From assembly GCA_016219965.1 (NCBI GenBank), contig JACRJM010000015.1:219857-283856 (forward strand): a DNA stretch of 64,000 nucleotides. The letters run 5' to 3'. This stretch comes from Candidatus Schekmanbacteria bacterium. Its GTDB lineage: Bacteria > Schekmanbacteria > GWA2-38-11 > J061. Under the pieces are notes generated by a model that made no database searches, was not told where the DNA came from, and saw only the letters and a list, made by a program, of their open reading frames with translations. The translations under genes were made by a program, and so were the position numbers. The stretch's first letter is position 1, and every line of letters begins with the position of its first letter. Below are positions 1 to 64,000 of the stretch, in pieces.

Positions 1-588
1 GATAGGTGAGTTCTCATCAGGGTAACCCAATGCGATGGGAGCGATTATCTCCCTGTTCTCAGGAAGCCCTAGATAAGCTCTTATGTCCTCAGCGCATATA
101 GCTGCGATCCCGAGCCAGCACGCACCAAGGCCCTTGGCATGGGCGGCGAGCAGGAAATTCTCTACGGCAGGAACAGCGCTGACGGTGAAAAGATTGTCTT
201 TTCTTTTAAATGTTACAAAAAACACACCAACAGGTGCATCAAAGAATCTCATGATCTTCTGAAAAAAATCTCCGCCTCCAAATCCGGATTTCTCCGCCGC
301 TTCACCCATCACTTCGAATAGCTCCTCCTGTCGTTCCTGGCAGAAGTCGGGAACATCGCTGAAGGCGTCCACTTCCTTCATTCTGAAAATGAACTTTTCC
401 TCGACAATATCCCTTATCCTGTCCAGCTCGGGACCAGCAACTACTATAAATTCCCATGGCTGATGGTTAGACCCGCTCGGCGCCCAGATGGCAGCATCGA
501 GGCATTCTTTTATTACAGCCTTTGAAGGAGGTTCAGGTTTGAAAGCCCTTATGCTTCTTCTTGATTTTATGGTTTCGATAAAGTCCAT
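1..588 (-). CDS. Nitroreductase-family flavoprotein (3' end outside window)
   Basis: The minus strand is open from an ATG at 588 to the window edge, so about 196 residues are visible and the C terminus is missing. The N terminus reads MDFIETIKSRRSIRAF and is followed by APSGSNHQPWEF, the FMN-phosphate and dimer motifs of the nitroreductase/FMN-dependent dehydrogenase family. Near the visible end is a segment like AKGLGACWLG, another hallmark of the family. Such proteins use NAD(P)H to reduce nitro compounds, quinones or dehalogenation substrates in the cytoplasm. The ribosome site AAAGGAGTGAAG lies just before the start. The substrate cannot be told from sequence. Family membership is secure. 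Confidence 0.85.
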   Translation of the reverse strand, partial: MDFIETIKSRRSIRAFKPEPPSKAVIKECLDAAIWAPSGSNHQPWEFIVVAGPELDRIRDIVEEKFIFRMKEVDAFSDVPDFCQERQEELFEVMGEAAEKSGFGGGDFFQKIMRFFDAPVGVFFVTFKRKDNLFTVSAVPAVENFLLAAHAKGLGACWLGIAAICAEDIRAYLGLPENREIIAPIALGYPDENSPI

Positions 589-666
589 TCTTCACTCCTT
601 TTCTTTTTTGTGTCAGAATATAATCTAAACATATAATAAAAAAAACTTATTTTCAGGGGAAATAAA

Positions 667-1332
667 ATAATAAAACTGATTAAAAAAATCTGGCGGTTTT
701 TCTGGAAAATTATTTTCTGGCTTGTCATCATAAGCCTGATACCTGTAATCGCTTACAGGTGGATTCCTGTCCCTGTCACGCCTTTGATGCTTATAAGGTG
801 CGCAGAGCAGGTAAAATCAGGCGGGCATCTTACCCTGAAAAAAGAATGGACTCCCATAAGCAGGATTTCAAAAAACCTTCAACATGCTGTCATCGTTTCA
901 GAAGACCAGAATTTCCTAAAACACAATGGGTTTGACTTTGATGCAATAGAAAAGGCGGTAAAATACAATGAAAACCATGAAAGAAAGCGCGGTGCAAGCA
1001 CTATAAGCCAGCAGACCGCAAAAAATGTTTTTCTCTGGCCAGGCAGAAGCTGGCCTCGCAAAGGACTTGAAGCATATTTTACTTTCCTCATTGAAATATG
1101 CTGGAGCAAGGAGCGGATACTTGAAGTTTATCTCAACGTGATAGAAACCGGGAACGGCATCTACGGCGCCGAGGCTGCATCGCAGCTCTATTTTAGCAAA
1201 TCTGTGGAAGAGCTCACTAAAGCCGAGTCTGCGCTTATTGCAGCCTCCCTTCCAAATCCACGGAAATATTCTGTCTCAAATCCCGGACCATACATGCGCT
1301 CGCGTGCGGCATGGATAGCAGGACACATATGA
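667..1332 (+). CDS. mtgA: Monofunctional biosynthetic peptidoglycan transglycosylase (GT51), apparent AUA start
   Basis: GT51 enzyme that polymerises lipid II into glycan strands. The catalytic region has SEDQNFLKHNGFD (glutamate nucleophile region), RGASTISQQTAKN and KERILEVYLNVIETG, all diagnostic. The first ATG/GTG/TTG in frame is TTG at 784, but the frame is open and protein-like upstream: it encodes a basic stretch, a hydrophobic membrane anchor and RWIPVPVTPLMLIRC, the usual MtgA N terminus. No standard start exists between the upstream stop (637) and 784. AGGGGA at 655-660 lies six bases before ATA at 667, giving MIKLIKKIWRFFWK if ATA initiates. About 221 residues, normal length. The start is inferred: either a true non-canonical codon or a G-to-A change or error in an ATG. 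Confidence 0.85.
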   Translation: MIKLIKKIWRFFWKIIFWLVIISLIPVIAYRWIPVPVTPLMLIRCAEQVKSGGHLTLKKEWTPISRISKNLQHAVIVSEDQNFLKHNGFDFDAIEKAVKYNENHERKRGASTISQQTAKNVFLWPGRSWPRKGLEAYFTFLIEICWSKERILEVYLNVIETGNGIYGAEAASQLYFSKSVEELTKAESALIAASLPNPRKYSVSNPGPYMRSRAAWIAGHI

Positions 1333-1372
1333 TGTTATTAGCTATTGTATAAATAAAATCTCAATTATCTTT

Positions 1373-2698
1373 CTAAAAGAACTCAGGCTTGAAGAACTCG
1401 GGGAGTCGTCCGCCATTTCTTAGGCATCTTATAATCTGGTTGTCAGTGACATCCCAAACCCTCTCAGGGTGAATGTCAACGTCGGTGGGAATGCTGTTCC
1501 ATGTGTCGGGATAATTAAAAAAGCCTATAACCTGAACAAATATGGAAAAGCAAAAAAGAAACATGAATAAGAGTTTTAATTGTTTTGAACGCATTATCCT
1601 CTCAATTGCAAAAGAAATAAAAATGCAAAGGAACGGGATGATATCAATAAGGTATCTGTAACCGTAAGTGTGACCTCCCCACCAAGATGTGTAAAAGCTG
1701 AATAATAAAATGTAGAGAATTGATATTACTGATAGGTATTTGCAGAGCGGTGCCGCGCCGTTTTTGAAGATATAATAAATCCCGGCGAATGAAAAAATAA
1801 GGACCGGTGAAAATATCAGAAGCCCCCGGCTCGGGCTTATCAGAAGTCCTGCAAGTCCTGAGAGAAAATTAGATGTCCAGACTGAAGCAATCGGTTTCAA
1901 CTCAAGCATCTTGCTTTCAAGCCTTGCATTACCGCCTGTGAGATTACCGAAGTAATAAAGATTATATGTAAAGAGCAATAGAGCGACAGGGATTGCGGAG
2001 AGAGAGAACTTTATAATCTCCTTCCTGTGATATACAAGGACATAAAGGAACAGTCCTCCTGCGATTAATGCTGTTGACATTCTAGTCGCAACAGCAAGCG
2101 AAAGAAAAGGAGAAGCAAGATAAATCCATTTGCTTTCCTTGTCTCCCTTTACAAGAAAATAAAGGGCAATGGAGAGACATAACTCAACCGGTCCATGCTG
2201 CCATAATCCCTGACTGGCGACAGACCAGTTTGAGGTTGCAAATGCATAAATAAGAGAAATCAGCAGTGCCATGTCTTCGCTGACAATAAGCTTTAAAGTC
2301 ATGAACATAAAAAGAGCAGAGAATGAAACAATCGCAGAGCTTGCAAATTTGGAAAATAGGTTGACCCACCTTGGGTCACCGGTTAAATTGAAAATAACTG
2401 CCGGGATATATACTGGAACTGCCAGTATGGCAGGCATTACCGGGTAACTTGAAAGCCAGTGACCTTTGGAATTCTGGATATAAAAATATTCGCTGTTTGT
2501 TTTGGTATTGTATAGGTAAGGGAACTTGTCGAGATCGAGATTGAAGCCGGTAATTATGCTGATAGGAAGATATCGTGAAGGTAATGTGTCGCCTGAACTT
2601 ATTTCGCGTAAGTTAATGTTGTATAATGTGAAAATAACAAGAAACATAACGGGAAGCTTCTTGAGTTGAGAAATTATTTTTATGGCAAGGTCGGTCAT
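1373..2698 (-). CDS. Multi-pass membrane protein, GT-C glycosyltransferase-like
   Basis: 441 residues with about ten hydrophobic membrane segments. After the first membrane segment comes SGDTLPSRYLP, an acidic residue in the first periplasmic loop as in GT-C (mannosyltransferase/PMT-like) enzymes, and later GGHTYGYRYLIDIIPF. GT-C enzymes transfer sugars from polyprenyl-phosphate donors outside the inner membrane. No soluble domain is attached. It is convergent with mtgA (40-bp gap) and divergent from the GT4 gene, so context says only envelope-carbohydrate work. The exact donor and acceptor are unknown, and assignment to GT-C rests on topology and the loop motif only. Confidence 0.6.
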   Translation of the reverse strand: MTDLAIKIISQLKKLPVMFLVIFTLYNINLREISSGDTLPSRYLPISIITGFNLDLDKFPYLYNTKTNSEYFYIQNSKGHWLSSYPVMPAILAVPVYIPAVIFNLTGDPRWVNLFSKFASSAIVSFSALFMFMTLKLIVSEDMALLISLIYAFATSNWSVASQGLWQHGPVELCLSIALYFLVKGDKESKWIYLASPFLSLAVATRMSTALIAGGLFLYVLVYHRKEIIKFSLSAIPVALLLFTYNLYYFGNLTGGNARLESKMLELKPIASVWTSNFLSGLAGLLISPSRGLLIFSPVLIFSFAGIYYIFKNGAAPLCKYLSVISILYILLFSFYTSWWGGHTYGYRYLIDIIPFLCIFISFAIERIMRSKQLKLLFMFLFCFSIFVQVIGFFNYPDTWNSIPTDVDIHPERVWDVTDNQIIRCLRNGGRLPEFFKPEFF

Positions 2699-2800
2699 CT
2701 AATTTGCTTTCCCTTTTTTATATATTTTGAGCTATCATAGCAATAATTTTGAGTCAATATCATGTTTATTTTCTTATTTTTCTGGGCGTGTTGATTTTTG

Positions 2801-2806
2801 TATAAT
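2801..2806 (+). promoter_or_regulatory. Candidate -10 box upstream of the GT4-glgC pair
   Basis: TATAAT preceded by TTTTTG lies 32 bases before the GT4 start codon. The -35 region 17 bases upstream is a poor match, so this would be a -10-driven promoter. Based only on consensus matching. Confidence 0.4.
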
Positions 2807-2838
2807 GAAAAAATGTTGTTTATGATTCGGACTAAAAA

Positions 2839-4005
2839 ATGAAAATACTTTTAGTTATTCCTCATTATTCTTTTCATATTTTTGGAGCTGTAAAGCCGCT
2901 GCTTAAGGATTTGAGCAGGGGACTTGCCAGGAGAGGACATCAGGCAGATGTTCTTAGCCTTTATATAGACAAGTTCTGGGAGCCGCAATGGAAAAAAGAA
3001 GTATTCCATGATGATGGAGTAAAAGTAATAAGATGGCCTTCAATAAATCCCTTACCGCGTGCAAAAGGTGAAAAAAGCAATGTCCTCAATATAATCAATT
3101 GCGGGGCCATACCCTCGCCGGGATTCAGAAAACTTGAAAGGGAATATGACATCATCAATTTTTTCGACATGATCGATCTTTCTTTTCCTTTCTTTTCACT
3201 GTTTAACAATATACCCAAGATACATTATTGCATAACCCTTACAGAGCAGTTTAAGTTTTACAAAGAGCGCACTCTATGGAAACATATTCTGGCAATTACA
3301 AGCGATTATCATCTTGCAGCTACAAGGCAATCTCTTGGTCTTCTTCGTGAACTTGGGATTAAAGAGGAACGTTCTGACTATTTGTATCATGGAGTTGATA
3401 CGGAAATATTCAAACCTGACTATGAAAGCAAAAAGGATGATACCGTCCTTTTCCTGTCGCGAATAGAACAAAGGAAAGGCCTGAAGACTCTTCTTGAGGC
3501 AATGCCTCTCGTAAAAAAAAGAGTGAAGCTTTTGATTGTCGGACAGGTTGCTGATGATGCTTATTTTAAGGAAGTTGTGAAACTTATAGATGCTGAGGTT
3601 TCGAGAGGATATCATGAGATAAGATATACCGGACCGGTGGAAGAAAGCCTGAAACCTGCACTCTATCAATCAGCAGCTTTATATGTGCTTCCTTCTATCC
3701 ATGAGGATTTCGGGATTGTAAATGTTGAAGCCCTTGCATGTGGAACACCCGTTGTGGCATCAAGGGTCGGCGGGGTGCCCGAGGTTGTGGATGATGGAGT
3801 GGACGGGTTCATATTTGAGGCAGGCAATGCAGCAGAACTTGCGGCAGCCATAGACAGACTTATGTCGGACAGGGAACTGAGAAGGAAATTCGGAGATGAG
3901 GGGAGAAAGATAGTACTGGAAAAATTTTCATGGGAAAGGATAATAGAACGTCTTGAAGATATTTATTCCAGGATAATTAATTCCCATAATAGGAGAAGTC
4001 TATGA
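2839..4005 (+). CDS. GT4 family glycosyltransferase
   Basis: 388 residues with two Rossmann-like halves. The C-terminal half has VLFLSRIEQRKGLKTLLEAM and HEDFGIVNVEALACGTPVVAS, the E-x7-E nucleotide-sugar site of retaining GT4 glycosyltransferases. The stop overlaps the glgC start by four bases (ATGA), so the two are translationally coupled. That pairing with ADP-glucose synthesis suggests an ADP-glucose- or UDP-glucose-dependent enzyme such as a glycogen synthase of the GT4 type or a trehalose/sucrose-type synthase. The substrate choice is inference from the neighbour; the fold is secure. Confidence 0.85.
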   Translation: MKILLVIPHYSFHIFGAVKPLLKDLSRGLARRGHQADVLSLYIDKFWEPQWKKEVFHDDGVKVIRWPSINPLPRAKGEKSNVLNIINCGAIPSPGFRKLEREYDIINFFDMIDLSFPFFSLFNNIPKIHYCITLTEQFKFYKERTLWKHILAITSDYHLAATRQSLGLLRELGIKEERSDYLYHGVDTEIFKPDYESKKDDTVLFLSRIEQRKGLKTLLEAMPLVKKRVKLLIVGQVADDAYFKEVVKLIDAEVSRGYHEIRYTGPVEESLKPALYQSAALYVLPSIHEDFGIVNVEALACGTPVVASRVGGVPEVVDDGVDGFIFEAGNAAELAAAIDRLMSDRELRRKFGDEGRKIVLEKFSWERIIERLEDIYSRIINSHNRRSL

Positions 4006-5225
4006 GTAAGAAAGTTCTTGGCATGATAATGGCAGGAGGGAAGGGAACGAGGCTTTACCCTTTGACCAGAGACAGAGCAAAGCCTGCTGTGCCATTCGGC
4101 GGCAAATACAGGATAATAGACTTTGTCCTCAGCAATTTCATTAATTCCGGAATTTACGCAGTCTATGTAATGACACAGTTTAAATCCCAGTCTCTGGCCG
4201 AGCACCTTCAGGACGGATGGAGATTGAGCGGTCTGCTCCGTGACCACTTCATAATCCCTGTTCCAGCTCAGATGCGCACAGGTGAGTCCTGGTATAAGGG
4301 AACATCTGATGCAATTTATCAGAATCTTCACCTCATAGAGAGATTCAAGCCTGATATTGTCGCCATATTCGGAGCTGACCACATCTACCGGATAGATATC
4401 AGGCAGATGATAGATTATCATGTGACCACCAATTCGGAAGTGACAGTTTCTGCTGTTCCGTATCCGGTCGAAAAGTGCGAGGGGATGGGAATAATAGAAA
4501 TCGATAAGAAGTGGCAGATTATCGGTTTCGAAGAAAAACCCAAGGTCCCCAAACCGATTCCTTCAATGCCGGAGCTTGCACTTGTCTCCATGGGTAATTA
4601 TCTGTTCAATACTGATGTGCTGATGAAAGTGCTTGAAGAGGATGCTGTGCGGGAAACTGCCCATGATTTCGGCAAAACCATATTGCCTGATATTTACAAG
4701 AAGCGGAAGGTTTTCGCATATAACTTTAAAACCAATGTTATTCCGGGAATACAATCCGGTGAAGAGGCCGGCTACTGGCGGGATATCGGGACTATCGAGG
4801 CCTACTGGGAAGCACACATGGATCTTAAGAACATAAGGCCGGTATTTAATCTTTATAATCCCAAATGGCCTTTAAGGACTGTAAGTTACAGCAATCCGCC
4901 TGCAAAATTTGTCCATGCGGAGGAAGGAAGGACAGGTACCGCCATTAATTCCCTTATATCAGAAGGGACCATTGTAAGCGGTGCAAAAGTATTGGGTTCC
5001 ATAATAGGAAGGAATGCGCGCATCCACAGTTACAGCGAAATCAAGGATTCAATCATAATGGACAATGTAGACATCGGTGAGGGCGCTAAGATTACCCGTT
5101 CCATAATTGATAAAAATGTGATGATACCTCCCGGTGCTGTCATAGGAGAGGGTGCTGCGACTCTTGAAAATAGCTTTATATGCAGGGATTCAGGGATAGT
5201 AGTAGTTCCAAAGAAGGCTCGCTGA
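4002..5225 (+). CDS. glgC: Glucose-1-phosphate adenylyltransferase
   Basis: 407 residues. Makes ADP-glucose from ATP and glucose-1-phosphate, the committed step of bacterial glycogen synthesis. The N terminus has MIMAGGKGTRLYPLTRDRAK (nucleotidyltransferase signature with conserved Arg and Lys), then PFGGKYRIIDFVLSN, the sugar-site segment FEEKPK, and the AGYWRDIGTIEAYWEA motif of GlgC. The C terminus is a left-handed beta-helix of hexapeptide repeats with an allosteric role in this family. It overlaps the upstream GT4 gene by four bases. Length and motifs are typical, and the call is firm. Confidence 0.95.
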   Translation: MSKKVLGMIMAGGKGTRLYPLTRDRAKPAVPFGGKYRIIDFVLSNFINSGIYAVYVMTQFKSQSLAEHLQDGWRLSGLLRDHFIIPVPAQMRTGESWYKGTSDAIYQNLHLIERFKPDIVAIFGADHIYRIDIRQMIDYHVTTNSEVTVSAVPYPVEKCEGMGIIEIDKKWQIIGFEEKPKVPKPIPSMPELALVSMGNYLFNTDVLMKVLEEDAVRETAHDFGKTILPDIYKKRKVFAYNFKTNVIPGIQSGEEAGYWRDIGTIEAYWEAHMDLKNIRPVFNLYNPKWPLRTVSYSNPPAKFVHAEEGRTGTAINSLISEGTIVSGAKVLGSIIGRNARIHSYSEIKDSIIMDNVDIGEGAKITRSIIDKNVMIPPGAVIGEGAATLENSFICRDSGIVVVPKKAR

Positions 5226-5264
5226 AAAAAATCAGGTCAATAGCGGATATGATTTGGTTAACAT

Positions 5265-5298
5265 GAAACTGCCGCGTCGCTTTGCGTCTCGCAGTGAC
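5265..5298. repeat. Small palindromic REP-like element
   Basis: Between glgC and the next gene a short hairpin has arms ACTGC and GCAGT around a GC-rich core with CGCGTCGC. The reverse strand reads CACTGCGAGACGCAAAGCGA, resembling the dispersed extragenic element GTCATTGCGAGCGAAGCGAAG seen in many bacteria. Only one copy was found here, so repeat status is by resemblance. Confidence 0.4.
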
Positions 5299-5320
5299 AT
5301 ATTTTTGAGGAGGAATTGTC

Positions 5321-5776
5321 ATGACTTTTGAGGAAAAGCAAAAGGAAGTATTGCTGGAAAGATTTGCCCTTGCTTTGCCTGAACTTTATGAAAATCTGAA
5401 AAAGGTTTGTGGGGATGAGGAGGGAGCAGAAATATTCAGGAATGTTACAGAGGAAAAATTTAAAAAAAATTACGAGAAGATTAAAGCCATCAAGCTGGAG
5501 GATATGATGGCTGCTGAAACGGGAGCATCGAGGATATTTGGATGGGAACTGCATATTGAAGAGAGAGAAGAAAATGGTGAGAAGGTATGGTATGAATATC
5601 TCGGGAACTGTCCTCATCTCAAAGCTACAGTAAAACATGGAATGCCTGCTCCGTGCCGCCCTGTTTGTTATAATGATTTTGATCTGCTCGAGAAATACAA
5701 TGTGCTAAGGGCTAAAGAGACTGCGCATGTTTTGAAAGGCGCCTCTGCATGCTGTTTCAGGATCAGCAGGATTTAA
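5321..5776 (+). CDS. Small cysteine-containing protein, possibly ATC-hydrolase-like
   Basis: 151 residues, soluble, with no signal or membrane segment. The C-terminal half has cysteines in NCPHLKA, APCRPVC and ASACCFRI. That spacing and the terminal CCFRI recall the L-2-amino-thiazoline-4-carboxylate hydrolase-like family, whose members end with a Cys-Cys/Arg-Phe motif, but I cannot confirm this without a profile search. GAGGAGGAA supplies a strong ribosome site before the ATG. It converges on, and overlaps by four bases, the giant histidine kinase gene on the other strand. Function unknown. Confidence 0.7.
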   Translation: MTFEEKQKEVLLERFALALPELYENLKKVCGDEEGAEIFRNVTEEKFKKNYEKIKAIKLEDMMAAETGASRIFGWELHIEEREENGEKVWYEYLGNCPHLKATVKHGMPAPCRPVCYNDFDLLEKYNVLRAKETAHVLKGASACCFRISRI

Positions 5777-8700
5777 TTTGAAAAGAAGGTACTTACGGCC
5801 TTTTGAATATCTGATTCTTTGAAAGGTTTTGTTATATATTTGTTTCCGGTCATTCTGAGAAACTTATTTGTTTTCCAATCAGTAGCTTGTTCTGTAACAA
5901 AGAGGAAGCGGTCGGCAAGATAGTTTTTTATCTTTGTGGCCTCCTTGTAAAAGGAGATGCTGTCCATATCAGGCAATTTGAGTCCGCTTATAACAATATC
6001 AAAATCAACTGATTTTATTTTTTCCAGTGCATCATTCGCATTCTTGGCTTTCATAATTATTCGCATGTTATTGTTAAGGGAGTCAGCTATTCCGTGTCCG
6101 AATGCAGTTTCACTAACTATGACAAGGATACGTGTCAATTTCTTGAGTTTATGAAAAGGTGTGATTGAAACTTTTTGGGTTAGTATAAGTTCAGAGCTTT
6201 CCATATCACTTGCCGGTATAAAAATGGATACTGTAGTCCCTTTTCCCACAGTGCTTTCTGCTGTAATCTCACCTCCATGTTCTTTTATTATCCCATAGGA
6301 TATTGAAAGCCCAAGACCTGTTCCTTCACCTGTTGGGCTGGTTGTGAAAAAAGGATCAAATATCTGTATCAGATGATTTTTTTCTATACCTATCCCGGAA
6401 TCCTCTATGTCTATTCTTATTTCTTTTTTCTTTTTATCAGAATTTGAATCATGGTGAAGCTCTAAAGATGAAGATATTTTTATGAATCCCTCTCCGCCTT
6501 TTTTTAATAGGCTCTGAACAGAATTGTTTATTACGTTTATTATGACCTGTATGATCTGATTTTTGTCACCATAGATTAATGGCAGGTTGTTCCCCAAATG
6601 TTTTCTGACTATTACTTTGCTTTCTTTAAGACCGTAGTTGATAAGTTCAAGTGTGTCCTCGACAGTTCTGTTTATGTCTAAGAGGCTTTTCTCCGCGGCT
6701 TTTTGTTTTGAAAAAGATAGAAGTCCTTCAACTATTTTTGCAGCCCTTTCAGCCTGAGTATGTATGGTCTTTATCTTATTTTTTATTTTATCATGCAGGA
6801 ACTTTTCGCCAAGCAGTAGTTCTGAAAACCCAAGGATTCCGGAAAGCGGATTGTTTAATTCATGGGCTATTCCGGAAACCATTGTACCAAGGCTTGAAAG
6901 TTTTTCAGAATTTATAAGTTGTATCTCCAGTTTTTTCTGTGCAGTTATATCTTTGAAAACACCGAGTATCCCATAAATTTCCCCATTCTTGTCGAGGAGT
7001 GGCGCGGTATTGACCAGTAGAGAAGATTTTTTCTTATTGTCAACTAAAAGAGTGACTTCTTTGTTTACGATTGGGATTCCTTCACTAAGGGTTTTTGCTA
7101 TGGGGCGGTCTTTTGGTTCAATCTCAATTCCGTTTGTGTCAAAGTAGCGGTTACGCAAAAAGAAACTTTCCGGGTCGAATTTAAAATCAGTCTCTTCAGG
7201 ATTTGCAAAGATTTTCTTGACTTCATTGTTCCCTATTATTTTTTTTTCTTTTATATCTATAATCAACAAACCATCATGAAAGGTTGTAAAAATGTTATTT
7301 AGCTCTTCAGCCTGTTTTATTAATTTATCATCCTTTTCTCTCTGCTCGGTAATGTCCTTGAAAGTTGATATTATGTTTTGCACGTTTCCTTTTCTGTCCT
7401 TTATAAGGGATACGTTGATTATGCCGCAGATTCTTTTCCCTCCCTTGAACTCAAGATTGTATAAATTGTTTATGGTGGGTTCACCGTACTTGAAAGCTTT
7501 GACCAGAGGCAACGAGTCATAAGGTACTTCCTTGCCGCTTAGATCTGTCATCTTAATATTTTTCAGAAAATCATTCAAAAAATCATCAAACGAAGTATCA
7601 TTTATGAATCCGTGGACTTTCTGAGCGAGTTTGTTCGATTTTATCACTTTTTTATCAGAATCGAACATAACTATGGAATCAGGAAAATCATTCAGCAGGG
7701 TATCAAGCTGTGACGTCTGCTTGTTAAGTTTTCTTTCGGCATTTCTTATATCAGTTATGTCAGTGGCAATATGTACACATCCCTCTGTTCCTGTTTCCGG
7801 CATGCTGATAGGAGAAACAGAAATCAGCAGAATTCTACCGCGTTCTTTATCTTCATATTCTATGATTGTAGGTTTTGCTCCCGCCATTAATTTGTGTGTA
7901 ATGCATTTGCCGTCTTTTTTGTAATTAGTGCAGTTGAACAAATCATAACATTTAATTGGGACAGAAGAACGGTGAACCATTGGCTCTATGAATGTTTTTC
8001 TGAAAGTCTCATTGTATTTTGTTATGTTATAGTCGAGGTCGGTAATGAATATGTAGTCTGAAATCGAATTGAAGGTTGTTTCCCATTCCTTGTTGGCAAT
8101 GAGAATATTTTTTAAAAGTACATTTCTTTCAATCATAGAAGAAATGTGAACAGCTACCTGTTCCAGAAAAGGAATATCATCATCTGTGAAACAATCGTTA
8201 TTTTTCCTGCCAAGAGTTATACATCCGCTTATGGATTTTCTGGATTTCAAAGGAATATACATTATGGAATTTACACCATATCTGAGACATTGTTTATCTT
8301 CTGTAAATGTATTAAAACCGTCTTTAATATTCCTGATTAATGGCTTTGCTGTTCTTATGGTTTCCGATATGGCTGTTTGACCGATTCCGGCTTTCAGTGC
8401 CTGTTCAACCGGGAATCTGATGTGTTGCTGACGAAGAAAATAAATTGAGATGGGATTCTTTTCCTTGTCATAGACCCATATTCTCCCTATGCTGTCAAAG
8501 GGAATAACCTTTTCAATCTCACGCCCAATATCAAAAAAAACTTTATTAGAAGGGACACTGCTGTTTGAAATTTTTGCTATAATATTCAGCGTTTTTAGCT
8601 GGAAAGCCTGTTTTGATGCGACTTTGTAAAGCCTCTTTGACTCGCTCTCCGTATTTTTATGATGGGTGATGTCTTTTATAAGAAATACTGCCGTCTCGGG

Positions 8701-10524
8701 CTTTTCGACTTTGTATATGCAACAGGGATTTATGGATATTTCATAAAATCTGCTCTTATCCTTTGCCTGAACTGTGAAGTTCACTGTTTTGCTTTCATCA
8801 AATGTGACGGTTTTATAGCTTTCATCAACGATTATTCCAAGTTTTGCAAAAAAAGTCTGTATGTCCTGCACATTTGTAAGTTTCCCAGTTTTCCTGATTA
8901 ATCCCTGTGCAGATTTGTTAAGGTGAATGATCTTCCCATCACTGTTGGTTAAAAGAATATAGTCTGAAATGGAGTCGAAAGTTTTTTCCCAGTTTAGTTT
9001 TTCCTGTATGGCATCTTTCGTCAGGATGTTATTTTGCAGTGCCATTGTGAAATTCCCTGCTATCATCCCTGTGCCTGAGAGATCTGTCTGGTCAAATGCT
9101 TTTTTCTTACGGCTTGCCAGGGCAAGGAATCCTATTACTTTATCAGGCATTGAAAGAGGAGCGATAACACTTGACTGCAATCCGCTCATTACCGCAATCT
9201 TTTCTTCCATGAAACTTGCTTTTTCTGCCTGGTCTACTGTAAGAAATCTTCTTCTGTTTTTAAGGTGGTAAACAAGGCTTTCCTTGTTGTCAGGATTAAC
9301 ATCATACTCTATTCCCTTCCGGAGTTTTCCACTAACGTAGATTTGAATACGCACTTTCCGGAAATCATCGCTGAAAAAACCAATCATCGCCGCATCAAAG
9401 GGAACGCATTCACTCATTTCTTTAAAAAGATATTTTATGGCATGTGTGGTATTCTTTGAACACAGTGTTTCCCTTGTGATGAAGTTTGTGGCCCCGGAGT
9501 ATCTGTTTTTTCTGGAAATAATATTATTGTATCTGAATCTTTCGATCGCATTCCCAAGCTGGCGAGACAGCATTTCAGCGTATTCCCCGTCAGCCTTTGT
9601 ATAATAATCACTTTCCTTTTTCATCAGGGACAGTGCTCCGAGCACCTTTCCCTTTGAAAGGCACCCGACAATAAGTTCAGAAACCATTCCGCTATCCACT
9701 GCAGTCTGTCTGGCAGGCAGTTTTGGGTCAGTTCGAATGTCAGCCGAGATATGAAATTTTTTCGTCTTGAGGATATATTTTATTTTAGGCGAACTTATTG
9801 GTGCATTAATATTCTTTGATTCCCAATACCTTTCCGTGCTGTAATGATAGAGATCTGTAACGATGTCTTCTTCTTCATCAAACACTGTAATGACCATGGA
9901 ATCAAATCTGACTATCTGCTTCATGACGGGGGCTATTCTTTTTATTATTTGAGTCATTGAACGCTCTGAAGTGATATACTTGATTATATTATTGATTGCT
10001 TTGAGATTTGTTGAATATCTGTTTTTTGTCTCTTTGTTCAGCGCTGATTCAAGCATCATCCCTGTATGTGTGAGAAAAAGTCTTATCTCTTTTAATTCAT
10101 TTTCTTCATAAGGAGCATGTTTTCTGAACAATATGATTGCTCCTATTTTTTTATTGTTCAGGTTTATTATTAAATTGTTTGCTAAGTATGGGTATTGTTC
10201 TTTAAATTGCAGTTCCCGGGGGATATGCCTTAGAGATTTGATTTTTTTATTCGGATTGGTGAAGTAATCGTTAAGGCTCTCAATATATTTCGCTTGGAGG
10301 TTTGATTCCCATTTTCCATTATTATATATACCTGCCAGTTCAACGCAATTCTCTTTTAGGATGGTAGCAACTCCGGCGTCTGAACCGGTTAAAGCTATTG
10401 AGTAGAGCAGCGTGTTTTGAAGAATGCTTTCTTTGCTTTTTGAAGAATTTAACTTTTTCAGATAATGATTTATTTTATCTTGCTGTGTATGGACTATTTT
10501 TTTTGTGTGAGGTTTTTTTCTCAC
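5773..10524 (-). CDS. Giant cytoplasmic GAF/PAS histidine kinase with a degenerate receiver domain
   Basis: 1583 residues with no membrane segment. Approximate order: GAF 30-160, GAF 180-335, GAF 350-505, PAS 515-635, GAF 650-795, PAS 810-925 (with cysteines in YDLFNCTNYKKDGKC), PAS 945-1060, PAS 1075-1190, HisKA with H1221 in GIAHELNNPLSGILG, HATPase 1310-1440 (DSGIGIE, GEGTGLGLS), receiver-like 1465-1583. In that last domain the acidic pocket reads LVIVSE instead of VVDDE and the phosphoacceptor position is Gly1514 (VISGLKLPDMD), while the YITKPF lysine is kept. It should not accept phosphate. It is divergent from a HTH-receiver gene and a lone receiver, the likely output partners. Confidence 0.9.
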   Translation of the reverse strand: MRKKPHTKKIVHTQQDKINHYLKKLNSSKSKESILQNTLLYSIALTGSDAGVATILKENCVELAGIYNNGKWESNLQAKYIESLNDYFTNPNKKIKSLRHIPRELQFKEQYPYLANNLIINLNNKKIGAIILFRKHAPYEENELKEIRLFLTHTGMMLESALNKETKNRYSTNLKAINNIIKYITSERSMTQIIKRIAPVMKQIVRFDSMVITVFDEEEDIVTDLYHYSTERYWESKNINAPISSPKIKYILKTKKFHISADIRTDPKLPARQTAVDSGMVSELIVGCLSKGKVLGALSLMKKESDYYTKADGEYAEMLSRQLGNAIERFRYNNIISRKNRYSGATNFITRETLCSKNTTHAIKYLFKEMSECVPFDAAMIGFFSDDFRKVRIQIYVSGKLRKGIEYDVNPDNKESLVYHLKNRRRFLTVDQAEKASFMEEKIAVMSGLQSSVIAPLSMPDKVIGFLALASRKKKAFDQTDLSGTGMIAGNFTMALQNNILTKDAIQEKLNWEKTFDSISDYILLTNSDGKIIHLNKSAQGLIRKTGKLTNVQDIQTFFAKLGIIVDESYKTVTFDESKTVNFTVQAKDKSRFYEISINPCCIYKVEKPETAVFLIKDITHHKNTESESKRLYKVASKQAFQLKTLNIIAKISNSSVPSNKVFFDIGREIEKVIPFDSIGRIWVYDKEKNPISIYFLRQQHIRFPVEQALKAGIGQTAISETIRTAKPLIRNIKDGFNTFTEDKQCLRYGVNSIMYIPLKSRKSISGCITLGRKNNDCFTDDDIPFLEQVAVHISSMIERNVLLKNILIANKEWETTFNSISDYIFITDLDYNITKYNETFRKTFIEPMVHRSSVPIKCYDLFNCTNYKKDGKCITHKLMAGAKPTIIEYEDKERGRILLISVSPISMPETGTEGCVHIATDITDIRNAERKLNKQTSQLDTLLNDFPDSIVMFDSDKKVIKSNKLAQKVHGFINDTSFDDFLNDFLKNIKMTDLSGKEVPYDSLPLVKAFKYGEPTINNLYNLEFKGGKRICGIINVSLIKDRKGNVQNIISTFKDITEQREKDDKLIKQAEELNNIFTTFHDGLLIIDIKEKKIIGNNEVKKIFANPEETDFKFDPESFFLRNRYFDTNGIEIEPKDRPIAKTLSEGIPIVNKEVTLLVDNKKKSSLLVNTAPLLDKNGEIYGILGVFKDITAQKKLEIQLINSEKLSSLGTMVSGIAHELNNPLSGILGFSELLLGEKFLHDKIKNKIKTIHTQAERAAKIVEGLLSFSKQKAAEKSLLDINRTVEDTLELINYGLKESKVIVRKHLGNNLPLIYGDKNQIIQVIINVINNSVQSLLKKGGEGFIKISSSLELHHDSNSDKKKKEIRIDIEDSGIGIEKNHLIQIFDPFFTTSPTGEGTGLGLSISYGIIKEHGGEITAESTVGKGTTVSIFIPASDMESSELILTQKVSITPFHKLKKLTRILVIVSETAFGHGIADSLNNNMRIIMKAKNANDALEKIKSVDFDIVISGLKLPDMDSISFYKEATKIKNYLADRFLFVTEQATDWKTNKFLRMTGNKYITKPFKESDIQKAVSTFFSN

Positions 10525-10551
10525 TCTTTTTTCCCCTTATCCTAAAGCTAA

Positions 10552-10603
10552 ATTAAAGTAATTTTAATCCGGTTTTGTCAATTGTTAATTTGTGCTTTAT
10601 AGA
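10552..10603. promoter_or_regulatory. Overlapping divergent promoters between the giant kinase and the HTH-receiver gene
   Basis: Plus strand: TTGTCA at 10575-10580, 17-bp spacer, TATAGA at 10598-10603. Minus strand: TTGACA (10581-10576), 18-bp spacer, TTTAAT (10557-10552). The two -35 boxes overlap, so the two transcripts probably compete or share control. By consensus only; the 10604-10748 leader holds no other gene. Confidence 0.45.
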
Positions 10604-10748
10604 ATATAATATGAATATAGTTAGCAAGTGTAATCCTCATTAACAGATTAATAAAAAGAAGTGATAATTGTTGACAGATAAATTCTATTTACAATAAACT
10701 AATGTCTGAGTGAAGAATTAATCAACAAATCTCACTAATTAGGGAAGC

Positions 10749-11351
10749 ATGACAAAAAAAGTATTAACTACTTATCAGGCTGCCGCCTATTGTAATGCTA
10801 CACCGATGACGGTTATTCGCTGGATAAATGACGGTCTTATAAGATCCTATAAAACTCCCGGTGGACACAGAAGAATACTAGTAGAAGATCTTGATTCTTT
10901 CCTGAAAAAATCCGGTATTCCATCAAAGGGTATCTATGATGACCAGATCAGCAGAATCCTCGTAGTTGATGATGAATCGTTCATAATTGATTATTTGAAA
11001 GAGACTATCTCAAAAATCGATCCTAACATACAGGTAAAAGGTGCTTGCAACGGATTTGAGGCAGGGCAGATTATTACAACTTTTAAACCGCAGGTTGTTT
11101 TTCTTGATATTATTATGAAGGGACTTGACGGGTATGATGTTTGTACAAGAATTAAGAAAAATCCAGAAACAAAAGATATAACTGTAATTGCCATAACAGG
11201 CAAGCCATCGGAAGAGAATATTGAACGGATAAAACGCTGCGGTGCCTGCCAGGTTCTCCATAAACCAATTAAAATGAATGATATAAGAAGAGCACTTATA
11301 GATCTGATACCTGTTAACGGATTCGAAGAAGGGGAACAATCTAAATTTTAA
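10749..11351 (+). CDS. MerR/excisionase-type HTH fused to a receiver domain
   Basis: 200 residues. Residues 5-55 form a winged-helix DNA-binding domain with YCNATPMTVIRWINDG and TPGGHRR, as in MerR/BldC-type proteins. Residues 68-190 are a complete receiver: D74/D75, phosphoacceptor D120 in FLDIIMKGLDG, and K172 in LHKPI. The order (DNA-binding domain first) is the reverse of usual response regulators. It stands divergent to the large kinase and 17 bases before a lone receiver gene, so phosphorylation by that kinase is the obvious inference. Probably a transcription regulator; targets unknown. Confidence 0.88.
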   Translation: MTKKVLTTYQAAAYCNATPMTVIRWINDGLIRSYKTPGGHRRILVEDLDSFLKKSGIPSKGIYDDQISRILVVDDESFIIDYLKETISKIDPNIQVKGACNGFEAGQIITTFKPQVVFLDIIMKGLDGYDVCTRIKKNPETKDITVIAITGKPSEENIERIKRCGACQVLHKPIKMNDIRRALIDLIPVNGFEEGEQSKF

Positions 11352-11368
11352 AGTGACTTGTTTTCTAT

Positions 11369-11728
11369 ATGAAAAAAATTCTGGTTGTAGATGACGAGAA
11401 GATTATCGGCGAACTGGTAAGGGATATGCTGGAAGATGAAGGGTATATTATTGACTTTGCTGAGAACGGATTTGCAGCCAAGGATATGCTCCTCCAGTCG
11501 GATTATGACTATGTAATAAGTGATATCAACATGCCTGATATGGACGGCATTGAGCTATATTTCTGGATAAAGAAAGAAATGGAAATGATGTCTGATAAAA
11601 TGGTTTTTATTACCGGTGATTCTTATAATCAGCGTACAAGGGATTTCTTTGATGAGTTCACTGTTCCCCGTATAGATAAGCCTTTTTCCAAATCAGACCT
11701 TACAGAGAAGCTTCTCAGAAAAAAATAA
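11369..11728 (+). CDS. Single-domain response regulator (receiver)
   Basis: 119 residues, a complete receiver and nothing else: D8/D9 in VVDDE, phosphoacceptor D52 in ISDINMPDMDG, T/S switch in FITGDS, and K104 in RIDKPF. It follows the HTH-receiver gene by 17 bases and should be cotranscribed. A CheY-like or phosphotransfer role in a relay with the giant kinase is likely, since that kinase's own receiver has lost its aspartate. No output domain. It is convergent with the small precursor-peptide gene. Confidence 0.9.
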   Translation: MKKILVVDDEKIIGELVRDMLEDEGYIIDFAENGFAAKDMLLQSDYDYVISDINMPDMDGIELYFWIKKEMEMMSDKMVFITGDSYNQRTRDFFDEFTVPRIDKPFSKSDLTEKLLRKK

Positions 11729-11756
11729 GAAGAGCCTGAAAAAGCTTAGAGACTCC

Positions 11757-11960
11757 TTAGCTGAAGTGCTTCCCTTTCTGTTGCCTGCATTTTTTATTGG
11801 CTTTTTCAATAGCATCATTTTTCTTAGGGCATATAGTGTCGGCATAAGCAGAGTCGTCGAGTGATATGAGCTTAGGGCTTATCCATTTTTTAACTACCGA
11901 AGCAGCAGCAGCCACTGTCAGGGTTTTCTTCCCTTTTTCAAGGAATTCGCGTCTCTTCAT
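11757..11960 (-). CDS. Small Tat-like peptide, candidate RiPP precursor
   Basis: 67 residues. The N terminus MKRREFLEKGKK is a twin-arginine-like n-region, followed by a short hydrophobic stretch (LTVAAAASVV). Then W26-x2-P29-x-L31-x2-L34 resembles the leader motif bound by PqqD-like recognition elements (lasso-peptide leaders have Y-x2-P-x-L). SAYA (37-40) looks like a signal-peptidase site. The last 27 residues are strongly basic with two cysteines, C44 and C58, as a plausible core. AAGGAG sits seven bases before the ATG, and the gene overlaps the end of the radical SAM gene by 23 bases. Either an exported modified peptide or a small Tat-leader protein. Function inferred from neighbours. 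Confidence 0.75.
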   Translation of the reverse strand: MKRREFLEKGKKTLTVAAAASVVKKWISPKLISLDDSAYADTICPKKNDAIEKANKKCRQQKGKHFS

Positions 11961-13008
11961 ATTTATTCTCCTTAAAATAACAAGTATTGTTGTCAGAAGT
12001 AAACTTTCCGTTCTGCGCCAGAGGACAAAGAGGATATGACCCCCAGAGGTTGCCGGTCATCCTGTAAGCAATACCCCTGCATCCCCCCCTGCATTTATCT
12101 TTTAATTCGCATGACCCGCAGACTCCGGTAAGTTTTTCCGGTTTGATGAATTTCCTGAAAGCCCTGATATCCTGCCAGCATTTTTTCAGTCCTTTTTCCA
12201 GAACATTGTTTCTAACATCAAATAAAGCTGACATACTGCACTGATACATGTTTCCTTGCTCTGATATAGTGGAGAGGTAAGACTTTTCATCACCCAGAGT
12301 GCATGCCGCAGCACATCCATCCTGGCGCATTGATAGAGAGAAGCTCTTGAAATCTATCTCTGCAGAATATTTTTTTTCAAGCCCTTCAATCATACTTTCA
12401 AGATTTAATAACTCGTCTACAGAGGGTTTTAGTGATGCGTAATTATTCAATGCTCTTCCAATGGGTACGACTTCATCAAGGCATATTGATGTAACTCCAA
12501 ACGAAGATAAAAGTTTAACGAGTGAAGGTGCATCTGAGATATTATGTTTAGTCAATGTGGTTTTTGTATGGATTGGGATTCCGGAAATTAAAGAGAGCTC
12601 AATGGCATTCACTATTTTTCTGAATGACTTTCCGCCGGTCAGCATGTCATTAATTTCCGGTGTTGAGCCGTGTATGCTTATCTGTATGTTCTTAAGGCCG
12701 TTGCATTTGAGCCTATTAAGAGCTTCCCTGTTGAGCAGTGTACCGTTAGTTGTAAGCTCGACGGATATTCCTGCATTTCTTAATGAGCTTATAATGTGAT
12801 AGGTGAGATTATCTGCAAGTGGTTCTCCTCCGGTCAGGACAACTTTAAGTATGCGGTTATCTATAATTTCTTCAAGTATCCTGAGTTTCCCCATATCTCC
12901 GGTAGAATCTTTTTTGTCCTTTCCTGAACTTACAAGACAAAAAGGGCATTGCAGGTTGCACCTTGAAGTAAAAGACCAAACAACCTCTATGGGAGATTCT
13001 AGAAGCAT
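11938..13008 (-). CDS. Radical SAM/SPASM peptide-modifying enzyme
   Basis: 356 residues. The radical SAM cluster motif is C17-x3-C21-x2-C24 (SRCNLQCPFC), with TGGEP at 59-63 for SAM binding. The C-terminal SPASM part has cysteines at 232, 236, 257, 297, 300, 306, 310 and 328, including VCGSCELKDKCRGGCRG, enough for two auxiliary 4Fe-4S clusters. Such enzymes (PqqE, AlbA, anaerobic sulfatase maturases) modify peptide side chains. It follows the PqqD-like gene by seven bases and overlaps the small precursor gene, which is the natural substrate candidate. The reaction (thioether, C-C crosslink or other) cannot be read from sequence. Confidence 0.92.
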   Translation of the reverse strand: MLLESPIEVVWSFTSRCNLQCPFCLVSSGKDKKDSTGDMGKLRILEEIIDNRILKVVLTGGEPLADNLTYHIISSLRNAGISVELTTNGTLLNREALNRLKCNGLKNIQISIHGSTPEINDMLTGGKSFRKIVNAIELSLISGIPIHTKTTLTKHNISDAPSLVKLLSSFGVTSICLDEVVPIGRALNNYASLKPSVDELLNLESMIEGLEKKYSAEIDFKSFSLSMRQDGCAAACTLGDEKSYLSTISEQGNMYQCSMSALFDVRNNVLEKGLKKCWQDIRAFRKFIKPEKLTGVCGSCELKDKCRGGCRGIAYRMTGNLWGSYPLCPLAQNGKFTSDNNTCYFKENKYEETRIP

Positions 13009-13015
13009 GAAGTTT

Positions 13016-13306
13016 CTAAGAAAGAGTTATAATTCCCTTATATGAGAGAAGACTTATGAAATCAATTATCTCTGTTTCCATTTGAGAAGAATTTCCTTCA
13101 TACAGATGAGCCATTTCTGATATTACTGCTCTTACGCTTAGGTTACCGTTACAAAGGCTCCATATCAATGACCCTGTTTCATTTAGCAAGGATGGCTCTC
13201 CATTTGTATCATCGAATATCACGGCTTTGCCATTCTCAATGCGTGAAAGTATATGAGGGGCATGAACCGGTATTTTATCCAAAATATCTGTTTTATCTAC
13301 AGTCAT
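13016..13306 (-). CDS. PqqD-like peptide carrier (RiPP recognition element)
   Basis: 96 residues. It has the PqqD layout: an N-terminal beta hairpin with GKAVIFDDTNGEPSLLNETG, then LIWSLCNGNLSVRAVISEM and a C-terminal helix ending in LLSYKGIITL. PqqD-family proteins bind the leader of a ribosomal peptide and present it to a radical SAM enzyme, which here is the next gene, seven bases downstream. The region before its start carries several near-copies of its first 15 bases. Fold call is good; the partner peptide is inferred to be the 67-residue product. Confidence 0.85.
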   Translation of the reverse strand: MTVDKTDILDKIPVHAPHILSRIENGKAVIFDDTNGEPSLLNETGSLIWSLCNGNLSVRAVISEMAHLYEGNSSQMETEIIDFISLLSYKGIITLS

Positions 13307-13380
13307 TTTATTCAGAGTGTTTTATTTACAATCATTTTTTTGCAATCATTATTATTTACAGTCGTTTATTTACAATAATC
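13307..13380 (-). repeat. Short imperfect tandem repeats between the HprK-like and PqqD-like genes
   Basis: Read on the minus strand, units like ATTGTAAATAAACG, ACTGTAAATAATAATG, ATTGCAAAAAAATG and ATTGTAAATAAAACAC follow one another and resemble the start of the PqqD-like gene (ATGACTGTAGATAAAACA). The first unit includes the last codons and stop of the HprK-like gene. Spacing is about 15 bases. Probably replication slippage; it creates extra ATG codons ahead of the real start. Confidence 0.6.
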
Positions 13381-14355
13381 GAGAATCTCTTTTATGAAAT
13401 CTGCAAGCTCTGCGCTGTTTTTCTTCAGACTGTATTGTATGTGAAAAACAGGGGTGGTGTCGAACATAAAATTTATTATGTCGTACGCCTTCCTGTTATT
13501 TTTTCTGATTATTTTCTGCACGCTATCGGTCTCAGTATTAGTTGATAGAGTCTCTGCAAGTGAAAGAAGCTTATATAAATAAGCGGTACCGCTGCTCTTC
13601 TTTACTGTGAGTCTTTTGTATTTCTCGGATTCGGCAAGGACTATGCAAGCAGCCAGTTTGGCGCTCTTGAGCCGGCATCCGGAAGAAATGTCATCCGGGT
13701 TGATTATAAATCCATCCTGATAAAATGCGCTGTATCGCGTCAAAGTATGTCCAGTAATCATATCTTTCCCCTCGGAAGATTCAGCAAAACCGTCTCCAAT
13801 CCTTATATGCCGGGGGAAAGAAAGGAGCGTTAGCTTGTCTCTTTTTTTTTCAATAAATGTCTCTTCATCTGATAAATATTTAAATCCTTTTTTTATGAGT
13901 AAAAGAGACATGGTGGTTTTTCCTGAGCCGGAGTTCCCGGCAAGAAGCACTCCCTTACTTCCGTATGCAAGTGATGCTGAATGGATGCCTGTCAGCTGCT
14001 TTTTCTTTGCAAGTAAGAAGCGGGAAATGTAACCCACTATTGAGAGTGTGACAAGGACTGCTTCATCGAATGAATAACCTCTCTTTAAAAGTATGGTGCT
14101 TTTCATTTCTTGAAAGTCTGTAAAAGTAAAGATTCCGGGACTTATTTGTTCTGCGTTTTGCACAACTTCAGGAGTGATACTTTTCCCATCGGTATGCCGG
14201 CATACATATATTGTAATCGATGGAATAACTTTCTTCTGTGCGGCAAAGCCTATAAGTTCACGTGAAACTGAATTGCCTATTTTATGAGAGTCAGAAACAA
14301 GCCTAACGTGGATTCCGTGTATATCAAAAAGCATGTCAAAAAAATATTCTGTCAT
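13366..14355 (-). CDS. HPr kinase-like protein of peptide/polysaccharide clusters
   Basis: 329 residues. Residues 119-170 match the kinase core of HprK: GIHSASLAY (conserved His in the hHAS motif), Walker A GNSGSGKT at 140-147, and LSDEE at 161-165, where HprK has its catalytic SDD segment. The N-terminal 115 residues are unlike HPr kinase. Relatives of this type occur beside PqqD-like and nucleotidyltransferase genes in lasso-peptide and other secondary-metabolite loci, where they may phosphorylate a peptide. No HPr gene is nearby. It is the first gene of the minus-strand operon HprK-PqqD-radical SAM-precursor. Substrate unknown. Confidence 0.82.
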   Translation of the reverse strand: MTEYFFDMLFDIHGIHVRLVSDSHKIGNSVSRELIGFAAQKKVIPSITIYVCRHTDGKSITPEVVQNAEQISPGIFTFTDFQEMKSTILLKRGYSFDEAVLVTLSIVGYISRFLLAKKKQLTGIHSASLAYGSKGVLLAGNSGSGKTTMSLLLIKKGFKYLSDEETFIEKKRDKLTLLSFPRHIRIGDGFAESSEGKDMITGHTLTRYSAFYQDGFIINPDDISSGCRLKSAKLAACIVLAESEKYKRLTVKKSSGTAYLYKLLSLAETLSTNTETDSVQKIIRKNNRKAYDIINFMFDTTPVFHIQYSLKKNSAELADFIKEILDYCK

Positions 14356-14396
14356 GGGAGTTTTAATTTGAATAATTATTCTATATCATAAAGTGC

Positions 14397-15623
14397 ATGA
14401 AATATGAAAATAAAGCGCTGTCTTCTGATGATCGGGAAATAAGTTTCCTTTTTTCGTCCCTGAAAGCCGGGTTCTCAGAAGAGTCTGCCTCACATCTTAG
14501 AAACATAGCTCTATATTCATCAAGAAAGTTTTCATGGGAAAGGCTTTGTAAACTGGGGGAAGAATTTGATGTTGCCCCGTTTATATATAATGCCTTGTTA
14601 GCATCGGGACTTGATGAGGTTGTCCCTCCCGCCTTTTTCTCTAAGCTCGAAATAGAGTATTATCAAAACCTCTCCAAAAATATGCGAGCTCTTAAGATAT
14701 GCAATCAACTTGCCTCAGCTTTCAGGAATGACGGGATAAGAGTGATATTACTTGGCGGGGGAGGGTTTCTGGGTACGTTATATGAAAATATGGGGTTAAG
14801 ATATGTAGGTGATATAGACATTCTTATCCATAAAGACAGATTCGAGGATGCAAGAAAAACTCTCGGTTCATTAGGTTTTACGCAATTTAAGAAATACAGG
14901 GGAGTAATGAAAAGCGGGAGTATAACCATCGATATCCATACTGATATAATTGACTCGGAGAGGATTAGTTCAAGGAAAAATATATACAGCTTCAATCCGG
15001 AATTATTCTGGAGTGATTGTATCCCCCATCCTGAAGTTGATGGGGCTTTCGTACTTTCCCCATCTGACTCATTGCTGTATTCCGCCTTCCATTGTTTTAA
15101 ACATTCTTTTTCAAGGATAATTTGGAGCATAGACACAGCAGAGATAATAAGGAAATACGGTGATAAGGAATTTTATGATTATATACTTTCTATATCTCAA
15201 GCAAACGCCACTTCTGTTCCCATCTATTACTCCCTTGCCTATATCCATGAGACCGGAATAAGCACAATAGATACCGTCGCATTGAAAAAGCTTAAAGAAA
15301 ATTTCCGCGAAAATAAGATAGCTAAAAGGATATTTCAAATGGCTGTAGACGGAAGGAATATAGGCAGTTTCAGTGAGTTATTGGTCATTCTATCTAGAGG
15401 GCAATCGGGGCGGTCCGGGCAAAGCAGCAATGCCTGCTTAAAGTTTTTTATCGAGTCTCTTTTTCCCTGCAAAAACACTTTGAAAGAGATATACCCACGC
15501 TGGCCTGAAAAGTTTATTTTATTTGCCTATCTTGCACGGTTTGTTGATATATCAATACGAACATTTTTTATGTGTCTTAGATTTTTCAAATTAACACCGG
15601 GCAGAATGACCGGAAAAAGTTGA
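14397..15623 (+). CDS. Uncharacterised nucleotidyltransferase family protein
   Basis: 408 residues. Centre: LLGGGGFLGTLYENMGLRYV followed by G-D139-I-D141-ILI, the GG...DxD signature of the nucleotidyltransferase superfamily in its uncharacterised Pfam NTP_transf_5-like form, with a later ITIDIHTD that may supply the third acidic residue. The rest is helical. It is divergent from the HprK-like gene with only 41 bases between, too little for well-separated promoters. Homologues travel with PqqD/HprK-like genes, so it probably acts on the same peptide or on a regulator of it. The reaction is unknown. Confidence 0.8.
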   Translation: MKYENKALSSDDREISFLFSSLKAGFSEESASHLRNIALYSSRKFSWERLCKLGEEFDVAPFIYNALLASGLDEVVPPAFFSKLEIEYYQNLSKNMRALKICNQLASAFRNDGIRVILLGGGGFLGTLYENMGLRYVGDIDILIHKDRFEDARKTLGSLGFTQFKKYRGVMKSGSITIDIHTDIIDSERISSRKNIYSFNPELFWSDCIPHPEVDGAFVLSPSDSLLYSAFHCFKHSFSRIIWSIDTAEIIRKYGDKEFYDYILSISQANATSVPIYYSLAYIHETGISTIDTVALKKLKENFRENKIAKRIFQMAVDGRNIGSFSELLVILSRGQSGRSGQSSNACLKFFIESLFPCKNTLKEIYPRWPEKFILFAYLARFVDISIRTFFMCLRFFKLTPGRMTGKS

Positions 15624-15675
15624 CTTGTCTTAAATGTTTAATTAAACTTGGACAATAAAACAGACAGGTGAGGAA

Positions 15676-15840
15676 ATGGAAAAAGAAATAGAAACAAAGG
15701 AAGGCACAGGTTTTTTTAGCCGTTACAAGGGAGAAATAATTTTTACTCTTCTTATAATCTATGTTCTCCTTCTCGCGCTTGGCACTGTTGGCGAGCTGTT
15801 TGATGTTGAATGGATACTGAAACTTCCAATATTTAACTAA
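15676..15840 (+). CDS. 54-residue single-pass membrane protein
   Basis: Short reading frame starting MEKEIETKEGTGFFSRYKG with a good ribosome site (GGTGAGGAA) and ending LKLPIFN. Residues 21-41 (IIFTLLIIYVLLLALGTVG) form one membrane helix with a charged N-terminal side. It lies 52 bases after the nucleotidyltransferase gene on the same strand. No homologue is recognised. It could be an accessory of the peptide cluster or an unrelated small membrane protein. Confidence 0.6.
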   Translation: MEKEIETKEGTGFFSRYKGEIIFTLLIIYVLLLALGTVGELFDVEWILKLPIFN

Positions 15841-15926
15841 ATCTTCGTACCTGATTATCTGGTTATCATGTGTTTTTCATGGTGCAGGGGTCGGGAAAAA
15901 AATAGCAATTTAGCAAGTAGCTTGAA

Positions 15927-16496
15927 ATGAACTCCTCAACGATTGAATACCTTCTTAACAGAAGACGCAGGGTGGTTATAGAAAGCAGCGATCTTGTCCA
16001 TTCAGCAGTGTTGGTTCCTTTATATGTCAATGATTCTGACCCATTCGTTCTTCTTACAAAACGGACAAGCCATGTGGAACATCATAAGGGGGAAATCTCT
16101 TTTCCCGGTGGAGGAAGAAGCAGTGAAGACAAAGACCTTGTCGATACTGCATTGAGAGAAACAGAAGAGGAGGTAGGTCTCAGAAGAGAACTTATCCATG
16201 TTCTTGGCCCTCTTGACGACATTGCCACAGTAACAGGTTTCAGGATCACACCATTTGTGGGTACATTCCCATTCCCCTTCGAGTATAGGATAAATAAATT
16301 TGAAATTGAGCGGCTATTGGAAGTACCATTGAAATTACTCGCCGTGGAAGGAGCCTGGAGGGTGACCGAGAAGGTATACAAAGGCGCGAGGATAAAGAGT
16401 TTTTACCATGAACTTGGCGATGACCTCATATGGGGAGCAACAGCATCAATATTAAAGAGCTTTGTTGAGCTCATGCAGGCAGACGGGATGCTCTGA
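15927..16496 (+). CDS. NUDIX hydrolase, CoA pyrophosphatase type
   Basis: 189 residues. HHKGEISFPGGG followed by ALRETEEEVGL is the NUDIX box as found in CoA pyrophosphatases (NudL/YeaB-like), preceded by the CoA-group segment LLTKRTSHVEHHKGE. It would cleave the diphosphate of CoA and its derivatives to 4-phosphopantetheine and 3',5'-ADP, needing Mg2+ or Mn2+. Length is usual for the group. It sits 27 bases before ychF on the same strand and may share its transcript. Cytoplasmic. The exact substrate is inferred from the extra motif. Confidence 0.88.
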   Translation: MNSSTIEYLLNRRRRVVIESSDLVHSAVLVPLYVNDSDPFVLLTKRTSHVEHHKGEISFPGGGRSSEDKDLVDTALRETEEEVGLRRELIHVLGPLDDIATVTGFRITPFVGTFPFPFEYRINKFEIERLLEVPLKLLAVEGAWRVTEKVYKGARIKSFYHELGDDLIWGATASILKSFVELMQADGML

Positions 16497-16523
16497 GCCC
16501 GTTATATTTCGGGGGGAAATCTT

Positions 16524-17606
16524 ATGGGTTTTAATTGCGGTATAGTCGGCCTCCCTAATGCCGGCAAATCGACAATATTCAATGCCCTGACCGCAGCAGG
16601 AGTACCTACTGCAAATTATCCGTTTTGCACCATAGATCCCAATGTGGGAATAGCAAAAGTTCCTGACAGACGTCTTGATAAGATTGCAGACATAATCAAA
16701 CCTGAAAAGGTCGTTCATACGGTTCTTGAATTTGTAGATATTGCGGGACTTGTAAAAGGAGCAAGCCATGGTGAGGGACTTGGCAACCAGTTCCTCTCAC
16801 ACATCAGGAATGTGGATGCAGTTGTCCATGTATTAAGGGCCTTTGAGGAGAGCAATGTCTCACATGTCTATGAGACCGTTGATCCTGTACGAGATGCCGG
16901 GCTTGTAAACACAGAGCTTATCCTTGCAGATCTTGAGGCGGTCGAGAGAAGAATCGAGAAGGCTAAGACAGCCGCAAAGTCAGGCGAAAAAAAATCAAAA
17001 GAACTTGTTGAGATCCTGCTTGGAATAAAAAGGGAAATAGAGAAGGGGGTGCCTGCGAGGAAAATCAGCTCTGTAGATGAAGTTAATGATCTTTTTCTTT
17101 TAACTTCCAAACCCTGTCTTTATGTGCTGAATGTTGGAGAAGCCAATCAGGAAAATAACAATGAATTGGAGTCAAAATTGAGATTGGCTATAGGCGAAGA
17201 AGATGCAGGGTTTGTCTGGATCTGCGGCAAACTTGAAGAGGAAACTCTTGAACTTGATGATACGGACAGAAAAGAGTTTTTAAAGGAAATGAACATAAAT
17301 GAATCCGGACTTGATAAGCTTGTTAAAAGCGGATATTCGCTCCTTGATTTAATTACCTTTTTCACTACGAGAAACAAAGAGGTGAAGGCATGGACATTGA
17401 AAAAAGGGAAAACCGCTTTTGATGCTGCCGGTAGGATTCACACAGATTTTCAGAAAGGATTTATCAAAGCAGAGGTATGCAGCTTTGATGAACTTGCGGC
17501 TTTAGGCTCAGAGCATGCCTTGAGGGAAAAGGGACATATGCGTATAGAAGGAAAGGATTATCTGGTAAAGGATGGAGATATAATTCATTTCAGATTCAAT
17601 GTCTGA
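16524..17606 (+). CDS. ychF: YchF/OLA1 family ATPase
   Basis: 360 residues, usual length. P-loop GLPNAGKST, switch II DIAGLVKGASHGEGLGNQFL, a coiled-coil insertion near 130-170, and a C-terminal TGS domain (EVKAWTLKKGKTAFDAAGRIH, DGDIIHFRFNV). In place of the GTPase NKxD motif it has LNVGE, consistent with ATP rather than GTP use, as known for YchF. The protein associates with ribosomes and responds to redox stress. GGGGGGAAA is the ribosome site. Confidence 0.95.
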   Translation: MGFNCGIVGLPNAGKSTIFNALTAAGVPTANYPFCTIDPNVGIAKVPDRRLDKIADIIKPEKVVHTVLEFVDIAGLVKGASHGEGLGNQFLSHIRNVDAVVHVLRAFEESNVSHVYETVDPVRDAGLVNTELILADLEAVERRIEKAKTAAKSGEKKSKELVEILLGIKREIEKGVPARKISSVDEVNDLFLLTSKPCLYVLNVGEANQENNNELESKLRLAIGEEDAGFVWICGKLEEETLELDDTDRKEFLKEMNINESGLDKLVKSGYSLLDLITFFTTRNKEVKAWTLKKGKTAFDAAGRIHTDFQKGFIKAEVCSFDELAALGSEHALREKGHMRIEGKDYLVKDGDIIHFRFNV

Positions 17607-17617
17607 TTTTGCTGACT

Positions 17618-17992
17618 ATGAAAAACAGAGAAATAGTAAAAGTCCTATGTTTGCCATACTGCTCTTTTTACAAGGAAGGGAAGGAGGAGATGTTATGTCT
17701 CTGTGCAGAGCTTCTCATGATGATTTTAGAGAGCGATAAGCGCGAACTTGTGCTTAATGTGCTTTTGTCTAAAGGGTCTGAGAAAAGACCTGATGAAAAA
17801 GTCTATTACCATGATAGGCAGTCATTAGAGCATCTTTGCAGTAAATGCGGGTTTTATATTACAGAATGTGATTTTACTGACCCTGATTTTAAGGGCTATT
17901 CAAATCCCTGCGGAGGATTCATGGCAATTATGAAACTGCTGAAGGCGCAGGCTGTTTCATGGGATGAAATAGTATCTGTGGTTAAAGCGTAA
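17618..17992 (+). CDS. Hypothetical cysteine-rich protein
   Basis: 124 residues from the ATG at 17618 (a TTG at 17609 is possible). Ten or so cysteines are spread along it: VLCLPYCSFY, MLCLCAELL, HLCSKCGFYITEC and NPCGGFM. CSKC looks like half of a zinc or Fe-S site. No signal peptide. It follows ychF by 11 bases, so it is probably translated from the same mRNA. Family not recognised. The last twelve codons and the following sequence have been duplicated downstream (see the 162-bp repeat). Confidence 0.65.
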   Translation: MKNREIVKVLCLPYCSFYKEGKEEMLCLCAELLMMILESDKRELVLNVLLSKGSEKRPDEKVYYHDRQSLEHLCSKCGFYITECDFTDPDFKGYSNPCGGFMAIMKLLKAQAVSWDEIVSVVKA

Positions 17993-18280
17993 ACTTTTAA
18001 AAAGATGTTTTAATGAAATGCGTGATTTATAAGCGCCGGCAGTCTGCATTTCGCTTAAAACTACATGCGCTCCATGCAGACCACCGCCACTTTTTTGATA
18101 TAATGAGGTGCTGTTGTTTTGTTGGGTGAAATAGCATCTGTTGTTAAACTATAAATTTTTAAAAAGATGTTTTAACAAGGCACGAGATTTATAAGCGCCG
18201 GCAGTCTGCATTTCGCTTAAAACTACATGCGCTCCATGCAGACCACCAACGCTTTTTTGCAATAATTGGCTATTGTTGAA
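17955..18280. repeat. Tandem duplication, period 162 bp, including the 3' end of the preceding gene
   Basis: Two diverged direct copies: about 17955-18116 and 18117-18280. Anchors shift by exactly 162 bases: GAAATAG at 17966 and 18128; AAGCGCCGGCAGTCTGCATT at 18031 and 18193; TTTTTTG at 18091 and 18253. Copy 2 starts with a remnant of the gene end (GEIASVVKL-stop against DEIVSVVKA-stop). Each copy contains an inverted repeat with arms GTCTGCAT and ATGCAGAC around a 24-base loop. Confidence 0.8.
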
Positions 18281-18327
18281 AAACTCAGGAATATTTATAT
18301 TTCAGGAGAATAGATTCTTTTTAGTGG

Positions 18328-18385
18328 CTTGGCAGATCCCGCGGAAGGCACCTGCTGTTTAGTGCCGGAGCGGGACTGGCAAGCC
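18328..18385. repeat. Large imperfect hairpin in the 521-bp gap
   Basis: Arms GGCTTGGCAGATCCCGC and GCGGGACTGGCAAGCC pair over about 16 bases with one bulge, and an inner stem GGCAC/GTGCC lies within. Its 3' arm is repeated 100 bases on: GGGACTGGCAAGCC plus CAAAAC-type tail occurs at 18372-18400 and 18472-18500. No gene is seen here. Looks like a mobile palindromic element or remnant; identity unknown. Confidence 0.65.
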
Positions 18386-18513
18386 GACTTAATGCAAAAC
18401 TTAAATGAGTAGTTTCTAACGATATTTTGCATTTTTCCAAAGACCTGCTTGTACTTAATTGCTACATAAGTGGGACTGGCAAGCCAGCTCAATACAAAAC
18501 ATGGAAGAGTATT

Positions 18514-19143
18514 TTACGGCAGTGCTTCGAATTCTTCCAATGACTTGCACATAAGCGCAGGGTTGCTCTTCTTTTGTTCCCTGACAGTGGAATAGTTCTT
18601 TCTTCCGTAGCCATGTCCCGGATATATCTCTATTGAATCGTGAAGTGTCTTGATCTTTTTCTCTATGCTTTCGTAAAGCTGTCTGGAGCTTCCACCTGCA
18701 AGATCAGTCCTCCCGCAGTCACCTATAAACAGGGTATCCCCTGTAATCAGTTTCTCATTGTTGAGCAGTATACATATTCCTCCGGGAGTGTGGCCTGGTG
18801 TATGAATTATCTTTGCCTCAATATTTCCCACCTGTATTATGTCGTTGTCTTCAACTTCGATGATATTTGAAATCCCTTTTTTCTTAAGCGCACTGCTTTC
18901 AAGTTTATGTACAACGGCCTTTGCAGCGGTTTGAGAAATTATTTCTCCGTGCCCTCCGATGTGGTCGAAATGGGTGTGAGTTGTGAAGATATATCTGATA
19001 GTCAAGCCAGCCTTTTTTGATTCAGCGAGCAATTTATTAATATCGAAGGCAGGGTCTACCAGTGCTCCATCTCCTGTTTTATCGCATCCGAAGATATAGG
19101 CAAAATTTGCCATGGAACCTATTGGGATTTGTTTGAAGATCAT
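18514..19143 (-). CDS. MBL-fold hydrolase, glyoxalase II-like
   Basis: 209 residues. The metal motif H56-x-H58-x-D60-H61 (THTHFDHIGG) is complete, with later GHTPGGICI, GDTLFIGDCGRTD and YPGHG histidine/aspartate ligands for a two-metal centre. The GDCGRTD segment is shared by the glyoxalase II/persulfide dioxygenase side of the superfamily. It probably hydrolyses a thioester such as S-lactoylglutathione or a similar small thiol ester, but no substrate-binding C-terminal domain is present. It lies five bases after the RNase HI gene. Confidence 0.85.
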   Translation of the reverse strand: MIFKQIPIGSMANFAYIFGCDKTGDGALVDPAFDINKLLAESKKAGLTIRYIFTTHTHFDHIGGHGEIISQTAAKAVVHKLESSALKKKGISNIIEVEDNDIIQVGNIEAKIIHTPGHTPGGICILLNNEKLITGDTLFIGDCGRTDLAGGSSRQLYESIEKKIKTLHDSIEIYPGHGYGRKNYSTVREQKKSNPALMCKSLEEFEALP

Positions 19144-19148
19144 GAGAG

Positions 19149-19589
19149 TTAATCCTCCATTATTTTTTTAATCATCTCTCTTGCCATCCTGTCGCACTCT
19201 TCATTTTCTGGATGCCCTGAATGTCCCTTCAGCCACTGCCATTTTATGTTATGCTTTTTTGACAGTGATAGCAGCTCCTCCCAGAGGTCGCGGTTTTTTA
19301 CATCTTCCTTCTGCGAGTTTTTCCATCCTTTTTTTATCCAGCCTGATATCCATGATGTCATGCCAAGCACAAGGTACTGGGAGTCGGTATGAACTGTGAT
19401 GTTTGAATGGTCTTTTATCCTTGATATGCCGTCAATGGCGGCCTTGAGCTCCATCCTGTTGTTGGTGGTATGTCTTTCCCCATCGGAGTATTTTTTTCTC
19501 GATTTGCCGCAGTCGATGATGACTCCGTAGCCTCCGGGTCCGGGGTTTCCGCTGCACGCTCCATCGCAGTATATATTATAGTTTGTCAT
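19149..19589 (-). CDS. rnhA: Ribonuclease HI
   Basis: 146 residues from the ATG at 19589 (an in-frame ATG at 19607 would add six residues). The first strand is NYNIYCDGACSGNPGPGG. The four catalytic carboxylates are visible in YCDGAC (D), NRMELKA (E), VHTDSQY (D) and ENEECDRMA (D), with the substrate-handle segment WISGWIKKGWKNSQ and the histidine of WLKGHSGHPENE. It degrades RNA in RNA-DNA hybrids. Length and motifs are typical of bacterial RNase HI. Confidence 0.95.
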   Translation of the reverse strand: MTNYNIYCDGACSGNPGPGGYGVIIDCGKSRKKYSDGERHTTNNRMELKAAIDGISRIKDHSNITVHTDSQYLVLGMTSWISGWIKKGWKNSQKEDVKNRDLWEELLSLSKKHNIKWQWLKGHSGHPENEECDRMAREMIKKIMED

Positions 19590-19675
19590 TTTGTTTGGTG
19601 TTAACATTGTTTTTTAGTATAAGTAAAGAGCAGGGGAAAAATAAATAAAAAAATAAACATGGATTGAGAAAAAAG

Positions 19676-20776
19676 ATGTCTAAATTGTTCGAAGAAGGGA
19701 TCATAGGTGGCTGCATAGTCAAGAACCGCATTGTCCGTTCGGCAACAGAAGAATATATGGCTCACCCTGACGGCAGTATGCGAGAGGAATGCTTCGGTTT
19801 TTTTGAAAAGCTTGCAGCCGGCGGATGCGGTGCCATTGTTTTAGGACATGCCTTTGTCTTCACTGCCGGAAGATGCCATCCGCGCATGAAGGGCGTCCAT
19901 GATGATAGAATGGTTGAGAGCTTTGCTGGAATAAAGGAATGTATAAAGAATATAGATAAACGGATTATGGTTATAGGGCAGATAAATCACGGAGGCAGGC
20001 TCTCAGACCCTGAGATAACGGAACCTGTTGCTCCTTCGGCTGTACGGCCAAGGGGGATGAAAACAGTGCCCCGTGAAATGACGCCTGATGAAATAAAAGA
20101 TACAATAAATAAATTTGCCGACGCTGCTTTAAGGGTAAAAAAAGCAGGGCTTGACGGTGTACAGCTCCATGCTGCTCATGGATATCTGGTAAGCCAGTTT
20201 ATGTCCCCTTATACAAACAGAAGAACTGATGAATGGGGCGGAGACACTGCCTCGCGTTTGAAGTTTCCCCGGGAGATAATCAGAAAAATCATAGAATATG
20301 TCGGGAGCGATTTCCCATTGATGGTGAAGATTAATATTGCGGATTTTGTACCGGGAGGACTCGAACCTGCAGAGGGGCTGGAAATGGTTTCGGCATTGGT
20401 TGATGAAGGGATATGTGCTGTAGAGCCTAGCTGCGCAATAGCGGAGACAAAAACGATAAATGGCGCAGCTAGACCCGGGATTACTGACAGCAAAAAAGAA
20501 GCTTATCTGTTGCCCTATGCTGATGCTTTGAAAAAAAATACAGGAGTAACTGTAATCGCAATCGGCGGGATGCGTTCTCGCACTGTTATGGAGAGGGTAT
20601 TGGAGCAGGGGAGTGTAGATTATATCTCAATGAGCAGGCCTCTTATCAGGGAGCCTGATTTGCCTCAAAAAATCAGAGACGGAAAGGAACGGGCCGATTG
20701 TGTTTCCTGCAACAGCTGTTTTCAACCCGGAGATAAAGGAGTAAGATGTGTTTTTGTTAATGGAGGTGAAAAATGA
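19676..20776 (+). CDS. Old-yellow-enzyme family NADH:flavin oxidoreductase
   Basis: 366 residues from the ATG at 19676 (TTG at 19664 possible). FMN barrel motifs: NRIVRSATEEYMA, GQINHGGRLSD, and DGVQLHAAHGYLVSQFMSPY followed by NRRTDEWGG. The C terminus keeps a cysteine group (ADCVSCNSCFQPGDKGVRC) like the 4Fe-4S site of the larger 2,4-dienoyl-CoA reductase type, but the second FAD/NAD half is absent. So it is a short ene-reductase-type protein, perhaps with a cluster and an external electron donor. Its stop overlaps the next small gene by four bases. Substrate unknown. Confidence 0.88.
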   Translation: MSKLFEEGIIGGCIVKNRIVRSATEEYMAHPDGSMREECFGFFEKLAAGGCGAIVLGHAFVFTAGRCHPRMKGVHDDRMVESFAGIKECIKNIDKRIMVIGQINHGGRLSDPEITEPVAPSAVRPRGMKTVPREMTPDEIKDTINKFADAALRVKKAGLDGVQLHAAHGYLVSQFMSPYTNRRTDEWGGDTASRLKFPREIIRKIIEYVGSDFPLMVKINIADFVPGGLEPAEGLEMVSALVDEGICAVEPSCAIAETKTINGAARPGITDSKKEAYLLPYADALKKNTGVTVIAIGGMRSRTVMERVLEQGSVDYISMSRPLIREPDLPQKIRDGKERADCVSCNSCFQPGDKGVRCVFVNGGEK

Positions 20777-20949
20777 TTAAGGAAAAGAAAAACAAGACTT
20801 GTAAAGCCTGTAGCGGCAAGGGATATATCGAGGAGATAATAGAAAGCAGTTCAGATGTATGGGTTGATGGAGAGCCTGAAAGTCTTCCGCTGGAAAGGAC
20901 TAAATGCGAGAACTGCGATGGGAAAGGTATAATTGATGAAGATAGTTAG
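20773..20949 (+). CDS. 58-residue DnaJ-type zinc-finger protein
   Basis: Short frame beginning MIKEKKNKTCKACSGKGYIE and ending CENCDGKGIIDEDS. The two CxxCxGxG motifs at residues 10-17 and 45-52 are the building blocks of the DnaJ cysteine-rich zinc finger and would bind one Zn2+. It overlaps the OYE gene stop (ATGA) and the sulfatase-like start by 14 bases, so it is translationally coupled on both sides. GGAGG is seven bases upstream of the ATG. Role unknown; possibly a chaperone-like adaptor for a neighbouring protein. Confidence 0.8.
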   Translation: MIKEKKNKTCKACSGKGYIEEIIESSSDVWVDGEPESLPLERTKCENCDGKGIIDEDS

Positions 20950-22327
20950 ACATAGTCCTTTCAGGAGAATTGTAATTGTACTTCTTCTCATAGCTGCAGC
21001 GGTGAGTGGAGCGTATTTTGTTTTCTCCAGGAAAGGGTCTGATATTATTACCGCATTAAGGGGCTACCAGAATCAGTACAATGTAGTTCTTATTACTATA
21101 GATACACTAAGAGCTGACAGACTTGGCTGTTATGGATATAAGAAAGATGTCTCTCCTGCAATCGACAAATTCGCCGGCGAGTCAGTCAGGTTTGAAAATG
21201 CAATAATCCAGGTTCCTTATACAGGCCCATCTCATTGCTCAATCTTGACAGGAAAATATGCGGCAAATCATGGTGTGATGAGCAACGGATATAAACTTTC
21301 ACCCGATAACATCACGCTTGCCGAGGTTCTTAAAGAGTATGATTATAGCACAGGAGCGGCAATAGGAGCCTGGGTGTTGAAAAAAATGTATGACTACAAT
21401 CAGGGTTTTGATTCTTATTTGGAGGACAAGAGCGGAGAAAGAAGAGCATCAAGTGTTAATAAAGACATTTTGCCCTGGATAAAAAATAACAAAAATAAAA
21501 AATTCTTCGCATGGATCCACTATTATGATGTGCATTGCGCTTATAATCCGCCAAAAAAATTCAAGGAGAAATTTGGGCAAGGCTATTCAGGTGAACTCAA
21601 TCCAAAAAAGAAATGCGGTGATACCTATTATAATAAGGTACAAATGGAAGCCAGGGACGTGGAATATGTGAAAAATATGTATGATGGAGAGATAGCGTAC
21701 ACTGACAGTAAAATAAATGGTGTTCTGAAAAAACTTAAGAAGTGGGGACTGTTTGAGAATACAATTATAGTCATTACTTCAGATCATGGCGAAGAGCTGC
21801 ATGAGCATGGTAAGTTCGGGCATGATTACGCGCTTTGCGATTACGAGGTCAAGGTTCCACTGATCATCCATTATCCCGGCATGAAATTATCCAACAGAGT
21901 TGTTTCCGAACAGGTTGACAGCATTTCTATAATGCCGACCATACTTGAGTTGTTAGGTATTCCCTCTCCTGACGGAATAGACGGCAAAAGTTTTGCGAAT
22001 TTGCTGAAAGGCGAAGGATACAAAGAAGAGCCCGCATATATGAGGCTTGCGTTTGAGAAAAACACTGAACATGAATATGCAGTGAGAACCAGAGATTTTA
22101 AGCTGCTTGCGGTTAAAGGCAAAGGTAAGGAGTTGTACAACCTTAAAGATGACCCTAATGAGGATAATAATTTAGTTTCCCGTATTAATGAGTTCCCGGC
22201 TGCAGCAGCATTGTCTGATTCTCTGGATAAATTTATGGCAAATGAAGAAAAAGCAAACATTGAGCATCAACAGAATATTCAGGGCGAAACAGTTGAAAAG
22301 CTGAAGTCACTCGGTTACCTGCAATAA
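20936..22327 (+). CDS. Membrane-anchored sulfatase-like (alkaline phosphatase superfamily) protein
   Basis: 463 residues. One N-terminal membrane segment (12-30) anchors a periplasmic domain starting LITIDTLRADRLGCYG. The nucleophile segment reads YTGPSHCSILTG: where sulfatases have C/S-x-P-x-R this has Thr-x-P-Ser-His, so no formylglycine is expected and Thr may be the nucleophile as in phosphoethanolamine transferases and nucleases of the superfamily. Metal ligands also appear in ITSDHGEELHEHGKFGHD. The C terminus ENLKSLGYL-type ending is common to this subgroup. It would hydrolyse or transfer a phosphate or sulfate ester. Substrate unknown. Confidence 0.82.
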   Translation: MKIVRHSPFRRIVIVLLLIAAAVSGAYFVFSRKGSDIITALRGYQNQYNVVLITIDTLRADRLGCYGYKKDVSPAIDKFAGESVRFENAIIQVPYTGPSHCSILTGKYAANHGVMSNGYKLSPDNITLAEVLKEYDYSTGAAIGAWVLKKMYDYNQGFDSYLEDKSGERRASSVNKDILPWIKNNKNKKFFAWIHYYDVHCAYNPPKKFKEKFGQGYSGELNPKKKCGDTYYNKVQMEARDVEYVKNMYDGEIAYTDSKINGVLKKLKKWGLFENTIIVITSDHGEELHEHGKFGHDYALCDYEVKVPLIIHYPGMKLSNRVVSEQVDSISIMPTILELLGIPSPDGIDGKSFANLLKGEGYKEEPAYMRLAFEKNTEHEYAVRTRDFKLLAVKGKGKELYNLKDDPNEDNNLVSRINEFPAAAALSDSLDKFMANEEKANIEHQQNIQGETVEKLKSLGYLQ

Positions 22328-22346
22328 AATTCTGTGTTATCAGAGG

Positions 22347-23084
22347 TCAGTCTATGTTCTCATCAATATAGGAGCCAAGAGCAAGCTTTCTAAGCTCATG
22401 AAGGCTTGATGTGTGATAAGGATAATTCGTACCAATAACCGTAAAATCTATTTTTCCCCCGTCGGACAGTGTGATTTGCGATAATTCATGCTCTAACTGA
22501 TGAGTCAAATCCTTTGTTCCTTTTTCATCAATTTCTGAAACTATGCTTGTATAAATGTCAGCTGCATAACGGAAAACCGTATTATTCCCTGACACAATCT
22601 CCCTGAAGATTTTTGTTGTCTGACATATCACCTCATTGCCGGTTTTATAGCCTAATTGATTGTCTATGGTTATAAGGTTGTTTATTCTTATTACTATTAT
22701 GGAAAATGATGATGATGATGCCTGCGCTCTTTTGTACTGCATTGCAAGACAGTCTTCATAATGTTCCCTGGCAACAAGTGAAAGAAGACTTTCTCTCACA
22801 GTTTCTTCCTTTATCTGTTCCACCACGAATCTGTCTTCCATTATTCTTTTTCTCAGCCCTTTAAGCATAAGCCGTGTTTCTAAAACATAGGCAATAAAGA
22901 GGAGAGAAAGTACTACAAATGAGTAAAAATAAATGTTTCCGTTGGGAAGTTCTGAAACTATGGTGTATTCGTATATTGTGATCATTGCGAAGACGATGAA
23001 AAAAATCAGAAGGAAAAACATCAGCGATAATAGCTGCCATCCTCTTTTTTCTACATCTTCTATTTTTTGTATTTTTCTTACCAT
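22347..23084 (-). CDS. Membrane protein with a degenerate GGDEF domain
   Basis: 245 residues from the ATG at 23084 (TTG at 23102 possible). Two membrane helices lie within the first 75 residues, then a coiled stretch and a GGDEF-fold domain (FSIIVIRINNLITIDNQLGY, ICQTTKIFREIV). The active loop that should read R-x-GGDEF is RYAADIY, so it cannot make cyclic di-GMP. Such dead domains often bind GTP or act as scaffolds. It is convergent with the sulfatase-like gene. Role unknown. Confidence 0.75.
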   Translation of the reverse strand: MVRKIQKIEDVEKRGWQLLSLMFFLLIFFIVFAMITIYEYTIVSELPNGNIYFYSFVVLSLLFIAYVLETRLMLKGLRKRIMEDRFVVEQIKEETVRESLLSLVAREHYEDCLAMQYKRAQASSSSFSIIVIRINNLITIDNQLGYKTGNEVICQTTKIFREIVSGNNTVFRYAADIYTSIVSEIDEKGTKDLTHQLEHELSQITLSDGGKIDFTVIGTNYPYHTSSLHELRKLALGSYIDENID

Positions 23085-23182
23085 AAGGATGAACCGTAAC
23101 AAGAAATACAGATACTAAACAAAAAAAGAATAACAGATTCGAAGATAGAAAACTACAATATTTTTGAAATAAGCTTAACTGC

Positions 23183-25471
23183 TCAGGCTTTATTCTGCTC
23201 TGTCTTTTTTTGCCTGATAGCCTTTAATACTCTTTCCGGTGTGATAGGAAGTTCTTTTATCGGATATCCGATGGCATTGGAAACTGCATTTGCGATTGCA
23301 GGCGTAGTACACTGGATTACTCCCTGACCGACTTCTTTTGCTCCGAAAGGTCCGTAAGGGTCTATGGTCTCAACAATAATATGGTCTACTTCAGGCATTT
23401 CATATGCGCGTGGCGTCCTGTAATCCAATAGTGTCGGATTAAGGACCCGCCCGTTATCCATTACACATTCTTCATATATAGTCTGACCCATTCCGCTGAA
23501 AACCTGTCCATCCATCTGTCCTTCTACTCCAAGCGGATTTATTGCAAAGCCCACGTCATGGGCAACTGTCATTTTTACGAGTTTCACGATCCCTGTTTCA
23601 GGATCAACTTCCACCTCTGCGATCTGGGAACCGAAAGAGTATGCAAGTGAGGAATTCCCTTCATGGGTGGTACGGTTTATGTCTTCAATGGGCGGGTTAT
23701 AAAATCCTCTTCCCATAACAAACCTTCCCTCCTGGGAATAGAGGGTTTCAAAAACCAGATCCTCGAATGATATTGCCTTGTCAGGAGCGTCTTTCGGATA
23801 TACTTTCCTCTCTTTGAAAATAACGGCAGATGCAGGAACGGAGAATTTTGCAGACGCAGTTTTTAAGAGCTGCTTCTTTACATCTGCGCATGCATTTATC
23901 ACTGCATTTCCTGTCGTAAACGTACCTCTCTGGGAAATCGCTCCTATGTCAAGCGGAGTGATATCAGTGTCGCCTGACAATACCTTGATGTCTTCCGTCA
24001 TTATTCCAAGGCATTCTGCGGCTATCATTGCCATCGTAGTATGGGAACCCTGACCCATGTCTGGCAGTCCGGTAAAAAGAAAAACCTTTCCGTCTTCACC
24101 GACCTTTAATAGCACTGCCGATGTGTCATGTGTGAACATTCCTTTTCCGCCTGACCTGATGACTCCGCATCCTATTCCTATTCCCTTGTAAGGGGGAAGC
24201 TTCCCATTTTTTTTCTTCCAGCTTGATTTCTTTGCCGCCTTTGTAATGCACTCTTTAAGGCCGCAGCTTGCATAGCGAATCTTGCTAGGTGTAGTGTAAC
24301 CCTTGTCTACTGCATTCTTAAGGTTGAGTTCCACCGGATCCATACCAAGGTCTTTTGCTATCAGGTCAAGCTGTGAGCCGAATGCGAATCTGAATGCCAC
24401 CATGCCTGTGCCATGATGGAAGAAATATGGCGGATTGTTGGTATATACGAGCTTTCCCCTGTATTTTGAGGCTTCAAGCTTATAGAGCATCTGGGATGTG
24501 AAACCAATGAAATGAAGGACTATGAACTGGGTTTCCATGTAAGCGCCGCAGTCAAGCAGAAGGTCTGTCTCAATGGCTTTAAGTGTCCCATCTTTCATGA
24601 ACCCTGTGCGGATCTTGAACTTGTATGTACCGCCGCCCCTGTAAACAAGGAATTCCTCATCGGCTGTGCATGCTATCCTTACAGGTTTGCCCGACTTTCT
24701 TGAAAGGAATGCAGCTATATAGTGATGGGGTTTGTCAGCGCCTCTGCCGCAGAAAGCTCCTCCAGTGTTGAGATTGATTACCCTGATATTGCTTTCCTTG
24801 AGTTTGAGATTATAGGACATTCCCTTCTGGACAAGAGTTGGTGCCTGAATGGGAGTCCATAATGTGAGCTGGTCAGGAAGCGAAAAATCAGCAAGTACTG
24901 TGTGCTGTTCTGAAAAACAACTGTGCGTGGGATTTACCACGAACTCGTCTTCCCTTATCATTTCAGATTCGGCAAATGCCTTGTCCGCATCGCCGAAGTT
25001 CATTTTTATCTCGTCAGCAAAATTGTCTTCAAGATAATCATGGATTATGGGTGCGCCTTTTGCCAGGGCATCTTCAATTGAAAAGATTCCAGGCAGAGGT
25101 TCGTAATCGACTTTTATCAGCTCTGCCGCCTCGATGGCAGTATCCTCGTCAATGGCTGCCACAGCCGCCACTTCATCGCCGAAATAATATGTCATGTCAT
25201 CGCAGAGAAGCATCTCGTCAGGGCCGACCATGAAACTGTCTATGTCTTTATGGGTGATGATTGTTTTTACACCCGGAAGCTTAAGTGCCTTTGAAGTATC
25301 TATATTTAGTATTTTTGCACGCGGGTAAGGGCTTCTCACTATTTTTCCGGCCAGCATTCCCGGAAGATATACATCATCGGTGAACTCAGAGCGGCCGCTT
25401 GCCTTCAATGCTCCGTCAAGCCTTGGAGTATTTCTGCCAAGAATACTGTATTTGTCTTTTTTCTGACTCAT
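23183..25471 (-). CDS. Molybdenum hydroxylase large subunit (HcrA/CoxL type)
   Basis: 762 residues from the ATG at 25471, chosen because AAGG lies seven bases before and the upstream frame runs into the 2Fe-2S gene. It carries the xanthine-dehydrogenase-family molybdopterin motifs: GRNTPRLDGALKASGRSEFT at the N terminus, GGAFCGRGADKPHHY, GLPDMGQGSHT, and near the end YGPFGAKEVGQG with the catalytic glutamate. With the two genes before it, it forms a heterotrimer that takes electrons from or gives them to an aromatic or CoA-bound substrate. By the FAD subunit this is most like 4-hydroxybenzoyl-CoA reductase. Cytoplasmic; no Tat signal. Confidence 0.88.
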   Translation of the reverse strand: MSQKKDKYSILGRNTPRLDGALKASGRSEFTDDVYLPGMLAGKIVRSPYPRAKILNIDTSKALKLPGVKTIITHKDIDSFMVGPDEMLLCDDMTYYFGDEVAAVAAIDEDTAIEAAELIKVDYEPLPGIFSIEDALAKGAPIIHDYLEDNFADEIKMNFGDADKAFAESEMIREDEFVVNPTHSCFSEQHTVLADFSLPDQLTLWTPIQAPTLVQKGMSYNLKLKESNIRVINLNTGGAFCGRGADKPHHYIAAFLSRKSGKPVRIACTADEEFLVYRGGGTYKFKIRTGFMKDGTLKAIETDLLLDCGAYMETQFIVLHFIGFTSQMLYKLEASKYRGKLVYTNNPPYFFHHGTGMVAFRFAFGSQLDLIAKDLGMDPVELNLKNAVDKGYTTPSKIRYASCGLKECITKAAKKSSWKKKNGKLPPYKGIGIGCGVIRSGGKGMFTHDTSAVLLKVGEDGKVFLFTGLPDMGQGSHTTMAMIAAECLGIMTEDIKVLSGDTDITPLDIGAISQRGTFTTGNAVINACADVKKQLLKTASAKFSVPASAVIFKERKVYPKDAPDKAISFEDLVFETLYSQEGRFVMGRGFYNPPIEDINRTTHEGNSSLAYSFGSQIAEVEVDPETGIVKLVKMTVAHDVGFAINPLGVEGQMDGQVFSGMGQTIYEECVMDNGRVLNPTLLDYRTPRAYEMPEVDHIIVETIDPYGPFGAKEVGQGVIQCTTPAIANAVSNAIGYPIKELPITPERVLKAIRQKKTEQNKA

Positions 25472-25488
25472 AATGACCTTAAGCCTTT

Positions 25489-25947
25489 TTAAGGTGAAAC
25501 TTTCTTTATAGCTTCCATGATTTTCACATGTCCCGTACATCTGCAGAATGTTCCTGCCAATGCTTCCTTTATCTCGTCATCTGAGGGTTTTGGGTTTTCA
25601 TCGAGGAGCGCTTTTGCCGTCATCACGATACCCGGCGTGCAAAACCCGCATTGAATGGCTCCGTTCTCTATGAACGACTTCTGTACAGGATGAAGCGCTT
25701 CGTTGTTTGAAATACCTTCTATAGTAGTAATGGTTTTTCCAACACATTCGATAGCCAAGGTAAGACAGGAAAGTATGGCTTTGCCGTCAGCAATTACAGT
25801 GCAGACTCCGCAGGTTCCTATCCCGCAGCCTTTTTTTGTGCCGGTAAGCCTTAGCCCATCTCTTAATACATCGAGCAGAGTGTCCCATGGCGAAACTGTG
25901 ACTTCGAAGCTGTCCCCATTGACATTGAGCGATATTATCTGTTTCAA
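25489..25947 (-). CDS. Molybdenum hydroxylase 2Fe-2S subunit (HcrC/CoxS type)
   Basis: 152 residues. N-terminal plant-type 2Fe-2S cluster C41-x4-C46-x2-C49...C61 (KGCGIGTCGVC) and second cluster C100-x2-C103...C135-x-C137 (CGFCTPG, CRCTG), the standard pair of these subunits. It passes electrons between the molybdenum cofactor of the large subunit and the FAD subunit. It overlaps the FAD-subunit gene by four bases and precedes the large subunit by 17 bases, an obvious operon. Confidence 0.92.
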   Translation of the reverse strand: MKQIISLNVNGDSFEVTVSPWDTLLDVLRDGLRLTGTKKGCGIGTCGVCTVIADGKAILSCLTLAIECVGKTITTIEGISNNEALHPVQKSFIENGAIQCGFCTPGIVMTAKALLDENPKPSDDEIKEALAGTFCRCTGHVKIMEAIKKVSP

Positions 25948-26972
25948 ATCTTCCCTCTCCCTTTGCCTTTGATTTTTTCCTTAAGTTCAGTCAGTGCCCG
26001 GGCTGTCATGCTTTCTGCCAACTGTCTCTTATATCCGGACTGGGTAAACAGGTTTGTTAGAGCTCCAAGCTCTGAAGCTGCGGTTTTGGAAGCTTCTGCA
26101 ATTGACTGCTCTGTTAATCCAGCGCTCATTATTATTGAAGATGTCTTTTGAAGCAGGACAGGTGCGGAGACAATTGAACCAATTACAATCCTGATATCTG
26201 AAATTTTATTCCCATCTCTGGATATGGATGCTGCGATGCTTCCGATTGAGAAATCAATTCCCTTCCTTAGGCTGACTTTAATGAAGGTTGAATGACTGTC
26301 ATCATTCTTTACAGGGATTGTTATTGAAGTAAGAATCTCATTCTTTTCTATTGTTGTGTGGCTGCTTCCGTTGTCTTTAAAAAAATCCTTTAAGGCTATT
26401 TCCCTTTCTCCTCCCTTTTTCTTTAAAATCACTTTTGCATCAAGTGTAATAAGGGCAGGAGCTGTGTCTGAATTATTTATTGCATGGCACCGGTCTGAGT
26501 TCTTTATCTCATGGCAAAGAGAGGCGCCTGTTTTATGGCATAATCCTCTGCTGTCTCTCCAGAGCTGGGATTGGTTAAAATACCAGCACCTTGTATCAAG
26601 ACAGATGTTGCCTCCTATGGTTGCCGCATTTCTGAGATGCTTTGATGCAACTGATTTGACTGCTTTGCAAAACATCGGAAGTTTTTCTTTTATCAGTTCG
26701 TTTGCAGCAATTTCTGAAAGTGTGGCAGCAGCTCCAATTTTTATACTGCCGTTTTCCTGACTGATAGAATTAAGCTCAGGAATTGATTTTATTCCTATTA
26801 TTGTGGCGGGGCGGATTATCCTCTGCTTCATGCTTACGAGAAGGTCTGTGCCTCCCGCGAGTATCTTTGATTGGTTGCTTGCTTGATTGATAGACTGGCT
26901 GTTTAGCTCTAATGCATTTACTGCTTCTTCAATCGATGCTGGCTTTATATATTCAAAACGGGGTAAACGCAC
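25944..26972 (-). CDS. FAD subunit with extra 4Fe-4S loop (4-hydroxybenzoyl-CoA reductase beta type)
   Basis: 342 residues. FAD motifs AGGTDLLVSMKQ and TIGGNICLD. Inserted after GGNICLD is a loop with C129, C145, C153 and C162 (RCWYF, GLCHK, SLCHE, DRCHA). The spacing 16-8-9 matches the 4Fe-4S-binding loop that distinguishes the beta subunit of 4-hydroxybenzoyl-CoA reductase from other members, an enzyme that uses low-potential electrons to remove the phenolic hydroxyl. First gene of the three-gene operon. No benzoyl-CoA pathway genes are visible nearby, so the substrate is inferred from the loop. Confidence 0.85.
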   Translation of the reverse strand: MRLPRFEYIKPASIEEAVNALELNSQSINQASNQSKILAGGTDLLVSMKQRIIRPATIIGIKSIPELNSISQENGSIKIGAAATLSEIAANELIKEKLPMFCKAVKSVASKHLRNAATIGGNICLDTRCWYFNQSQLWRDSRGLCHKTGASLCHEIKNSDRCHAINNSDTAPALITLDAKVILKKKGGEREIALKDFFKDNGSSHTTIEKNEILTSITIPVKNDDSHSTFIKVSLRKGIDFSIGSIAASISRDGNKISDIRIVIGSIVSAPVLLQKTSSIIMSAGLTEQSIAEASKTAASELGALTNLFTQSGYKRQLAESMTARALTELKEKIKGKGRGKI

Positions 26973-27122
26973 TTTTTATCCTCTTAGTTAGTCATCTCCG
27001 TCTGTGAACAAAAAAAATATTCATTCAATGTTAGTTAATTAAGAGAAAGAGCTTTTGATGTCAATAATTTTCAGTAGAAAATAGATGTTTATTTGTTAAA
27101 GATAGTATAAAAACCTCGCATT

Positions 27123-28718
27123 ATGGGCTCAAAAGAAAAAACATTATTTACAGGCTCAGGGATAGAAATTAAAGACCTGTACCATCCAGGTGATGCTTCA
27201 ACTAAAGCGTATAATGAAAAAATCGGTTTTCCCGGAGAATTCCCTTTTACGCGAGGCATACAGCCTACCATGTACAGGGGGAAACTCTGGACAATGCGCC
27301 AGTATGCCGGGTTCGGGACTGCTTCTGAAACGAACAGAAGGTTTAAATATCTCATGCAGTCAGGGCAGAAGGGATTGAGCATTGCCTTTGATCTTCCAAC
27401 GCAGATGGGCCTTGATTCTGATGATAAGCTTTCAAGAGGCGAGGTCGGCAGGATAGGGGTTGCTGTAGATACTCTTGCAGATATGGAGGCGATATTTGAC
27501 GGCATTCCTCTTAGCTCTATTTCTACCTCAATGACAACTAATGCGCAGGCGGTAGTAATGCTTGCCATGTATATTGCAGTTGCGGAGAAAAATCGGGTAC
27601 CTGCATTTAATCTGCATGGCACTGTACAGAATGATATATTGAAGGAATATATGGCGCGCGGAACCTATATTTTCCCGCCGTCTCATTCCATGAGGCTTGC
27701 GGCTGACCTCATAGAATATTGTTCAAAGAATCTCCCCAATTGGAATCCAATATCTATTTCCGGATATCATGTGCGTGAGGCAGGGTGTAATGCGGTGCAG
27801 GAAGCGGCATTCATGCTTTCAGACGGCATTGCCTATGTAGAGGAAGTGCTGAAAAGAGGTATATCAATTGACGAGTTTGCTCCTCATCTTTCATGGATTA
27901 TGGCGTCGGGCATGGACCTTTTTGAGGAGGTAGCCAAATTCAGGGCTGTAAGGCGGATATGGGCTAAGATGGTTAAAGATAGATGGAACAGTAACAAATC
28001 TGAATCAATGAAATTCAGGCTCTTTACAGCTACAATGGGCTCTACTCTTTCACGGCAGGAACCTCTTAACAATGTTGTGAGGGCAACTCTTGAAGCGCTT
28101 GCTTCTGTTATCGGAGGTGTCCAGTCTATCCATGTGTCTTCCTTTGATGAAGCCATAGGCATACCTGACGAGAGCTCTGTGCTTATTTCATTGAGGACCC
28201 AGCAGGTGCTTGCATTTGAGTCAGGGATTGTTGAGGCTGCCGATATTTTCGGGGGCTCATACTTCCTTGAGAAACTGACTGATGAGTTTGAGGAAAAGAC
28301 ATGGGAGATACTTGGTAAAATAGAAAAACTCGGAGGTGCGCCCGAAGCGCTTCAAAAAGGATATTTCCATAGCGAGATACGGGAGGGTGCATGGAAGGAG
28401 CAAAAAAAAATTGAAACTAAAGAAAAGACTTTTATAGGAGTGAACAGTTTTTCTGCATCCGGGAACAGGGCTCTAAGAGCGTTTAAAGTGAGTGACGAGA
28501 ATGAGCATGAGCAGCTTGAAAGGCTAAAGAGAGTTAAATCAGAAAGGGACAGCATGTCAGTAAAAGCATCTCTTCTAAGGCTTGCAGAATCAGCGAAACT
28601 CAGGGAAAACATTATGTTTCCCGTAATAGAATGTGTAAAGGCATACGCCACTATAGGAGAGGTGTGCTCTATTTTAAAAGAAGAGTTAGGTTTTTATAAA
28701 GGGATAAATTCTTATTGA
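27123..28718 (+). CDS. Methylmalonyl-CoA mutase large subunit, catalytic domain
   Basis: 531 residues, the usual size for a mutase chain without the B12-binding domain. PFTRGIQPTMYRGKLWTMRQ and GFGTASETNRRFKYL form the substrate barrel entrance; the T-M-Y segment fits methylmalonyl-CoA rather than the isobutyryl-CoA mutase pattern. SISGYHVREAGCNAVQEAAF is also conserved. It interconverts succinyl-CoA and methylmalonyl-CoA with adenosylcobalamin on a separate small subunit, which must lie elsewhere. Divergent from the molybdenum hydroxylase operon. Substrate call rests on a short motif. Confidence 0.88.
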   Translation: MGSKEKTLFTGSGIEIKDLYHPGDASTKAYNEKIGFPGEFPFTRGIQPTMYRGKLWTMRQYAGFGTASETNRRFKYLMQSGQKGLSIAFDLPTQMGLDSDDKLSRGEVGRIGVAVDTLADMEAIFDGIPLSSISTSMTTNAQAVVMLAMYIAVAEKNRVPAFNLHGTVQNDILKEYMARGTYIFPPSHSMRLAADLIEYCSKNLPNWNPISISGYHVREAGCNAVQEAAFMLSDGIAYVEEVLKRGISIDEFAPHLSWIMASGMDLFEEVAKFRAVRRIWAKMVKDRWNSNKSESMKFRLFTATMGSTLSRQEPLNNVVRATLEALASVIGGVQSIHVSSFDEAIGIPDESSVLISLRTQQVLAFESGIVEAADIFGGSYFLEKLTDEFEEKTWEILGKIEKLGGAPEALQKGYFHSEIREGAWKEQKKIETKEKTFIGVNSFSASGNRALRAFKVSDENEHEQLERLKRVKSERDSMSVKASLLRLAESAKLRENIMFPVIECVKAYATIGEVCSILKEELGFYKGINSY

Positions 28719-28764
28719 TAAAGTTACTACTTTACAAAGGCTTAACTTTTTTTTAATAAAAGAC

Positions 28765-28808
28765 TTGATTTTTTTTCCGCACTTTGTATTATGTCGAGTG
28801 CGCACTCG
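28765..28808 (+). promoter_or_regulatory. Promoter with a perfect 14-bp palindromic operator at the start site
   Basis: -35 TTGATT (28765-28770), 16-bp spacer, -10 TATTAT (28787-28792). Immediately downstream, at 28795-28808, lies CGAGTGCGCACTCG, a perfect palindrome covering the expected transcription start. This is the placement of a repressor site. It controls the unknown gene at 28910. A further small hairpin (AGAAC/GTTCT) follows in the leader. Seen directly; regulator unknown. Confidence 0.55.
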
Positions 28809-28909
28809 GTTTTCTGTAGAACAGGTGGTTCTCAGTAAGCGGTGACAGCTAGCGGGAAATGAGCGGCAGGCTCTAAATTAATAGCTAAATTTAAATGGAG
28901 GAGCGGCAA

Positions 28910-29470
28910 ATGGCAGAAGACAAAACAGATTGGAAAGAACTGCACAGGTTTGCACAGATGAGGGGTTTCGGTTTAATGGGTCTTATGTCCCAGAGGATTC
29001 TCGACAAATGGCCGAAAGAAGGGGAAGAACTTCTCAGAAAGTTTTTCTTTGATGTAGGTATCATGTCAGCAACAGCATTCTTGAAGGAAACAAACCCAGT
29101 AGGTAAATCAGATTTTGAGAACTATTGCGGATGGCAGGATTGGTTCATGGCAAGCCAGAGGGCAGACAACTCAGGTTCCAAAGTTCTTCCTGTTGAAGTT
29201 GTTGCTCCTGGTCATGTCCGCGCAAAACGCGTAGGCTGCATGATAAACAATGCCTGGGACATGATGGGAATCAAGGATATCAATTTAAGAAAGAAACTTT
29301 GCAATCTCTTCACTGAAATTGACTACGGTGTAAGAGAAGTAATAGGCAAAGACTGCATCGAGTTCGTACGCTTTGACTGCCAGGGCGCAAGGGAGAAAGG
29401 TGACCCTCAGCTTCCGCAAGGAAAAGAGTATTGCATATTCGAAATCAAGATAAAGGGACAGGCAGCGTAA
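28910..29470 (+). CDS. Hypothetical cytoplasmic protein
   Basis: 186 residues from the ATG at 28910, which has GGAGGAG before it (an upstream ATG at 28895 lacks one). Soluble, with no signal or membrane segment; begins MAEDKTDWKELHRFAQMRG. Cysteines occur in NYCGWQD, VGCMINNAW, KLCNLF, KDCIEF and FDCQGA. It is monocistronic: own promoter with palindrome, own strong terminator. The codon use and ribosome site suggest good expression. I do not recognise the family. Confidence 0.75.
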   Translation: MAEDKTDWKELHRFAQMRGFGLMGLMSQRILDKWPKEGEELLRKFFFDVGIMSATAFLKETNPVGKSDFENYCGWQDWFMASQRADNSGSKVLPVEVVAPGHVRAKRVGCMINNAWDMMGIKDINLRKKLCNLFTEIDYGVREVIGKDCIEFVRFDCQGAREKGDPQLPQGKEYCIFEIKIKGQAA

Positions 29471-29506
29471 GATTCCTTTTGTAAATTAATTTGATTGTAT
29501 AATGAA

Positions 29507-29537
29507 GGGCATCCTCAAAAAGGATGCCCTTTTTTTT
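29507..29537 (+). terminator. Rho-independent terminator
   Basis: Perfect stem GGGCATCC/GGATGCCC with loop TCAAAAA, followed by eight T. It ends the transcript of the 28910 gene. Confidence 0.9.
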
Positions 29538-29568
29538 AGCTAAAGCAGATAATTTATTTGTATCTTCG

Positions 29569-29597
29569 TTGATTCTTCTTGGAGAATTATATATACA
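29569..29597 (+). promoter_or_regulatory. Candidate sigma-70 promoter of the haem-sensor kinase gene
   Basis: TTGATT at 29569-29574, 17-bp spacer, TATACA at 29592-29597. Start codon at 29632 with GGAA eight bases before it. Confidence 0.5.
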
Positions 29598-29631
29598 AAA
29601 AGAACTACATAAAGCGGTATTGGAATAAATT

Positions 29632-31131
29632 ATGAAAATTAGCGATTTAAAAAGAAGATTTTACAATTCACTTTCTTTCAAGCTGACCCTTCTGATGGGT
29701 ATAACTCTCCTTTTAGTTTTTGTTTTCTCAACATCAATAATCGTTAAATTTTATTTTGCCGAGGCAAAAAGCAAGATTCTCAGCACAGCATCTTTTGTGG
29801 CAATGCTTATTAATAATAATCTTCGCCATGACATGCTGATCAATGACCGCGAAGGCATAAATAATTTTTTCAATGATATTTCTAAGCTGGAGGATCTTGT
29901 CAATGCAAGCATCATGGATGATCAGGGTATAATAAAATTTTCAACTAAGAAGAATGCCATAGGCATGAAAATAAGTATTGATGTTTTGCGGCAATACACT
30001 AACACCAAAGAGCATTTTGAATATAAACACACAGAAGGCGAGAGCGTCTGGTCAAATTTCTATGAAATTAGGGGAACACCTGAATGTTACCAGTGCCACA
30101 ATAGATCAAAAAAAATAATCGGTTATCTTTCAGTTGATTTCTCAAGCAAGAAGATTGATGAAATGGTCGCCCGTGAAAAATATGTTATGATCATCACCGC
30201 TTTTGTCTCTATGGGTTTCATATCTTTTGCCCTCTTTTTATTCAATCATTATTTTGTTTATAAGCCCGTTAAAAAGCTTCACCGCCTTATTGAGGGAGTC
30301 AAAGCTGGTAATCTTGATGTAAAAGAGCGTTTTGACAGAAGGGATGAGATAGGAGGGCTTGGAAGAGACTTCAATCTGATGGTAAAAGAGTTAAAAGATG
30401 CGCGGATAAGTCTTGAAGAAAATCAGAAGAAAATTCTTGCCCAGTCTGAAAAGCTCGCCTCTCTTGGCCAGCTTGCATCAGGAATAGCCCATGAGATCCA
30501 GAACCCGCTTGCCGGTATTTCAGGGGCATTGCGCGTAATCCACTCTGAGTATTTATCACAACATACTGATCAGGAGCTGAAAGACATAATTGATAAAATC
30601 CTTTCCCAAATCGACCGTCTGTCAAAAACAACAAAAGATATCCTTAGTTTTGCCAGACCTTCGGTACCGATGTTTGTACCTACAAATATTAACAGCGTTA
30701 TAGAGAAAAGTCTTTTTTTCGCAAGACAGAATGCAAAAAATAATGGTGTGGATATAAGGGAGGAACTCAGTAATGACATTCCTGAGACAAAGGCTGATTC
30801 TGAACTTTTAAAGCAGGTTTTTCTGAATATAATGCTGAATGGAATTCAATCCATGCCTGAAGGGGGTACCCTAACTGTGTCATCAGATATGGGAGATGGG
30901 GGAGTCAGTATAGTTGTATCTGTTTCTGATACAGGCTGCGGGATTCCAAAGGATAAACTTAAGAATATATTTAATCCGTTTTTTACAACTAAGCACCAGG
31001 GGACGGGGCTGGGTTTGTATATCGTTAAGGACATAGTTGACAGCCATAACGGCAGGATTGAAGTTGAAAGCAATAACAGCAAAGGGAGTATATTCAAAGT
31101 GTATATTCCTGTTATACAGGATTTATCATAA
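29632..31131 (+). CDS. Membrane histidine kinase with a periplasmic c-haem site
   Basis: 499 residues. Membrane helices at about 17-40 and 184-207 enclose a periplasmic domain with a CxxCH haem-attachment site at 152-156 (CYQCH). HAMP 208-262, HisKA with H287 in GIAHEIQNPLAGISGA, HATPase 390-495 (DTGCGIP, GTGLGLYIV). A covalently bound haem suggests sensing of redox state or of a gas or metal. The adjacent sigma-54 activator, 32 bases downstream, is the expected partner, and the genes beyond encode cytochromes. Signal identity is inference; domains are clear. Confidence 0.92.
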   Translation: MKISDLKRRFYNSLSFKLTLLMGITLLLVFVFSTSIIVKFYFAEAKSKILSTASFVAMLINNNLRHDMLINDREGINNFFNDISKLEDLVNASIMDDQGIIKFSTKKNAIGMKISIDVLRQYTNTKEHFEYKHTEGESVWSNFYEIRGTPECYQCHNRSKKIIGYLSVDFSSKKIDEMVAREKYVMIITAFVSMGFISFALFLFNHYFVYKPVKKLHRLIEGVKAGNLDVKERFDRRDEIGGLGRDFNLMVKELKDARISLEENQKKILAQSEKLASLGQLASGIAHEIQNPLAGISGALRVIHSEYLSQHTDQELKDIIDKILSQIDRLSKTTKDILSFARPSVPMFVPTNINSVIEKSLFFARQNAKNNGVDIREELSNDIPETKADSELLKQVFLNIMLNGIQSMPEGGTLTVSSDMGDGGVSIVVSVSDTGCGIPKDKLKNIFNPFFTTKHQGTGLGLYIVKDIVDSHNGRIEVESNNSKGSIFKVYIPVIQDLS

Positions 31132-31163
31132 GTAATAATTATATCTGGATGGATAGAATTTAT

Positions 31164-32534
31164 ATGAGCAAAAAAATGTTGATTGTTGATGATGAAGAGT
31201 TGATCCGCTGGTCATTAAAAAAACAGCTAATATCCCATGGACATGATGTTGAAACTTTTGAAAGCGGAGAGAAGGCGATTAATTATTTTAAGAGCGGAGA
31301 AAAGGCTGATCTGATAATTATTGATTTTAAACTGCCGGGAATGACAGGACTTGAAACGACAGCGGAAATTAAAAAAATATATGATGACATAGTTGTCATA
31401 ATGATTACTGCTTACGGAACAGTTGAAACTGCTGTAACAGCCATGAAGCAAAGATACATAGTTGATTATATATTGAAACCCATAAATTTTGATGAACTGC
31501 TAATCGCTGTGGAAAGAGCATTTGAGATAACAGAACTTAGGGCAAGATACAAAACTCTGATTGATGAGAAAACGACTCCTTTCGCGTTTGAAAATATAAT
31601 ATGTAATTCCCAGAAGATGAAGTCAGTCATTGACATGGTGAAGCTGGTAAGCAGGAGCGATGCAACAACCATAACCATATTGGGAGAAAGCGGAACAGGA
31701 AAAGATCTTGTAGCCAGGGCAATTCATTACAACAGCCAGAGACGTGAACATCCCTTTATGGATATAAACTGTGCAGCCCTTCCTGATAATCTTCTTGAAA
31801 GTGAGTTATTTGGCCATGAAAAGGGGGCGTTCACTGATGCGAAGGCTATGAAAAAGGGGCTTTTTGAGCTTGCTGACAATGGGACTATATTTCTTGATGA
31901 GATTGGAGATATGAAACAGGAGCTGCAGGCTAAGCTTTTAACTGCTCTTGAGAGAAAAAGTTTCAGAAGGATAGGGGGGGTAAAAGATATTTCTGTGGAT
32001 GTAAGGATTATTGCTGCGACTAACAGAGAGTTAAAAGAGCTTGTGGAACACAAACAGTTTCGTGAAGATCTTTTTTACAGATTGAATGTAATAAATATCG
32101 AGATGCCCTCTCTAAGAGAAAGGAAAGAGGATATCATACCTCTCATTGAACATTTTATCTCGGAGTTTAACAGGGCATTCAAAAAAAAAGTAAAAGATTT
32201 TTCTCCGGAGGCAAAGGATTCTATCCTCTCCCACGAATGGCCGGGCAATGTTCGCGAGCTTAAGAATGTTATTGAACGATGCGTGATACTGGCAAAGGGG
32301 GATACGATAACTGTTGATGAATTGCCGACAGAATTTAATCCTGCTAAAAGACTTTCAAGGAAAAGGAGTGAATTCAGTATTCCTCCTGGCGGCATATCGA
32401 TTGAGGAATTGGAGAGGGAACTGGTTGTGCAGGCTATAAATATGGCAAACGGCAATCAGACTGTGGCTGCTGAACTTCTTAAGCTTACGAGGGATTCTTT
32501 TCGCAGGAGATTGGTAAAATTCGGATTAATCTGA
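31164..32534 (+). CDS. NtrC-family sigma-54-dependent response regulator
   Basis: 456 residues from ATG 31164 (31149 also possible). Receiver 1-120 with phosphoacceptor D54 (IIDFKLPGMTG) and K in YILKPI. AAA+ domain: Walker A GESGTGKD, Walker B IFLDEIGDM, arginine fingers in FREDLFYRL. The sigma-54 contact loop reads GAFTDA rather than the usual GAFTGA. C-terminal Fis-type HTH (NQTVAAELLKLTRDSFRRRL). Receives phosphate from the haem kinase before it. Two sigma-54 promoters downstream (32561 and 33578) are its likely targets. Confidence 0.93.
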   Translation: MSKKMLIVDDEELIRWSLKKQLISHGHDVETFESGEKAINYFKSGEKADLIIIDFKLPGMTGLETTAEIKKIYDDIVVIMITAYGTVETAVTAMKQRYIVDYILKPINFDELLIAVERAFEITELRARYKTLIDEKTTPFAFENIICNSQKMKSVIDMVKLVSRSDATTITILGESGTGKDLVARAIHYNSQRREHPFMDINCAALPDNLLESELFGHEKGAFTDAKAMKKGLFELADNGTIFLDEIGDMKQELQAKLLTALERKSFRRIGGVKDISVDVRIIAATNRELKELVEHKQFREDLFYRLNVINIEMPSLRERKEDIIPLIEHFISEFNRAFKKKVKDFSPEAKDSILSHEWPGNVRELKNVIERCVILAKGDTITVDELPTEFNPAKRLSRKRSEFSIPPGGISIEELERELVVQAINMANGNQTVAAELLKLTRDSFRRRLVKFGLI

Positions 32535-32560
32535 AAACTGCCTGGTGAGAGAAAATTTAA

Positions 32561-32576
32561 TTGGCATACCTTTTGC
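32561..32576 (+). promoter_or_regulatory. Sigma-54 (-24/-12) promoter before the receiver-PilZ gene
   Basis: TTGGCATACCTTTTGC matches TTGGCAc-N5-TTGC, with GG and GC in the right register. It is 90 bases before the receiver-PilZ start codon and directly after the sigma-54 activator gene. Confidence 0.8.
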
Positions 32577-32666
32577 GTAAAAAAAGAATTTGGATTAACT
32601 TTTAATTATGGTTTTTTTAAAAAGAGATTTTTTTGTAGATTTGTAATGGAGCATAAGGAAGGTACA

Positions 32667-33374
32667 ATGCGAAAAATTCTTGTGATTGATGATGAGGAGC
32701 TTATCTGCTGGTCCCTTAGCAAAGAACTTTCAAAAAATGGTTATATGGTGGACAGTGCCTTGTCCGGCAGAGATGGAATGGAAATGATGAAATGCGAAAG
32801 ATATGATCTTGTTATAACAGATCTCAAACTGCCGGATATTTCCGGATTTGATATGGTAACTTCTGCAAAAGCAATTATGCCGGATATAAAAGTAGTGGTT
32901 ATGTCATCCTATGAATGGGATGCAGATAAAGTTGATTTTCTGAAGAGATATACTTCAGGATTTTTAACGAAACCTGTAAGTCCTTCTTTACTTAACTCTC
33001 TGATGGATATGGTATTTATGGGTGATTCTTCATTTTCAAACTTGGGAATGGGAATTAAATTCTATTCATATAATGAAAAAATACATGATATATTAAATTC
33101 AGGCTTTTCGATTCTACCTTACCAGGCTGGAGACGTAAATAAGGAAAGACGGCGATTTGAAAGATATTCTGTTGATTTTGATGTTGTCTATGCTTTGGAA
33201 AAGCATTTTATTCATGCCAAAGTATCAGATTTAAGCAAAGATGGTGCATTTGTTAAGACAGGAATTTCTCTTGAAGTTGGAAGCCCTATTGATATTGATT
33301 TTTATCTTTCTGGAAATAATGTCCCTGTTTGTGCCATTGGAAAAGTAGTCCGTACTTCTGCAAGAAAATCATAA
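32667..33374 (+). CDS. Receiver-PilZ protein
   Basis: 235 residues from the ATG at 32667, chosen because AAGGAAGG is just upstream and MRKILVIDDEE is the normal receiver start; an ATG at 32646 has no ribosome site. Receiver with D52 in VITDLKLPDISG and K in FLTKPV. After a linker, a PilZ domain with RRRFERYSVDF and DLSKDGAFV, the R-x3-R and D-x-S-x2-G cyclic-di-GMP motifs. So it can combine phosphorylation with cyclic-di-GMP. It is placed between two sigma-54 promoters in the cytochrome regulatory block. Confidence 0.88.
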   Translation: MRKILVIDDEELICWSLSKELSKNGYMVDSALSGRDGMEMMKCERYDLVITDLKLPDISGFDMVTSAKAIMPDIKVVVMSSYEWDADKVDFLKRYTSGFLTKPVSPSLLNSLMDMVFMGDSSFSNLGMGIKFYSYNEKIHDILNSGFSILPYQAGDVNKERRRFERYSVDFDVVYALEKHFIHAKVSDLSKDGAFVKTGISLEVGSPIDIDFYLSGNNVPVCAIGKVVRTSARKS

Positions 33375-33403
33375 TTTTTTTTCAATTAGTCTTACCTCTG
33401 TCT

Positions 33404-33441
33404 TGTGCGAAATCGCAAATAATTATGTGTGGAGTCGCACA
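33404..33441 (+). promoter_or_regulatory. Tandem dyad sites, candidate upstream activator sites for the sigma-54 regulator
   Basis: TGTGCGAAATCGCAAA (33404-33419) and TGTGTGGAGTCGCACA (33426-33441) are two imperfect copies of the palindrome TGTGCGAnnTCGCACA, 22 bases apart, or two helical turns. They lie about 140-170 bases before the sigma-54 promoter at 33578, the usual distance for an enhancer-binding activator. Confidence 0.65.
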
Positions 33442-33577
33442 ACAAACTGCCATTGGTTTAATGATAATCTGGTTAAACCCTGTCCTTCATCTTTCTATGT
33501 TCTCCCTATTCTAAATAACACATTGAAATATAATACTATATTTGCATTGAGTTATTGTTAGTTAACCCTCTTTTAAG

Positions 33578-33594
33578 TTGGCATAGAATCTGCA
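33578..33594 (+). promoter_or_regulatory. Sigma-54 promoter of the cytochrome-filament genes
   Basis: TTGGCATAGAATCTGCA fits TTGGCAc-N5-cTGCA with correct GG/GC spacing. It is 39 bases before the NHL gene start, which has AGGAG. The upstream 200 bases hold no gene but do hold the two dyads. Confidence 0.8.
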
Positions 33595-33632
33595 AAAGAC
33601 CCTTGTAGCAGATAAGGGCAGGAGACTAGATT

Positions 33633-34580
33633 ATGAAGAATAAAAAATTAAAGGCGGTTCTGATAATTTGTTGCGTTGCCCTCGCTATAGCAGCAGCCAT
33701 TAATACTGTTTCCGCTCAACAATTAGGAATAACATATCTTTATAATCTCTCTGATTTTAATGGGACAATTCCCTTTTACGGCGGTAGGCTTTCAGTTGAT
33801 TACGAAAGAAACGAGCTCTATGTCATTTATGGGAACAGTGTTAGGGTTTTCAATGATAAAGGGATGGAAATATACAGTTTTGGAGATGATAGTGACATAG
33901 GTCAACTTATTGATTTAGCGATTGATAACGAAGGCAAGATATTATTGCTTACCTATAAGGATAAAGAGTTTTCAATCCTGAGTTGTAATTACAGGGGAAC
34001 ACCTGAAGAACCAATTGAAATTAAGAATCTTCCCGCTGAATTTTCAGCATTTTCGCCAAATCGAATGGTTTATGGGGGAGGAAATCTTTATCTCCTTTCG
34101 CAAAGCGGCTTGATGATAGTTGTTACAGACAGAAAAGGTAATTTCAAAAAAGCATATGACCTTGCCAGGGCTCTCGAGATTAAAGAAGAGGAAAAGAAGG
34201 ATAAACAGGTTGACGGCTTCAATGTTGATAAAAAAGGGAATATTTTTTTTACGATTCCAGTTTTGTTCAGCGTTTACGAGTTCTCGCATGATGGGAATAT
34301 ATCTTCCTTTGGAAGGGTGGGAAGTGCTTCCGGGAATTTTGGTGTAGTTTCAGGCATAGCAAAGAGTGATAACGGGGACTTTTATGTCGTGGATAAATTG
34401 AAGAATGCGGTAATGGTATTTGACAAAAATTACAACTACTTAACTGAATTTGGCGGCAGAGGGTTAAAACCGGGCAATTTAACAGGACCCAGCGATATAA
34501 TTATTGATGGAATGAACAGAGTCTACGTAACACAGCAAAGAGGTAGAGGGGTAAGCGTATTTAATTTGTCTTTTAACTGA
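33633..34580 (+). CDS. Exported NHL-repeat beta-propeller protein
   Basis: 315 residues with a signal peptide (MKNKKLKAVLIICCVALAIA, likely cut after NTVSA). The rest is NHL-type blades, e.g. RNELYVIYGNSVRVFNDKG, SGIAKSDNGDFYVVDKLKNA and GPSDIIIDGMNRVYVTQQRG. No cysteines for haem. NHL propellers are found beside filament-forming cytochrome genes in Geobacter relatives and may help assembly, but their job is not established. First gene after the sigma-54 promoter, and 140 bases before the first hexahaem cytochrome. AGGAG ribosome site. Confidence 0.85.
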   Translation: MKNKKLKAVLIICCVALAIAAAINTVSAQQLGITYLYNLSDFNGTIPFYGGRLSVDYERNELYVIYGNSVRVFNDKGMEIYSFGDDSDIGQLIDLAIDNEGKILLLTYKDKEFSILSCNYRGTPEEPIEIKNLPAEFSAFSPNRMVYGGGNLYLLSQSGLMIVVTDRKGNFKKAYDLARALEIKEEEKKDKQVDGFNVDKKGNIFFTIPVLFSVYEFSHDGNISSFGRVGSASGNFGVVSGIAKSDNGDFYVVDKLKNAVMVFDKNYNYLTEFGGRGLKPGNLTGPSDIIIDGMNRVYVTQQRGRGVSVFNLSFN

Positions 34581-34720
34581 AACAATTTTTTATGCAGAAA
34601 AAAAATAATAATCTGCAATATTTGGAAGGAGGTGGTTGGGGATAGCAAGAAGGATTTTGGTGGTTTAGCAGTAATGAAGAAATTGCTTTAAATGTCTAAC
34701 ACCTAATAAGGGGAGAAAAA

Positions 34721-35947
34721 ATGAAAGTATTGAAATTAAGCTTGATAGTTTTAGGAGCAGTGCTTCTGAGCTTTGGGCTTTCCAGCATGAGCTATGCTTT
34801 CCATTCCGGCGGCGCTGCAGAATGCGGCGGATGTCATAGCATGCATAGCCCAGCGGCAAGCGGGAGCTACCTTTTGGTTGGTAATGATAATAGTTCGACC
34901 TGCCTGACCTGTCATGAACATGCAGGAGATACAGGTCCGAGCAGCTATCATATATCAACAGCAGCAGCAGATCTGTCGGCCGGCGTTCCTCCGAAGCAGT
35001 TGACTCCTGGCGGCGACTTTGGCTGGCTGAGGAAAGACTACAGCTTCGTAGTAAGAGGCACAACGACTAACGAAGACGGCGAAACCCATGGTCACAATAT
35101 AGTAGCAGTAGATAATGGTTATGCAGCAGATTCTGTGAACACACAGGCACCTGGCGGGACTTACCTTGCATCTGACCTTGGATGCCCCAGCTGTCATAAT
35201 CCTCATGGTAAATGGAGAAGGTTATCAGACGGAACAGTTGCTACAACCGGCGCTCCGATAATCGGCTCAGGCTCATATGATACCAGCTTAACACCGGCTG
35301 CAGGCGAGGCAGTAGGCGTTTACAGGCTGCTTGATGAAATTGAAGGAGTAAAACCTCCTATAGCAGTTGTTCCTGCAACATACAACAGGGCAGAATCAAG
35401 CACGCAGACCCGCGTTGCCTATGGGCACTCATCAACACAGAAATGGGGTGCATGGTGTGCAGCATGCCATACAGATATGCACAGCGATAGCGGTTATGTA
35501 CATCCGATTGATGAGACTCTTGGTAGTGAAATTGCAACGAACTACGGTCAGTATGTAAAATCAGGCGATATGTCAGGAAGCTCAGCAACATCTTTCACAT
35601 CATTGGTTCCTTTCGTTGAGAACTCAGCAGATTACACAGTGCTGAAATCACATGCAAAGAACAATGATTCAGTATTGAATGGTCCCGCATCAAGTGACAG
35701 GGTTGCCTGCATCTCCTGCCACAGGGCCCATGCATCAGGCTTTGAGTTTGGGTTAAGGTGGAATATGGAAGGCGAGTTTATAACTCACTCCGGACAATTC
35801 CCCGGAACAGACACGACACCGAGCTATCCTCAGTTTGCAAGAGGACGCTTAGGGGCAGAAACTCAGAAAGCATACTATGACAGAGCTATTTCTAAGTTTG
35901 CAACCTATCAGAGAGTGCTTTGCAACAAGTGTCATGCACAAGACTAA
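34721..35947 (+). CDS. OmcS-like hexahaem cytochrome, first tandem copy
   Basis: 408 residues. Signal peptide 1-26, mature start FHSGGAAECGGCH. Six CxxCH motifs at 35-39, 61-65, 155-159, 246-250, 330-334 and 401-405. It shares with Geobacter OmcS the mature start FHSGG, AGDTGPSSYHIST, TPGGDFGW, HGHNIVA, APGGTYLA, NPHGK, STYNR-like and TQTRVAYG, CISCHRAHASG and a C-terminal CNKCHA. The extra conserved histidines (YHIST, GHN, HP, SHAK) are the expected second haem ligands. OmcS polymerises into an extracellular conductive filament. Strong ribosome site AGGGGAG. Ends at a clear terminator. Confidence 0.95.
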   Translation: MKVLKLSLIVLGAVLLSFGLSSMSYAFHSGGAAECGGCHSMHSPAASGSYLLVGNDNSSTCLTCHEHAGDTGPSSYHISTAAADLSAGVPPKQLTPGGDFGWLRKDYSFVVRGTTTNEDGETHGHNIVAVDNGYAADSVNTQAPGGTYLASDLGCPSCHNPHGKWRRLSDGTVATTGAPIIGSGSYDTSLTPAAGEAVGVYRLLDEIEGVKPPIAVVPATYNRAESSTQTRVAYGHSSTQKWGAWCAACHTDMHSDSGYVHPIDETLGSEIATNYGQYVKSGDMSGSSATSFTSLVPFVENSADYTVLKSHAKNNDSVLNGPASSDRVACISCHRAHASGFEFGLRWNMEGEFITHSGQFPGTDTTPSYPQFARGRLGAETQKAYYDRAISKFATYQRVLCNKCHAQD

Positions 35948-35978
35948 GAAAAGGTATTTATAGTTATCAGCTTTAATA

Positions 35979-36010
35979 AAAGGGGGCTGCTAAAACCAGC
36001 CCCCTTTATG
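35979..36010 (+). terminator. Rho-independent terminator after the first OmcS-like gene
   Basis: Stem AAGGGGGCTG-type 35979-35989 paired with CAGCCCCCTTT 35997-36007, loop CTAAAAC. Would limit read-through into the second copy, allowing a higher level of the first. Confidence 0.85.
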
Positions 36011-36088
36011 TGTGTATATAAATCAGTTCATGCAATAGATTCCAAGGTTTAGAAAGCCTGTTCATATTCATAATGGATGGGACATAAA

Positions 36089-37315
36089 ATGAGAATTTTG
36101 AAGTTGTGCTTAATCATAATCGTGCTGGTTCTTCTAAGCTTTGGGTTTGCCGGTATGAGTCACGCTTTCCATTCCGGCGGTGTTGGAGAATGCGGTGGTT
36201 GCCATAGCATGCATAGTCCGAAGGCAGGTGGGAGCTACCTTCTTGTCGCTTCAGATTATAGCTCGACATGTTTGACATGCCATGAACATGCAGGTGATAC
36301 CGGACCGAGCAGCTATCATATATCAACTGCAGTAGCAGATTTGTCAGCAGGCGTTCCTCCGAAGCAGTTAACCCCCGGAGGCGACTTTGGCTGGCTGAGG
36401 AAAGACTACAGCTTTGTAGTAAGAGGCACCACGACAAACGAAGATGGCGACACGCATGGACATAATATTGTTGCTGTAGATTATGGTTATTCATCGGATT
36501 CTACAAATACGCAGGCTCCCGGCGGGACATATTTATCGTCAAATCTCGGATGCACAAGCTGTCACAATCCGCATGGCAAATGGAGAAGAGTGTCAAACGG
36601 GGGAGTTATTAATTCAGGTGCTCCCATAATAGCATCCGGTTCATACGACAACAGTCCTGTACCGGAGACAGGTGAGGCAGTGGGTGTTTACAGGCTGCTT
36701 AATATGATTAACAGAGGAACACCTCCGATGGCTGTAGCTCCTTCAACTTATAACAGGGATGAATCAACCACACAGACTCGAGTTGCTTATGGCTCCTCAT
36801 CAGTCCAGAAATGGGGTGCATGGTGTGCATCATGCCATACAAATATACACAGTGATAACGGCTATACGCATCCGGTTGACGAAACCCTTGGCAGCAGTAT
36901 CGCAGCGAAATATGCCAACTATGTAAAAACAGGCGATATGTCAGGCAGTTCAGCAACTTCATTTAATTCATTAATTCCGTTTGCAGAAAATACCAGCAGT
37001 TATAGTGTCCTTAAAAATCATGCCAAAAATAATGATACATTTCTGAACGGTCCTGCATCAAGTGACAAGGTAACATGCATATCATGCCACAGGGCACATG
37101 CATCAGGCTGGGAATATGGCTTACGATGGAATATGGAAGGCGAATTTATAACCTATGCCGGGCAGTTTCCCGGAACAGACACGACGCCAAGCCAGCCGCA
37201 GTTTGCAAGGGGACGTGTGGCAGCAGAAACACAAAAAGCATATTATGACAGGCCTGTTGCAAAATTTGCAACCTATCAGAGAGTGCTTTGTAACAAGTGC
37301 CATGTGCAAGATTAA
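36089..37315 (+). CDS. OmcS-like hexahaem cytochrome, second tandem copy
   Basis: 408 residues from the ATG at 36089; this start aligns with the first copy and has GGATGGGA upstream, while ATG 36077 adds four residues. Signal peptide, then FHSGGVGECGGCH. Six CxxCH motifs in the same order (CGGCH, CLTCH, CTSCH, CASCH, CISCH, CNKCH), and equal length. Most changes lie between haem sites. The arrangement mirrors the neighbouring omcS and omcT of Geobacter. It is preceded and followed by terminators, so it may have its own promoter in 36011-36088, though none is obvious. Confidence 0.94.
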   Translation: MRILKLCLIIIVLVLLSFGFAGMSHAFHSGGVGECGGCHSMHSPKAGGSYLLVASDYSSTCLTCHEHAGDTGPSSYHISTAVADLSAGVPPKQLTPGGDFGWLRKDYSFVVRGTTTNEDGDTHGHNIVAVDYGYSSDSTNTQAPGGTYLSSNLGCTSCHNPHGKWRRVSNGGVINSGAPIIASGSYDNSPVPETGEAVGVYRLLNMINRGTPPMAVAPSTYNRDESTTQTRVAYGSSSVQKWGAWCASCHTNIHSDNGYTHPVDETLGSSIAAKYANYVKTGDMSGSSATSFNSLIPFAENTSSYSVLKNHAKNNDTFLNGPASSDKVTCISCHRAHASGWEYGLRWNMEGEFITYAGQFPGTDTTPSQPQFARGRVAAETQKAYYDRPVAKFATYQRVLCNKCHVQD

Positions 37316-37354
37316 GGAAAAGTACTGATAATTAGTAAACATCATAAAGAAAAT

Positions 37355-37387
37355 AAAAGAGGGCTGGTGAGGAATCAGCCCTCTTTT
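37355..37387 (+). terminator. Rho-independent terminator after the second OmcS-like gene
   Basis: AAAAGAGGGCTG (37355-37366) pairs perfectly with CAGCCCTCTTTT (37376-37387) around a nine-base loop. Overlaps the start region of the next gene, so that gene depends on read-through or its own promoter. Confidence 0.85.
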
Positions 37388-37415
37388 ATTATTGAACAGC
37401 ATTTACTGCTGTATT

Positions 37416-38840
37416 ATGATAAAAAATATGCAAAAAAAACTTATATTTTTGACTTTGGTTGTTCTTTACTCTTTTTTTTTCCAGGGTTGTCAGACAGGGA
37501 GTTTCAGGTTCAAACAGCCGCTTGAAAATGAAGGAGAGCTGTATGTTTATGTTAAACCCTTTCCCAATGAAGCTGAAAGACTCTCTTTCAAGCTCGAAAG
37601 CATTTCTGCTTTAAGAAGCGACGGTTCTGAGTTTAAACTGACGCTAATTTTAGATAAATTCGATTTCTTTGAGATTGGGAGGCAAAGACTGATTGCGACA
37701 GGAATCCTTCCGCCCGGAAATTATGCGGGATTAAGGCTAAAAGCTTCAAGTGCTTCTCTTAAGACGGAAGAAGGAGAGCGTTCTCTCTTTATATCTGATG
37801 TTTCCTCGCAATTGGATTTTCAGTTCCAGGTGGAAAGAACTAAGGCATCAATGATCTCAATGAGTTTTAAATATGCTGAATCGGTAAGCGACAAATTCAG
37901 CTTCACCCCTTTTTTTTCGGTTTTTATTCCTGAACGGACCATTCCCGGCCTTGTCGGATATGTTTCCAATTACAGCGACAACAGTATCATGGTTTTTGAC
38001 AAAAAAAAATTGGAGATAACCGGAGTTATTTCCACTGAAGCCGGTCCAAAAGGAATGGCATTAGATAATCTGCTAAAGAGAACTTATATTTCCATCTATG
38101 ATGAAGATATGGTTTTTGTCTATGATATATCTTCTAACCGTTTAATAAATATTATAAGGCTTGATATAGGGGACAATCCCGGGGAAATTCTACTTTCACA
38201 GGACGGGCAGTTGCTTTTTACTGCAAATAACGGGTCAGATACAGTAAGCATTGTAAATACCGGCTCTTCTCTGGTTATGGAAAAAGTACAGGTGGGAGAC
38301 GGTCCAAATTCTCTCTTGATTGATAATAGCGGAAGACACATCTATGTTTTTAACACTCTTTCAAACAATATCTCTGTTATAGATGTTGCAACCAGAAAAG
38401 TGTCTGCTACAATTCCAACCGAACAGGGACCTCTGAGAGGGCAGTTCAGCAGGGAAGAGGATAAACTCTTTGTGATACACGAAAGTTCCCCTTATCTTCT
38501 TGTCTTTGATACTTCAACTCTGGCTCTATTGAGAAGAGAATCCATTGGCATGGGAGCCAAATTTATCAAGGTTGATAAGAGGACAGGTTTTTTTTACATT
38601 GCAAATGAATATAAGGATGAGATTGCCATTTACAATCCACTCTCCTTTATTCCAATGGATTATATACTCACAAAAGGCGCAGTAAACTATATGACCATAG
38701 ACGGAGAGGAGAATAATCTTTATCTTCTTGCGCCGGATTCCAAGTCCCTCGTGGTTATTAATATTATAAGCAGGAAGGTTATCTCCGAGATGGATATAAG
38801 TGATAATCCAGACTGGATAACATTAGTCGGAGAGCAATAG
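37416..38840 (+). CDS. YVTN-type beta-propeller lipoprotein
   Basis: 474 residues from ATG 37416 (a TTG at 37392 and ATG 37428 are alternatives). Signal peptide with lipobox FFFQGC, so a lipoprotein. Residues about 30-190 are a DUF4382-like beta domain (LESISALRSDGSEF), then a seven-blade YVTN propeller (VGYVSNYSDNSIMVFD, DNPGEILLSQDGQLLFTAN, VGDGPNSLLIDNSGRHIYVF). No haem motif. It lies between the hexahaem cytochromes and an outer-membrane barrel, so a role at the outer membrane in cytochrome handling is likely but unproven. Confidence 0.82.
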   Translation: MIKNMQKKLIFLTLVVLYSFFFQGCQTGSFRFKQPLENEGELYVYVKPFPNEAERLSFKLESISALRSDGSEFKLTLILDKFDFFEIGRQRLIATGILPPGNYAGLRLKASSASLKTEEGERSLFISDVSSQLDFQFQVERTKASMISMSFKYAESVSDKFSFTPFFSVFIPERTIPGLVGYVSNYSDNSIMVFDKKKLEITGVISTEAGPKGMALDNLLKRTYISIYDEDMVFVYDISSNRLINIIRLDIGDNPGEILLSQDGQLLFTANNGSDTVSIVNTGSSLVMEKVQVGDGPNSLLIDNSGRHIYVFNTLSNNISVIDVATRKVSATIPTEQGPLRGQFSREEDKLFVIHESSPYLLVFDTSTLALLRRESIGMGAKFIKVDKRTGFFYIANEYKDEIAIYNPLSFIPMDYILTKGAVNYMTIDGEENNLYLLAPDSKSLVVINIISRKVISEMDISDNPDWITLVGEQ

Positions 38841-38883
38841 AGGATTTTTTTTCCAGCCCATGGCTGCTTAAGGAGCTTGTTGG

Positions 38884-41115
38884 TTGTTTTTGTCTGATAG
38901 AAAAATTTATTTCTTTTTTCTTGTTTTCCTTTTTTTTTCTAATTTAGCGTCAGCTTATTTTCTGAACGGGTATGTAGATATCAATTATTCGCATCTTGAT
39001 ACTACATCGGAAAGCGAGGGAAGCAATGAAACTGAACAGGAGTCTGATGACTTCAGGCATCAGTACAACTTCAACATCAATAAAAATATATTTCCACAGA
39101 TCAGGCTCCTTGCCAACACCATATTTGAACAGCGTATTTCAAGGTCAAGGTTTGACGGGGAACTCACTGACTCAAAAACCACCATTGTGAGACCCCTGAT
39201 TGATCTCACTTTAAGGGATAAACTGTACACTGCTGGGATCAGCTACAACAGGAAATCTGAAAAGAATGATACAGATAATTCTCCGGGGAAAACTGATATA
39301 AATGAAGAATATAATGCCGTGCTCGGCTGGAAACCTGTGGGGCTCCCTTCGCTTGACATGAGGTATAAGAAAACAAACACCTTTGACAAGAGACGTTCAG
39401 ATAGAGATGTGACAGATGATTTTTATCAGGTTTTTTCAATATACGAACCAATCAACAACCTGAAGCTCAGGTATCAGGGGGATTTTGACAATACGGAAGA
39501 TAAGATAAGTAAAATCGAGCAAAAGAACATTTCCCATTCAGGCAAAGGAGCGTTGGATCTGAAGTTTTTTAAAGAACGTGTTTCTTTCTATTCAAGTTAT
39601 GACATTAGCCGGAGGTCAACGGAAACTATATTTTCAGACCTGACTTCAGGCATTGCTGGAGAAGGAAAGATACTCCTCAGCCCTTTTGCAGGACTTGCTG
39701 GTTTGGATGATACGCCGTTGGAAGGTTCCTTAAACTCCATAGACTCTCCTTCTCCGCAACTTATAGACGGAGATACTTCTACGGTAGTGGCAAGTTCGGA
39801 AGTGAATATAGGATTTGTCGCAGGAGACAGGAAATTAAGGAATTTAGGAATTGATTTCAGCATTAAAACAGAGGTCGATACAATCTATGTATGGGTCAAC
39901 AGGGAACTTCCCTCTAAAGCTGCATCCTATTTTTTTTGGGACATCTATATAAGCAATGACAATGAAAACTGGACTCTCTGGGATAAAGCCTTTTCCCCTG
40001 CGGTTTTCGGCCCTTTTGAAAACCGGTTCATAGTGAAGTTCCCTGCAGTTGAAACAAGATATATAAAATTAGTTGTAAAGCCTCTTTCTGAGAGCGTTGC
40101 CTTCTCAATCCCCTTTTTCGAAGATCCCGATAAAATATTCATTACCGAGATTCAATCATTCATAACAATAAGCTCTACGTCTAATTCCAAGAAAAGAGAC
40201 AAATTTGTTGTGACAAGCCAGTTTTATAATGCTGATGGACGGGTGAGGATTTTTGATAAGCCCTATGTTTATTATGAGATTTCATATTTCTTGTCAAAAA
40301 CAGATGGTATTCAATCGAATAAAAAATCAAACCTTTCAAACGGGATTTCCATTAATCACAATTTCTGGAAGATCTTTACCGGCAACGCAAGGTTTGCAAG
40401 GGAGGATATTGAGGATAATAGCGAAAAATCATTCGCCTATGTCTATAACGCGTCCTTGAATGCAACTCCCCTGCCCACTCTTTACCATAACATTAGTTTC
40501 AATAAGAGATATGAGAAAAATTCGGAGGGGAAAACAGACAGGAGTTCAGTTGTGCTTTATAATAACGTTGAACTCTATAAAGGGATAAACGCATTTGTAA
40601 GCGGTGGATATAGTTTTTCAACTTTTGAAGACAATACCAAGCAAGTATCAAATAATTTTGATTTTGGAGCAAATATCATACCCCATCCTTCTGTTAATAT
40701 TAACCTTAATTATTCTGCATCTGATTCAGAAAAAACAGGAGGCGGAATACCTGAATCAAGCACATATTCAAAAAGAAGCGAATTATTGGTTTCTTATCGT
40801 CCTTTCAGCACACTCTATCTTGTTGGTTCATGGAGCAAATTGTCAGACAGCGGCGCAGAAGGAAGAGACATCACTCAGAGATACAGCGTTAACTGGGCTC
40901 CATTTCCTAATGGCCAGCTTCAGTTCGGGTTTCAGTATGATGAGGAAAAAAGAACGATTGATAACCAGTTAAATAAATTGATACGTCCATCGCTTAGGTG
41001 GAATTTAAGTCCCAGTACATATCTGGATATTTCTTATTTGATAATAGAAAGCGATTCAGACTTTACAAACTCTGAATCAAAGGTATTTAGCGTAAATCTC
41101 AGGATATCTTTTTAG
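38884..41115 (+). CDS. Outer-membrane beta-barrel with a discoidin-like insert
   Basis: 743 residues starting at TTG 38884, supported by AAGGAG eight bases upstream and by a signal peptide (FFFLVFLFFSNLASA). Amphipathic strands alternate through 27-270 and 430-743, ending in VFSVNLRISF, a C-terminal aromatic typical of barrels. Between them, about 285-425, is a F5/8-type C (discoidin) pattern: LIDGDTSTVVAS, DTIYVWVNRELP, YFFWDIYISNDNENWTLW, FPAVETRYIKLVVKP. A barrel that pierces the outer membrane plus a carbohydrate- or surface-binding insert would suit a cytochrome conduit or secretion pore. Function inferred from context. Confidence 0.8.
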   Translation: MFLSDRKIYFFFLVFLFFSNLASAYFLNGYVDINYSHLDTTSESEGSNETEQESDDFRHQYNFNINKNIFPQIRLLANTIFEQRISRSRFDGELTDSKTTIVRPLIDLTLRDKLYTAGISYNRKSEKNDTDNSPGKTDINEEYNAVLGWKPVGLPSLDMRYKKTNTFDKRRSDRDVTDDFYQVFSIYEPINNLKLRYQGDFDNTEDKISKIEQKNISHSGKGALDLKFFKERVSFYSSYDISRRSTETIFSDLTSGIAGEGKILLSPFAGLAGLDDTPLEGSLNSIDSPSPQLIDGDTSTVVASSEVNIGFVAGDRKLRNLGIDFSIKTEVDTIYVWVNRELPSKAASYFFWDIYISNDNENWTLWDKAFSPAVFGPFENRFIVKFPAVETRYIKLVVKPLSESVAFSIPFFEDPDKIFITEIQSFITISSTSNSKKRDKFVVTSQFYNADGRVRIFDKPYVYYEISYFLSKTDGIQSNKKSNLSNGISINHNFWKIFTGNARFAREDIEDNSEKSFAYVYNASLNATPLPTLYHNISFNKRYEKNSEGKTDRSSVVLYNNVELYKGINAFVSGGYSFSTFEDNTKQVSNNFDFGANIIPHPSVNINLNYSASDSEKTGGGIPESSTYSKRSELLVSYRPFSTLYLVGSWSKLSDSGAEGRDITQRYSVNWAPFPNGQLQFGFQYDEEKRTIDNQLNKLIRPSLRWNLSPSTYLDISYLIIESDSDFTNSESKVFSVNLRISF

Positions 41116-41159
41116 CATTTTATTAAAATAAAGAACCAATAAAAGGATTTGAGGGAAAA

Positions 41160-44100
41160 TTGCTATTGATTGTTATTTATCTTATGTTTTTTTTGTCCGG
41201 CGCAGCAGCGCTGATGTACCAGGTTATTTGGGTACGCATGCTGGGACTGATATTTGGAGGAACTAATCTCGCTGTCACTGCAGTTCTTTCCATTTTTATG
41301 GCAGGTCTAGCATTGGGTGGCTACGCAATCGGCAGATATGCGGATAAGACGGCAAAACATTTAAGGCTGTACGGTCTTCTCGAGTTTGGAATAGGTATTT
41401 CTGCCATACTATTTGTTTTTTTTATTAAAGCATATCCGCTTACATACATATTTCTTGCATCAGGAAAGGATGATTCTCCGGTCTATCTTTTTTCAATACG
41501 CATCCTCTTTTCTCTTGCGGCATTAATTGTTCCGACAACATTGATGGGAGGTACGCTTCCAGTATTGACTAAGTTTGTGAGTCGAAGGGAAAAAGATGTG
41601 GGCTCCCAGCTATCTTTTCTTTATGCGTTTAACACTATTGGCGCTGTAGCAGGTGCCTTGATTGCGGGGTTTTATTTACTGAGGTTTTATTCTGTAACAG
41701 TTACTGTCAGCGCGGCTGTGGCAATAAACCTGCTGATAGGCATTATCTCAATCCTTATTCAGGATAAAACTGCCAGGGTATTCGCTGTTGATAAATCTGC
41801 AGAGGAATCAAAAGGGAGTTTTCCGGATAATGTGACCGATGAAAAAACTTCAGAGTATAACGGAAGTTTATTTCCGGTGAGACTTGTTGTTCTCGGAATC
41901 GGGATAAGCGGTTTCTGTGCCCTTGGCTATGAGGTATTATGGACAAGGGTTCTCACCATTGTCGTCGGCGCAAGTGTTTATGGCTTCACCATAATGCTTG
42001 TTGCTTTCCTTGCAGGGATAGCTATTGGAAGTGAACTGTACGGAATTATCCCGAAGATTTTCAGGCTGAAGGACAGGGGGATTGGCTCATCCATCTTCTG
42101 GTTCGGGATAGTCCAGATAATCATAGGGATAACCGCGTTGATAGTAAGCATTTATATCAGGGACCTGCCGGTAAATTCAATGCGTTTGCAGAATTATTTT
42201 CAGAATGCCGGAGAAGAATTCTTTCAAGCAAAGATATGGTCCAATTTTGCTCTTGCTTTTATCTATATGTTTGTACCGGCGCTTTTTATGGGGATATCTT
42301 TCCCATTGGCAGGCAAAGTCCATGCAGAATATAAGAAAAAGGTTGGAAGTGCGGTGGGCGAATTGCTTGCCTATAATACCGTCGGGGCTATACTTGGGGC
42401 TGCTGTTAGCGGTTTTGTGATGATCTACCTGTTTGGGATCGAGAGATCTCTTCAGATTCTCATAGTTATCAATTTAGGCTTAGGTCTGCTTGTAGTTTTA
42501 AGCTTGCTTAACATTAAGCTGTTGAACTGGTTTGTACCTGTGCTTACTATCGGCTCTCTTCTTTTTCTTTTTTTTAATCATGATGCGCTGAGAATATGGA
42601 ATACTAAATACTTTGCCATTTTCAGAAACAATCAGCCGGAAGCTTTCAACACCCCGGAAAAGATAGAAGAAGCTATGGAAAACACGGACGTACTTTACTA
42701 TGCCGAAGGAGTAGAGGCAATTATAAGTTCTGTAAAAGTAAAAGGAGGACACCAGTCTTTTATAACAAATGGCAGAGTTGAGGCATCAACTTCTATGGAA
42801 GGGCAACAATGCCAGATTTTTCTTGGACACTTGCCAATGCTCCTTAATAAAAATCCCAGAAAAGTTCTTGTAATTGGAACAGGAAGCGGGATGACTTTGG
42901 GGGCAACATCTGTCTATCCGAGCGTAGAAGAAATAACTCTTGTAGAGATTGAGCCAGAGGTGATTGGCGCAACAAGAACCTTCGGCGCCTATAATCACCA
43001 TGTCATTGATAATCCTAAATTAAGGATGATCTTTAATGACGGGAGGAATTTCCTTCTTACAACTAAGGAAAAGTTCGACGTTATAACCGCAGACCCAATA
43101 CATCCGTGGTTCAGGGGAGCGGGATATCTGTATGCAACTGAGTATTTCAAACTTGCTTCCGAACACCTAACGCCCGGCGGAATTATATGCCAATGGCTGC
43201 CGTTATATGAGCTGACAGTTGATAATGTAAAATCCGTAGTAAAAACATTCAGCGAAAACTTTAAATACTCCATGATCTGGTTAAGTTATAACGATGCGGA
43301 AATTATAGGTAGCAATTCTCCGATCATGATTGATGAATCGGAACTTTCCGTAAGAGTATCGCAACCCGAAGTTTTAAATGACCTTAAGAGAGTATTAGTC
43401 CAGTCTTCTGACGACCTTCTGAGTTTCTTCCTTATGGGAAGAAAAGGCATGGAAGAATTCAGCCGTGACGGGATAGCAAACACCAACGATAATTTGTATC
43501 TTGAGTTCTCGGCTCCCTTTTCTATAGGCAAGGGATTTCTTACTGGAATAAATGTAAATGCCTTGGCAAAATACAGGGAAAGTATTCTGCCATATCTCGT
43601 TCCAGCGGAAGGCAGGGAGGCGCAGGAAGAGCAGAAAAAGAAGTGGGAAAGTTATGACAGGGCGTCGGACATTGCGGTAAAAGCGCAGGGATTGTTCTTG
43701 GGAGGGAAATCAGGTTCCAGGGATTTTGAGATATTTATGAACGTTCTTGAAGATAAATACAAGTGGCATGCATTGGGAAGGATGCTGAGATCTGAAATCA
43801 CCCTGAAACGACTACTTGAACCAAAGCTTCTGAAACAAACAGGAATTGAACTTGCGGACTTGTCGGGGAGAAGGATATTGATTGAACTTTCAGTTGTCCT
43901 GGTTCCTGTCAGCAAAGAAAGAGCGGCAGTTGCCTTTGTGGACAACGAAGCCAGGAAAATATATGGGCAGATTTATATAAACGATTTAAGCGATGAGACA
44001 ATAAATCCGCTGGTTGATGATATCATGACTGGCATAGATAATGTCTATAATAAGGAGTTCGAGTCTGCGGTCAGAGTAGGAAAAACTCTGCCACCATACG

Positions 44101-44162
44101 GTTCAACTATTAAAAAGATAGAAAAAGAAATCAATTCAAGAATTGATAGCATCATTAATTAG
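41160..44162 (+). CDS. Large polytopic membrane protein fused to a spermidine-synthase-like domain
   Basis: 1000 residues, TTG start with GAGGG upstream. Residues 1-470 have about 14 membrane helices, beginning GAAALMYQVIWVRMLGLIFGG and repeated at 245-265 (GYEVLWTRVL), the pattern of fused membrane/spermidine-synthase proteins. Residues 510-720 are a SAM-binding-type domain: VLVIGTGSGMTLGATS, LVEIEPEVIGA, DVITADPIHPWFRG. The last 160 residues are of unknown fold. A polyamine role is unlikely from this context; it may transfer an aminopropyl or similar group, or be inactive. Encoded in the filament locus. Confidence 0.85.
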   Translation: MLLIVIYLMFFLSGAAALMYQVIWVRMLGLIFGGTNLAVTAVLSIFMAGLALGGYAIGRYADKTAKHLRLYGLLEFGIGISAILFVFFIKAYPLTYIFLASGKDDSPVYLFSIRILFSLAALIVPTTLMGGTLPVLTKFVSRREKDVGSQLSFLYAFNTIGAVAGALIAGFYLLRFYSVTVTVSAAVAINLLIGIISILIQDKTARVFAVDKSAEESKGSFPDNVTDEKTSEYNGSLFPVRLVVLGIGISGFCALGYEVLWTRVLTIVVGASVYGFTIMLVAFLAGIAIGSELYGIIPKIFRLKDRGIGSSIFWFGIVQIIIGITALIVSIYIRDLPVNSMRLQNYFQNAGEEFFQAKIWSNFALAFIYMFVPALFMGISFPLAGKVHAEYKKKVGSAVGELLAYNTVGAILGAAVSGFVMIYLFGIERSLQILIVINLGLGLLVVLSLLNIKLLNWFVPVLTIGSLLFLFFNHDALRIWNTKYFAIFRNNQPEAFNTPEKIEEAMENTDVLYYAEGVEAIISSVKVKGGHQSFITNGRVEASTSMEGQQCQIFLGHLPMLLNKNPRKVLVIGTGSGMTLGATSVYPSVEEITLVEIEPEVIGATRTFGAYNHHVIDNPKLRMIFNDGRNFLLTTKEKFDVITADPIHPWFRGAGYLYATEYFKLASEHLTPGGIICQWLPLYELTVDNVKSVVKTFSENFKYSMIWLSYNDAEIIGSNSPIMIDESELSVRVSQPEVLNDLKRVLVQSSDDLLSFFLMGRKGMEEFSRDGIANTNDNLYLEFSAPFSIGKGFLTGINVNALAKYRESILPYLVPAEGREAQEEQKKKWESYDRASDIAVKAQGLFLGGKSGSRDFEIFMNVLEDKYKWHALGRMLRSEITLKRLLEPKLLKQTGIELADLSGRRILIELSVVLVPVSKERAAVAFVDNEARKIYGQIYINDLSDETINPLVDDIMTGIDNVYNKEFESAVRVGKTLPPYGSTIKKIEKEINSRIDSIIN

Positions 44163-44174
44163 AAAATAAAAAAA

Positions 44175-46127
44175 ATGCTGAACAAGATAGTCACATACGA
44201 AAAAAAAACATTTTTTTATATTTTGCTTTTAGCCCTGCTCGGACTGTTGGTCTATTCAAATACATTACATGTGCCTTTTATCTTTGATGATGAGCCTACA
44301 ATAATAAGGAACCCGGTAATAAGGAGCTTAAGCAATCTCATCGTTAACCCGCCGGAAGGCAGGTATAATACCGGAAGATTTATTGCATATTTAACTTTTG
44401 CAATAAATTACAGGGTTAACGGGCTTGATGTTGCAGGCTATCATATCTTCAATATTGCAGTTCATATTATCAATACCCTGCTTGTCTATGCTCTTATTAT
44501 CCTGACTTTTAAAACTCCCCGGATGAAGAGCTCCGGGTTAGCAGATCTTGCAGGGGAGGTCGCTTTTATGGTTTCAGCCTTTTTTGCCCTTCACCCTGTC
44601 CAGACACAAGCTGTAACTTATATAGTTCAGAGAATGACATCACTGGCGGCACTTTTTTATCTTTCAGCAGTTGTGCTTTATATTAAAACAAGATTGAGCC
44701 AGGAAGGACGCGAGTTTTTCAGCAGAAGAACAATTTCTTTCTATGCCTTGTCAATTGCCTGCATTATTCTTGCAATGAAAACCAAGGAGATTTCATTTAC
44801 ATTGCCACTGACAATAGTGCTTTATGAGTTTCTTTTTTTCAGGGCAACAGGGATGAAAAGGCTTCAATTGATATTGCCTGTTCTTTTGACTGCCTTGATA
44901 ATTCCATTAGGCATTATAAATTTTAATGCGCCTTTGGGGAATGTCTTTTCCGATGTAAATGAAATAGCATCCGGCAAGGCGAAGATATCGAGTGCCGATT
45001 ATCTTTTGACACAATTCAGCGTTATCGTTAAATATTTAAGGTTGTTGTTTTTCCCGTTAAACCAGAATCTTGATTATGACTATCCATTGTATAATTCTTT
45101 TTTTGATATAAATGTTATTCTTCCATTTCTTGTTATTGTTTTATTATTTTCAAGCGCTCTGTTTATGGCAAGAAAAGCATTCAAGGGATCCGACCCTTAT
45201 ATGTTGCTTGTTTCCTTTGGAATATTCTGGTTCTTGATCACAATATCCATCGAATCAAGCATTATTCCCATTGCCGACGTTATTGTTGAACATCGGGTAT
45301 ATCTTCCATCTGTTGGTTTTTTTGCCGCCCTGGTTGCTTTCCTCATGTCTATTGGGTTCAATGCAAAAACAGGGCTCTCAAAGGCCGGCTATGTGATAGT
45401 TTCAATGTTGTTATGTGCTGCAATTTTATTTTCCTTCCTTACATTTTCAAGAAACGATGTATGGGGAAAAGAAACGGTTTTTTGGGAAGATGTAGTTAAA
45501 AAAAGCCCCAATCTGGCAAGGGCACATGGCAACCTGGGCAATGCATATGTGAAAGCCGGTAAATTGGAAGATGCTGTGAGGGAATTTGAAACGGCAGTTG
45601 ACCTTCGTCCGGACTATGCGATTGCACATTATAATTTAGGCAATATTTACGGGAAATCAGGAGATTTTAAGAGTGCAATAGAAGAATTGAAGATTGCTAT
45701 AAGTATAGACCCAAAATATGCTTCACCGCACAATAACCTAGGGCTTATCTATAAAATTGAAGGCAAAACAGAAGAAGCGATAGATGAATATAAGCGTGCA
45801 CTTGAAATAGAGCCTGATAATTCTGAGATACACTTTAACCTCGGAGTGGTTTACAGTGATATTGGCATGTTTGATGAGGCAATCGCAAGATACAAGTATG
45901 CGATAAAATTCAATGCTGATTACACGGCGGCTCACAATAATCTCGGAGCAATTTTCGGGAAACTTGGTAAATTTGAAGATGCCATAAGGGAATTTCAAAC
46001 TGTAAAGGAGTTAAATCCTTCTGATGCAGGTGCTTACTATAACTTAGGGTTAATTTACAGGAAGCAGGGAAGAATGAATGAAGCTTTAAAGGAATTTCAA
46101 GCTGCAGATGCACTCAGAGCTAAATGA
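44175..46127 (+). CDS. GT-C membrane protein with six C-terminal TPR repeats, copy 1
   Basis: 650 residues. About ten membrane helices in 1-430, with IFDDEPTIIRN in the first loop (the DD pair expected to be catalytic in GT-C enzymes), and LHPVQTQAVTYIVQRMTSLAAL. From about 435 to the end are six TPR repeats (HGNLGNAYVKAGKLEDAVREF onward). The plan resembles eukaryotic TMTC O-mannosyltransferases, but this copy has TGRFIAYLTFAI where the other two have YRPL. It may put sugars on exported proteins such as the cytochromes here. Overlaps the next copy by four bases. Confidence 0.8.
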   Translation: MLNKIVTYEKKTFFYILLLALLGLLVYSNTLHVPFIFDDEPTIIRNPVIRSLSNLIVNPPEGRYNTGRFIAYLTFAINYRVNGLDVAGYHIFNIAVHIINTLLVYALIILTFKTPRMKSSGLADLAGEVAFMVSAFFALHPVQTQAVTYIVQRMTSLAALFYLSAVVLYIKTRLSQEGREFFSRRTISFYALSIACIILAMKTKEISFTLPLTIVLYEFLFFRATGMKRLQLILPVLLTALIIPLGIINFNAPLGNVFSDVNEIASGKAKISSADYLLTQFSVIVKYLRLLFFPLNQNLDYDYPLYNSFFDINVILPFLVIVLLFSSALFMARKAFKGSDPYMLLVSFGIFWFLITISIESSIIPIADVIVEHRVYLPSVGFFAALVAFLMSIGFNAKTGLSKAGYVIVSMLLCAAILFSFLTFSRNDVWGKETVFWEDVVKKSPNLARAHGNLGNAYVKAGKLEDAVREFETAVDLRPDYAIAHYNLGNIYGKSGDFKSAIEELKIAISIDPKYASPHNNLGLIYKIEGKTEEAIDEYKRALEIEPDNSEIHFNLGVVYSDIGMFDEAIARYKYAIKFNADYTAAHNNLGAIFGKLGKFEDAIREFQTVKELNPSDAGAYYNLGLIYRKQGRMNEALKEFQAADALRAK

Positions 46128-48052
46128 CAAATAATAATCAAATATATCTTCGCTTCAAGGCTAACAAATTTTATTTTCTGATAATAATTGCAATCATTTC
46201 ATCTCTTGCATACAGCGTCACTCTTTTAAATGGCTTCGTCATGGATGATTATTTTACAGTTTTGAAAAACAACTGGATTAAAAAAGCCAATAATATCCCG
46301 GAAATATTTACTTCAAATTACTGGGCTTATTCCGGCGGGCATACAAGCTTTTACAGGCCCCTGATACATATAATCTTTATGACAGGCTATGTTCTCTTTG
46401 GTCTTAACCCACAGGGTTTCCATCTTATAAATCTTTTGTTTCACGCCGCGGTTTCAATTCTTGTATTTCTGATTTCTGCTAAGCTTTTCAGGAAAATATA
46501 CCCGTCGGTTAAAGATGAAATCCTGTTTTTTTCTTTTATTGCATCACTTTTATTTGCCCTCCATCCTATTCACACGGAAGCTGTTGCATGGGTTTCGGGA
46601 ATTACAGATGTTTCATATTCATTCTTCTATCTGCTCTCTTTTTACCTTTACATTCAATGGCGGGAAAAAGAACTGTCAGGCAATATTATTTATTTTTGCT
46701 CAGTCATGTCATTCTTCCTTTCCACCTTATGCAAGGAACCGGCGCTTACACTTCCTGTTGTACTTGTCTTATATGACAGTTTATTTATGAAGACTAAAGT
46801 CTGGAAATATGACTCCTTCAGGCGGTATATCCCATTTCTAATTACTGCCGGAACATATCTTTCAATGAGAATTTATGCTCTACAGGGAATAGCCCCTGTA
46901 AAAAAGAAACTTGAGTTTAGCGCTTATTATTATCTATATAACATCCCTGTTTTTATCAGCAGTTATATTGGCAAATTACTTTTTCCGATAAATCTCAATG
47001 TTTGGCATGTTTTTAACCCGGTTAAATCATTTATAGATATAAGGTTCTTCCTATCTCTCGCCATAATCTCTTTGATTTGTGTTATTGTTATAAGGTCATC
47101 AAAAAACAAGATTTCTTTTTTTGGTTTTATTCTCTTTATGATTCCGCTTTGTCCCACCCTATATGCTCCGGCACTTGCACAGAGAGTTGAGAATGTTTTT
47201 ACCGAACGTTACATTTATCTTCCTTCATTAGGTTTTATTCTGGTTATAACCGGATGTATATTGTGGCTTAGGGAGAATAGACCTCAATGGACAAATGCAG
47301 TTTTGCTTATTGTAAGCATTATACTGGTTATCTATTTTCAGGGAACTGTGCGGCGGGCATTTGTCTGGAAAGACAGCTACACTTTGTGGACCGATGCCGC
47401 TCATAAATCTCCGGAAAGTTCCAACCCCCACAATGCACTTGGCGATTATTTCAATGAAAAGGGGATTATTGATAAAGCTATAGAAGAATACAAGACAGCA
47501 ATTAGGCTTGAGCCAGAATGGGCAAATAGTTATATAAACCTCGGCATTTCCTATAATAAAAAGGGATTGACTGATCTTGCGGTTGAACAGTTCTTGATTG
47601 CGCTGAAATTAAATCCCGAATTTCCTGAACCATACAACAACCTCGGTATCATCTATGCAAGAAGGGGGAAAGAAAAAATTGCAATTGACTATTTTAAGAA
47701 AGCAATAGAACTTAATCCCTACTTTGAAGAGGCTTACAGGAATCTTAGCATAGTGTATTCTGCAGATAATAATATGGAAGAGGCAATAAAATATCTGGAG
47801 ATTGCCATCAAGCTCAATCCTGATAACGCGGATTCTCATAATAATATCGGGGTTCTCTATGCAGAAAGCGGCTTTATTGAAGATGCAATAGGGCATTTCA
47901 GGACAGCAATTAAACTACAGCCTGAAGATCCATTCGGGTATTATAATCTTTCAAAGGCTTATGAAATTAAAGGTTTAAAGGTTGAAGCAGAAGAGATGAG
48001 AGTAAAGGGGAAAGGACTTGATAGAGATATGAAATCTCCTTCAAGACAGTAA
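46124..48052 (+). CDS. TMTC-like GT-C/TPR protein, copy 2
   Basis: 642 residues. First loop FVMDDYFTVLKN, then SFYRPLIHIIFM, GFHLINLLFHAAVSILVF and LHPIHTEAVAWVSGITDVSYSF: this series is the signature of the TMTC family of protein O-mannosyltransferases, in the right order. Ten or so helices end near 420, then six TPR repeats (NALGDYFNEKGIIDKAIEEY onward). The start codon overlaps copy 1 (ATGA). In eukaryotes TMTCs mannosylate extracellular beta-domain proteins. The bacterial substrate is unknown; exported cytochromes or propellers of this locus are candidates. Confidence 0.84.
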   Translation: MTNNNQIYLRFKANKFYFLIIIAIISSLAYSVTLLNGFVMDDYFTVLKNNWIKKANNIPEIFTSNYWAYSGGHTSFYRPLIHIIFMTGYVLFGLNPQGFHLINLLFHAAVSILVFLISAKLFRKIYPSVKDEILFFSFIASLLFALHPIHTEAVAWVSGITDVSYSFFYLLSFYLYIQWREKELSGNIIYFCSVMSFFLSTLCKEPALTLPVVLVLYDSLFMKTKVWKYDSFRRYIPFLITAGTYLSMRIYALQGIAPVKKKLEFSAYYYLYNIPVFISSYIGKLLFPINLNVWHVFNPVKSFIDIRFFLSLAIISLICVIVIRSSKNKISFFGFILFMIPLCPTLYAPALAQRVENVFTERYIYLPSLGFILVITGCILWLRENRPQWTNAVLLIVSIILVIYFQGTVRRAFVWKDSYTLWTDAAHKSPESSNPHNALGDYFNEKGIIDKAIEEYKTAIRLEPEWANSYINLGISYNKKGLTDLAVEQFLIALKLNPEFPEPYNNLGIIYARRGKEKIAIDYFKKAIELNPYFEEAYRNLSIVYSADNNMEEAIKYLEIAIKLNPDNADSHNNIGVLYAESGFIEDAIGHFRTAIKLQPEDPFGYYNLSKAYEIKGLKVEAEEMRVKGKGLDRDMKSPSRQ

Positions 48053-48081
48053 AAGTATAATCTGAAAGAATTTGAGCTGAG

Positions 48082-49959
48082 ATGAAATTCGGATTTTCAA
48101 AATCAAGAGAAGGAATAACTATTATTATTTTGACAATAGTCTCCTTCGCTGTCTTCGGGAATGCCCTTTTTAACGGATTTGTTTACGATGATCATTTCCA
48201 GATATTGGATAATGAATGGATCAAAGATGCAAAATATATCCCCAAAATATTTTCCACAAATGTCTGGGAGTTTGAAGGTGAGGTTTCAAATTACTACAGA
48301 CCTCTTATGCATCTAAGTTATATGGCCTGTTATTATATCTTTGGAATCGAACCCTTTGGATTTCATCTTGTAAATGTCTTTTTTCATATAGGAGTCTCTT
48401 TACTCCTTTTTTTCATTATTTACAGGATGCTTGAAGGAATAATTACCCCTTATCCGGCTTCACCTTTTTTGCCTGCTCTTGCAGGTGCAGTGCTGTACGC
48501 GGTACATCCTGTGCATACTGAAGCTGTGACCTGGGTTGCCGGTATACCTGAGCTTTCTTTTTCATTTTTTTATTTGCTTTCTTTTTATCTTTACTTATCA
48601 GCGACAGCAGTGAAAGATTTGTCCTTTTTGCTCTCCCTCTTGTCATTTTTCCTTGCAATATTGTGCAAAGAGACAGCTTTGACACTACCATTAATCATTG
48701 TCTGTTATGATTTTTCTTTCAGAAGGAATAAGCTGATATTTTCTGATTTTCTTAAAAGATACCTGCTTTTTTTTATGGTCTGTGGAACTTACCTTGTTTT
48801 AAGGTTTTCAGTGCTTGGAAATTTTGCGCCTTTAAAACGTCATTCCAATCTCAGCGTTTATGAATATTTCATCAATATATTTCCTCTTTTCAGCAAGTAT
48901 CTCAAAAAACTCATTTTTCCTGCAAACCTAAATGCTTTTCATGTTCTTCATCCAATTTCTGCTTTGATGACTGTTAAAGGAATTGTCTCGATAGTGATAT
49001 TTTTATTGTTTGTCATTTCAATGTTTATTTCCCTTAAAAAGAACAAAGAGATCTTTTTTGCTCTTAATCTAATTGCCCTGCCTTTAATCCCTGTGCTGTA
49101 TATACCGGCACTTGGTGAAAATACTTTTTCTGACCGGTACCTCTATCTTCCATCTGCCGGATTTGTGATGCTTTTATCAATTATGTTTTTTTGGCTTAAT
49201 GCCTATAAAGCCAAATGCTTCAATTTTATTTCAGTTAGCTTCCTTATAGTAATTTGTTTTTATGCTTTTAATACCATAGAAAGAAACAAGGTCTGGGAAA
49301 ATGATTTTTCCTTGTGGAAAGATACTGTGAAAAAGTCTCCTGACAGTGCATTTGCACTTAATGAACTTGGGATTGCATATGCAGGCAAAGGCATGTTTGA
49401 TGATGCAATAAAGCGATATGTTGCGGCTTTGAAGATAAACCCTGATTTTGCAAGAGCGCATAATAACCTCGGAATGGCTTATATGGCTGGGGGGCAAATA
49501 GATAAAGCCATTGAACATTATAATGAAGCTTTGAAGATAAGCCCAAATTTTTCAAAAGTACATAATAACCTCGGAATAGCATATGAGAAAAAAGGTATGA
49601 CAGATGAGGCGATTGATGAGTTTAAAAAGACGCTGGATTTGGATCCTGATGGTTACGAGTTTTATATTAATTTGGGAAATGCTTACAATAAAAAGAGATT
49701 GCCACAAAAAGCAATGGAATCGTACCAGAAGGCACTGGAATTAAAACCGGGCAATTCTGATGTGTGCATGCATATCGGTATTCTTTACGGGGAATCGGGG
49801 CAACTAGATAATGCGATTGAATATTTTGAAAAAGCTTTAGCATCAAATCCGAGTGACCCGATAATCTATTTCAACATGTCAAATGCCTATAAACTAAAAG
49901 GGCTTGTAAATAAAGCTGAAGAATACATGGCCAAGGGAAGAAGTCTGTCGGAAAGGTAG
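48082..49959 (+). CDS. TMTC-like GT-C/TPR protein, copy 3
   Basis: 625 residues. FVYDDHFQILDN, NYYRPLMHLSYM, GFHLVNVFFHIGVSLLLF, VHPVHTEAVTWVAGIPELSFSF and ENTFSDRYLYLPSAG repeat the signature of copy 2. Six TPR repeats follow from about 420 (NELGIAYAGKGMFDDAIKRY onward). About 30 bases after copy 2. Three tandem, clearly diverged versions suggest different acceptors or a complex. It ends the membrane-protein block; the next 130 bases carry only a weak promoter. Confidence 0.84.
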   Translation: MKFGFSKSREGITIIILTIVSFAVFGNALFNGFVYDDHFQILDNEWIKDAKYIPKIFSTNVWEFEGEVSNYYRPLMHLSYMACYYIFGIEPFGFHLVNVFFHIGVSLLLFFIIYRMLEGIITPYPASPFLPALAGAVLYAVHPVHTEAVTWVAGIPELSFSFFYLLSFYLYLSATAVKDLSFLLSLLSFFLAILCKETALTLPLIIVCYDFSFRRNKLIFSDFLKRYLLFFMVCGTYLVLRFSVLGNFAPLKRHSNLSVYEYFINIFPLFSKYLKKLIFPANLNAFHVLHPISALMTVKGIVSIVIFLLFVISMFISLKKNKEIFFALNLIALPLIPVLYIPALGENTFSDRYLYLPSAGFVMLLSIMFFWLNAYKAKCFNFISVSFLIVICFYAFNTIERNKVWENDFSLWKDTVKKSPDSAFALNELGIAYAGKGMFDDAIKRYVAALKINPDFARAHNNLGMAYMAGGQIDKAIEHYNEALKISPNFSKVHNNLGIAYEKKGMTDEAIDEFKKTLDLDPDGYEFYINLGNAYNKKRLPQKAMESYQKALELKPGNSDVCMHIGILYGESGQLDNAIEYFEKALASNPSDPIIYFNMSNAYKLKGLVNKAEEYMAKGRSLSER

Positions 49960-50069
49960 ATTTGCTCTGATGATTATGTTAGTTGACATAATAACTGGAT
50001 TTGATAAATTCATTGAATTTATTAATTAAAACAAACTATAAATAAACACTGATGACGGTTAAATTTTAA

Positions 50070-50075
50070 TATAAT
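50070..50075 (+). promoter_or_regulatory. Candidate -10 box before the lipoprotein genes
   Basis: TATAAT 33 bases before the start at 50103. The -35 region is a weak match. Low certainty. Confidence 0.3.
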
Positions 50076-50102
50076 GCGAGAAAAATATTCGGGATGCCGG
50101 CA

Positions 50103-50672
50103 ATGAAAATCTATAATTTAAACAAATGTGTGGTTTTATTTGTGCTTCTGTCATTTTTAGCCTGCTCTCATACCGACGTTTATAAAGATACTAATATGGA
50201 CTTCGGAGCAATACAGAGGGTGGCTGTCATGCCTTTTGCAAATTTTTCAAGAGATAATCAGGCAGCAAGCAGGGTAAGGGATGTTTTTATTACTATGTTA
50301 ATGGCAACAAGCACAGTATATGTTATCCCTACGGGTGAAGTATCAAGCGGAATCTTAAAAACTGGTATGACTGATTCGTCCGCTCCCTCTGAAGAGGAAA
50401 TTAAGAGGTTTGCAAATATCGTCAATGCAGATGCCGTGATTACTGGTGTTGTGAAAGAGTATGGGGAAGTCAGGTCAGGAAGCACCCCTTCAAATATCAT
50501 TTCTATCAGCATGCAGATGATAGAGAAGGACTCAGCTAATGTAGTATGGTCCGCTTCCTCAACAAAAGGTGGGGTAAGCATTACAGACCGACTTTTTGGA
50601 GGTGGCGGTGTTCCAATAAATGATATTACAGAAGATGCAATCAATGAAATATTGGATAAGCTTTTCCAGTAG
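50103..50672 (+). CDS. Small lipoprotein with a CsgG/GNA1162-like fold
   Basis: 189 residues from ATG 50103 (ATG 50094 possible). Signal peptide with lipobox SFLAC. The pattern AIQRVAVMPFANFSRDNQAA, then NADAVITGVVKEYGE and DSANVVWSAS, resembles lipoproteins built on the CsgG/TolB-N-like alpha/beta fold that sit at the outer membrane. CsgG itself makes a secretion channel for curli; whether this protein does is unknown. It overlaps the next lipoprotein gene by 29 bases. A role in exporting filament subunits is an inference from place. Confidence 0.7.
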   Translation: MKIYNLNKCVVLFVLLSFLACSHTDVYKDTNMDFGAIQRVAVMPFANFSRDNQAASRVRDVFITMLMATSTVYVIPTGEVSSGILKTGMTDSSAPSEEEIKRFANIVNADAVITGVVKEYGEVRSGSTPSNIISISMQMIEKDSANVVWSASSTKGGVSITDRLFGGGGVPINDITEDAINEILDKLFQ

Positions 50673-51771
50673 ACTGTTAGTCTGCCTTTCCGTAATTATT
50701 TTAATTTCCCACGGCTGTTCAATAACTGATAAGAAAGTGGAAAGAGGCTACGAAAATATTCAAAAACTGAATATAGCCGTTTTACCAATACAAAATCTGA
50801 GCGGTTCTGTAGCGCCGTTAAAAGAAATAAGGGAACTACTCATAGCCAGAGTTAGAAGTATGGGAATAAATGTGATAGAGGAATCTCTCCTTGAAGGATA
50901 TATGGAAAAAAACAGAATACGTTATTCAGGCGGGATAGATAACAAAACATCTCTATCAATAAAGGCTGAAATAGGAGTTGATGCTGTTTTAATCACATCT
51001 CTTACTCTTTACAATGAGTATCTTCCGCCGAGGGTTTCGTTAAGTTCAAGGATGGTTTCAACCGGAGGAGAACCGTCAATAATGTGGATGGATAGCATTG
51101 GCTTTGCAGGAAATGATTTCCAGGGTTTGTTGGGATTGGGCATTATAACGGATCCGGTTGAAGCAAGGGTAAAAGCTGTTATGCTTCTTGTTGATTCATT
51201 GTCAGGATATCTTTCAGGGAAAGTTGGGATCTATGAAGCCCCATGGGGAGGAATTAGGTTTAATCCGAAGTATGTTTATAATAAAAATTTCATTAAAAAA
51301 GATAATAAATACAAGATAGCAGTAATACCATTTTTCAATGACAGCACTCGGAAGAATGCAGGGGAAATAATGATGCTCCATTTTGTTGAGCAATTGGTGA
51401 AACAAAAAGAATTTGATTTGGTAGAACCTGGGATAGTAAGGGAAAAACTTCTTGAATTAAGAATAATAATGGATCAGGGGATTTCAACTCCTCAATCCGA
51501 ACTTCTTTTTTACACTTCCGACATTGATTTGATATTGGGTGGGAGAGTAACTGATTTTCAGGATTTTATAGGTTTTTATGGCAATCCCATTGTTGATTTC
51601 TCTGCAATGATTATGGAAAGAAACAGCCGTGATGTTGTATTTGCGGCTAAGAGCTATAACAGGGGAGGTGACTATGTTTTTCTGTTCGACTGGGGGACGA
51701 TTAATGTAGCTGAAGAAATGGCATCTGAAATGATTAAGGCTGTCACTGGTTTAATTGTGACTGATAACTAA
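50644..51771 (+). CDS. Lipoprotein with two CsgG-like alpha/beta halves
   Basis: 375 residues from the ATG at 50644, inside the end of the preceding gene. Signal peptide with lipobox ILISHGC. Two similar units: LNIAVLPIQNLSGSVAPL...GVDAVLITSLTLYN, and YKIAVIPFFNDSTRKNAGE...DIDLILGGRVTDFQDF. Each looks like the MPF-containing alpha/beta unit of its neighbour, so this is probably an internal duplication. It likely works with the neighbour at the outer membrane. Family not recognised by name. Confidence 0.7.
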   Translation: MKYWISFSSRLLVCLSVIILISHGCSITDKKVERGYENIQKLNIAVLPIQNLSGSVAPLKEIRELLIARVRSMGINVIEESLLEGYMEKNRIRYSGGIDNKTSLSIKAEIGVDAVLITSLTLYNEYLPPRVSLSSRMVSTGGEPSIMWMDSIGFAGNDFQGLLGLGIITDPVEARVKAVMLLVDSLSGYLSGKVGIYEAPWGGIRFNPKYVYNKNFIKKDNKYKIAVIPFFNDSTRKNAGEIMMLHFVEQLVKQKEFDLVEPGIVREKLLELRIIMDQGISTPQSELLFYTSDIDLILGGRVTDFQDFIGFYGNPIVDFSAMIMERNSRDVVFAAKSYNRGGDYVFLFDWGTINVAEEMASEMIKAVTGLIVTDN

Positions 51772-51840
51772 ATAAGATTTAATAAGGCCAGTAGGAATGA
51801 GGCGCATTTGCATAAAATGTAATTAAGTGAGGATATTTAT

Positions 51841-53583
51841 ATGAGAAAATTGTTTGTAGTAATCGAGATATGCTTTGTAATATTTTTTGTCTTCCAGTCA
51901 GATGTCTTTTCTTTTGGAGGACTGGTTCAGAATGAAAATGATCTTTCCGGCAGGGAAGCCCCGGTGAGTAACGACATTCTTATCAATCTTAGAATACCAT
52001 TATTTTCTCCTTTGTTTTCTAACATTCCCGTTGCATTGGTCAATGGAGAAGCCATTACACTGGATGACCTTAAAAATTCTCTTGGCTCAATTCATGAGGA
52101 TGTAAGTGAAAAAAAGGGACCGGCAGATAAAAACTTTAATGAAATTATTAACAGACTTGTCAATGTAAAACTTATACTGCAGGAAGCACGTGATATAGGG
52201 TTGTATGATTTGCAGGACGTAACAAAAATGATTGATAGTTATTCAGAAGAGCTTTTGATTGAAATGGTTCAGGAAAGACGAGTAAAGGATCTTAAGGCTG
52301 ATGATGCAGAAGTGGACAATTTATATAAAAAAGAAGTCAAGGAACTAAAAATCAAATCAGTTCTTTTTGAAAAGGAAGAAGATGCTAAAAAAATGATTGA
52401 AGAGATAAAAAATGGAAAAAACTTTGATGAGATTGCACAGACTTTAATTTCCAATGAAACTGCTAAAGGAGATATTGATGGGACTTATCTTAGAGAAAAA
52501 GAGCTGCAGCCAAACGTGTTTAAGGCAGTATCTGAAATGGAAATTGGAGGGATAAGTTCAATTGTCCCTGTGATTAAAGGTTTTTCGATTTTTAAGCTTG
52601 AAGAGACACGGTTTCCTGAAGATGCTGGAATAAAGGAAAAGATAACAAATGAGGTTCTTAACCGGAAAAAAGTGCAAGTATTGATTGAATACAATAGCGA
52701 GCTTTTAAAGAAGTACGTAAAGATAAATCAAAAATTAGTTGATAAAATAGATTTTGAGGCGCTGAAGCCAGGATTTGAAGAATTATTGAAAGACAATAGA
52801 ATTGTTGCAGAGATAGAAGGCGGTGATAAGGTTACAGTAGGACAATGGGCAGATGCTATAAAACAAAAATATTTTCATGGTGCAGATAGGGCGATTGAAA
52901 GAAAGAGGGTAAATAAAAACAAATATGAAGTTCTTGAAAAAATTATTGTAAAAAAAGCTCTTATCATTGAAGCGTCCAAAGCCGGCATTGATAAAACCGA
53001 AGAATACACAAATATGATTAAGGGGTACGGGGATTCATTAGTATTTAATGAATTTGTAAAAAAGGCTGTTGCTCCTAATATTAAGATGAATGAAGAAGAC
53101 AAACAAAAATATTATGAAGACCATAAAATGGAATATGCTTATTCCGAAATGGTAAAGATTGATGCCCTGGGCTTTGAAAATATTGATTTCGCCAAATCAG
53201 CCCTTAAGAAGCTTGATTCAGGAGCAGAGTTCGAATGGATTAAAGAAAATGCTGAAGGCAAGCTTGATAATATTTCTGACGAGATTCTGGCGATCGAAGG
53301 CAATGTGATAGCGACAGATAGTTTGCCAGATGATATTAAAAAAGCCTTGTCAGGTGTTAAAAAAGGAGATTTCAGGCTATATGAGGCGGCTGACGGTTTT
53401 TTTTATGTTTTCTATATCAAAGAGTTTTATGTTGCAGTACCTCAGCCCTTTGAAGATGTAAAGGATTTAATAACAAACAAAGTTGTTGGAGAGAAGCTTA
53501 ATAGCGAGTTAAGATATTGGGAAAATAAGCTAAGGGAGCAATCCGATATCAGGATATTCTTTCAATCAGAAGCTTCAATGTAA
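51841..53583 (+). CDS. SurA/PpiC-like periplasmic peptidyl-prolyl isomerase
   Basis: 580 residues. Signal peptide (IEICFVIFFVFQSDVFSF), then NIPVALVNGEAITLDDLK, the start of a SurA-type chaperone domain. Parvulin-like segments at about 155-260 (KIKSVLFEKEEDAKKMIEEI, KNGKNFDEIAQTL) and again near 420-540 (DFRLYEAADGFFYVFYIKEF). Both look diverged, so chaperoning may matter more than isomerase activity. PPIases occur next to filament cytochrome genes in Geobacter. It sits between the lipoprotein pair and the 26-haem cytochrome. Confidence 0.85.
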   Translation: MRKLFVVIEICFVIFFVFQSDVFSFGGLVQNENDLSGREAPVSNDILINLRIPLFSPLFSNIPVALVNGEAITLDDLKNSLGSIHEDVSEKKGPADKNFNEIINRLVNVKLILQEARDIGLYDLQDVTKMIDSYSEELLIEMVQERRVKDLKADDAEVDNLYKKEVKELKIKSVLFEKEEDAKKMIEEIKNGKNFDEIAQTLISNETAKGDIDGTYLREKELQPNVFKAVSEMEIGGISSIVPVIKGFSIFKLEETRFPEDAGIKEKITNEVLNRKKVQVLIEYNSELLKKYVKINQKLVDKIDFEALKPGFEELLKDNRIVAEIEGGDKVTVGQWADAIKQKYFHGADRAIERKRVNKNKYEVLEKIIVKKALIIEASKAGIDKTEEYTNMIKGYGDSLVFNEFVKKAVAPNIKMNEEDKQKYYEDHKMEYAYSEMVKIDALGFENIDFAKSALKKLDSGAEFEWIKENAEGKLDNISDEILAIEGNVIATDSLPDDIKKALSGVKKGDFRLYEAADGFFYVFYIKEFYVAVPQPFEDVKDLITNKVVGEKLNSELRYWENKLREQSDIRIFFQSEASM

Positions 53584-53733
53584 TTAGGAGGTATATTTAT
53601 CAACCTAGTAATAATGCATTCAAGTTTTCTGCAGCAAACTGAGAGTGGTAAAATACTTTAGAATAACATTAAATATTTTGCAGAATAAGTTTCTGAATAT
53701 TCTTAATTAATGCCCTAAAAAAGCATATTTTTT

Positions 53734-53762
53734 TTGACTTACATTTTTTCTTGATGTATTTT
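53734..53762 (+). promoter_or_regulatory. Candidate sigma-70 promoter of the 26-haem cytochrome
   Basis: TTGACT at 53734-53739, 17-bp spacer, TATTTT at 53757-53762, about 155 bases before the cytochrome start. The rest of the 334-bp gap (53584-53917) holds no gene I can see. Confidence 0.5.
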
Positions 53763-53917
53763 TTATTTTAAAAAAGAGTGTAAATTTTCTTTCTTATTTT
53801 ACTTCTGAAAGGGTAGCTCAGAAATTACCGGTACTACTAACAATTTATTGTTGCCCTGAGATTGAAGTTGAACTTGGGAATGGCAATTAAGAAAAGTATC
53901 AACACATTGGAGAAAAT

Positions 53918-55894
53918 ATGTATTTAGGGAATAAGAAAATTCGTAATGTTTTTCCGGTAATAATTTTGCTCGTTTTTGCGTCAATCCTCTTTATGGCATT
54001 AAGGTCTGAATCGGCTAAGAGACAATTTGAAAGCAAAGAATGTTTTAGCTGTCATAAGGAATTTGAGAAAAAATACTTTTCGATGAAAAGCATACATTTA
54101 ATTGTCAAAAAGGAACAATGCGAAGAATGTCATATCAGGCATGGGAGGGTTCCGGCGCTTATTTTAAAAAAGCCTTGGAATGAACTATGTCTTCAATGCC
54201 ACGCCAAAGAGAAGATAGGTTTAGACGATCCCAATATGCATTCTGCGCTTAACGGCAAATGTAATAATTGCCATAATCCGCACGCTTCCGAGTCTGATCA
54301 TTTACTCAAGATTGAAGGAAAAGAACTTTGCTATGGGTGTCACAAAAAAGAAAATTATGAAAAACAGGTTACTCATAAAGTTTTGCAGAGCAATGGATGT
54401 GGTGCATGCCACAATTCCCATAGTTCAAAAGAAAAAAATCTGCTTGTTAAACCAGAGACAGAGCTTTGCCTTGCATGTCATGAAAAGGAAAAAGGAGAGT
54501 TCAAAAAAGCTCACGGAAGTTATCCTGTAGAAACTTCAAAATGTACTGTATGCCATAACCCGCACTCATCATCGCAAGCTAAGCTTTTAAAAATGTCGGC
54601 TCACGATCCGGTTGTTTCTGTAAGCTGTGAAAGCTGTCACAATTCTCCGTCGTCAGAAAAAGCATTTGGGACGACAGAAATCGGCAGTAAAATTTGTTAC
54701 CAGTGCCATGACGAAACATCTCTTAAAGCAGGTGGAAATATTGAACATTCGCCCTTTAAGGAAGGGATGTGCCTTGATTGCCACAATCCTCACGTATCTG
54801 AGAATCCTAAGCTTTTAGTGGCAGGTGCGAACAATTTATGTTTTAACTGTCATAGCGAAAAAGGGGAAAAAACAGCTGTTTCGCATGCAGCGGTAACCGA
54901 GGGTGATGGATGTTTATCATGCCATATGCCTCATGCTTCGAAATATTCCAAAATGCTCAAGGAAAAACCGGGAGATATCTGTTTTTCATGCCACGAAGAC
55001 ATTAAGAATTATCAAAAATCTAAAAATGTACATTCTCCTTTCAGCGACCTGATGTGTACCGAATGTCATAATCCCCATGGTTCAAATTTTCAGGCTATGA
55101 TGAAGGAGCGGACCGACATAGTATGTTATAATTGCCATTCAGAAGCTAAGGATAAATTTGAAAAAACGAATATGCATCAGCCTGTAAAAAATGGATTTTG
55201 TAATTCATGCCATAATCCCCATGGTGCCGACGAAGCAAAACTGCTTAAAATGGCTCCTACGAAGCTCTGTGAAAATTGTCATAAAGAACTTATGGAGCAA
55301 GGAAAAGGAAGCGGAACAAATCATGTACCATTTGCTGACAAAGATTGTCTTACCTGTCACAATCCGCATGGAAGCAATATAGAAGGAATGATTCTTGATA
55401 AGCAGAAAGTTTTATGTTTGACATGTCATTCAGAGTTCGAAGCGGAAATAGCAAAGAATAAAAGCGTACATTCACCCGTAAGTAATGGTGAATGCACAAA
55501 ATGCCATAGCCCTCACAAGTCTAAAAATAAGAGTTTGCTTTTGGCGCCTAGCCCGGATGTATGTCTGGTATGCCATAAGGATATTAAAGAAAGGATAGAA
55601 AAAGAAAGAAAACATCCACCTGCGGCAAGGGATTGTTTACGTTGTCATAAACCACACTTTTCACCTGAGAAATCTTTATTGTCCCAGCCTGTTCAAAGCC
55701 TGTGCGGCGAATGCCACAACTTTAAAAAAGATAGTTTTGTTCAGGCACACATTAATATTGATCCTGGTTCAATAGATTGCAGGAGTTGTCATGACCCACA
55801 TGCTTCTAAAGATTCAAATTTGTTTAAAAAGAACTTACATCCTCCTTTCGCAGAAAAATCCTGCGAGGAATGTCATGTTGTTGAAAAGCAGTAA
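53918..55894 (+). CDS. Exported multihaem cytochrome with 26 CxxCH motifs
   Basis: 658 residues with one N-terminal hydrophobic segment (12-28) acting as signal or anchor. Twenty-six CxxCH motifs, counted directly, in a regular pattern of paired haems: CNNCHNPHAS, CYGCHKK, CGACHNSHSS, CLACHEK and so on, where every second site reads C-x2-CH-N/S-P-H. Spacing is about 20-30 residues. One haem per 25 residues is very dense, suggesting an elongated wire-like protein of about 15 kDa haem mass. Function as electron carrier in periplasm or outside is inferred. GGAG ribosome site. Confidence 0.93.
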   Translation: MYLGNKKIRNVFPVIILLVFASILFMALRSESAKRQFESKECFSCHKEFEKKYFSMKSIHLIVKKEQCEECHIRHGRVPALILKKPWNELCLQCHAKEKIGLDDPNMHSALNGKCNNCHNPHASESDHLLKIEGKELCYGCHKKENYEKQVTHKVLQSNGCGACHNSHSSKEKNLLVKPETELCLACHEKEKGEFKKAHGSYPVETSKCTVCHNPHSSSQAKLLKMSAHDPVVSVSCESCHNSPSSEKAFGTTEIGSKICYQCHDETSLKAGGNIEHSPFKEGMCLDCHNPHVSENPKLLVAGANNLCFNCHSEKGEKTAVSHAAVTEGDGCLSCHMPHASKYSKMLKEKPGDICFSCHEDIKNYQKSKNVHSPFSDLMCTECHNPHGSNFQAMMKERTDIVCYNCHSEAKDKFEKTNMHQPVKNGFCNSCHNPHGADEAKLLKMAPTKLCENCHKELMEQGKGSGTNHVPFADKDCLTCHNPHGSNIEGMILDKQKVLCLTCHSEFEAEIAKNKSVHSPVSNGECTKCHSPHKSKNKSLLLAPSPDVCLVCHKDIKERIEKERKHPPAARDCLRCHKPHFSPEKSLLSQPVQSLCGECHNFKKDSFVQAHINIDPGSIDCRSCHDPHASKDSNLFKKNLHPPFAEKSCEECHVVEKQ

Positions 55895-55904
55895 AGGAGA
55901 AAAG

Positions 55905-57179
55905 ATGAAATTAATGTATAGAATGTTTTCCCTTTTTTTTCTTATGGAGATGTTTTTTTGTATTACATATGTTGATTCAGCAGACAAGTTCAAGCTTAAG
56001 CCGGGAGCAGAAGGAAAAATATGCCTCGATTGCCATTCGGATTTTGAGAAAAAAATTGGTGGGAAATTTGTTCATACTCCGGTAAAGTCCAGGGATTGCA
56101 GAGGTTGCCATAATCCCCATGCTTCAACTTATGATAAAATGTTGTCTAATAGCACTAAGGAGATTTGCTTCACCTGTCACGAAGAGATAATACCTAAAAA
56201 TGCGGCTAGTACCCATAAAGTTGTAGTCGAGGGAAACTGTGTAAAATGTCATGACCCCCATGGATCCAATAATAAATTCAATCTGCTAAAGGAAGGAAAT
56301 GACCTTTGTTTTGATTGTCACAGGAAAAAAGGAGATGAGATAAAAAAGTTTGAGTTTAAACACAGCCCGGTAGAAGGGAATTGTCTTAACTGTCACAACC
56401 CCCACGCCTCAGTTGAATCAGCCTATCTATTGAAAAACAAGGTGCCTTCTATATGCAACGATTGTCACAAAACCGACAGCCAGGCATTTGTTAGACAGCA
56501 TATGAACTATCCTGTTGGCGGGCAAAAGTGTAATATATGTCATAGTGTGCATGGTTCTAATAAGGCTGGATTACTGTATAGCAACGTGCATCAACCTGTC
56601 AGTGGAAAAATGTGTGCGCAGTGTCATGAAGACTTTAACTCAAAGACCCCATTTGCCACAAAGAAAGCCGGTGTTGAGCTTTGCAAGGATTGTCATAGTG
56701 ACATGATAAGCCAGGTATTGGGCAAGAGTCATGTTCATCCGGCTTTAGATGATAATAACAGCTGCTTGAACTGCCATAGTCCTCATGCCACTGACCAGCC
56801 TAAACTTCTCAAGGATACAATGGTAGAGGTATGTAATAATTGCCATCCAGATGTCATTGAGAAGATTATAACTGTTAAGACAAAGCACGCGCCTGTTAGC
56901 GAAGGTACTTGCACCGCTTGTCATATGCCGCATTCATCAGAGAGCGCATTTCTCCTCAAAACACCTACTGTTATAGGGCTTTGTGGTGGTTGTCATGATT
57001 GGCAGGGGCATTCAACACACCCGATAGGAGAAAAAGTATTTGATCCAAGAGATAAAACACATACACGTACCGTTGATTGCCTGAGTTGTCACGAGCCTCA
57101 TGGGAACGACTTTGAAAGAATGCTCCGTTACAAGGTGCAGACTGAATTGTGTACTCAATGCCATCAGGAAAAGCGCTGA
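55905..57179 (+). CDS. Exported multihaem cytochrome with 16 CxxCH motifs
   Basis: 424 residues from ATG 55905, ten bases after the previous stop and after AAAGGAG; an upstream ATG frame overlaps the other cytochrome and lacks a signal. Signal peptide (FSLFFLMEMFFCITYVDSA). Sixteen CxxCH motifs counted, in the same alternating pattern as the 26-haem protein (CLDCHSD, CRGCHNPHAS, CFTCHEE, CVKCHDPHGS...). Clearly a paralogue. The two probably form a relay to or from the hexahaem filaments. Cotranscribed with the gene before. Confidence 0.93.
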   Translation: MKLMYRMFSLFFLMEMFFCITYVDSADKFKLKPGAEGKICLDCHSDFEKKIGGKFVHTPVKSRDCRGCHNPHASTYDKMLSNSTKEICFTCHEEIIPKNAASTHKVVVEGNCVKCHDPHGSNNKFNLLKEGNDLCFDCHRKKGDEIKKFEFKHSPVEGNCLNCHNPHASVESAYLLKNKVPSICNDCHKTDSQAFVRQHMNYPVGGQKCNICHSVHGSNKAGLLYSNVHQPVSGKMCAQCHEDFNSKTPFATKKAGVELCKDCHSDMISQVLGKSHVHPALDDNNSCLNCHSPHATDQPKLLKDTMVEVCNNCHPDVIEKIITVKTKHAPVSEGTCTACHMPHSSESAFLLKTPTVIGLCGGCHDWQGHSTHPIGEKVFDPRDKTHTRTVDCLSCHEPHGNDFERMLRYKVQTELCTQCHQEKR

Positions 57180-57246
57180 TAAGGTGATCTATTATTTAAT
57201 TCCTGATTATAATCTATTGAATTTTAGGTAATTTTACCTGTATGGC

Positions 57247-57276
57247 TTGACAAGAAAAGTTTTTTTTTTGTATCAT
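57247..57276 (+). promoter_or_regulatory. Candidate sigma-70 promoter of the mreB operon
   Basis: TTGACA (57247-57252), 18-bp spacer rich in T, TATCAT (57271-57276). About 115 bases before the mreB start. Confidence 0.55.
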
Positions 57277-57308
57277 AGACAACATATAATAATTAACAGT
57301 AGGTTAAA

Positions 57309-57336
57309 GGCGAGCTTTACGGGCTCGCCGATTAAT
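57309..57336 (+). promoter_or_regulatory. Leader hairpin before mreB, possible attenuator
   Basis: Perfect stem GGCGAGC (57309-57315) with GCTCGCC (57323-57329), followed by ATTAATTTTTTA. It lies between the promoter and mreB, so it may terminate some transcripts early. Confidence 0.5.
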
Positions 57337-57390
57337 TTTTTAGGCTTAATGAATTTTCAAAGCATTTTTTTTAAAAAGGTCCGTTGATTT

Positions 57391-58407
57391 ATGTCTTTAT
57401 TCTCAATTTTTTCAAAAGATATTGCTATTGATTTAGGGACTGCAAACACCCTTATTTTTTTAAAAAATAAGGGTATCATTATTAATGAACCATCAGTTAT
57501 TGCCATCGATAAGCAAATAAAGAAAACTTTGGCTGTAGGTCGGGAGGCAAAGAAGATGCTGGGGAAAGCGCCTCCTAATATAGATGTTATAAGACCAATA
57601 AGGGATGGTGTAATTTCAAACCTTGAAGCGACCCTTGAACTGCTGAGTTTTTTCATAAAGAAGGTAAATAACAAGCAATTGTTCAGCTATCCCAGGGTAG
57701 TTATCTCAATACCGCTTGGTATAACTTCCGTTGAAAGACGTGCAGTGAAAGAATCTGTGGAGGAGGCTGGAGCAAGTGAAGTTTATATCATTGAACAACC
57801 TATGGCTGCAGCAATCGGTGCAGGACTTGCAGTTCAGGAACCGTCAGGAAACATGATAGTTGATATTGGAGGCGGTACCACGGAAGTTGCCGTTATTGCG
57901 CTTGCAGGTATAGTTTATGGGCAATCGATAAGGGTTGCCGGAGATGAGCTGGATCAGGCCATTATAAATTTTGTAAAAAATAAGTATAATATACTGATCG
58001 GTGAACAAATGGCTGAGAAAGTGAAACTTGAAATATGTTCAACGATAAGAACTGATAATAAAAATGAAATGGAATTGAAAGGGAGAGGATTGATAGAAGG
58101 TCTCCCTATTACTGTGAAGATAAAAAAACAGGAAGTCCAGGAAGCCCTGAAGGAGACACTCACAATAATAGTTAATACAGTGCTAAAGACTCTCGAAAAT
58201 ACTCCTCCGGAGCTTGCATCAGATATAGTTGATAAAGGAATATATATGGCAGGAGGAGGAGCACTCCTTGATGGTATAAATGAACTAATGTTCAAAGAAA
58301 CAGGATTGCCGGTATATACTGCTCAGAATCCTTTGTCTGCGGTAGTTTTAGGTGCAGGGAAAGTCTTAGATGAAATTAAGCTTTTAAGGGAGATTTCTTT
58401 AAAGTAG
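57391..58407 (+). CDS. mreB: Rod-shape actin-like protein MreB
   Basis: 338 residues, usual length. Actin-fold nucleotide motifs: DIAIDLGTANTLIFLK (phosphate 1), VDIGGGTTEVAVIAL (phosphate 2) and MAGGGALLDGINELM (adenosine). MreB filaments guide cell-wall synthesis along the long axis. mreC and mreD do not follow; instead the operon continues with a GAF protein. Either the second half of the mre set is elsewhere or this is an extra MreB copy. Cytoplasmic, membrane-associated. Confidence 0.94.
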   Translation: MSLFSIFSKDIAIDLGTANTLIFLKNKGIIINEPSVIAIDKQIKKTLAVGREAKKMLGKAPPNIDVIRPIRDGVISNLEATLELLSFFIKKVNNKQLFSYPRVVISIPLGITSVERRAVKESVEEAGASEVYIIEQPMAAAIGAGLAVQEPSGNMIVDIGGGTTEVAVIALAGIVYGQSIRVAGDELDQAIINFVKNKYNILIGEQMAEKVKLEICSTIRTDNKNEMELKGRGLIEGLPITVKIKKQEVQEALKETLTIIVNTVLKTLENTPPELASDIVDKGIYMAGGGALLDGINELMFKETGLPVYTAQNPLSAVVLGAGKVLDEIKLLREISLK

Positions 58408-58419
58408 GAGGCAGTCAGG

Positions 58420-59127
58420 GTGGAAAAGCTTATTCATTGCCGTAAATGTGGAAAGCTTATGAAAAGAGAAATCGTTGATGGCTGGAAAGCAAAGCTTGTT
58501 TGCAGCTGCGGTTTTTCAGATTTTGAGTTGATAAGCGGAGTTACAAGGTCTCTTGCACCAAAGTTGATTAAGGCTAAAAGAAGAGAACTTACTGACGTTT
58601 CTAAGGATATTGAACTTGAATTTGAGTATTCCAAGTCTGAAAGAGAGAAAAATGAACTTGCGTGTATAAGCGAAGTTACATTTTTACTGGCAGGAGGAGG
58701 AAAAAAAGAAGAACTTAACAAAACTATAATGACCAGGGTTTGTAAAGTCCTGAATGCTACAACAGCGTCTCTTTATATCGCTGAAAATGATTCTCTTTTA
58801 CTAACAGTTGGGATTGGCATAAAAGATGACCTTGTAGGGAAGATTAAGCTTAAGATAGGTGAAGGTATAACAGGGCTTGCAGCAGAAAATCGAGAACTTA
58901 TAATTGTCGAGGACATTTCCTTGGATGACAGATCAAAAAGGATTGATGGCATAGATGAAGGCAACTTGAAAGCAATGATAGCTATGCCTGTGCTTGCCGG
59001 AAATGAAGTGGTAGGTGTTATGAATATCAAAAGTTCAAGAAAACGGGTTTTCGTTGAGGATGAAATATTCTTCATTTCTACTATGGCTAATATACTTTCT
59101 CTGAATATAAACCGGCTTGGTAATTAA
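58420..59127 (+). CDS. Zinc-ribbon GAF-domain protein
   Basis: 235 residues, GTG start with AGGAGG upstream, 12 bases after mreB. Residues 1-32 form a small zinc ribbon: CRKCGKLM then VCSCGF. A coiled-coil linker precedes a GAF domain at about 85-235 (TTASLYIAENDSLLLTVGIG, IGEGITGLAAENRELIIVED). No catalytic output domain. GAF domains bind small ligands or sense redox. Likely regulatory, perhaps for MreB or another operon product. Function unknown. Confidence 0.8.
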   Translation: MEKLIHCRKCGKLMKREIVDGWKAKLVCSCGFSDFELISGVTRSLAPKLIKAKRRELTDVSKDIELEFEYSKSEREKNELACISEVTFLLAGGGKKEELNKTIMTRVCKVLNATTASLYIAENDSLLLTVGIGIKDDLVGKIKLKIGEGITGLAAENRELIIVEDISLDDRSKRIDGIDEGNLKAMIAMPVLAGNEVVGVMNIKSSRKRVFVEDEIFFISTMANILSLNINRLGN

Positions 59128-59158
59128 CTTGGTAATTAAATAGAGAGCCGGGAATTGT

Positions 59159-59821
59159 ATGATTGATTTACAAGTAACTCTCCTTAGACTCTTAATTGTA
59201 ACGGCTCTCTCTGGCATTATAGGCCTCGAAAGAGAAAGACGCAACCAGCCTGCCGGATTCAGAACACATATAATCCTTGGAATTGGCTCAACACTGACCA
59301 TGCTAATATCCATTCATATGGTTGAGATTTTCCCACAGCACAGCAGTGACCCGGCACGAATTGCTGCACAGGTGGTTACTGGAGTTGGCTTCCTCGGAGC
59401 AGGTGCGATTCTACGTTTTGGGGCGAGCGTTAAGGGTCTTACAACTGCTGCAAGCCTTTGGACAACGGCAGTAATAGGCTTGGCAATAGGCAGCGGTTAT
59501 TATTCCGGAGGATTTATTGCTGCGTTTATAATAGTTCTTGCTCTTTCCGTTCTTAACAAAGTTGAAAAATTCTTTCTTGGAAGCAAAGGAGATAAAAGCC
59601 TCTTATTGACTGCTATAGAGTCTCCGGATATTTTAACAAATGTTGAACAAGCTCTCGTTATGGCAAATGTATCGATAGTTAACATAAGATTGAATAAAAA
59701 TGCGTTCACCAAAGAACTTGATATTAACGCAGTTATAAGAGTTCCTGCAGATGTTGACATCTTTTACCTGCAAAAGAAGCTTGCTGATATAAAGGATATC
59801 TCTGAGGTAGAAATAAGATGA
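59159..59821 (+). CDS. MgtC/SapB family membrane protein
   Basis: 220 residues. About four membrane helices in the first 140 residues with the family motifs LRLLIVTALSGIIGLERERR, RTHIILGIGSTLTMLI, TGVGFLGAGAILRFG and GLTTAASLWTTAVIGLAIG. The C-terminal 75 residues are a small ACT-like soluble domain. MgtC proteins act in Mg2+ limitation and modulate membrane ATPases in other bacteria; the role here is unknown. Overlaps the next gene by four bases. Confidence 0.9.
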   Translation: MIDLQVTLLRLLIVTALSGIIGLERERRNQPAGFRTHIILGIGSTLTMLISIHMVEIFPQHSSDPARIAAQVVTGVGFLGAGAILRFGASVKGLTTAASLWTTAVIGLAIGSGYYSGGFIAAFIIVLALSVLNKVEKFFLGSKGDKSLLLTAIESPDILTNVEQALVMANVSIVNIRLNKNAFTKELDINAVIRVPADVDIFYLQKKLADIKDISEVEIR

Positions 59822-61194
59822 GTGTCTTGCTGGTTGACACAGGGGATTTTGTTCTCCAATTAGCAAATGCCTTCAAAGCAGACAGGAAGAAGCTCATAAT
59901 ATTATGCCAGAACATGAAGGTAACAGAACAACTGTTCAATAAAGGTTACAGTGTAATAAATGCGAGCCCTTTTGCAAAGTCAAGTTACAGGCAAATCGAT
60001 TTTTCTGAACTTTCCGAGATAATCATAGGAGCAAAAAATATTAAGAAGGCAAAGCAGATTCTTGATTTCTTGAATAGCAGGAGAAAAGCTTCCTCGCAAC
60101 TGATACTTGCGCTTAAGGACAGTGTTCTTAATCCTGAAGATGAAAAGGAAATAGAGGCCAACAAAATAATCTCAATTCCGGATCTAGTTTCAAAAGATTT
60201 CTTTATTGAACTTGGAAAGTACAATAAAAGAAGAAATGTTGAAAAATTGTTTTCTAATATTGCGGATGGTGACAATGTATTGATAGTTTCTCATGACAAT
60301 CCTGATCCCGATTCAATTGCATCATCAATGGCTCTCAAATATTTATTGAAGAAGGCAAAAAAAGTTAATGTAACTATCGGATATGGCGGCAATGTCGGAC
60401 GTTCAGAAAATACAAACATGCTGGAACTTCTAAAAATTAAGATGTTTACTTTTGATCAGATTAATCTAAATAAGATTAATAAGGTCGCGATGATTGAAAC
60501 AGCCCCCGATGGAACTACCTCTTACAGAGGTAAAATAGCACCATGCATAATAATAGATCATCATCCGCACCGTGGACAATATAATTCTGCTTTTGTTGAT
60601 ATTAGGCCTGAAATAGGGGCTAACTCAACAATATTAACAGAATATTTTATTTACTCCCGGTACAAGATGACAAAACAAATTGCGACAGCTCTTTTATATG
60701 CAATAAAAACTGATACTATGTCATTCAATAGAGGTATTACTTCATCTGACATCGAAGCATTTTCCTACTTGTATAACCTTGCTGATTTGAATCTGTTAAA
60801 AAAAATAGAGCAGCCATCTCTTTCGCTTGAAGAATTTGAAGCTTTTGGTAAAGCCACATTGAAAAAAAAGGTCGTTAAAGGTGTTTTATTCTCAGATATC
60901 GGAGAGGTAAAAGACAGAGAGATAATCCCGCAGATTGCTGATTTTTGTCTGGAACTTAAAGGAATTAAGATTGCAGTTGTTATTGGAACTATAAATGAGA
61001 ATTTGTTTTTATCTGCTAGAAATAAAGACATTAAAATCGATGCAGGCAAACTTTTAAAAAAGGCTTTTGAGGAATTAGGAAGTGCCGGTGGACATAAACT
61101 GATGGCCGCCGCTGAGTTAAAAATGTCAAAACTTCCAAAATCAAGAAAAGAAATTAATTCTTTTATAATTGAAAATATTATTGGAAATCTATAA
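59818..61194 (+). CDS. DHH/DHHA1 phosphoesterase with a TrkA-N-like N-terminal domain
   Basis: 458 residues. Residues 1-130 look like a degenerate Rossmann (TrkA-N) domain: MSVLLVDTGDFVLQLANAF lacks the GxGxxG loop. Residues 145-300 are the DHH core: VSHDNPDPDSIASS and IDHHPH supply the metal ligands. The DHHA1 part has GSAGGHKLMAAA. Family members degrade cyclic dinucleotides or nano-RNA (NrnA/GdpP-like). The fusion hints at ligand control. Overlaps the MgtC gene by four bases. Confidence 0.88.
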   Translation: MSVLLVDTGDFVLQLANAFKADRKKLIILCQNMKVTEQLFNKGYSVINASPFAKSSYRQIDFSELSEIIIGAKNIKKAKQILDFLNSRRKASSQLILALKDSVLNPEDEKEIEANKIISIPDLVSKDFFIELGKYNKRRNVEKLFSNIADGDNVLIVSHDNPDPDSIASSMALKYLLKKAKKVNVTIGYGGNVGRSENTNMLELLKIKMFTFDQINLNKINKVAMIETAPDGTTSYRGKIAPCIIIDHHPHRGQYNSAFVDIRPEIGANSTILTEYFIYSRYKMTKQIATALLYAIKTDTMSFNRGITSSDIEAFSYLYNLADLNLLKKIEQPSLSLEEFEAFGKATLKKKVVKGVLFSDIGEVKDREIIPQIADFCLELKGIKIAVVIGTINENLFLSARNKDIKIDAGKLLKKAFEELGSAGGHKLMAAAELKMSKLPKSRKEINSFIIENIIGNL

Positions 61195-61230
61195 GTTATA
61201 ATAACAAATCAATTTTTTGAGGACTAAATC

Positions 61231-61629
61231 TTGAATTCGACTTTAGATATTATATTTCTTGTAGCAATCATACTTTTTGCGCTAATAACAGGAGCGGTAA
61301 TTTCTCTTATAATGCAGCTTAAAAAAACAGTTGGAAAAATTGAAAAAACAATTGATGACGTTGATACTGTATTAATTCCTCTTTTGAAAAAAGTAGATAG
61401 TTCACTTGAACATGTTAATTCTATCAGCATGCAGCTTGATGAGGGTTTGAATAGTGCAGGACAGACACTAAAAAGCGTTAAGGACGTTGCAGGTACCATA
61501 AAACAGGTAGTTTCATTGCTTTCAGCTGAAAATATAATTAAGAGCATTATACGTTCGTCAACTTGGGTTGGCGTGAAAGCTGGGGCAGAAGTGTTAAAAA
61601 GAAGATGGATAAACCGTGGGAGGAAATAA
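61231..61629 (+). CDS. DUF948-like membrane protein
   Basis: 132 residues, TTG start with GAGGA upstream. One N-terminal membrane helix (IIFLVAIILFALITGAVISL) then a long amphipathic helical region (GKIEKTIDDVDTVLIPLLKK, LEHVNSISMQLDEGL) as in general-stress DUF948 proteins. It precedes a YtxH-like gene; the pair commonly occurs together. Membrane-tethered, cytoplasmic or periplasmic helix; role unknown. Confidence 0.75.
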   Translation: MNSTLDIIFLVAIILFALITGAVISLIMQLKKTVGKIEKTIDDVDTVLIPLLKKVDSSLEHVNSISMQLDEGLNSAGQTLKSVKDVAGTIKQVVSLLSAENIIKSIIRSSTWVGVKAGAEVLKRRWINRGRK

Positions 61630-61630
61630 A

Positions 61631-61960
61631 ATGAGTGATAACAATGGCGGGATGTCAGGAATTCTTACTTTTTTAGCAGGTGTAATAACAGGCTCCGTGG
61701 TTACAACCATTATCTTAACACAAGAGGAAAAATTTCAGGTAAAAGAAAAAATTCTAGAGGCAACTGATGATATGAGCAGTAAGGTTAAGGAAGCCTCAGA
61801 AAATGCGAAAAAGAAAGTTAATGAGGTCATTGAGTTCAGCAAGCAGAAACTTGAGGAACAAAAGTCCATATGGGCAGAGGCTATTGATGCCGGAAAAGAA
61901 GCAATAAGAAAAGAAAGAGAATTGCTTAGAAGTGAAAAGTCCTCAGGGATAGACAACTAG
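61631..61960 (+). CDS. YtxH-like small membrane protein
   Basis: 109 residues from ATG 61631, with GGGAGGAAA just before it; the overlapping ATG at 61616 would add five residues and overlaps the upstream gene. One N-terminal helix (ILTFLAGVITGSVVTTIIL) and a charged coiled-coil tail rich in Lys and Glu. Typical of YtxH family stress proteins. Last gene of the mreB operon. Role unknown. Confidence 0.78.
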   Translation: MSDNNGGMSGILTFLAGVITGSVVTTIILTQEEKFQVKEKILEATDDMSSKVKEASENAKKKVNEVIEFSKQKLEEQKSIWAEAIDAGKEAIRKERELLRSEKSSGIDN

Positions 61961-61996
61961 TTAATTATCAGTTTATACTTATTTACGGCTGGCTTA

Positions 61997-63109
61997 TTAT
62001 AAAGATTGAATATATGAGGAGGGATTTCTTTTATCCGGGTGCCTATACAGCGTGTTTCGTTCAATAGGAATTTTCCCTGCTGAAATGATTAGCTTTATTA
62101 ATTCTTGCTCTGTGATCGAGCTTCCATAAGTTGCTCCTGCTGCCTTTGATATGTTTTCCTCACCTAATGTTCCTCCAATGTCATTTACTCCACAGCTCAG
62201 GGATTTTTTCACGTTTTCTTTGCCTATTTTAACCCAACTTGCCTGAATGTTTGGGAGCAAGCTTCCAAAGTAGAGGCGGCTTACTGCAAACAGTCTGAAT
62301 ACATTCTGAACATTATAAGCAGGTATCTGATATTCTTTTGCGAGAGCAGTATTTGTAGCGATAAATGGGAGTGGAACCAACTCTGTAAAGCCGAGAGTTT
62401 TCTCCTGAATATCTCTTATTATGGACAAGTGAGTTGCCAGCTGTTCTGGTGTCTCGATATGTCCGAACATTACAGTTGCCGTTGTAGGTATATGTAAATT
62501 ATGAGCTGTTTTTATAATTCTTATCCATTCATCTGAAGATATTTTTCCCGGACAGATTTTCTTTCTCACATCATCGCACAGTATTTCTGCTGCTGTTCCA
62601 GGAATTGATCCGAGGCCATTTTCTTTAAGTATAGATAAAACATTGTCTATTGATATTTTTGATTTTTCTGAAATAAATGCAATCTCCATTGGAGAGAAGG
62701 CATGAATGTGTATTGATGGGTGTTTAGCCTTTATTTTTTGTAATATTGTTACATAAAACTCAATGTCAAGGTCTTCATTAAGCCCACCCTGGATACAAAC
62801 CTCTGTGATAGATATATCTAAATCATTAATTAGATTTTCAATCGGTGAAATATATGCATCCTTGTCATCATGATTGCGTTTGAAAGCGCAAAACTTACAT
62901 TCATTGCGGCAAATATTTGTAAAATTAAAATTTCTGTTTTTTACGTATGTTACTATATCTCCGCAAATTGACTTTCTGAGTTTATCAGCTGCAGCGTATA
63001 GAAGAGTTAGTTCTTCATTTTTTTCTATTTTTAAGAGAAAACTTAACTCACCATGGCTAAGTCTTTCCCCGGAAAGAGCTTTTGAGATTATATTCTGTAT
63101 GTATTCCAT
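61997..63109 (-). CDS. cofH: CofH-type radical SAM enzyme of F420 (deazaflavin) biosynthesis
   Basis: 370 residues. Cluster motif C-x3-C-x2-C in ICRNECKFCAFKR. CofH-specific stretches: EVCIQGGLNEDLDIEFY, ILCDDVRKKICPGKI, TTATVMFGHIETPEQLATHL and GFTELVPLPFI, then CGVNDIGGTLGEENISKAAG. It couples tyrosine with the ribityl-aminouracil precursor to begin the F420 chromophore. The related MqnC/MqnE futalosine enzymes have different signatures here. No cofG neighbour, so the partner is elsewhere. Suggests an F420-producing organism. Confidence 0.85.
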   Translation of the reverse strand: MEYIQNIISKALSGERLSHGELSFLLKIEKNEELTLLYAAADKLRKSICGDIVTYVKNRNFNFTNICRNECKFCAFKRNHDDKDAYISPIENLINDLDISITEVCIQGGLNEDLDIEFYVTILQKIKAKHPSIHIHAFSPMEIAFISEKSKISIDNVLSILKENGLGSIPGTAAEILCDDVRKKICPGKISSDEWIRIIKTAHNLHIPTTATVMFGHIETPEQLATHLSIIRDIQEKTLGFTELVPLPFIATNTALAKEYQIPAYNVQNVFRLFAVSRLYFGSLLPNIQASWVKIGKENVKKSLSCGVNDIGGTLGEENISKAAGATYGSSITEQELIKLIISAGKIPIERNTLYRHPDKRNPSSYIQSL

Positions 63110-63262
63110 TGATATAGATGTGGTTTTTGAAAAGGTTATTATCTCTTTTGACCTTCTTTGTCAAATTGCAGATTTTATCGGTGATGTCTTTAAACTTGTG
63201 TCAGAGGAAAGAGGGGTGCATCCTTAAGATGTTTTTCGGTAAACAATTTAATTAATCAGCCT

Positions 63263-63845
63263 AAACCACCTATGAAATTGGTGGTGGGGGGTGGGGGCGA
63301 AGGCCCCACCCCGTTTAAGTCCACCAAAGTGATTGGTGGGAGGTTAATGTTATGGTAATATTAACATATGGGATTATATCAGAAAAGTTCTCATGTTGTA
63401 GACCAATGCAAGTATCATTTTGTGTGGGTTCCGAAGTATCGATTTCGGATACTTGACAAGAAACTAAGGGAAGAGCTTAAGAAGATAATAGAGCAGCTAT
63501 GCAATTGGGAAGATTTTGTGATAATCGAGGGGAGTATCCAGCTAGATCATGTGCATTTGTTTTTGTCTGTGCCTCCGAAATATTCTCCATCCCAAGAGAT
63601 GAAGGTATTGAAAGGCAAGAGTGCAGAGCGGATGATGAAGGCTCATGAAGAATTGAGGAAAAAGTATTGGGGTCAACATATGTGGGCAAGAGGGTATTTT
63701 GTGAACACAGTTGGGATTGATGAGGAAACTATAAAAAAGTACATAGCAGAATAGGAAGAAGAGGAAAGGCAAGAAGAGCAACTACGGATTTGGAAATAAG
63801 AGTGCGTAGCACGATGCTTTTAAAGCCACCGACAAGGTCGGTGGT
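63263..63845 (+). mobile_element. IS200/IS605-type insertion sequence
   Basis: Single Y1 transposase gene flanked by subterminal hairpins and no inverted terminal repeats, as in this family. Left side: ACCACC/GGTGGT (63265-63285), a G-rich hairpin (63286-63312) and CCACCA/TGGTGG (63321-63339). Right side: CCACCGAC/GTCGGTGG (63826-63844), loop AAG. Exact ends are not determinable without a second copy or empty site. No tnpB accessory gene. Confidence 0.75.
63368..63754 (+). CDS. tnpA: IS200/IS605 Y1 transposase, C terminus cut by an in-frame stop
   Basis: 128 residues: YHFVWVPKYRFRIL, the HUH motif in LDHVHLFLSVPP, and the catalytic tyrosine in ETIKKYIAE. TAG at 63752-63754 stands where a CAG (Gln) would be; the same frame continues EEEERQEEQLRIWK to TAA at 63799, the usual acidic C-terminal tail of these proteins. 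So 15 residues are lost by a point change (or a sequencing error). The tyrosine is before the stop, so activity may be kept or reduced. Single-stranded DNA transposition. Confidence 0.85.
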   Translation: MGLYQKSSHVVDQCKYHFVWVPKYRFRILDKKLREELKKIIEQLCNWEDFVIIEGSIQLDHVHLFLSVPPKYSPSQEMKVLKGKSAERMMKAHEELRKKYWGQHMWARGYFVNTVGIDEETIKKYIAE

Positions 63846-63910
63846 AATTTACTCTATATACTATTCGAAATATCTTAAACAGTAATTTTCCAGAAGCAGT
63901 CAAAAAGTTA

Positions 63911-63940
63911 TTGACAATGTTTTTATTAATTAAATAAACT
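63911..63940 (+). promoter_or_regulatory. Candidate promoter reading out of the window
   Basis: TTGACA at 63911-63916 with 18 bases to TAAACT at 63935-63940. No gene start is seen before the window end; the last 150 bases hold nothing else recognisable. Confidence 0.35.
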
Positions 63941-64000
63941 TCTAACTCTTGAGGATATTATTATCTAACAAGTATTTAAAGAAAGGATGGGATGTTTCAT

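Follow-up and report, generated by a model that had tools for sequence, protein, structure and literature searches.

The window, a 64,000-nucleotide stretch of Candidatus Schekmanbacteria DNA, encodes a compact gene cassette that is well supported as a member of an uncatalogued family of radical SAM (rSAM) RiPP systems. Its core is a four-gene unit on the minus strand (11757–14355) that consists of an HprK-like kinase (13366–14355, 329 aa, P-loop GNSGSGKT), a PqqD-type discrete RiPP recognition element, or RRE (13016–13306, 96 aa), a radical SAM/SPASM enzyme (11938–13008, 356 aa) and a 67-aa peptide (11757–11960; MKRREFLEKGKKTLTVAAAASVVKKWISPKLISLDDSAYADTICPKKNDAIEKANKKCRQQKGKHFS). On the plus strand, the divergently transcribed gene for an NTP_transf_5 protein of 408 aa (14397–15623) is followed by a 54-aa membrane-type ORF (15676–15840). 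We moderately favor the fuller reading in which RRE, rSAM enzyme, kinase and transferase all act on the peptide as their precursor, with export by the Tat pathway in the window's family. An earlier note on this DNA had named this gene set, and ORF and domain calls recovered every gene in its place. The divergently transcribed nucleotidyltransferase that it listed is confirmed (Pfam NTP_transf_5, 9.7e-41), but the accompanying small membrane protein is unconserved, lacking a counterpart after the transferase gene in the second genus described below, and was rejected as a part of the system. Promoter and terminator scans gave results near chance.

The 67-aa ORF is a real gene. It starts inside the rSAM gene, the two overlapping by 23 bp, and a Shine-Dalgarno sequence, AAGGAG (11968–11973, minus strand), lies just upstream of its ATG. 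The window's family includes a second genus (G001, L107), whose orthologue of the peptide is 69% identical. Differences between these two peptide genes are distributed over the codon positions as 16/8/40, and dN is 0.20 as against 0.42 for the neighboring rSAM gene, indicating a coding gene under purifying selection. Another peptide match, in G009, was dismissed as chance, as it contains stop codons and its locus has no rSAM or PqqD gene. The peptide features noticed earlier (the twin arginine, W26xxPxL, AYA, C44 and C58) are all present in the sequence. From the N terminus, the peptide comprises a Tat-like segment (residues 1–23, 11892–11960; KRREFLEK and hydrophobic TLTVAAAASVV), a predicted RRE-binding leader motif (residues 24–35, KKWISPKLISLD, 11856–11891), a predicted signal peptidase I site, AYA (residues 38–40, 11841–11849), with cleavage before D41, and a predicted mature core (residues 41–67, 11760–11840) with C44, C58 and the C-terminal S67, all three of them conserved; these features likewise lie on the minus strand. 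When the peptide is shuffled with its composition preserved, the published leader motif [YW]xxPx[LIVFA] (PMC13381572) together with a C-terminal Ser turns up in 0.14% (0.0014) of cases; among 256 window ORFs of 40–100 aa, one has this combination.

The rSAM enzyme matches the Radical_SAM Pfam model at 1.5e-21, and the Pfam SPASM model gave no score on it. Its CxxxCxxC motif and seven further cysteines are conserved, with a SPASM-type Cys set in all full-length members of the family. PqqE and MftC are the nearest curated models, both far below their cut-offs, and PqqE is the top solved structure; more broadly, all matches to the PQQ, mycofactocin, SynChlorMet and HPr-rel-A families fell far below the curated NCBIfam cut-offs. 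A structure model of the enzyme (pLDDT 65.5) added nothing. The RRE matches the PqqD Pfam model at 1.6e-9, and in profile comparisons of the RRE family the lasso RREs were nearest among solved structures (TbiB1, 5.1e-11). Lasso RREs bind [YW]xxP leaders (PMC13381572).

In the second genus, the PqqD, rSAM and peptide genes are arranged in the same order, and its rSAM protein is 54% identical to that of the window. Only 84 bp of this contig precede PqqD, and a different contig of the same genome opens within an NTP_transf_5-type gene (32% identity to the window's); an assembly gap may therefore hold the kinase and the remainder of the transferase. A contig search with the window rSAM alone returned only distant, generic rSAM proteins; a profile built from the window and second-genus proteins, when run against 386 genomes, revealed two additional lineages with members. 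After a search of those phyla, the rSAM family stood at 12 genomes, of which two belong to the window's family, six to the second lineage (f93) and four to the third (f107). Full-length members score below 1e-100 in the profile search, while background rSAM proteins reach no better than ~1e-50; two members are shortened by contig ends. A maximum-likelihood tree places 11 members in a 100/100 clade, separate from 19 background rSAM proteins. The enlarged profile, run against 385 genomes of which probably many were re-sampled, detected no additional lineage. The family is uncatalogued by curated models, and its rSAM subfamily could have been listed before, for instance in the 2022 atlas of rSAM RiPPs cited in PMC12452194.

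No homologous cluster lacked the small peptide: its gene stands beside the rSAM gene in all 12 cassettes, at a distance of −23 to +31 bp from the stop codon of the latter, each time with a Shine-Dalgarno-like sequence. All 12 precursors carry W-x-x-P-x-[LI] in a leader near the N terminus (in the window's family, after the Tat-like segment), two or three cysteines and an invariant C-terminal Ser. The proposal in the earlier note of a possible new ribosomal-peptide modification system is thus supported by the peptide, leader motif and C-terminal Ser of 12/12 clusters. The cores otherwise differ widely between lineages, the Cys and terminal Ser being their only conserved residues. Searches of the precursors against NCBIfam and Pfam models gave no convincing match, and a profile of ten precursors lacking the Tat segment did not score the window peptide above shuffles. 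Because similarity across lineages is too weak for a profile, the precursor family is defined by position, motif and C terminus. This variability of the cores bears on the possibility of a cofactor-like peptide product with a redox or metal-binding role, along the lines of PQQ, mycofactocin or copper-binding bufferins, as opposed to a signaling, surface or antimicrobial peptide. The placement of the rSAM enzyme nearest to PqqE and MftC, with PqqE as top structure, would suit such a product, as would the resemblance of an exported Cys peptide to bufferins; given scores far below the PqqE and MftC cut-offs, cores that vary in all but Cys and Ser and no dehydrogenase partner among the cassette genes, we consider it quite unlikely.

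A degenerate lasso peptide locus that has lost its cyclase is very improbable. The WxxP leader, lasso-like RRE, HprK and NTP_transf_5 proteins all occur in paeninodin-type loci, and two precursors reach the paeninodin family model at E ~0.03. However, no macrolactam cyclase or B2 leader peptidase gene was detected among the ORFs around the cassette, in agreement with the absence of a cyclase and protease reported earlier, or in those related cassettes that were inspected; every cassette has an rSAM gene in its stead, and both purifying selection and conservation over three lineages speak against decay.

The kinase assignment combines several matches. The HprK Pfam match is weak (8.8e-6, under the curated cut-off) and the TIGR04355 match, at 1.1e-10, is also under its cut-off; the P-loop is conserved in orthologues. 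A structure model of low confidence (pLDDT 48) matches PEP carboxykinases, the fold group to which HprK is related, and is weakly supportive. Within f93, an HprK-like kinase abuts the cassette in four loci and lies on another contig in a fifth (G094); the sixth locus, whose contig starts inside the rSAM gene, is left out of this count. For two f93 loci, a PF14907 gene was confirmed next to the kinase. In f107, the third lineage, the HprK-like kinase is absent, and the kinase is thus an accessory part of the system. In paeninodin-type precursors, the C-terminal Ser is a substrate of HprK-like kinases and PsmN is needed for the addition of hexoses to it (PMC9266682), and LPP clusters contain the same kinase/NTP transferase pair with no cyclase (PMC13381572). 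Because of the paeninodin, pseudomycoidin and LPP precedents, phosphorylation of the C-terminal Ser by the kinase, then a PF14907-dependent addition, is probably the likeliest tailoring by analogy; since f107 keeps the Ser without such a kinase, this residue may serve something else. Absence of the kinase from the third lineage also fits the view that kinase and NTP_transf_5 protein act elsewhere, for example on a surface polysaccharide, and that the rSAM enzyme alone modifies the peptide. Several loci are flanked by surface-sugar genes, the window transferase gene is divergently transcribed, and the genome has other HprK-like proteins besides that of the cassette. Even so, this separation of functions seems unlikely: the kinase directly adjoins the rSAM-RRE unit in two lineages with the transferase beside it, peptides are the substrates of this pair in paeninodin and pseudomycoidin (PMC9266682) and in LPP (PMC13381572), and the C-terminal Ser is invariant.

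The N-terminal MKRREFLEKGKK and the hydrophobic stretch behind it occur only in the window's family, in two genomes. The first 12 residues of the peptide are identical in both genera, and AYA-D after the leader motif is also kept. Elsewhere in the window's genome, the pattern KRR[DE]FL[KE] was found at one site only, the N terminus of an apparent molybdopterin oxidoreductase, a classical type of Tat substrate, and the hydrophobic stretch of the peptide is at least as hydrophobic as that of the oxidoreductase. Both window-family genomes encode TatC, as do the four f93 genomes that were checked; in the four f107 genomes it was not found. The features of a Tat substrate are all present (an RRxFL motif, a hydrophobic stretch, an AxA site and a Tat translocase in the genome); the Tat model TIGR01409 was not among the matches. 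The leader motif looks like it sits in the c-region of a Tat-like signal, and a Tat-leader fusion in one branch is likely as judged from these sequence features. The Tat-like precursor of the earlier note is accordingly supported by the second genus, TatC and the oxidoreductase motif, with the qualification that the segment is private to one family: the cassette recurs in three unrelated bacterial lineages, the Tat-like segment in two genomes only. A genuine rSAM RiPP whose RR segment is a leader extension or a Sec/membrane anchor, its leader removed by an unlinked protease, would account for the two other lineages having no RR segment and for a hydrophobic stretch that is short (11 residues), with a long c-region behind it. 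The N-terminal identity between genera, the conserved AYA-D, the match to the oxidoreductase in both motif and hydrophobicity and the presence of TatC argue against this non-Tat role, which we do not regard as probable.

The sequences directly reveal which genes are present and how well they are conserved, as well as the motifs and TatC, and from these we infer the chemistry and export of the favored Tat-exported RiPP model. By homology and motif, the PqqD-type RRE would bind WxxPx[LI] of the precursor and present it to the rSAM/SPASM enzyme, which would modify the Cys-containing C-terminal core. Cys thioether cross-links are the most likely modification, because, apart from the terminal Ser, no core residues but the cysteines are conserved; the conserved Cys would be consistent with the cross-links of sactipeptides and ranthipeptides. 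As in paeninodin and pseudomycoidin, the HprK-like kinase would phosphorylate the invariant C-terminal Ser, after which a sugar or nucleotide would be added to the Ser phosphate by the NTP_transf_5 protein. In the window's family, the RRE-binding leader would form part of the c-region of a twin-arginine signal, which the bound RRE may mask as long as the core is incomplete. Export of the modified peptide would follow through Tat, a route for folded cargo that would suit a cross-linked peptide, and cleavage by signal peptidase I after AYA would remove signal and leader together, yielding a cationic 27-residue product. A dedicated exporter or protease was not identified in the other two lineages. 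The best reading of these sequences is that one branch fused its RRE-binding leader into a Tat signal peptide and that modification precedes export. The most specific version, in which the leader is part of the Tat signal, the RRE acts like a Tat proofreading chaperone and the peptide is cross-linked by the rSAM enzyme, both phosphorylated and glycosylated at its C-terminal Ser, handed to Tat only once complete and freed by ordinary signal peptidase, is put forward as a tentative possibility.

Paeninodin-type phosphorylated lasso peptides (PadeK/ThcoK; PsmK, PsmN) likewise have a discrete RRE, a WxxPx[LI] leader and an HprK-like kinase, and share the NTP transferase and C-terminal Ser; the cassette differs in its rSAM/SPASM enzyme, its conserved Cys core and, in one family, the Tat-like segment. 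LPP systems also combine a discrete RRE, an HprK-like kinase and an NTP transferase with no cyclase, but have an SpI-like peptidase, an MsbA-like transporter and a phosphorylated Ser3, with no rSAM enzyme described (PMC13381572). Neither the peptidase nor the transporter gene is in the cassette. Leader removal in LPP is by a dedicated signal-peptidase-type enzyme, whereas in the cassette such removal is only predicted, and the LPP leader motif, YxxPxVLxHQxIxFETxxS (PMC13381572), is replaced by W in place of Y and none of the remaining motif. PQQ, mycofactocin, SynChlorMet and GeoRSP systems pair a SPASM enzyme and a PqqD-like RRE with a small precursor, as here, and SynChlorMet has an HprK-like protein too (ScmC), with a ScmE/ScmF pair compared to the single rSAM enzyme of the cassette; in contrast to all four, the cassette lies below every curated cut-off and its precursor belongs to no family. 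In bufferins and RiPP-lipoprotein hybrids (PMC12452194, PMC12636315), the export signal peptide is likewise kept during cytosolic modification, but by MNIO enzymes rather than an rSAM enzyme. These published signal-peptide RiPPs use the Sec or lipoprotein route (PMC12452194, PMC12636315) as opposed to a Tat-like signal, and literature searches turned up no Tat-exported RiPP. How premature export is avoided before modification is an open problem for bufferins (PMC12452194), and the fusion of an RRE-binding leader with a Tat signal, if true, would answer it directly. The family also joins radical SAM enzymes with the HprK/NTP_transf_5 tailoring known for lasso and linear phosphopeptides, and its conserved C-terminal Ser offers a defined assay site for the poorly understood NTP_transf_5 proteins.

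Several other loci were noted during these searches. Third-lineage loci have a conserved gene of ~690–700 aa immediately before the RRE gene (L141:6482–8554, L143:9486–11552 and L161:9684–11792), and its L141 copy has OmpA and TPR domains. A Cys-rich small ORF with a leader-like YEPPKV motif (L160:9588–9851, plus strand; G388) lies ~1 kb beyond two tandem rSAM genes. PqqD, HprK-like and rSAM genes followed by a transglutaminase-like gene, whose L109 copy scores above cut-off as a lasso B2 leader peptidase, occur in L104 from the window's genome and in L109, L112 and L116 from its order, with no cyclase or precursor seen. An LPP-like set with an rSAM gene (PqqD, rSAM, HprK-like and signal-peptidase-like genes) is present at L110:6722–10785 and L115:8991–11903, where no precursor was found; the L110 signal-peptidase-like copy is above the archaeal-type signal peptidase I cut-off, and L110 also has an NTP_transf_5 gene. 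Finally, a possible second RiPP precursor family is represented in the window's own genome and a relative by L118:5736–5912 (plus strand) and L113:4362–4589 (minus strand), which have in common Y(V/I)xPEVITYxxDxxxxxLGxxQAC and lie near rSAM and HprK-like or P-loop genes, the rSAM gene of the L118 locus being at 7840–9201.

Follow-up and report, generated by a model that had tools for sequence, protein, structure and literature searches.

A copy of the osc (omcS companion) gene cluster with two OmcS-type hexahaem cytochrome genes in Candidatus Schekmanbacteria

Results

Gene content of the locus

We analyzed a 64,000-nucleotide stretch of a Candidatus Schekmanbacteria genome, referred to here as the window. 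As shown in Table 1, it holds a block of genes that all lie on the + strand. A first-pass annotation of this DNA had described two hexahaem proteins packed with propellers, a barrel, lipoproteins, a chaperone, three GT-C/TPR proteins and two dense multihaem cytochromes behind a kinase and a sigma-54 activator, and every one of these genes was found. The SpeE/MFS protein and the receiver-PilZ protein are additions to that list. An MreB gene comes after the cluster. According to Pfam, the 26- and 16-haem proteins are doubled-CXXCH cytochromes; MtrC/F-like domain models also matched. The 16-haem gene probably starts near 55905, directly past the 26-haem gene, rather than at 55791 inside it. The same genome has a second dense multihaem region (G000:C10:133-151 kb), which contradicts the earlier description of the locus as self-contained.

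Table 1. Genes and sequence signals of the cluster in the window
Feature	Position	Strand	Basis or score
Sensor histidine kinase (HAMP-HisKA-HATPase), one CYQCH c-haem motif, predicted periplasmic loop	29632-31131	+	Pfam
NtrC-family sigma-54 activator (receiver, AAA+, Fis HTH)	31149-32534	+	Pfam
Sigma-54 -24/-12-like site TGGCATACCTTTTGCG, 84 bp before receiver-PilZ gene	32562-32577	+	14.7/16
Receiver-PilZ response regulator	32646-33374	+	Pfam
Sigma-54 -24/-12-like site TGGCATAGAATCTGCA, 54 bp before NHL propeller gene	33579-33594	+	14.7/16
Exported NHL/6-bladed propeller	33633-34580	+	Pfam
OmcS-type hexahaem subunit a, mature start F27	34721-35947	+	phmmer
Stable hairpin between subunit genes, GGGGGCUGCU...AGCCCCC	35979-36007	+	fold, z -2.1 for whole spacer
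OmcS-type hexahaem subunit b, probable start 36089	36077-37315	+	phmmer
Terminator-like hairpin, 17-pair stem, boundary of subunit and machinery genes	37352-37390	+	-26 kcal/mol, z -6.7
OscD-type YncE/YVTN beta-propeller lipoprotein, probable start ~37428	37392-38840	+	Pfam, NCBIfam
OscE-type outer-membrane beta-barrel, discoidin-like insert, 743 aa	38884-41115	+	
MFS/spermidine-synthase-like (SpeE/MFS) membrane protein, 1000 aa	41160-44162	+	NCBIfam
GT-C/TPR membrane protein 1	44175-46127	+	TPR Pfam; DD motif
GT-C/TPR membrane protein 2	46124-48052	+	TPR Pfam
GT-C/TPR membrane protein 3	48082-49959	+	TPR Pfam
OscF-type lipoprotein, single PelC-like domain	50094-50672	+	Pfam GNA1162-like; phmmer
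OscG-type lipoprotein, two PelC-like domains, probable start 50644	50620-51771	+	AlphaFold, Foldseek
OscH-type PPIC/SurA-like periplasmic chaperone	51841-53583	+	Pfam Rotamase_2 E 7e-20
OscI-type 26-haem cytochrome, 26 CXXCH in 658 aa	53918-55894	+	CXXCH count; Pfam
OscJ-type 16-haem cytochrome, 16 CXXCH, ORF opens 55791	55905-57179	+	CXXCH count; Pfam

The two hexahaem subunits

Subunits a and b each have six CXXCH motifs, and in both the signal peptide ends before FHSGG. Four motifs had been reported as shared with OmcS. FHSGG, AGDTGPSSYHISTA and TPGGDFGW are indeed in both subunits, whereas the terminal CNKCHA is found in subunit a (the first copy) and subunit b (the second copy) ends in CNKCHV. 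When we searched all PDB chains with phmmer, OmcS (6ef8/6nef) was the sole match of either subunit, over the full length (E 4.9e-113 to 6ef8 for a, 4.7e-109 for b). Judged by these alignments, the likeness to OmcS is far beyond chance; membership of the OmcE or OmcZ families was ruled out because OmcS alone was returned. In pairwise alignment subunit a is 57% and subunit b 55% identical to mature OmcS, and the two are 80% identical to each other.

All 12 haem-ligand histidines of OmcS are kept in both subunits on alignment, His16 included (codons 34844-34846 in a and 36212-36214 in b). In the OmcS structure, His16 is the residue that ligates the haem of the neighbouring subunit. The OmcS filament has a rise of 47 Å. 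An interfacial haem in it is ligated across subunits (PMC12954529). Among 78 homologues the 11 other ligand histidines are invariant and His16 is kept in 67. It is present in 26 of 26 complete subunit genes at the core position, and about half of the copies outside that position lose His16 alone among the twelve.

An AlphaFold2 subunit model with 11 homologues reached a pLDDT of 32, so the fold is argued from the 57% full-length identity only. Set against the OmcS filament (6ef8, 6nef), the likeness takes in full-length homology, the six haem motifs, the twelve ligands, an identical mature start and a near-identical end. The window subunits nevertheless diverge by about 43-45% in sequence. We infer that they would form filaments.

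Phylogeny of subunits and machinery

The two subunits are each other's closest relatives (support 100/100), and grouping them with Geobacter OmcS (6ef8) was rejected (AU p 0.0012). In these trees the pair is therefore a lineage-specific duplication and not omcS/omcT: the proposed parallel with the adjacent Geobacter genes fails, omcS/omcT orthology is out, and neither subunit is an OmcS orthologue in the strict sense of the Geobacter clade. Both belong to a separate cross-phylum clade, and they do not group with OscC sequences either. In the machinery tree, the core proteins of the window and of a genome from the same order (G003) are sisters (bootstrap 100). This matches vertical descent, and transfer of the cluster between phyla was rejected. 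The subunit tree parts the window from G003, not significantly (AU p 0.061), and the subunits may have been replaced.

Conservation of the cluster

Homologues of OscD, E, F, G, H, I and J follow the OmcS-type genes in this order, which the window shares with at least 14 other genomes from several phyla, its own order among them. The comparison with Geobacter was based on Desulfuromonadia relatives with a 72%-identical OmcS (G505, G516) and on the literature. In most osc loci the NHL propeller gene is found on the 5′ side of the OmcS genes. OscD homologues (32-51% identical) lie directly 3′ of the OmcS genes in the loci compared, and OscE barrel homologues occur at 16 other loci. OscI homologues are 25/26-haem genes (45-58% identical), with 15/16-haem OscJ homologues directly 3′ of them in 14 other loci. 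The conserved gene order named earlier as a check on the locus is thus present in related and unrelated genomes.

Barrel and PelC-like lipoproteins

OscE has an insert with a weak match to Pfam F5/8 type C (residues 289-399). Its barrel profile matched no PDB chain, by which PelB or another known barrel was ruled out. OscF matched PelC in 9h80 (phmmer E 5.9e-5). The AlphaFold model of OscG (pLDDT 76, pTM 0.78) matched PelC 5t0z (E 1.8e-8) and PelBC 9h80 (E 1.4e-7) in Foldseek, with a distant fold match to CsgG (E 5e-4). One PelC-like domain in OscF and two in OscG suggest a ring-and-barrel exporter.

As in the PelBC exopolysaccharide exporter, PelC-fold lipoproteins are encoded alongside an outer-membrane barrel. 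In contrast to PelBC, OscG holds two PelC domains, OscE has no sequence relation to PelB, a PelB-type barrel with a TPR scaffold was not found, and the proposed cargo is protein. Curli secretion through CsgG resembles the proposal in that its cargo is a protein that polymerises outside. However, the CsgG match is far weaker than that to PelC, and no curli-type genes were seen.

Regulatory genes and signals

The kinase CXXCH stands at the same position in G003 and L004, and the kinases of L002, L003 and L007 have one CXXCH elsewhere in the alignment. Activator homologues 42-60% identical adjoin osc in all five of these. The pair had been described as a haem-sensing kinase and a sigma-54 activator. 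The activator and the haem motif hold, but we prefer "haem-bearing", because a CXXCH in the sensor domain tells nothing about haem sensing. Sigma-54 sites were scored with an ad hoc matrix (maximum 16); only 6 sites in the window, both strands included, score at least 14. Such sites are clear in few other osc loci. No GEMM riboswitch, as found at Geobacter omcS, was detected at the gathering threshold; lower matches were at chance level, and GEMM control was dropped.

SpeE/MFS and GT-C/TPR genes

The SpeE/MFS protein matched NCBIfam NF037959 (E 6e-42). Of the 19 other genomes searched, 8 have full-length homologues at least 50% identical, and in 6 of these the gene lies within or adjoins osc. 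GT-C/TPR protein 1 has counterparts in G003 (52%, same place) and G352 (40%, beside SpeE). SpeE/MFS proteins and TPR glycosyltransferases were found repeatedly at osc loci, and it is possible that the putative GT-C proteins "decorate" the filament, as first suggested.

Discussion

We identify the block as the osc (omcS companion) cluster. Its first interpretation, as a locus for filament assembly, was right in kind: the OmcS-type subunits have a conserved neighbourhood, and folding and secretion roles are reported for the Geobacter counterparts. Novelty did not stand, since the osc operon is already published (Shen et al. 2025, doi 10.1016/j.chembiol.2024.12.013, as cited in PMC13194489 and PMC12977616). 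These two papers place it at GSU2504-GSU2493 in Geobacter sulfurreducens. Folding is assigned to OscH, secretion to OscE/F/G and morphology to OscD in Geobacter, the organism for which a requirement of the machinery genes for OmcS folding and secretion is reported (PMC13194489), and an eight-gene block is tied to OmcS maturation and secretion (PMC12977616). Compared with the Geobacter cluster as given there, the window has OmcS-type subunits, propeller, barrel, two lipoproteins, PPIase and 26- and 16-haem cytochromes in the same order, with a sensor kinase (GSU2507 in Geobacter) and a SpeE-like gene (GSU2502, "spermidine synthase") nearby. It differs in that SpeE and three GT-C/TPR genes separate the barrel gene from the lipoprotein genes, the subunits fall in a separate clade, the kinase bears a c-haem motif, and the GEMM riboswitch was not found.

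We consider it likely that the cluster serves to produce OmcS-type hexahaem cytochrome filaments and to export them. The kinase may sense envelope redox state and signal to the sigma-54 activator, which would switch on promoters upstream of the PilZ regulator gene and of the propeller-omcS genes. The hairpins that follow the two subunit genes could hold subunit mRNA above machinery mRNA. Pre-subunits would cross by Sec, be loaded with haem, be held by OscH and leave through OscE coupled to OscF and OscG. Outside, they would polymerise as His16 of one subunit ligates a haem of the next. The propellers may influence how the filament is shaped or anchored, and periplasmic electrons may reach its base through the 26- and 16-haem proteins. 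Modification of filament or surface by SpeE/MFS and the TPR glycosyltransferases is the weakest step. The OmcS matches, the 12 of 12 histidines, gene order, PelC fold, -24/-12-like sites, hairpins and Geobacter literature argue for this mechanism. Against it stand the position of the subunits outside the OmcS clade, a barrel with no PDB relative and an organism known from its genome alone. In addition, OmcS is the only one among its paralogues in Geobacter that is known to polymerise (PMC12977616), and whether Geobacter needs OmcS filaments for its physiology is disputed (PMC11077965).

The hexahaem pair might instead be non-filament cytochromes like Geobacter OscC (GSU2501), with the cluster exporting or serving soluble or surface-bound electron carriers. 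OscC, whose function is unknown, directly precedes OscD in Geobacter (PMC12977616), which is the place of the window subunits, and these are not in the OmcS clade. We nevertheless regard this reading as unlikely, given the high identity to OmcS, the retention of His16 with all other ligands and the separation from OscC in the tree. Barrel and dense cytochromes in one operon also resemble porin-cytochrome loci, and the MtrC/F-like matches would suit a fixed Mtr-type conduit that passes through the 743-aa barrel and involves no polymer. That is very improbable: the barrel profile has no match to any PDB chain, the 26/16-haem proteins are listed as periplasmic in Geobacter (PMC13194489), and polymer-type subunits share the operon.

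A further alternative to filament export as we draw it touches one step only. The SpeE/GT-C/TPR genes could be a surface-glycan module that landed here by chance as a passenger and has nothing to do with the filament. We give this somewhat less than an even chance. This genome has many TPR GT-C genes (9 hits at E<=1e-40), and several osc loci lack them. On the other hand, both SpeE and GT-C1 are found at the corresponding site in G003 and a short distance past OscJ in G352. Linkage of full-length SpeE to osc is seen in the window, G003, G352, G505, L006, G062 and G066, and GSU2502 sits in the Geobacter cluster. It is doubtful whether the fullest version of filament export holds, in which filaments exit by a barrel and PelC-like ring (an exopolysaccharide design reused), are dressed by SpeE/TPR proteins in some lineages and are switched by the haem-bearing kinase and sigma-54.

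What the locus holds is a known machine, well preserved in a little-known lineage and accompanied by some extra genes. A full OmcS assembly cluster with conserved gene order is thereby documented in a phylum that has been sampled little, and in several further phyla. The PelC-like fold offers a concrete export model, and the His16 pattern provides tests for an open problem, namely how to tell true wire subunits from other OmcS-like genes (PMC12977616).

Gene content of the block

Seventeen genes, all co-directed, occupy positions 29632-57179. The hexahaem products of the two tandem subunit genes have OmcS as their sole relative among all PDB chains (full length, E 4.9e-113 and 4.7e-109) and are 57% and 55% identical to mature OmcS and 80% to each other. 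The genes around them were identified with Pfam and NCBIfam. Three are regulators: a histidine kinase bearing a CXXCH in the periplasmic loop predicted for it, an NtrC-type activator and a receiver-PilZ protein. The others encode two propellers (one NHL-type, the other a YncE-type lipoprotein), two further lipoproteins, a PPIC chaperone, a barrel whose insert is discoidin-like, an MFS/spermidine-synthase-like (SpeE/MFS) protein, three GT-C/TPR proteins and two cytochromes, which carry 26 and 16 haem motifs. No family match underlies the barrel and GT-C calls, which draw on sequence appearance (a C-terminal strand pattern, a DD motif, transmembrane segments) as well as homologues. The gene list of the first-pass annotation was correct, except that it left out the SpeE/MFS and receiver-PilZ genes and called the kinase "haem-sensing", the wrong word for a CXXCH in a predicted periplasmic loop.

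Features of the block and its 5' edge
Feature	Position	Remark
191-aa protein	28895-29470	no Pfam match; between methylmalonyl-CoA mutase gene and kinase
Strong intrinsic-terminator-like hairpin	29504-29532	ahead of kinase gene; 5' edge of block
-24/-12-like site TGGCATACCTTTTGCG	32562	first spacer after activator gene; good score
Receiver-PilZ	32646-33374	
-24/-12-like site TGGCATAGAATCTGCA	33579	second spacer after activator gene; good score
First subunit gene	34721-35947	+ strand
Second subunit gene	36077-37315	+ strand; probably starts at 36089
Barrel	38884-41115	
SpeE/MFS	41160-44162	
First lipoprotein	50094-50672	
Second lipoprotein	50620-51771	

The block had also been described as a candidate self-contained locus. 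It is not self-contained, because the same genome has a second dense multihaem cytochrome region (G000:C10:133647-151021), with several large ORFs matching Cytochrome_C7, which is probably more of the electron-export chain. In this genome rpoB was not found by TIGR02013 or PF00562 despite a stated completeness of 98%, most likely an assembly gap.

Relation to the osc operon and conservation

The gene set is already known: it is the osc (omcS companion) operon of Geobacter. There, the eight-gene block GSU2500-2493 is linked to maturation and secretion of OmcS (PMC12977616). PMC13194489, citing Shen et al. 2025, assigns folding to OscH, secretion to OscE/F/G and morphology to OscD, and equates OscC, OscI and OscJ with GSU2501, GSU2495 and GSU2494. 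PMC2996986 gives 26 haem motifs for GSU2495, PMC3495685 describes GSU2497 as a lipoprotein and GSU2507 as a sensor kinase, and PMC10599522 calls GSU2502 a "spermidine synthase". From gene order we infer which window genes correspond to OscE, OscF and OscG. The physiological importance of OmcS filaments is disputed (PMC11077965).

The expected conserved neighbourhood was found. Whole-genome searches showed OscD to OscJ homologues grouped, with their order unchanged, in the window and 14 other genomes (G003, G352, G354, G505, G516, G525, G529, G541, G572, G062, G066, G068, G221 and G222). MAG loci L001-L008 (Deltaproteobacteria, Nitrospirota, Acidobacteriota) kept this order up to contig limits; L006 is cut off at a contig end, and in L008 the two dense cytochromes instead lie upstream. 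G003, from the window's order, carries a near copy split over two contigs, one with kinase, activator, PilZ, propeller and OmcS, the other with propeller, barrel, SpeE, GT-C1, second OmcS, two lipoproteins, PPIase and 25- and 16-haem cytochromes. Past its 16-haem gene, directly 3' of the osc block, are more multihaem ORFs (L108/L109, G003:C106; 9, 11, 8 and 10 CXXCH). The organism's group is sparsely sampled, with three other genomes compared from its order and all further relatives classed merely as of the same domain. Of those three, G001 (same family) gave no more than a weak match (E 5e-6) and G002 none in the relatives search, which makes the distribution of the cluster in the order patchy.

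Of the 20 genomes searched, 9 have the full-length SpeE/MFS protein, with identities of roughly 50% and above. It lies within or adjoining osc in the window, G003, G352, G505, L006, G062 and G066, and away from osc in G221. In G068 it sits beside a kinase, a sigma-54 activator and several GT-C/TPR genes (L107, G068:C87), on a contig without OmcS, and the osc block is on a different contig. The GT-C/TPR link to osc is weaker because TPR GT-C genes are common in the window's genome.

Subunit phylogeny and His16

In a 78-row tree the window subunits are sisters (100/100) within a 17-row clade of Nitrospirota, Acidobacteriota, Desulfobacterota-type genomes and G003; other clades hold Geobacter OmcS and OscC. 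Grouping the pair with Geobacter OmcS was rejected (AU p 0.0012), and constraining it with G003 was not (p 0.061). The two window genes thus arose by an independent duplication. In L102 (G062) and L117 (G222), an extra OmcS-like gene, divergently transcribed, occurs upstream of osc beside the PilZ regulator.

Eleven of the 12 histidines taken as ligands of OmcS's six haems are invariant in the 78 homologues. His16, which we take from the 2019 structures to be the intersubunit ligand, is present in 67, including both window copies. In the multiple alignment it is present in 26 of 26 complete copies just before OscD and missing from 9 of 17 at other positions, a crude class that also counts G003 genes next to contig breaks and, in G505, the omcS beyond SpeE. 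Pairwise alignment, which slips one motif at G529 and G541, gave His16 in 10 of the 17 (Fisher p 0.003). A position-linked His16 rule may be proposed from these non-independent rows and needs testing. PMC12954529 states only that ligation of an interfacial haem crosses subunits.

Regulatory elements

Only six -24/-12-like sites scoring at least 14 occur in the window, both strands counted; the search was post hoc with an ad hoc matrix, and clear sites were found at few other loci. A 17-pair hairpin (z -6.7) lies between the subunit genes and the machinery genes, and a further hairpin lies between the two subunit genes. Both could raise subunit mRNA relative to machinery mRNA. The riboswitch search found none.

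Lipoproteins and export

The first lipoprotein matched PelC by sequence (E 5.9e-5). The second had no Pfam match; its model (pLDDT 76, pTM 0.78), one fold in two copies, best matched PelC 5t0z (E 1.8e-8) and PelBC 9h80 (E 1.4e-7), followed by GNA1162, LpoB and, weakly, CsgG. Compared with PelBC, the window lipoproteins share the PelC fold, whereas the barrel profile matched no PDB chain. With these results, a PelC-like ring on the barrel would be a model only, for the secretion role reported in Geobacter.
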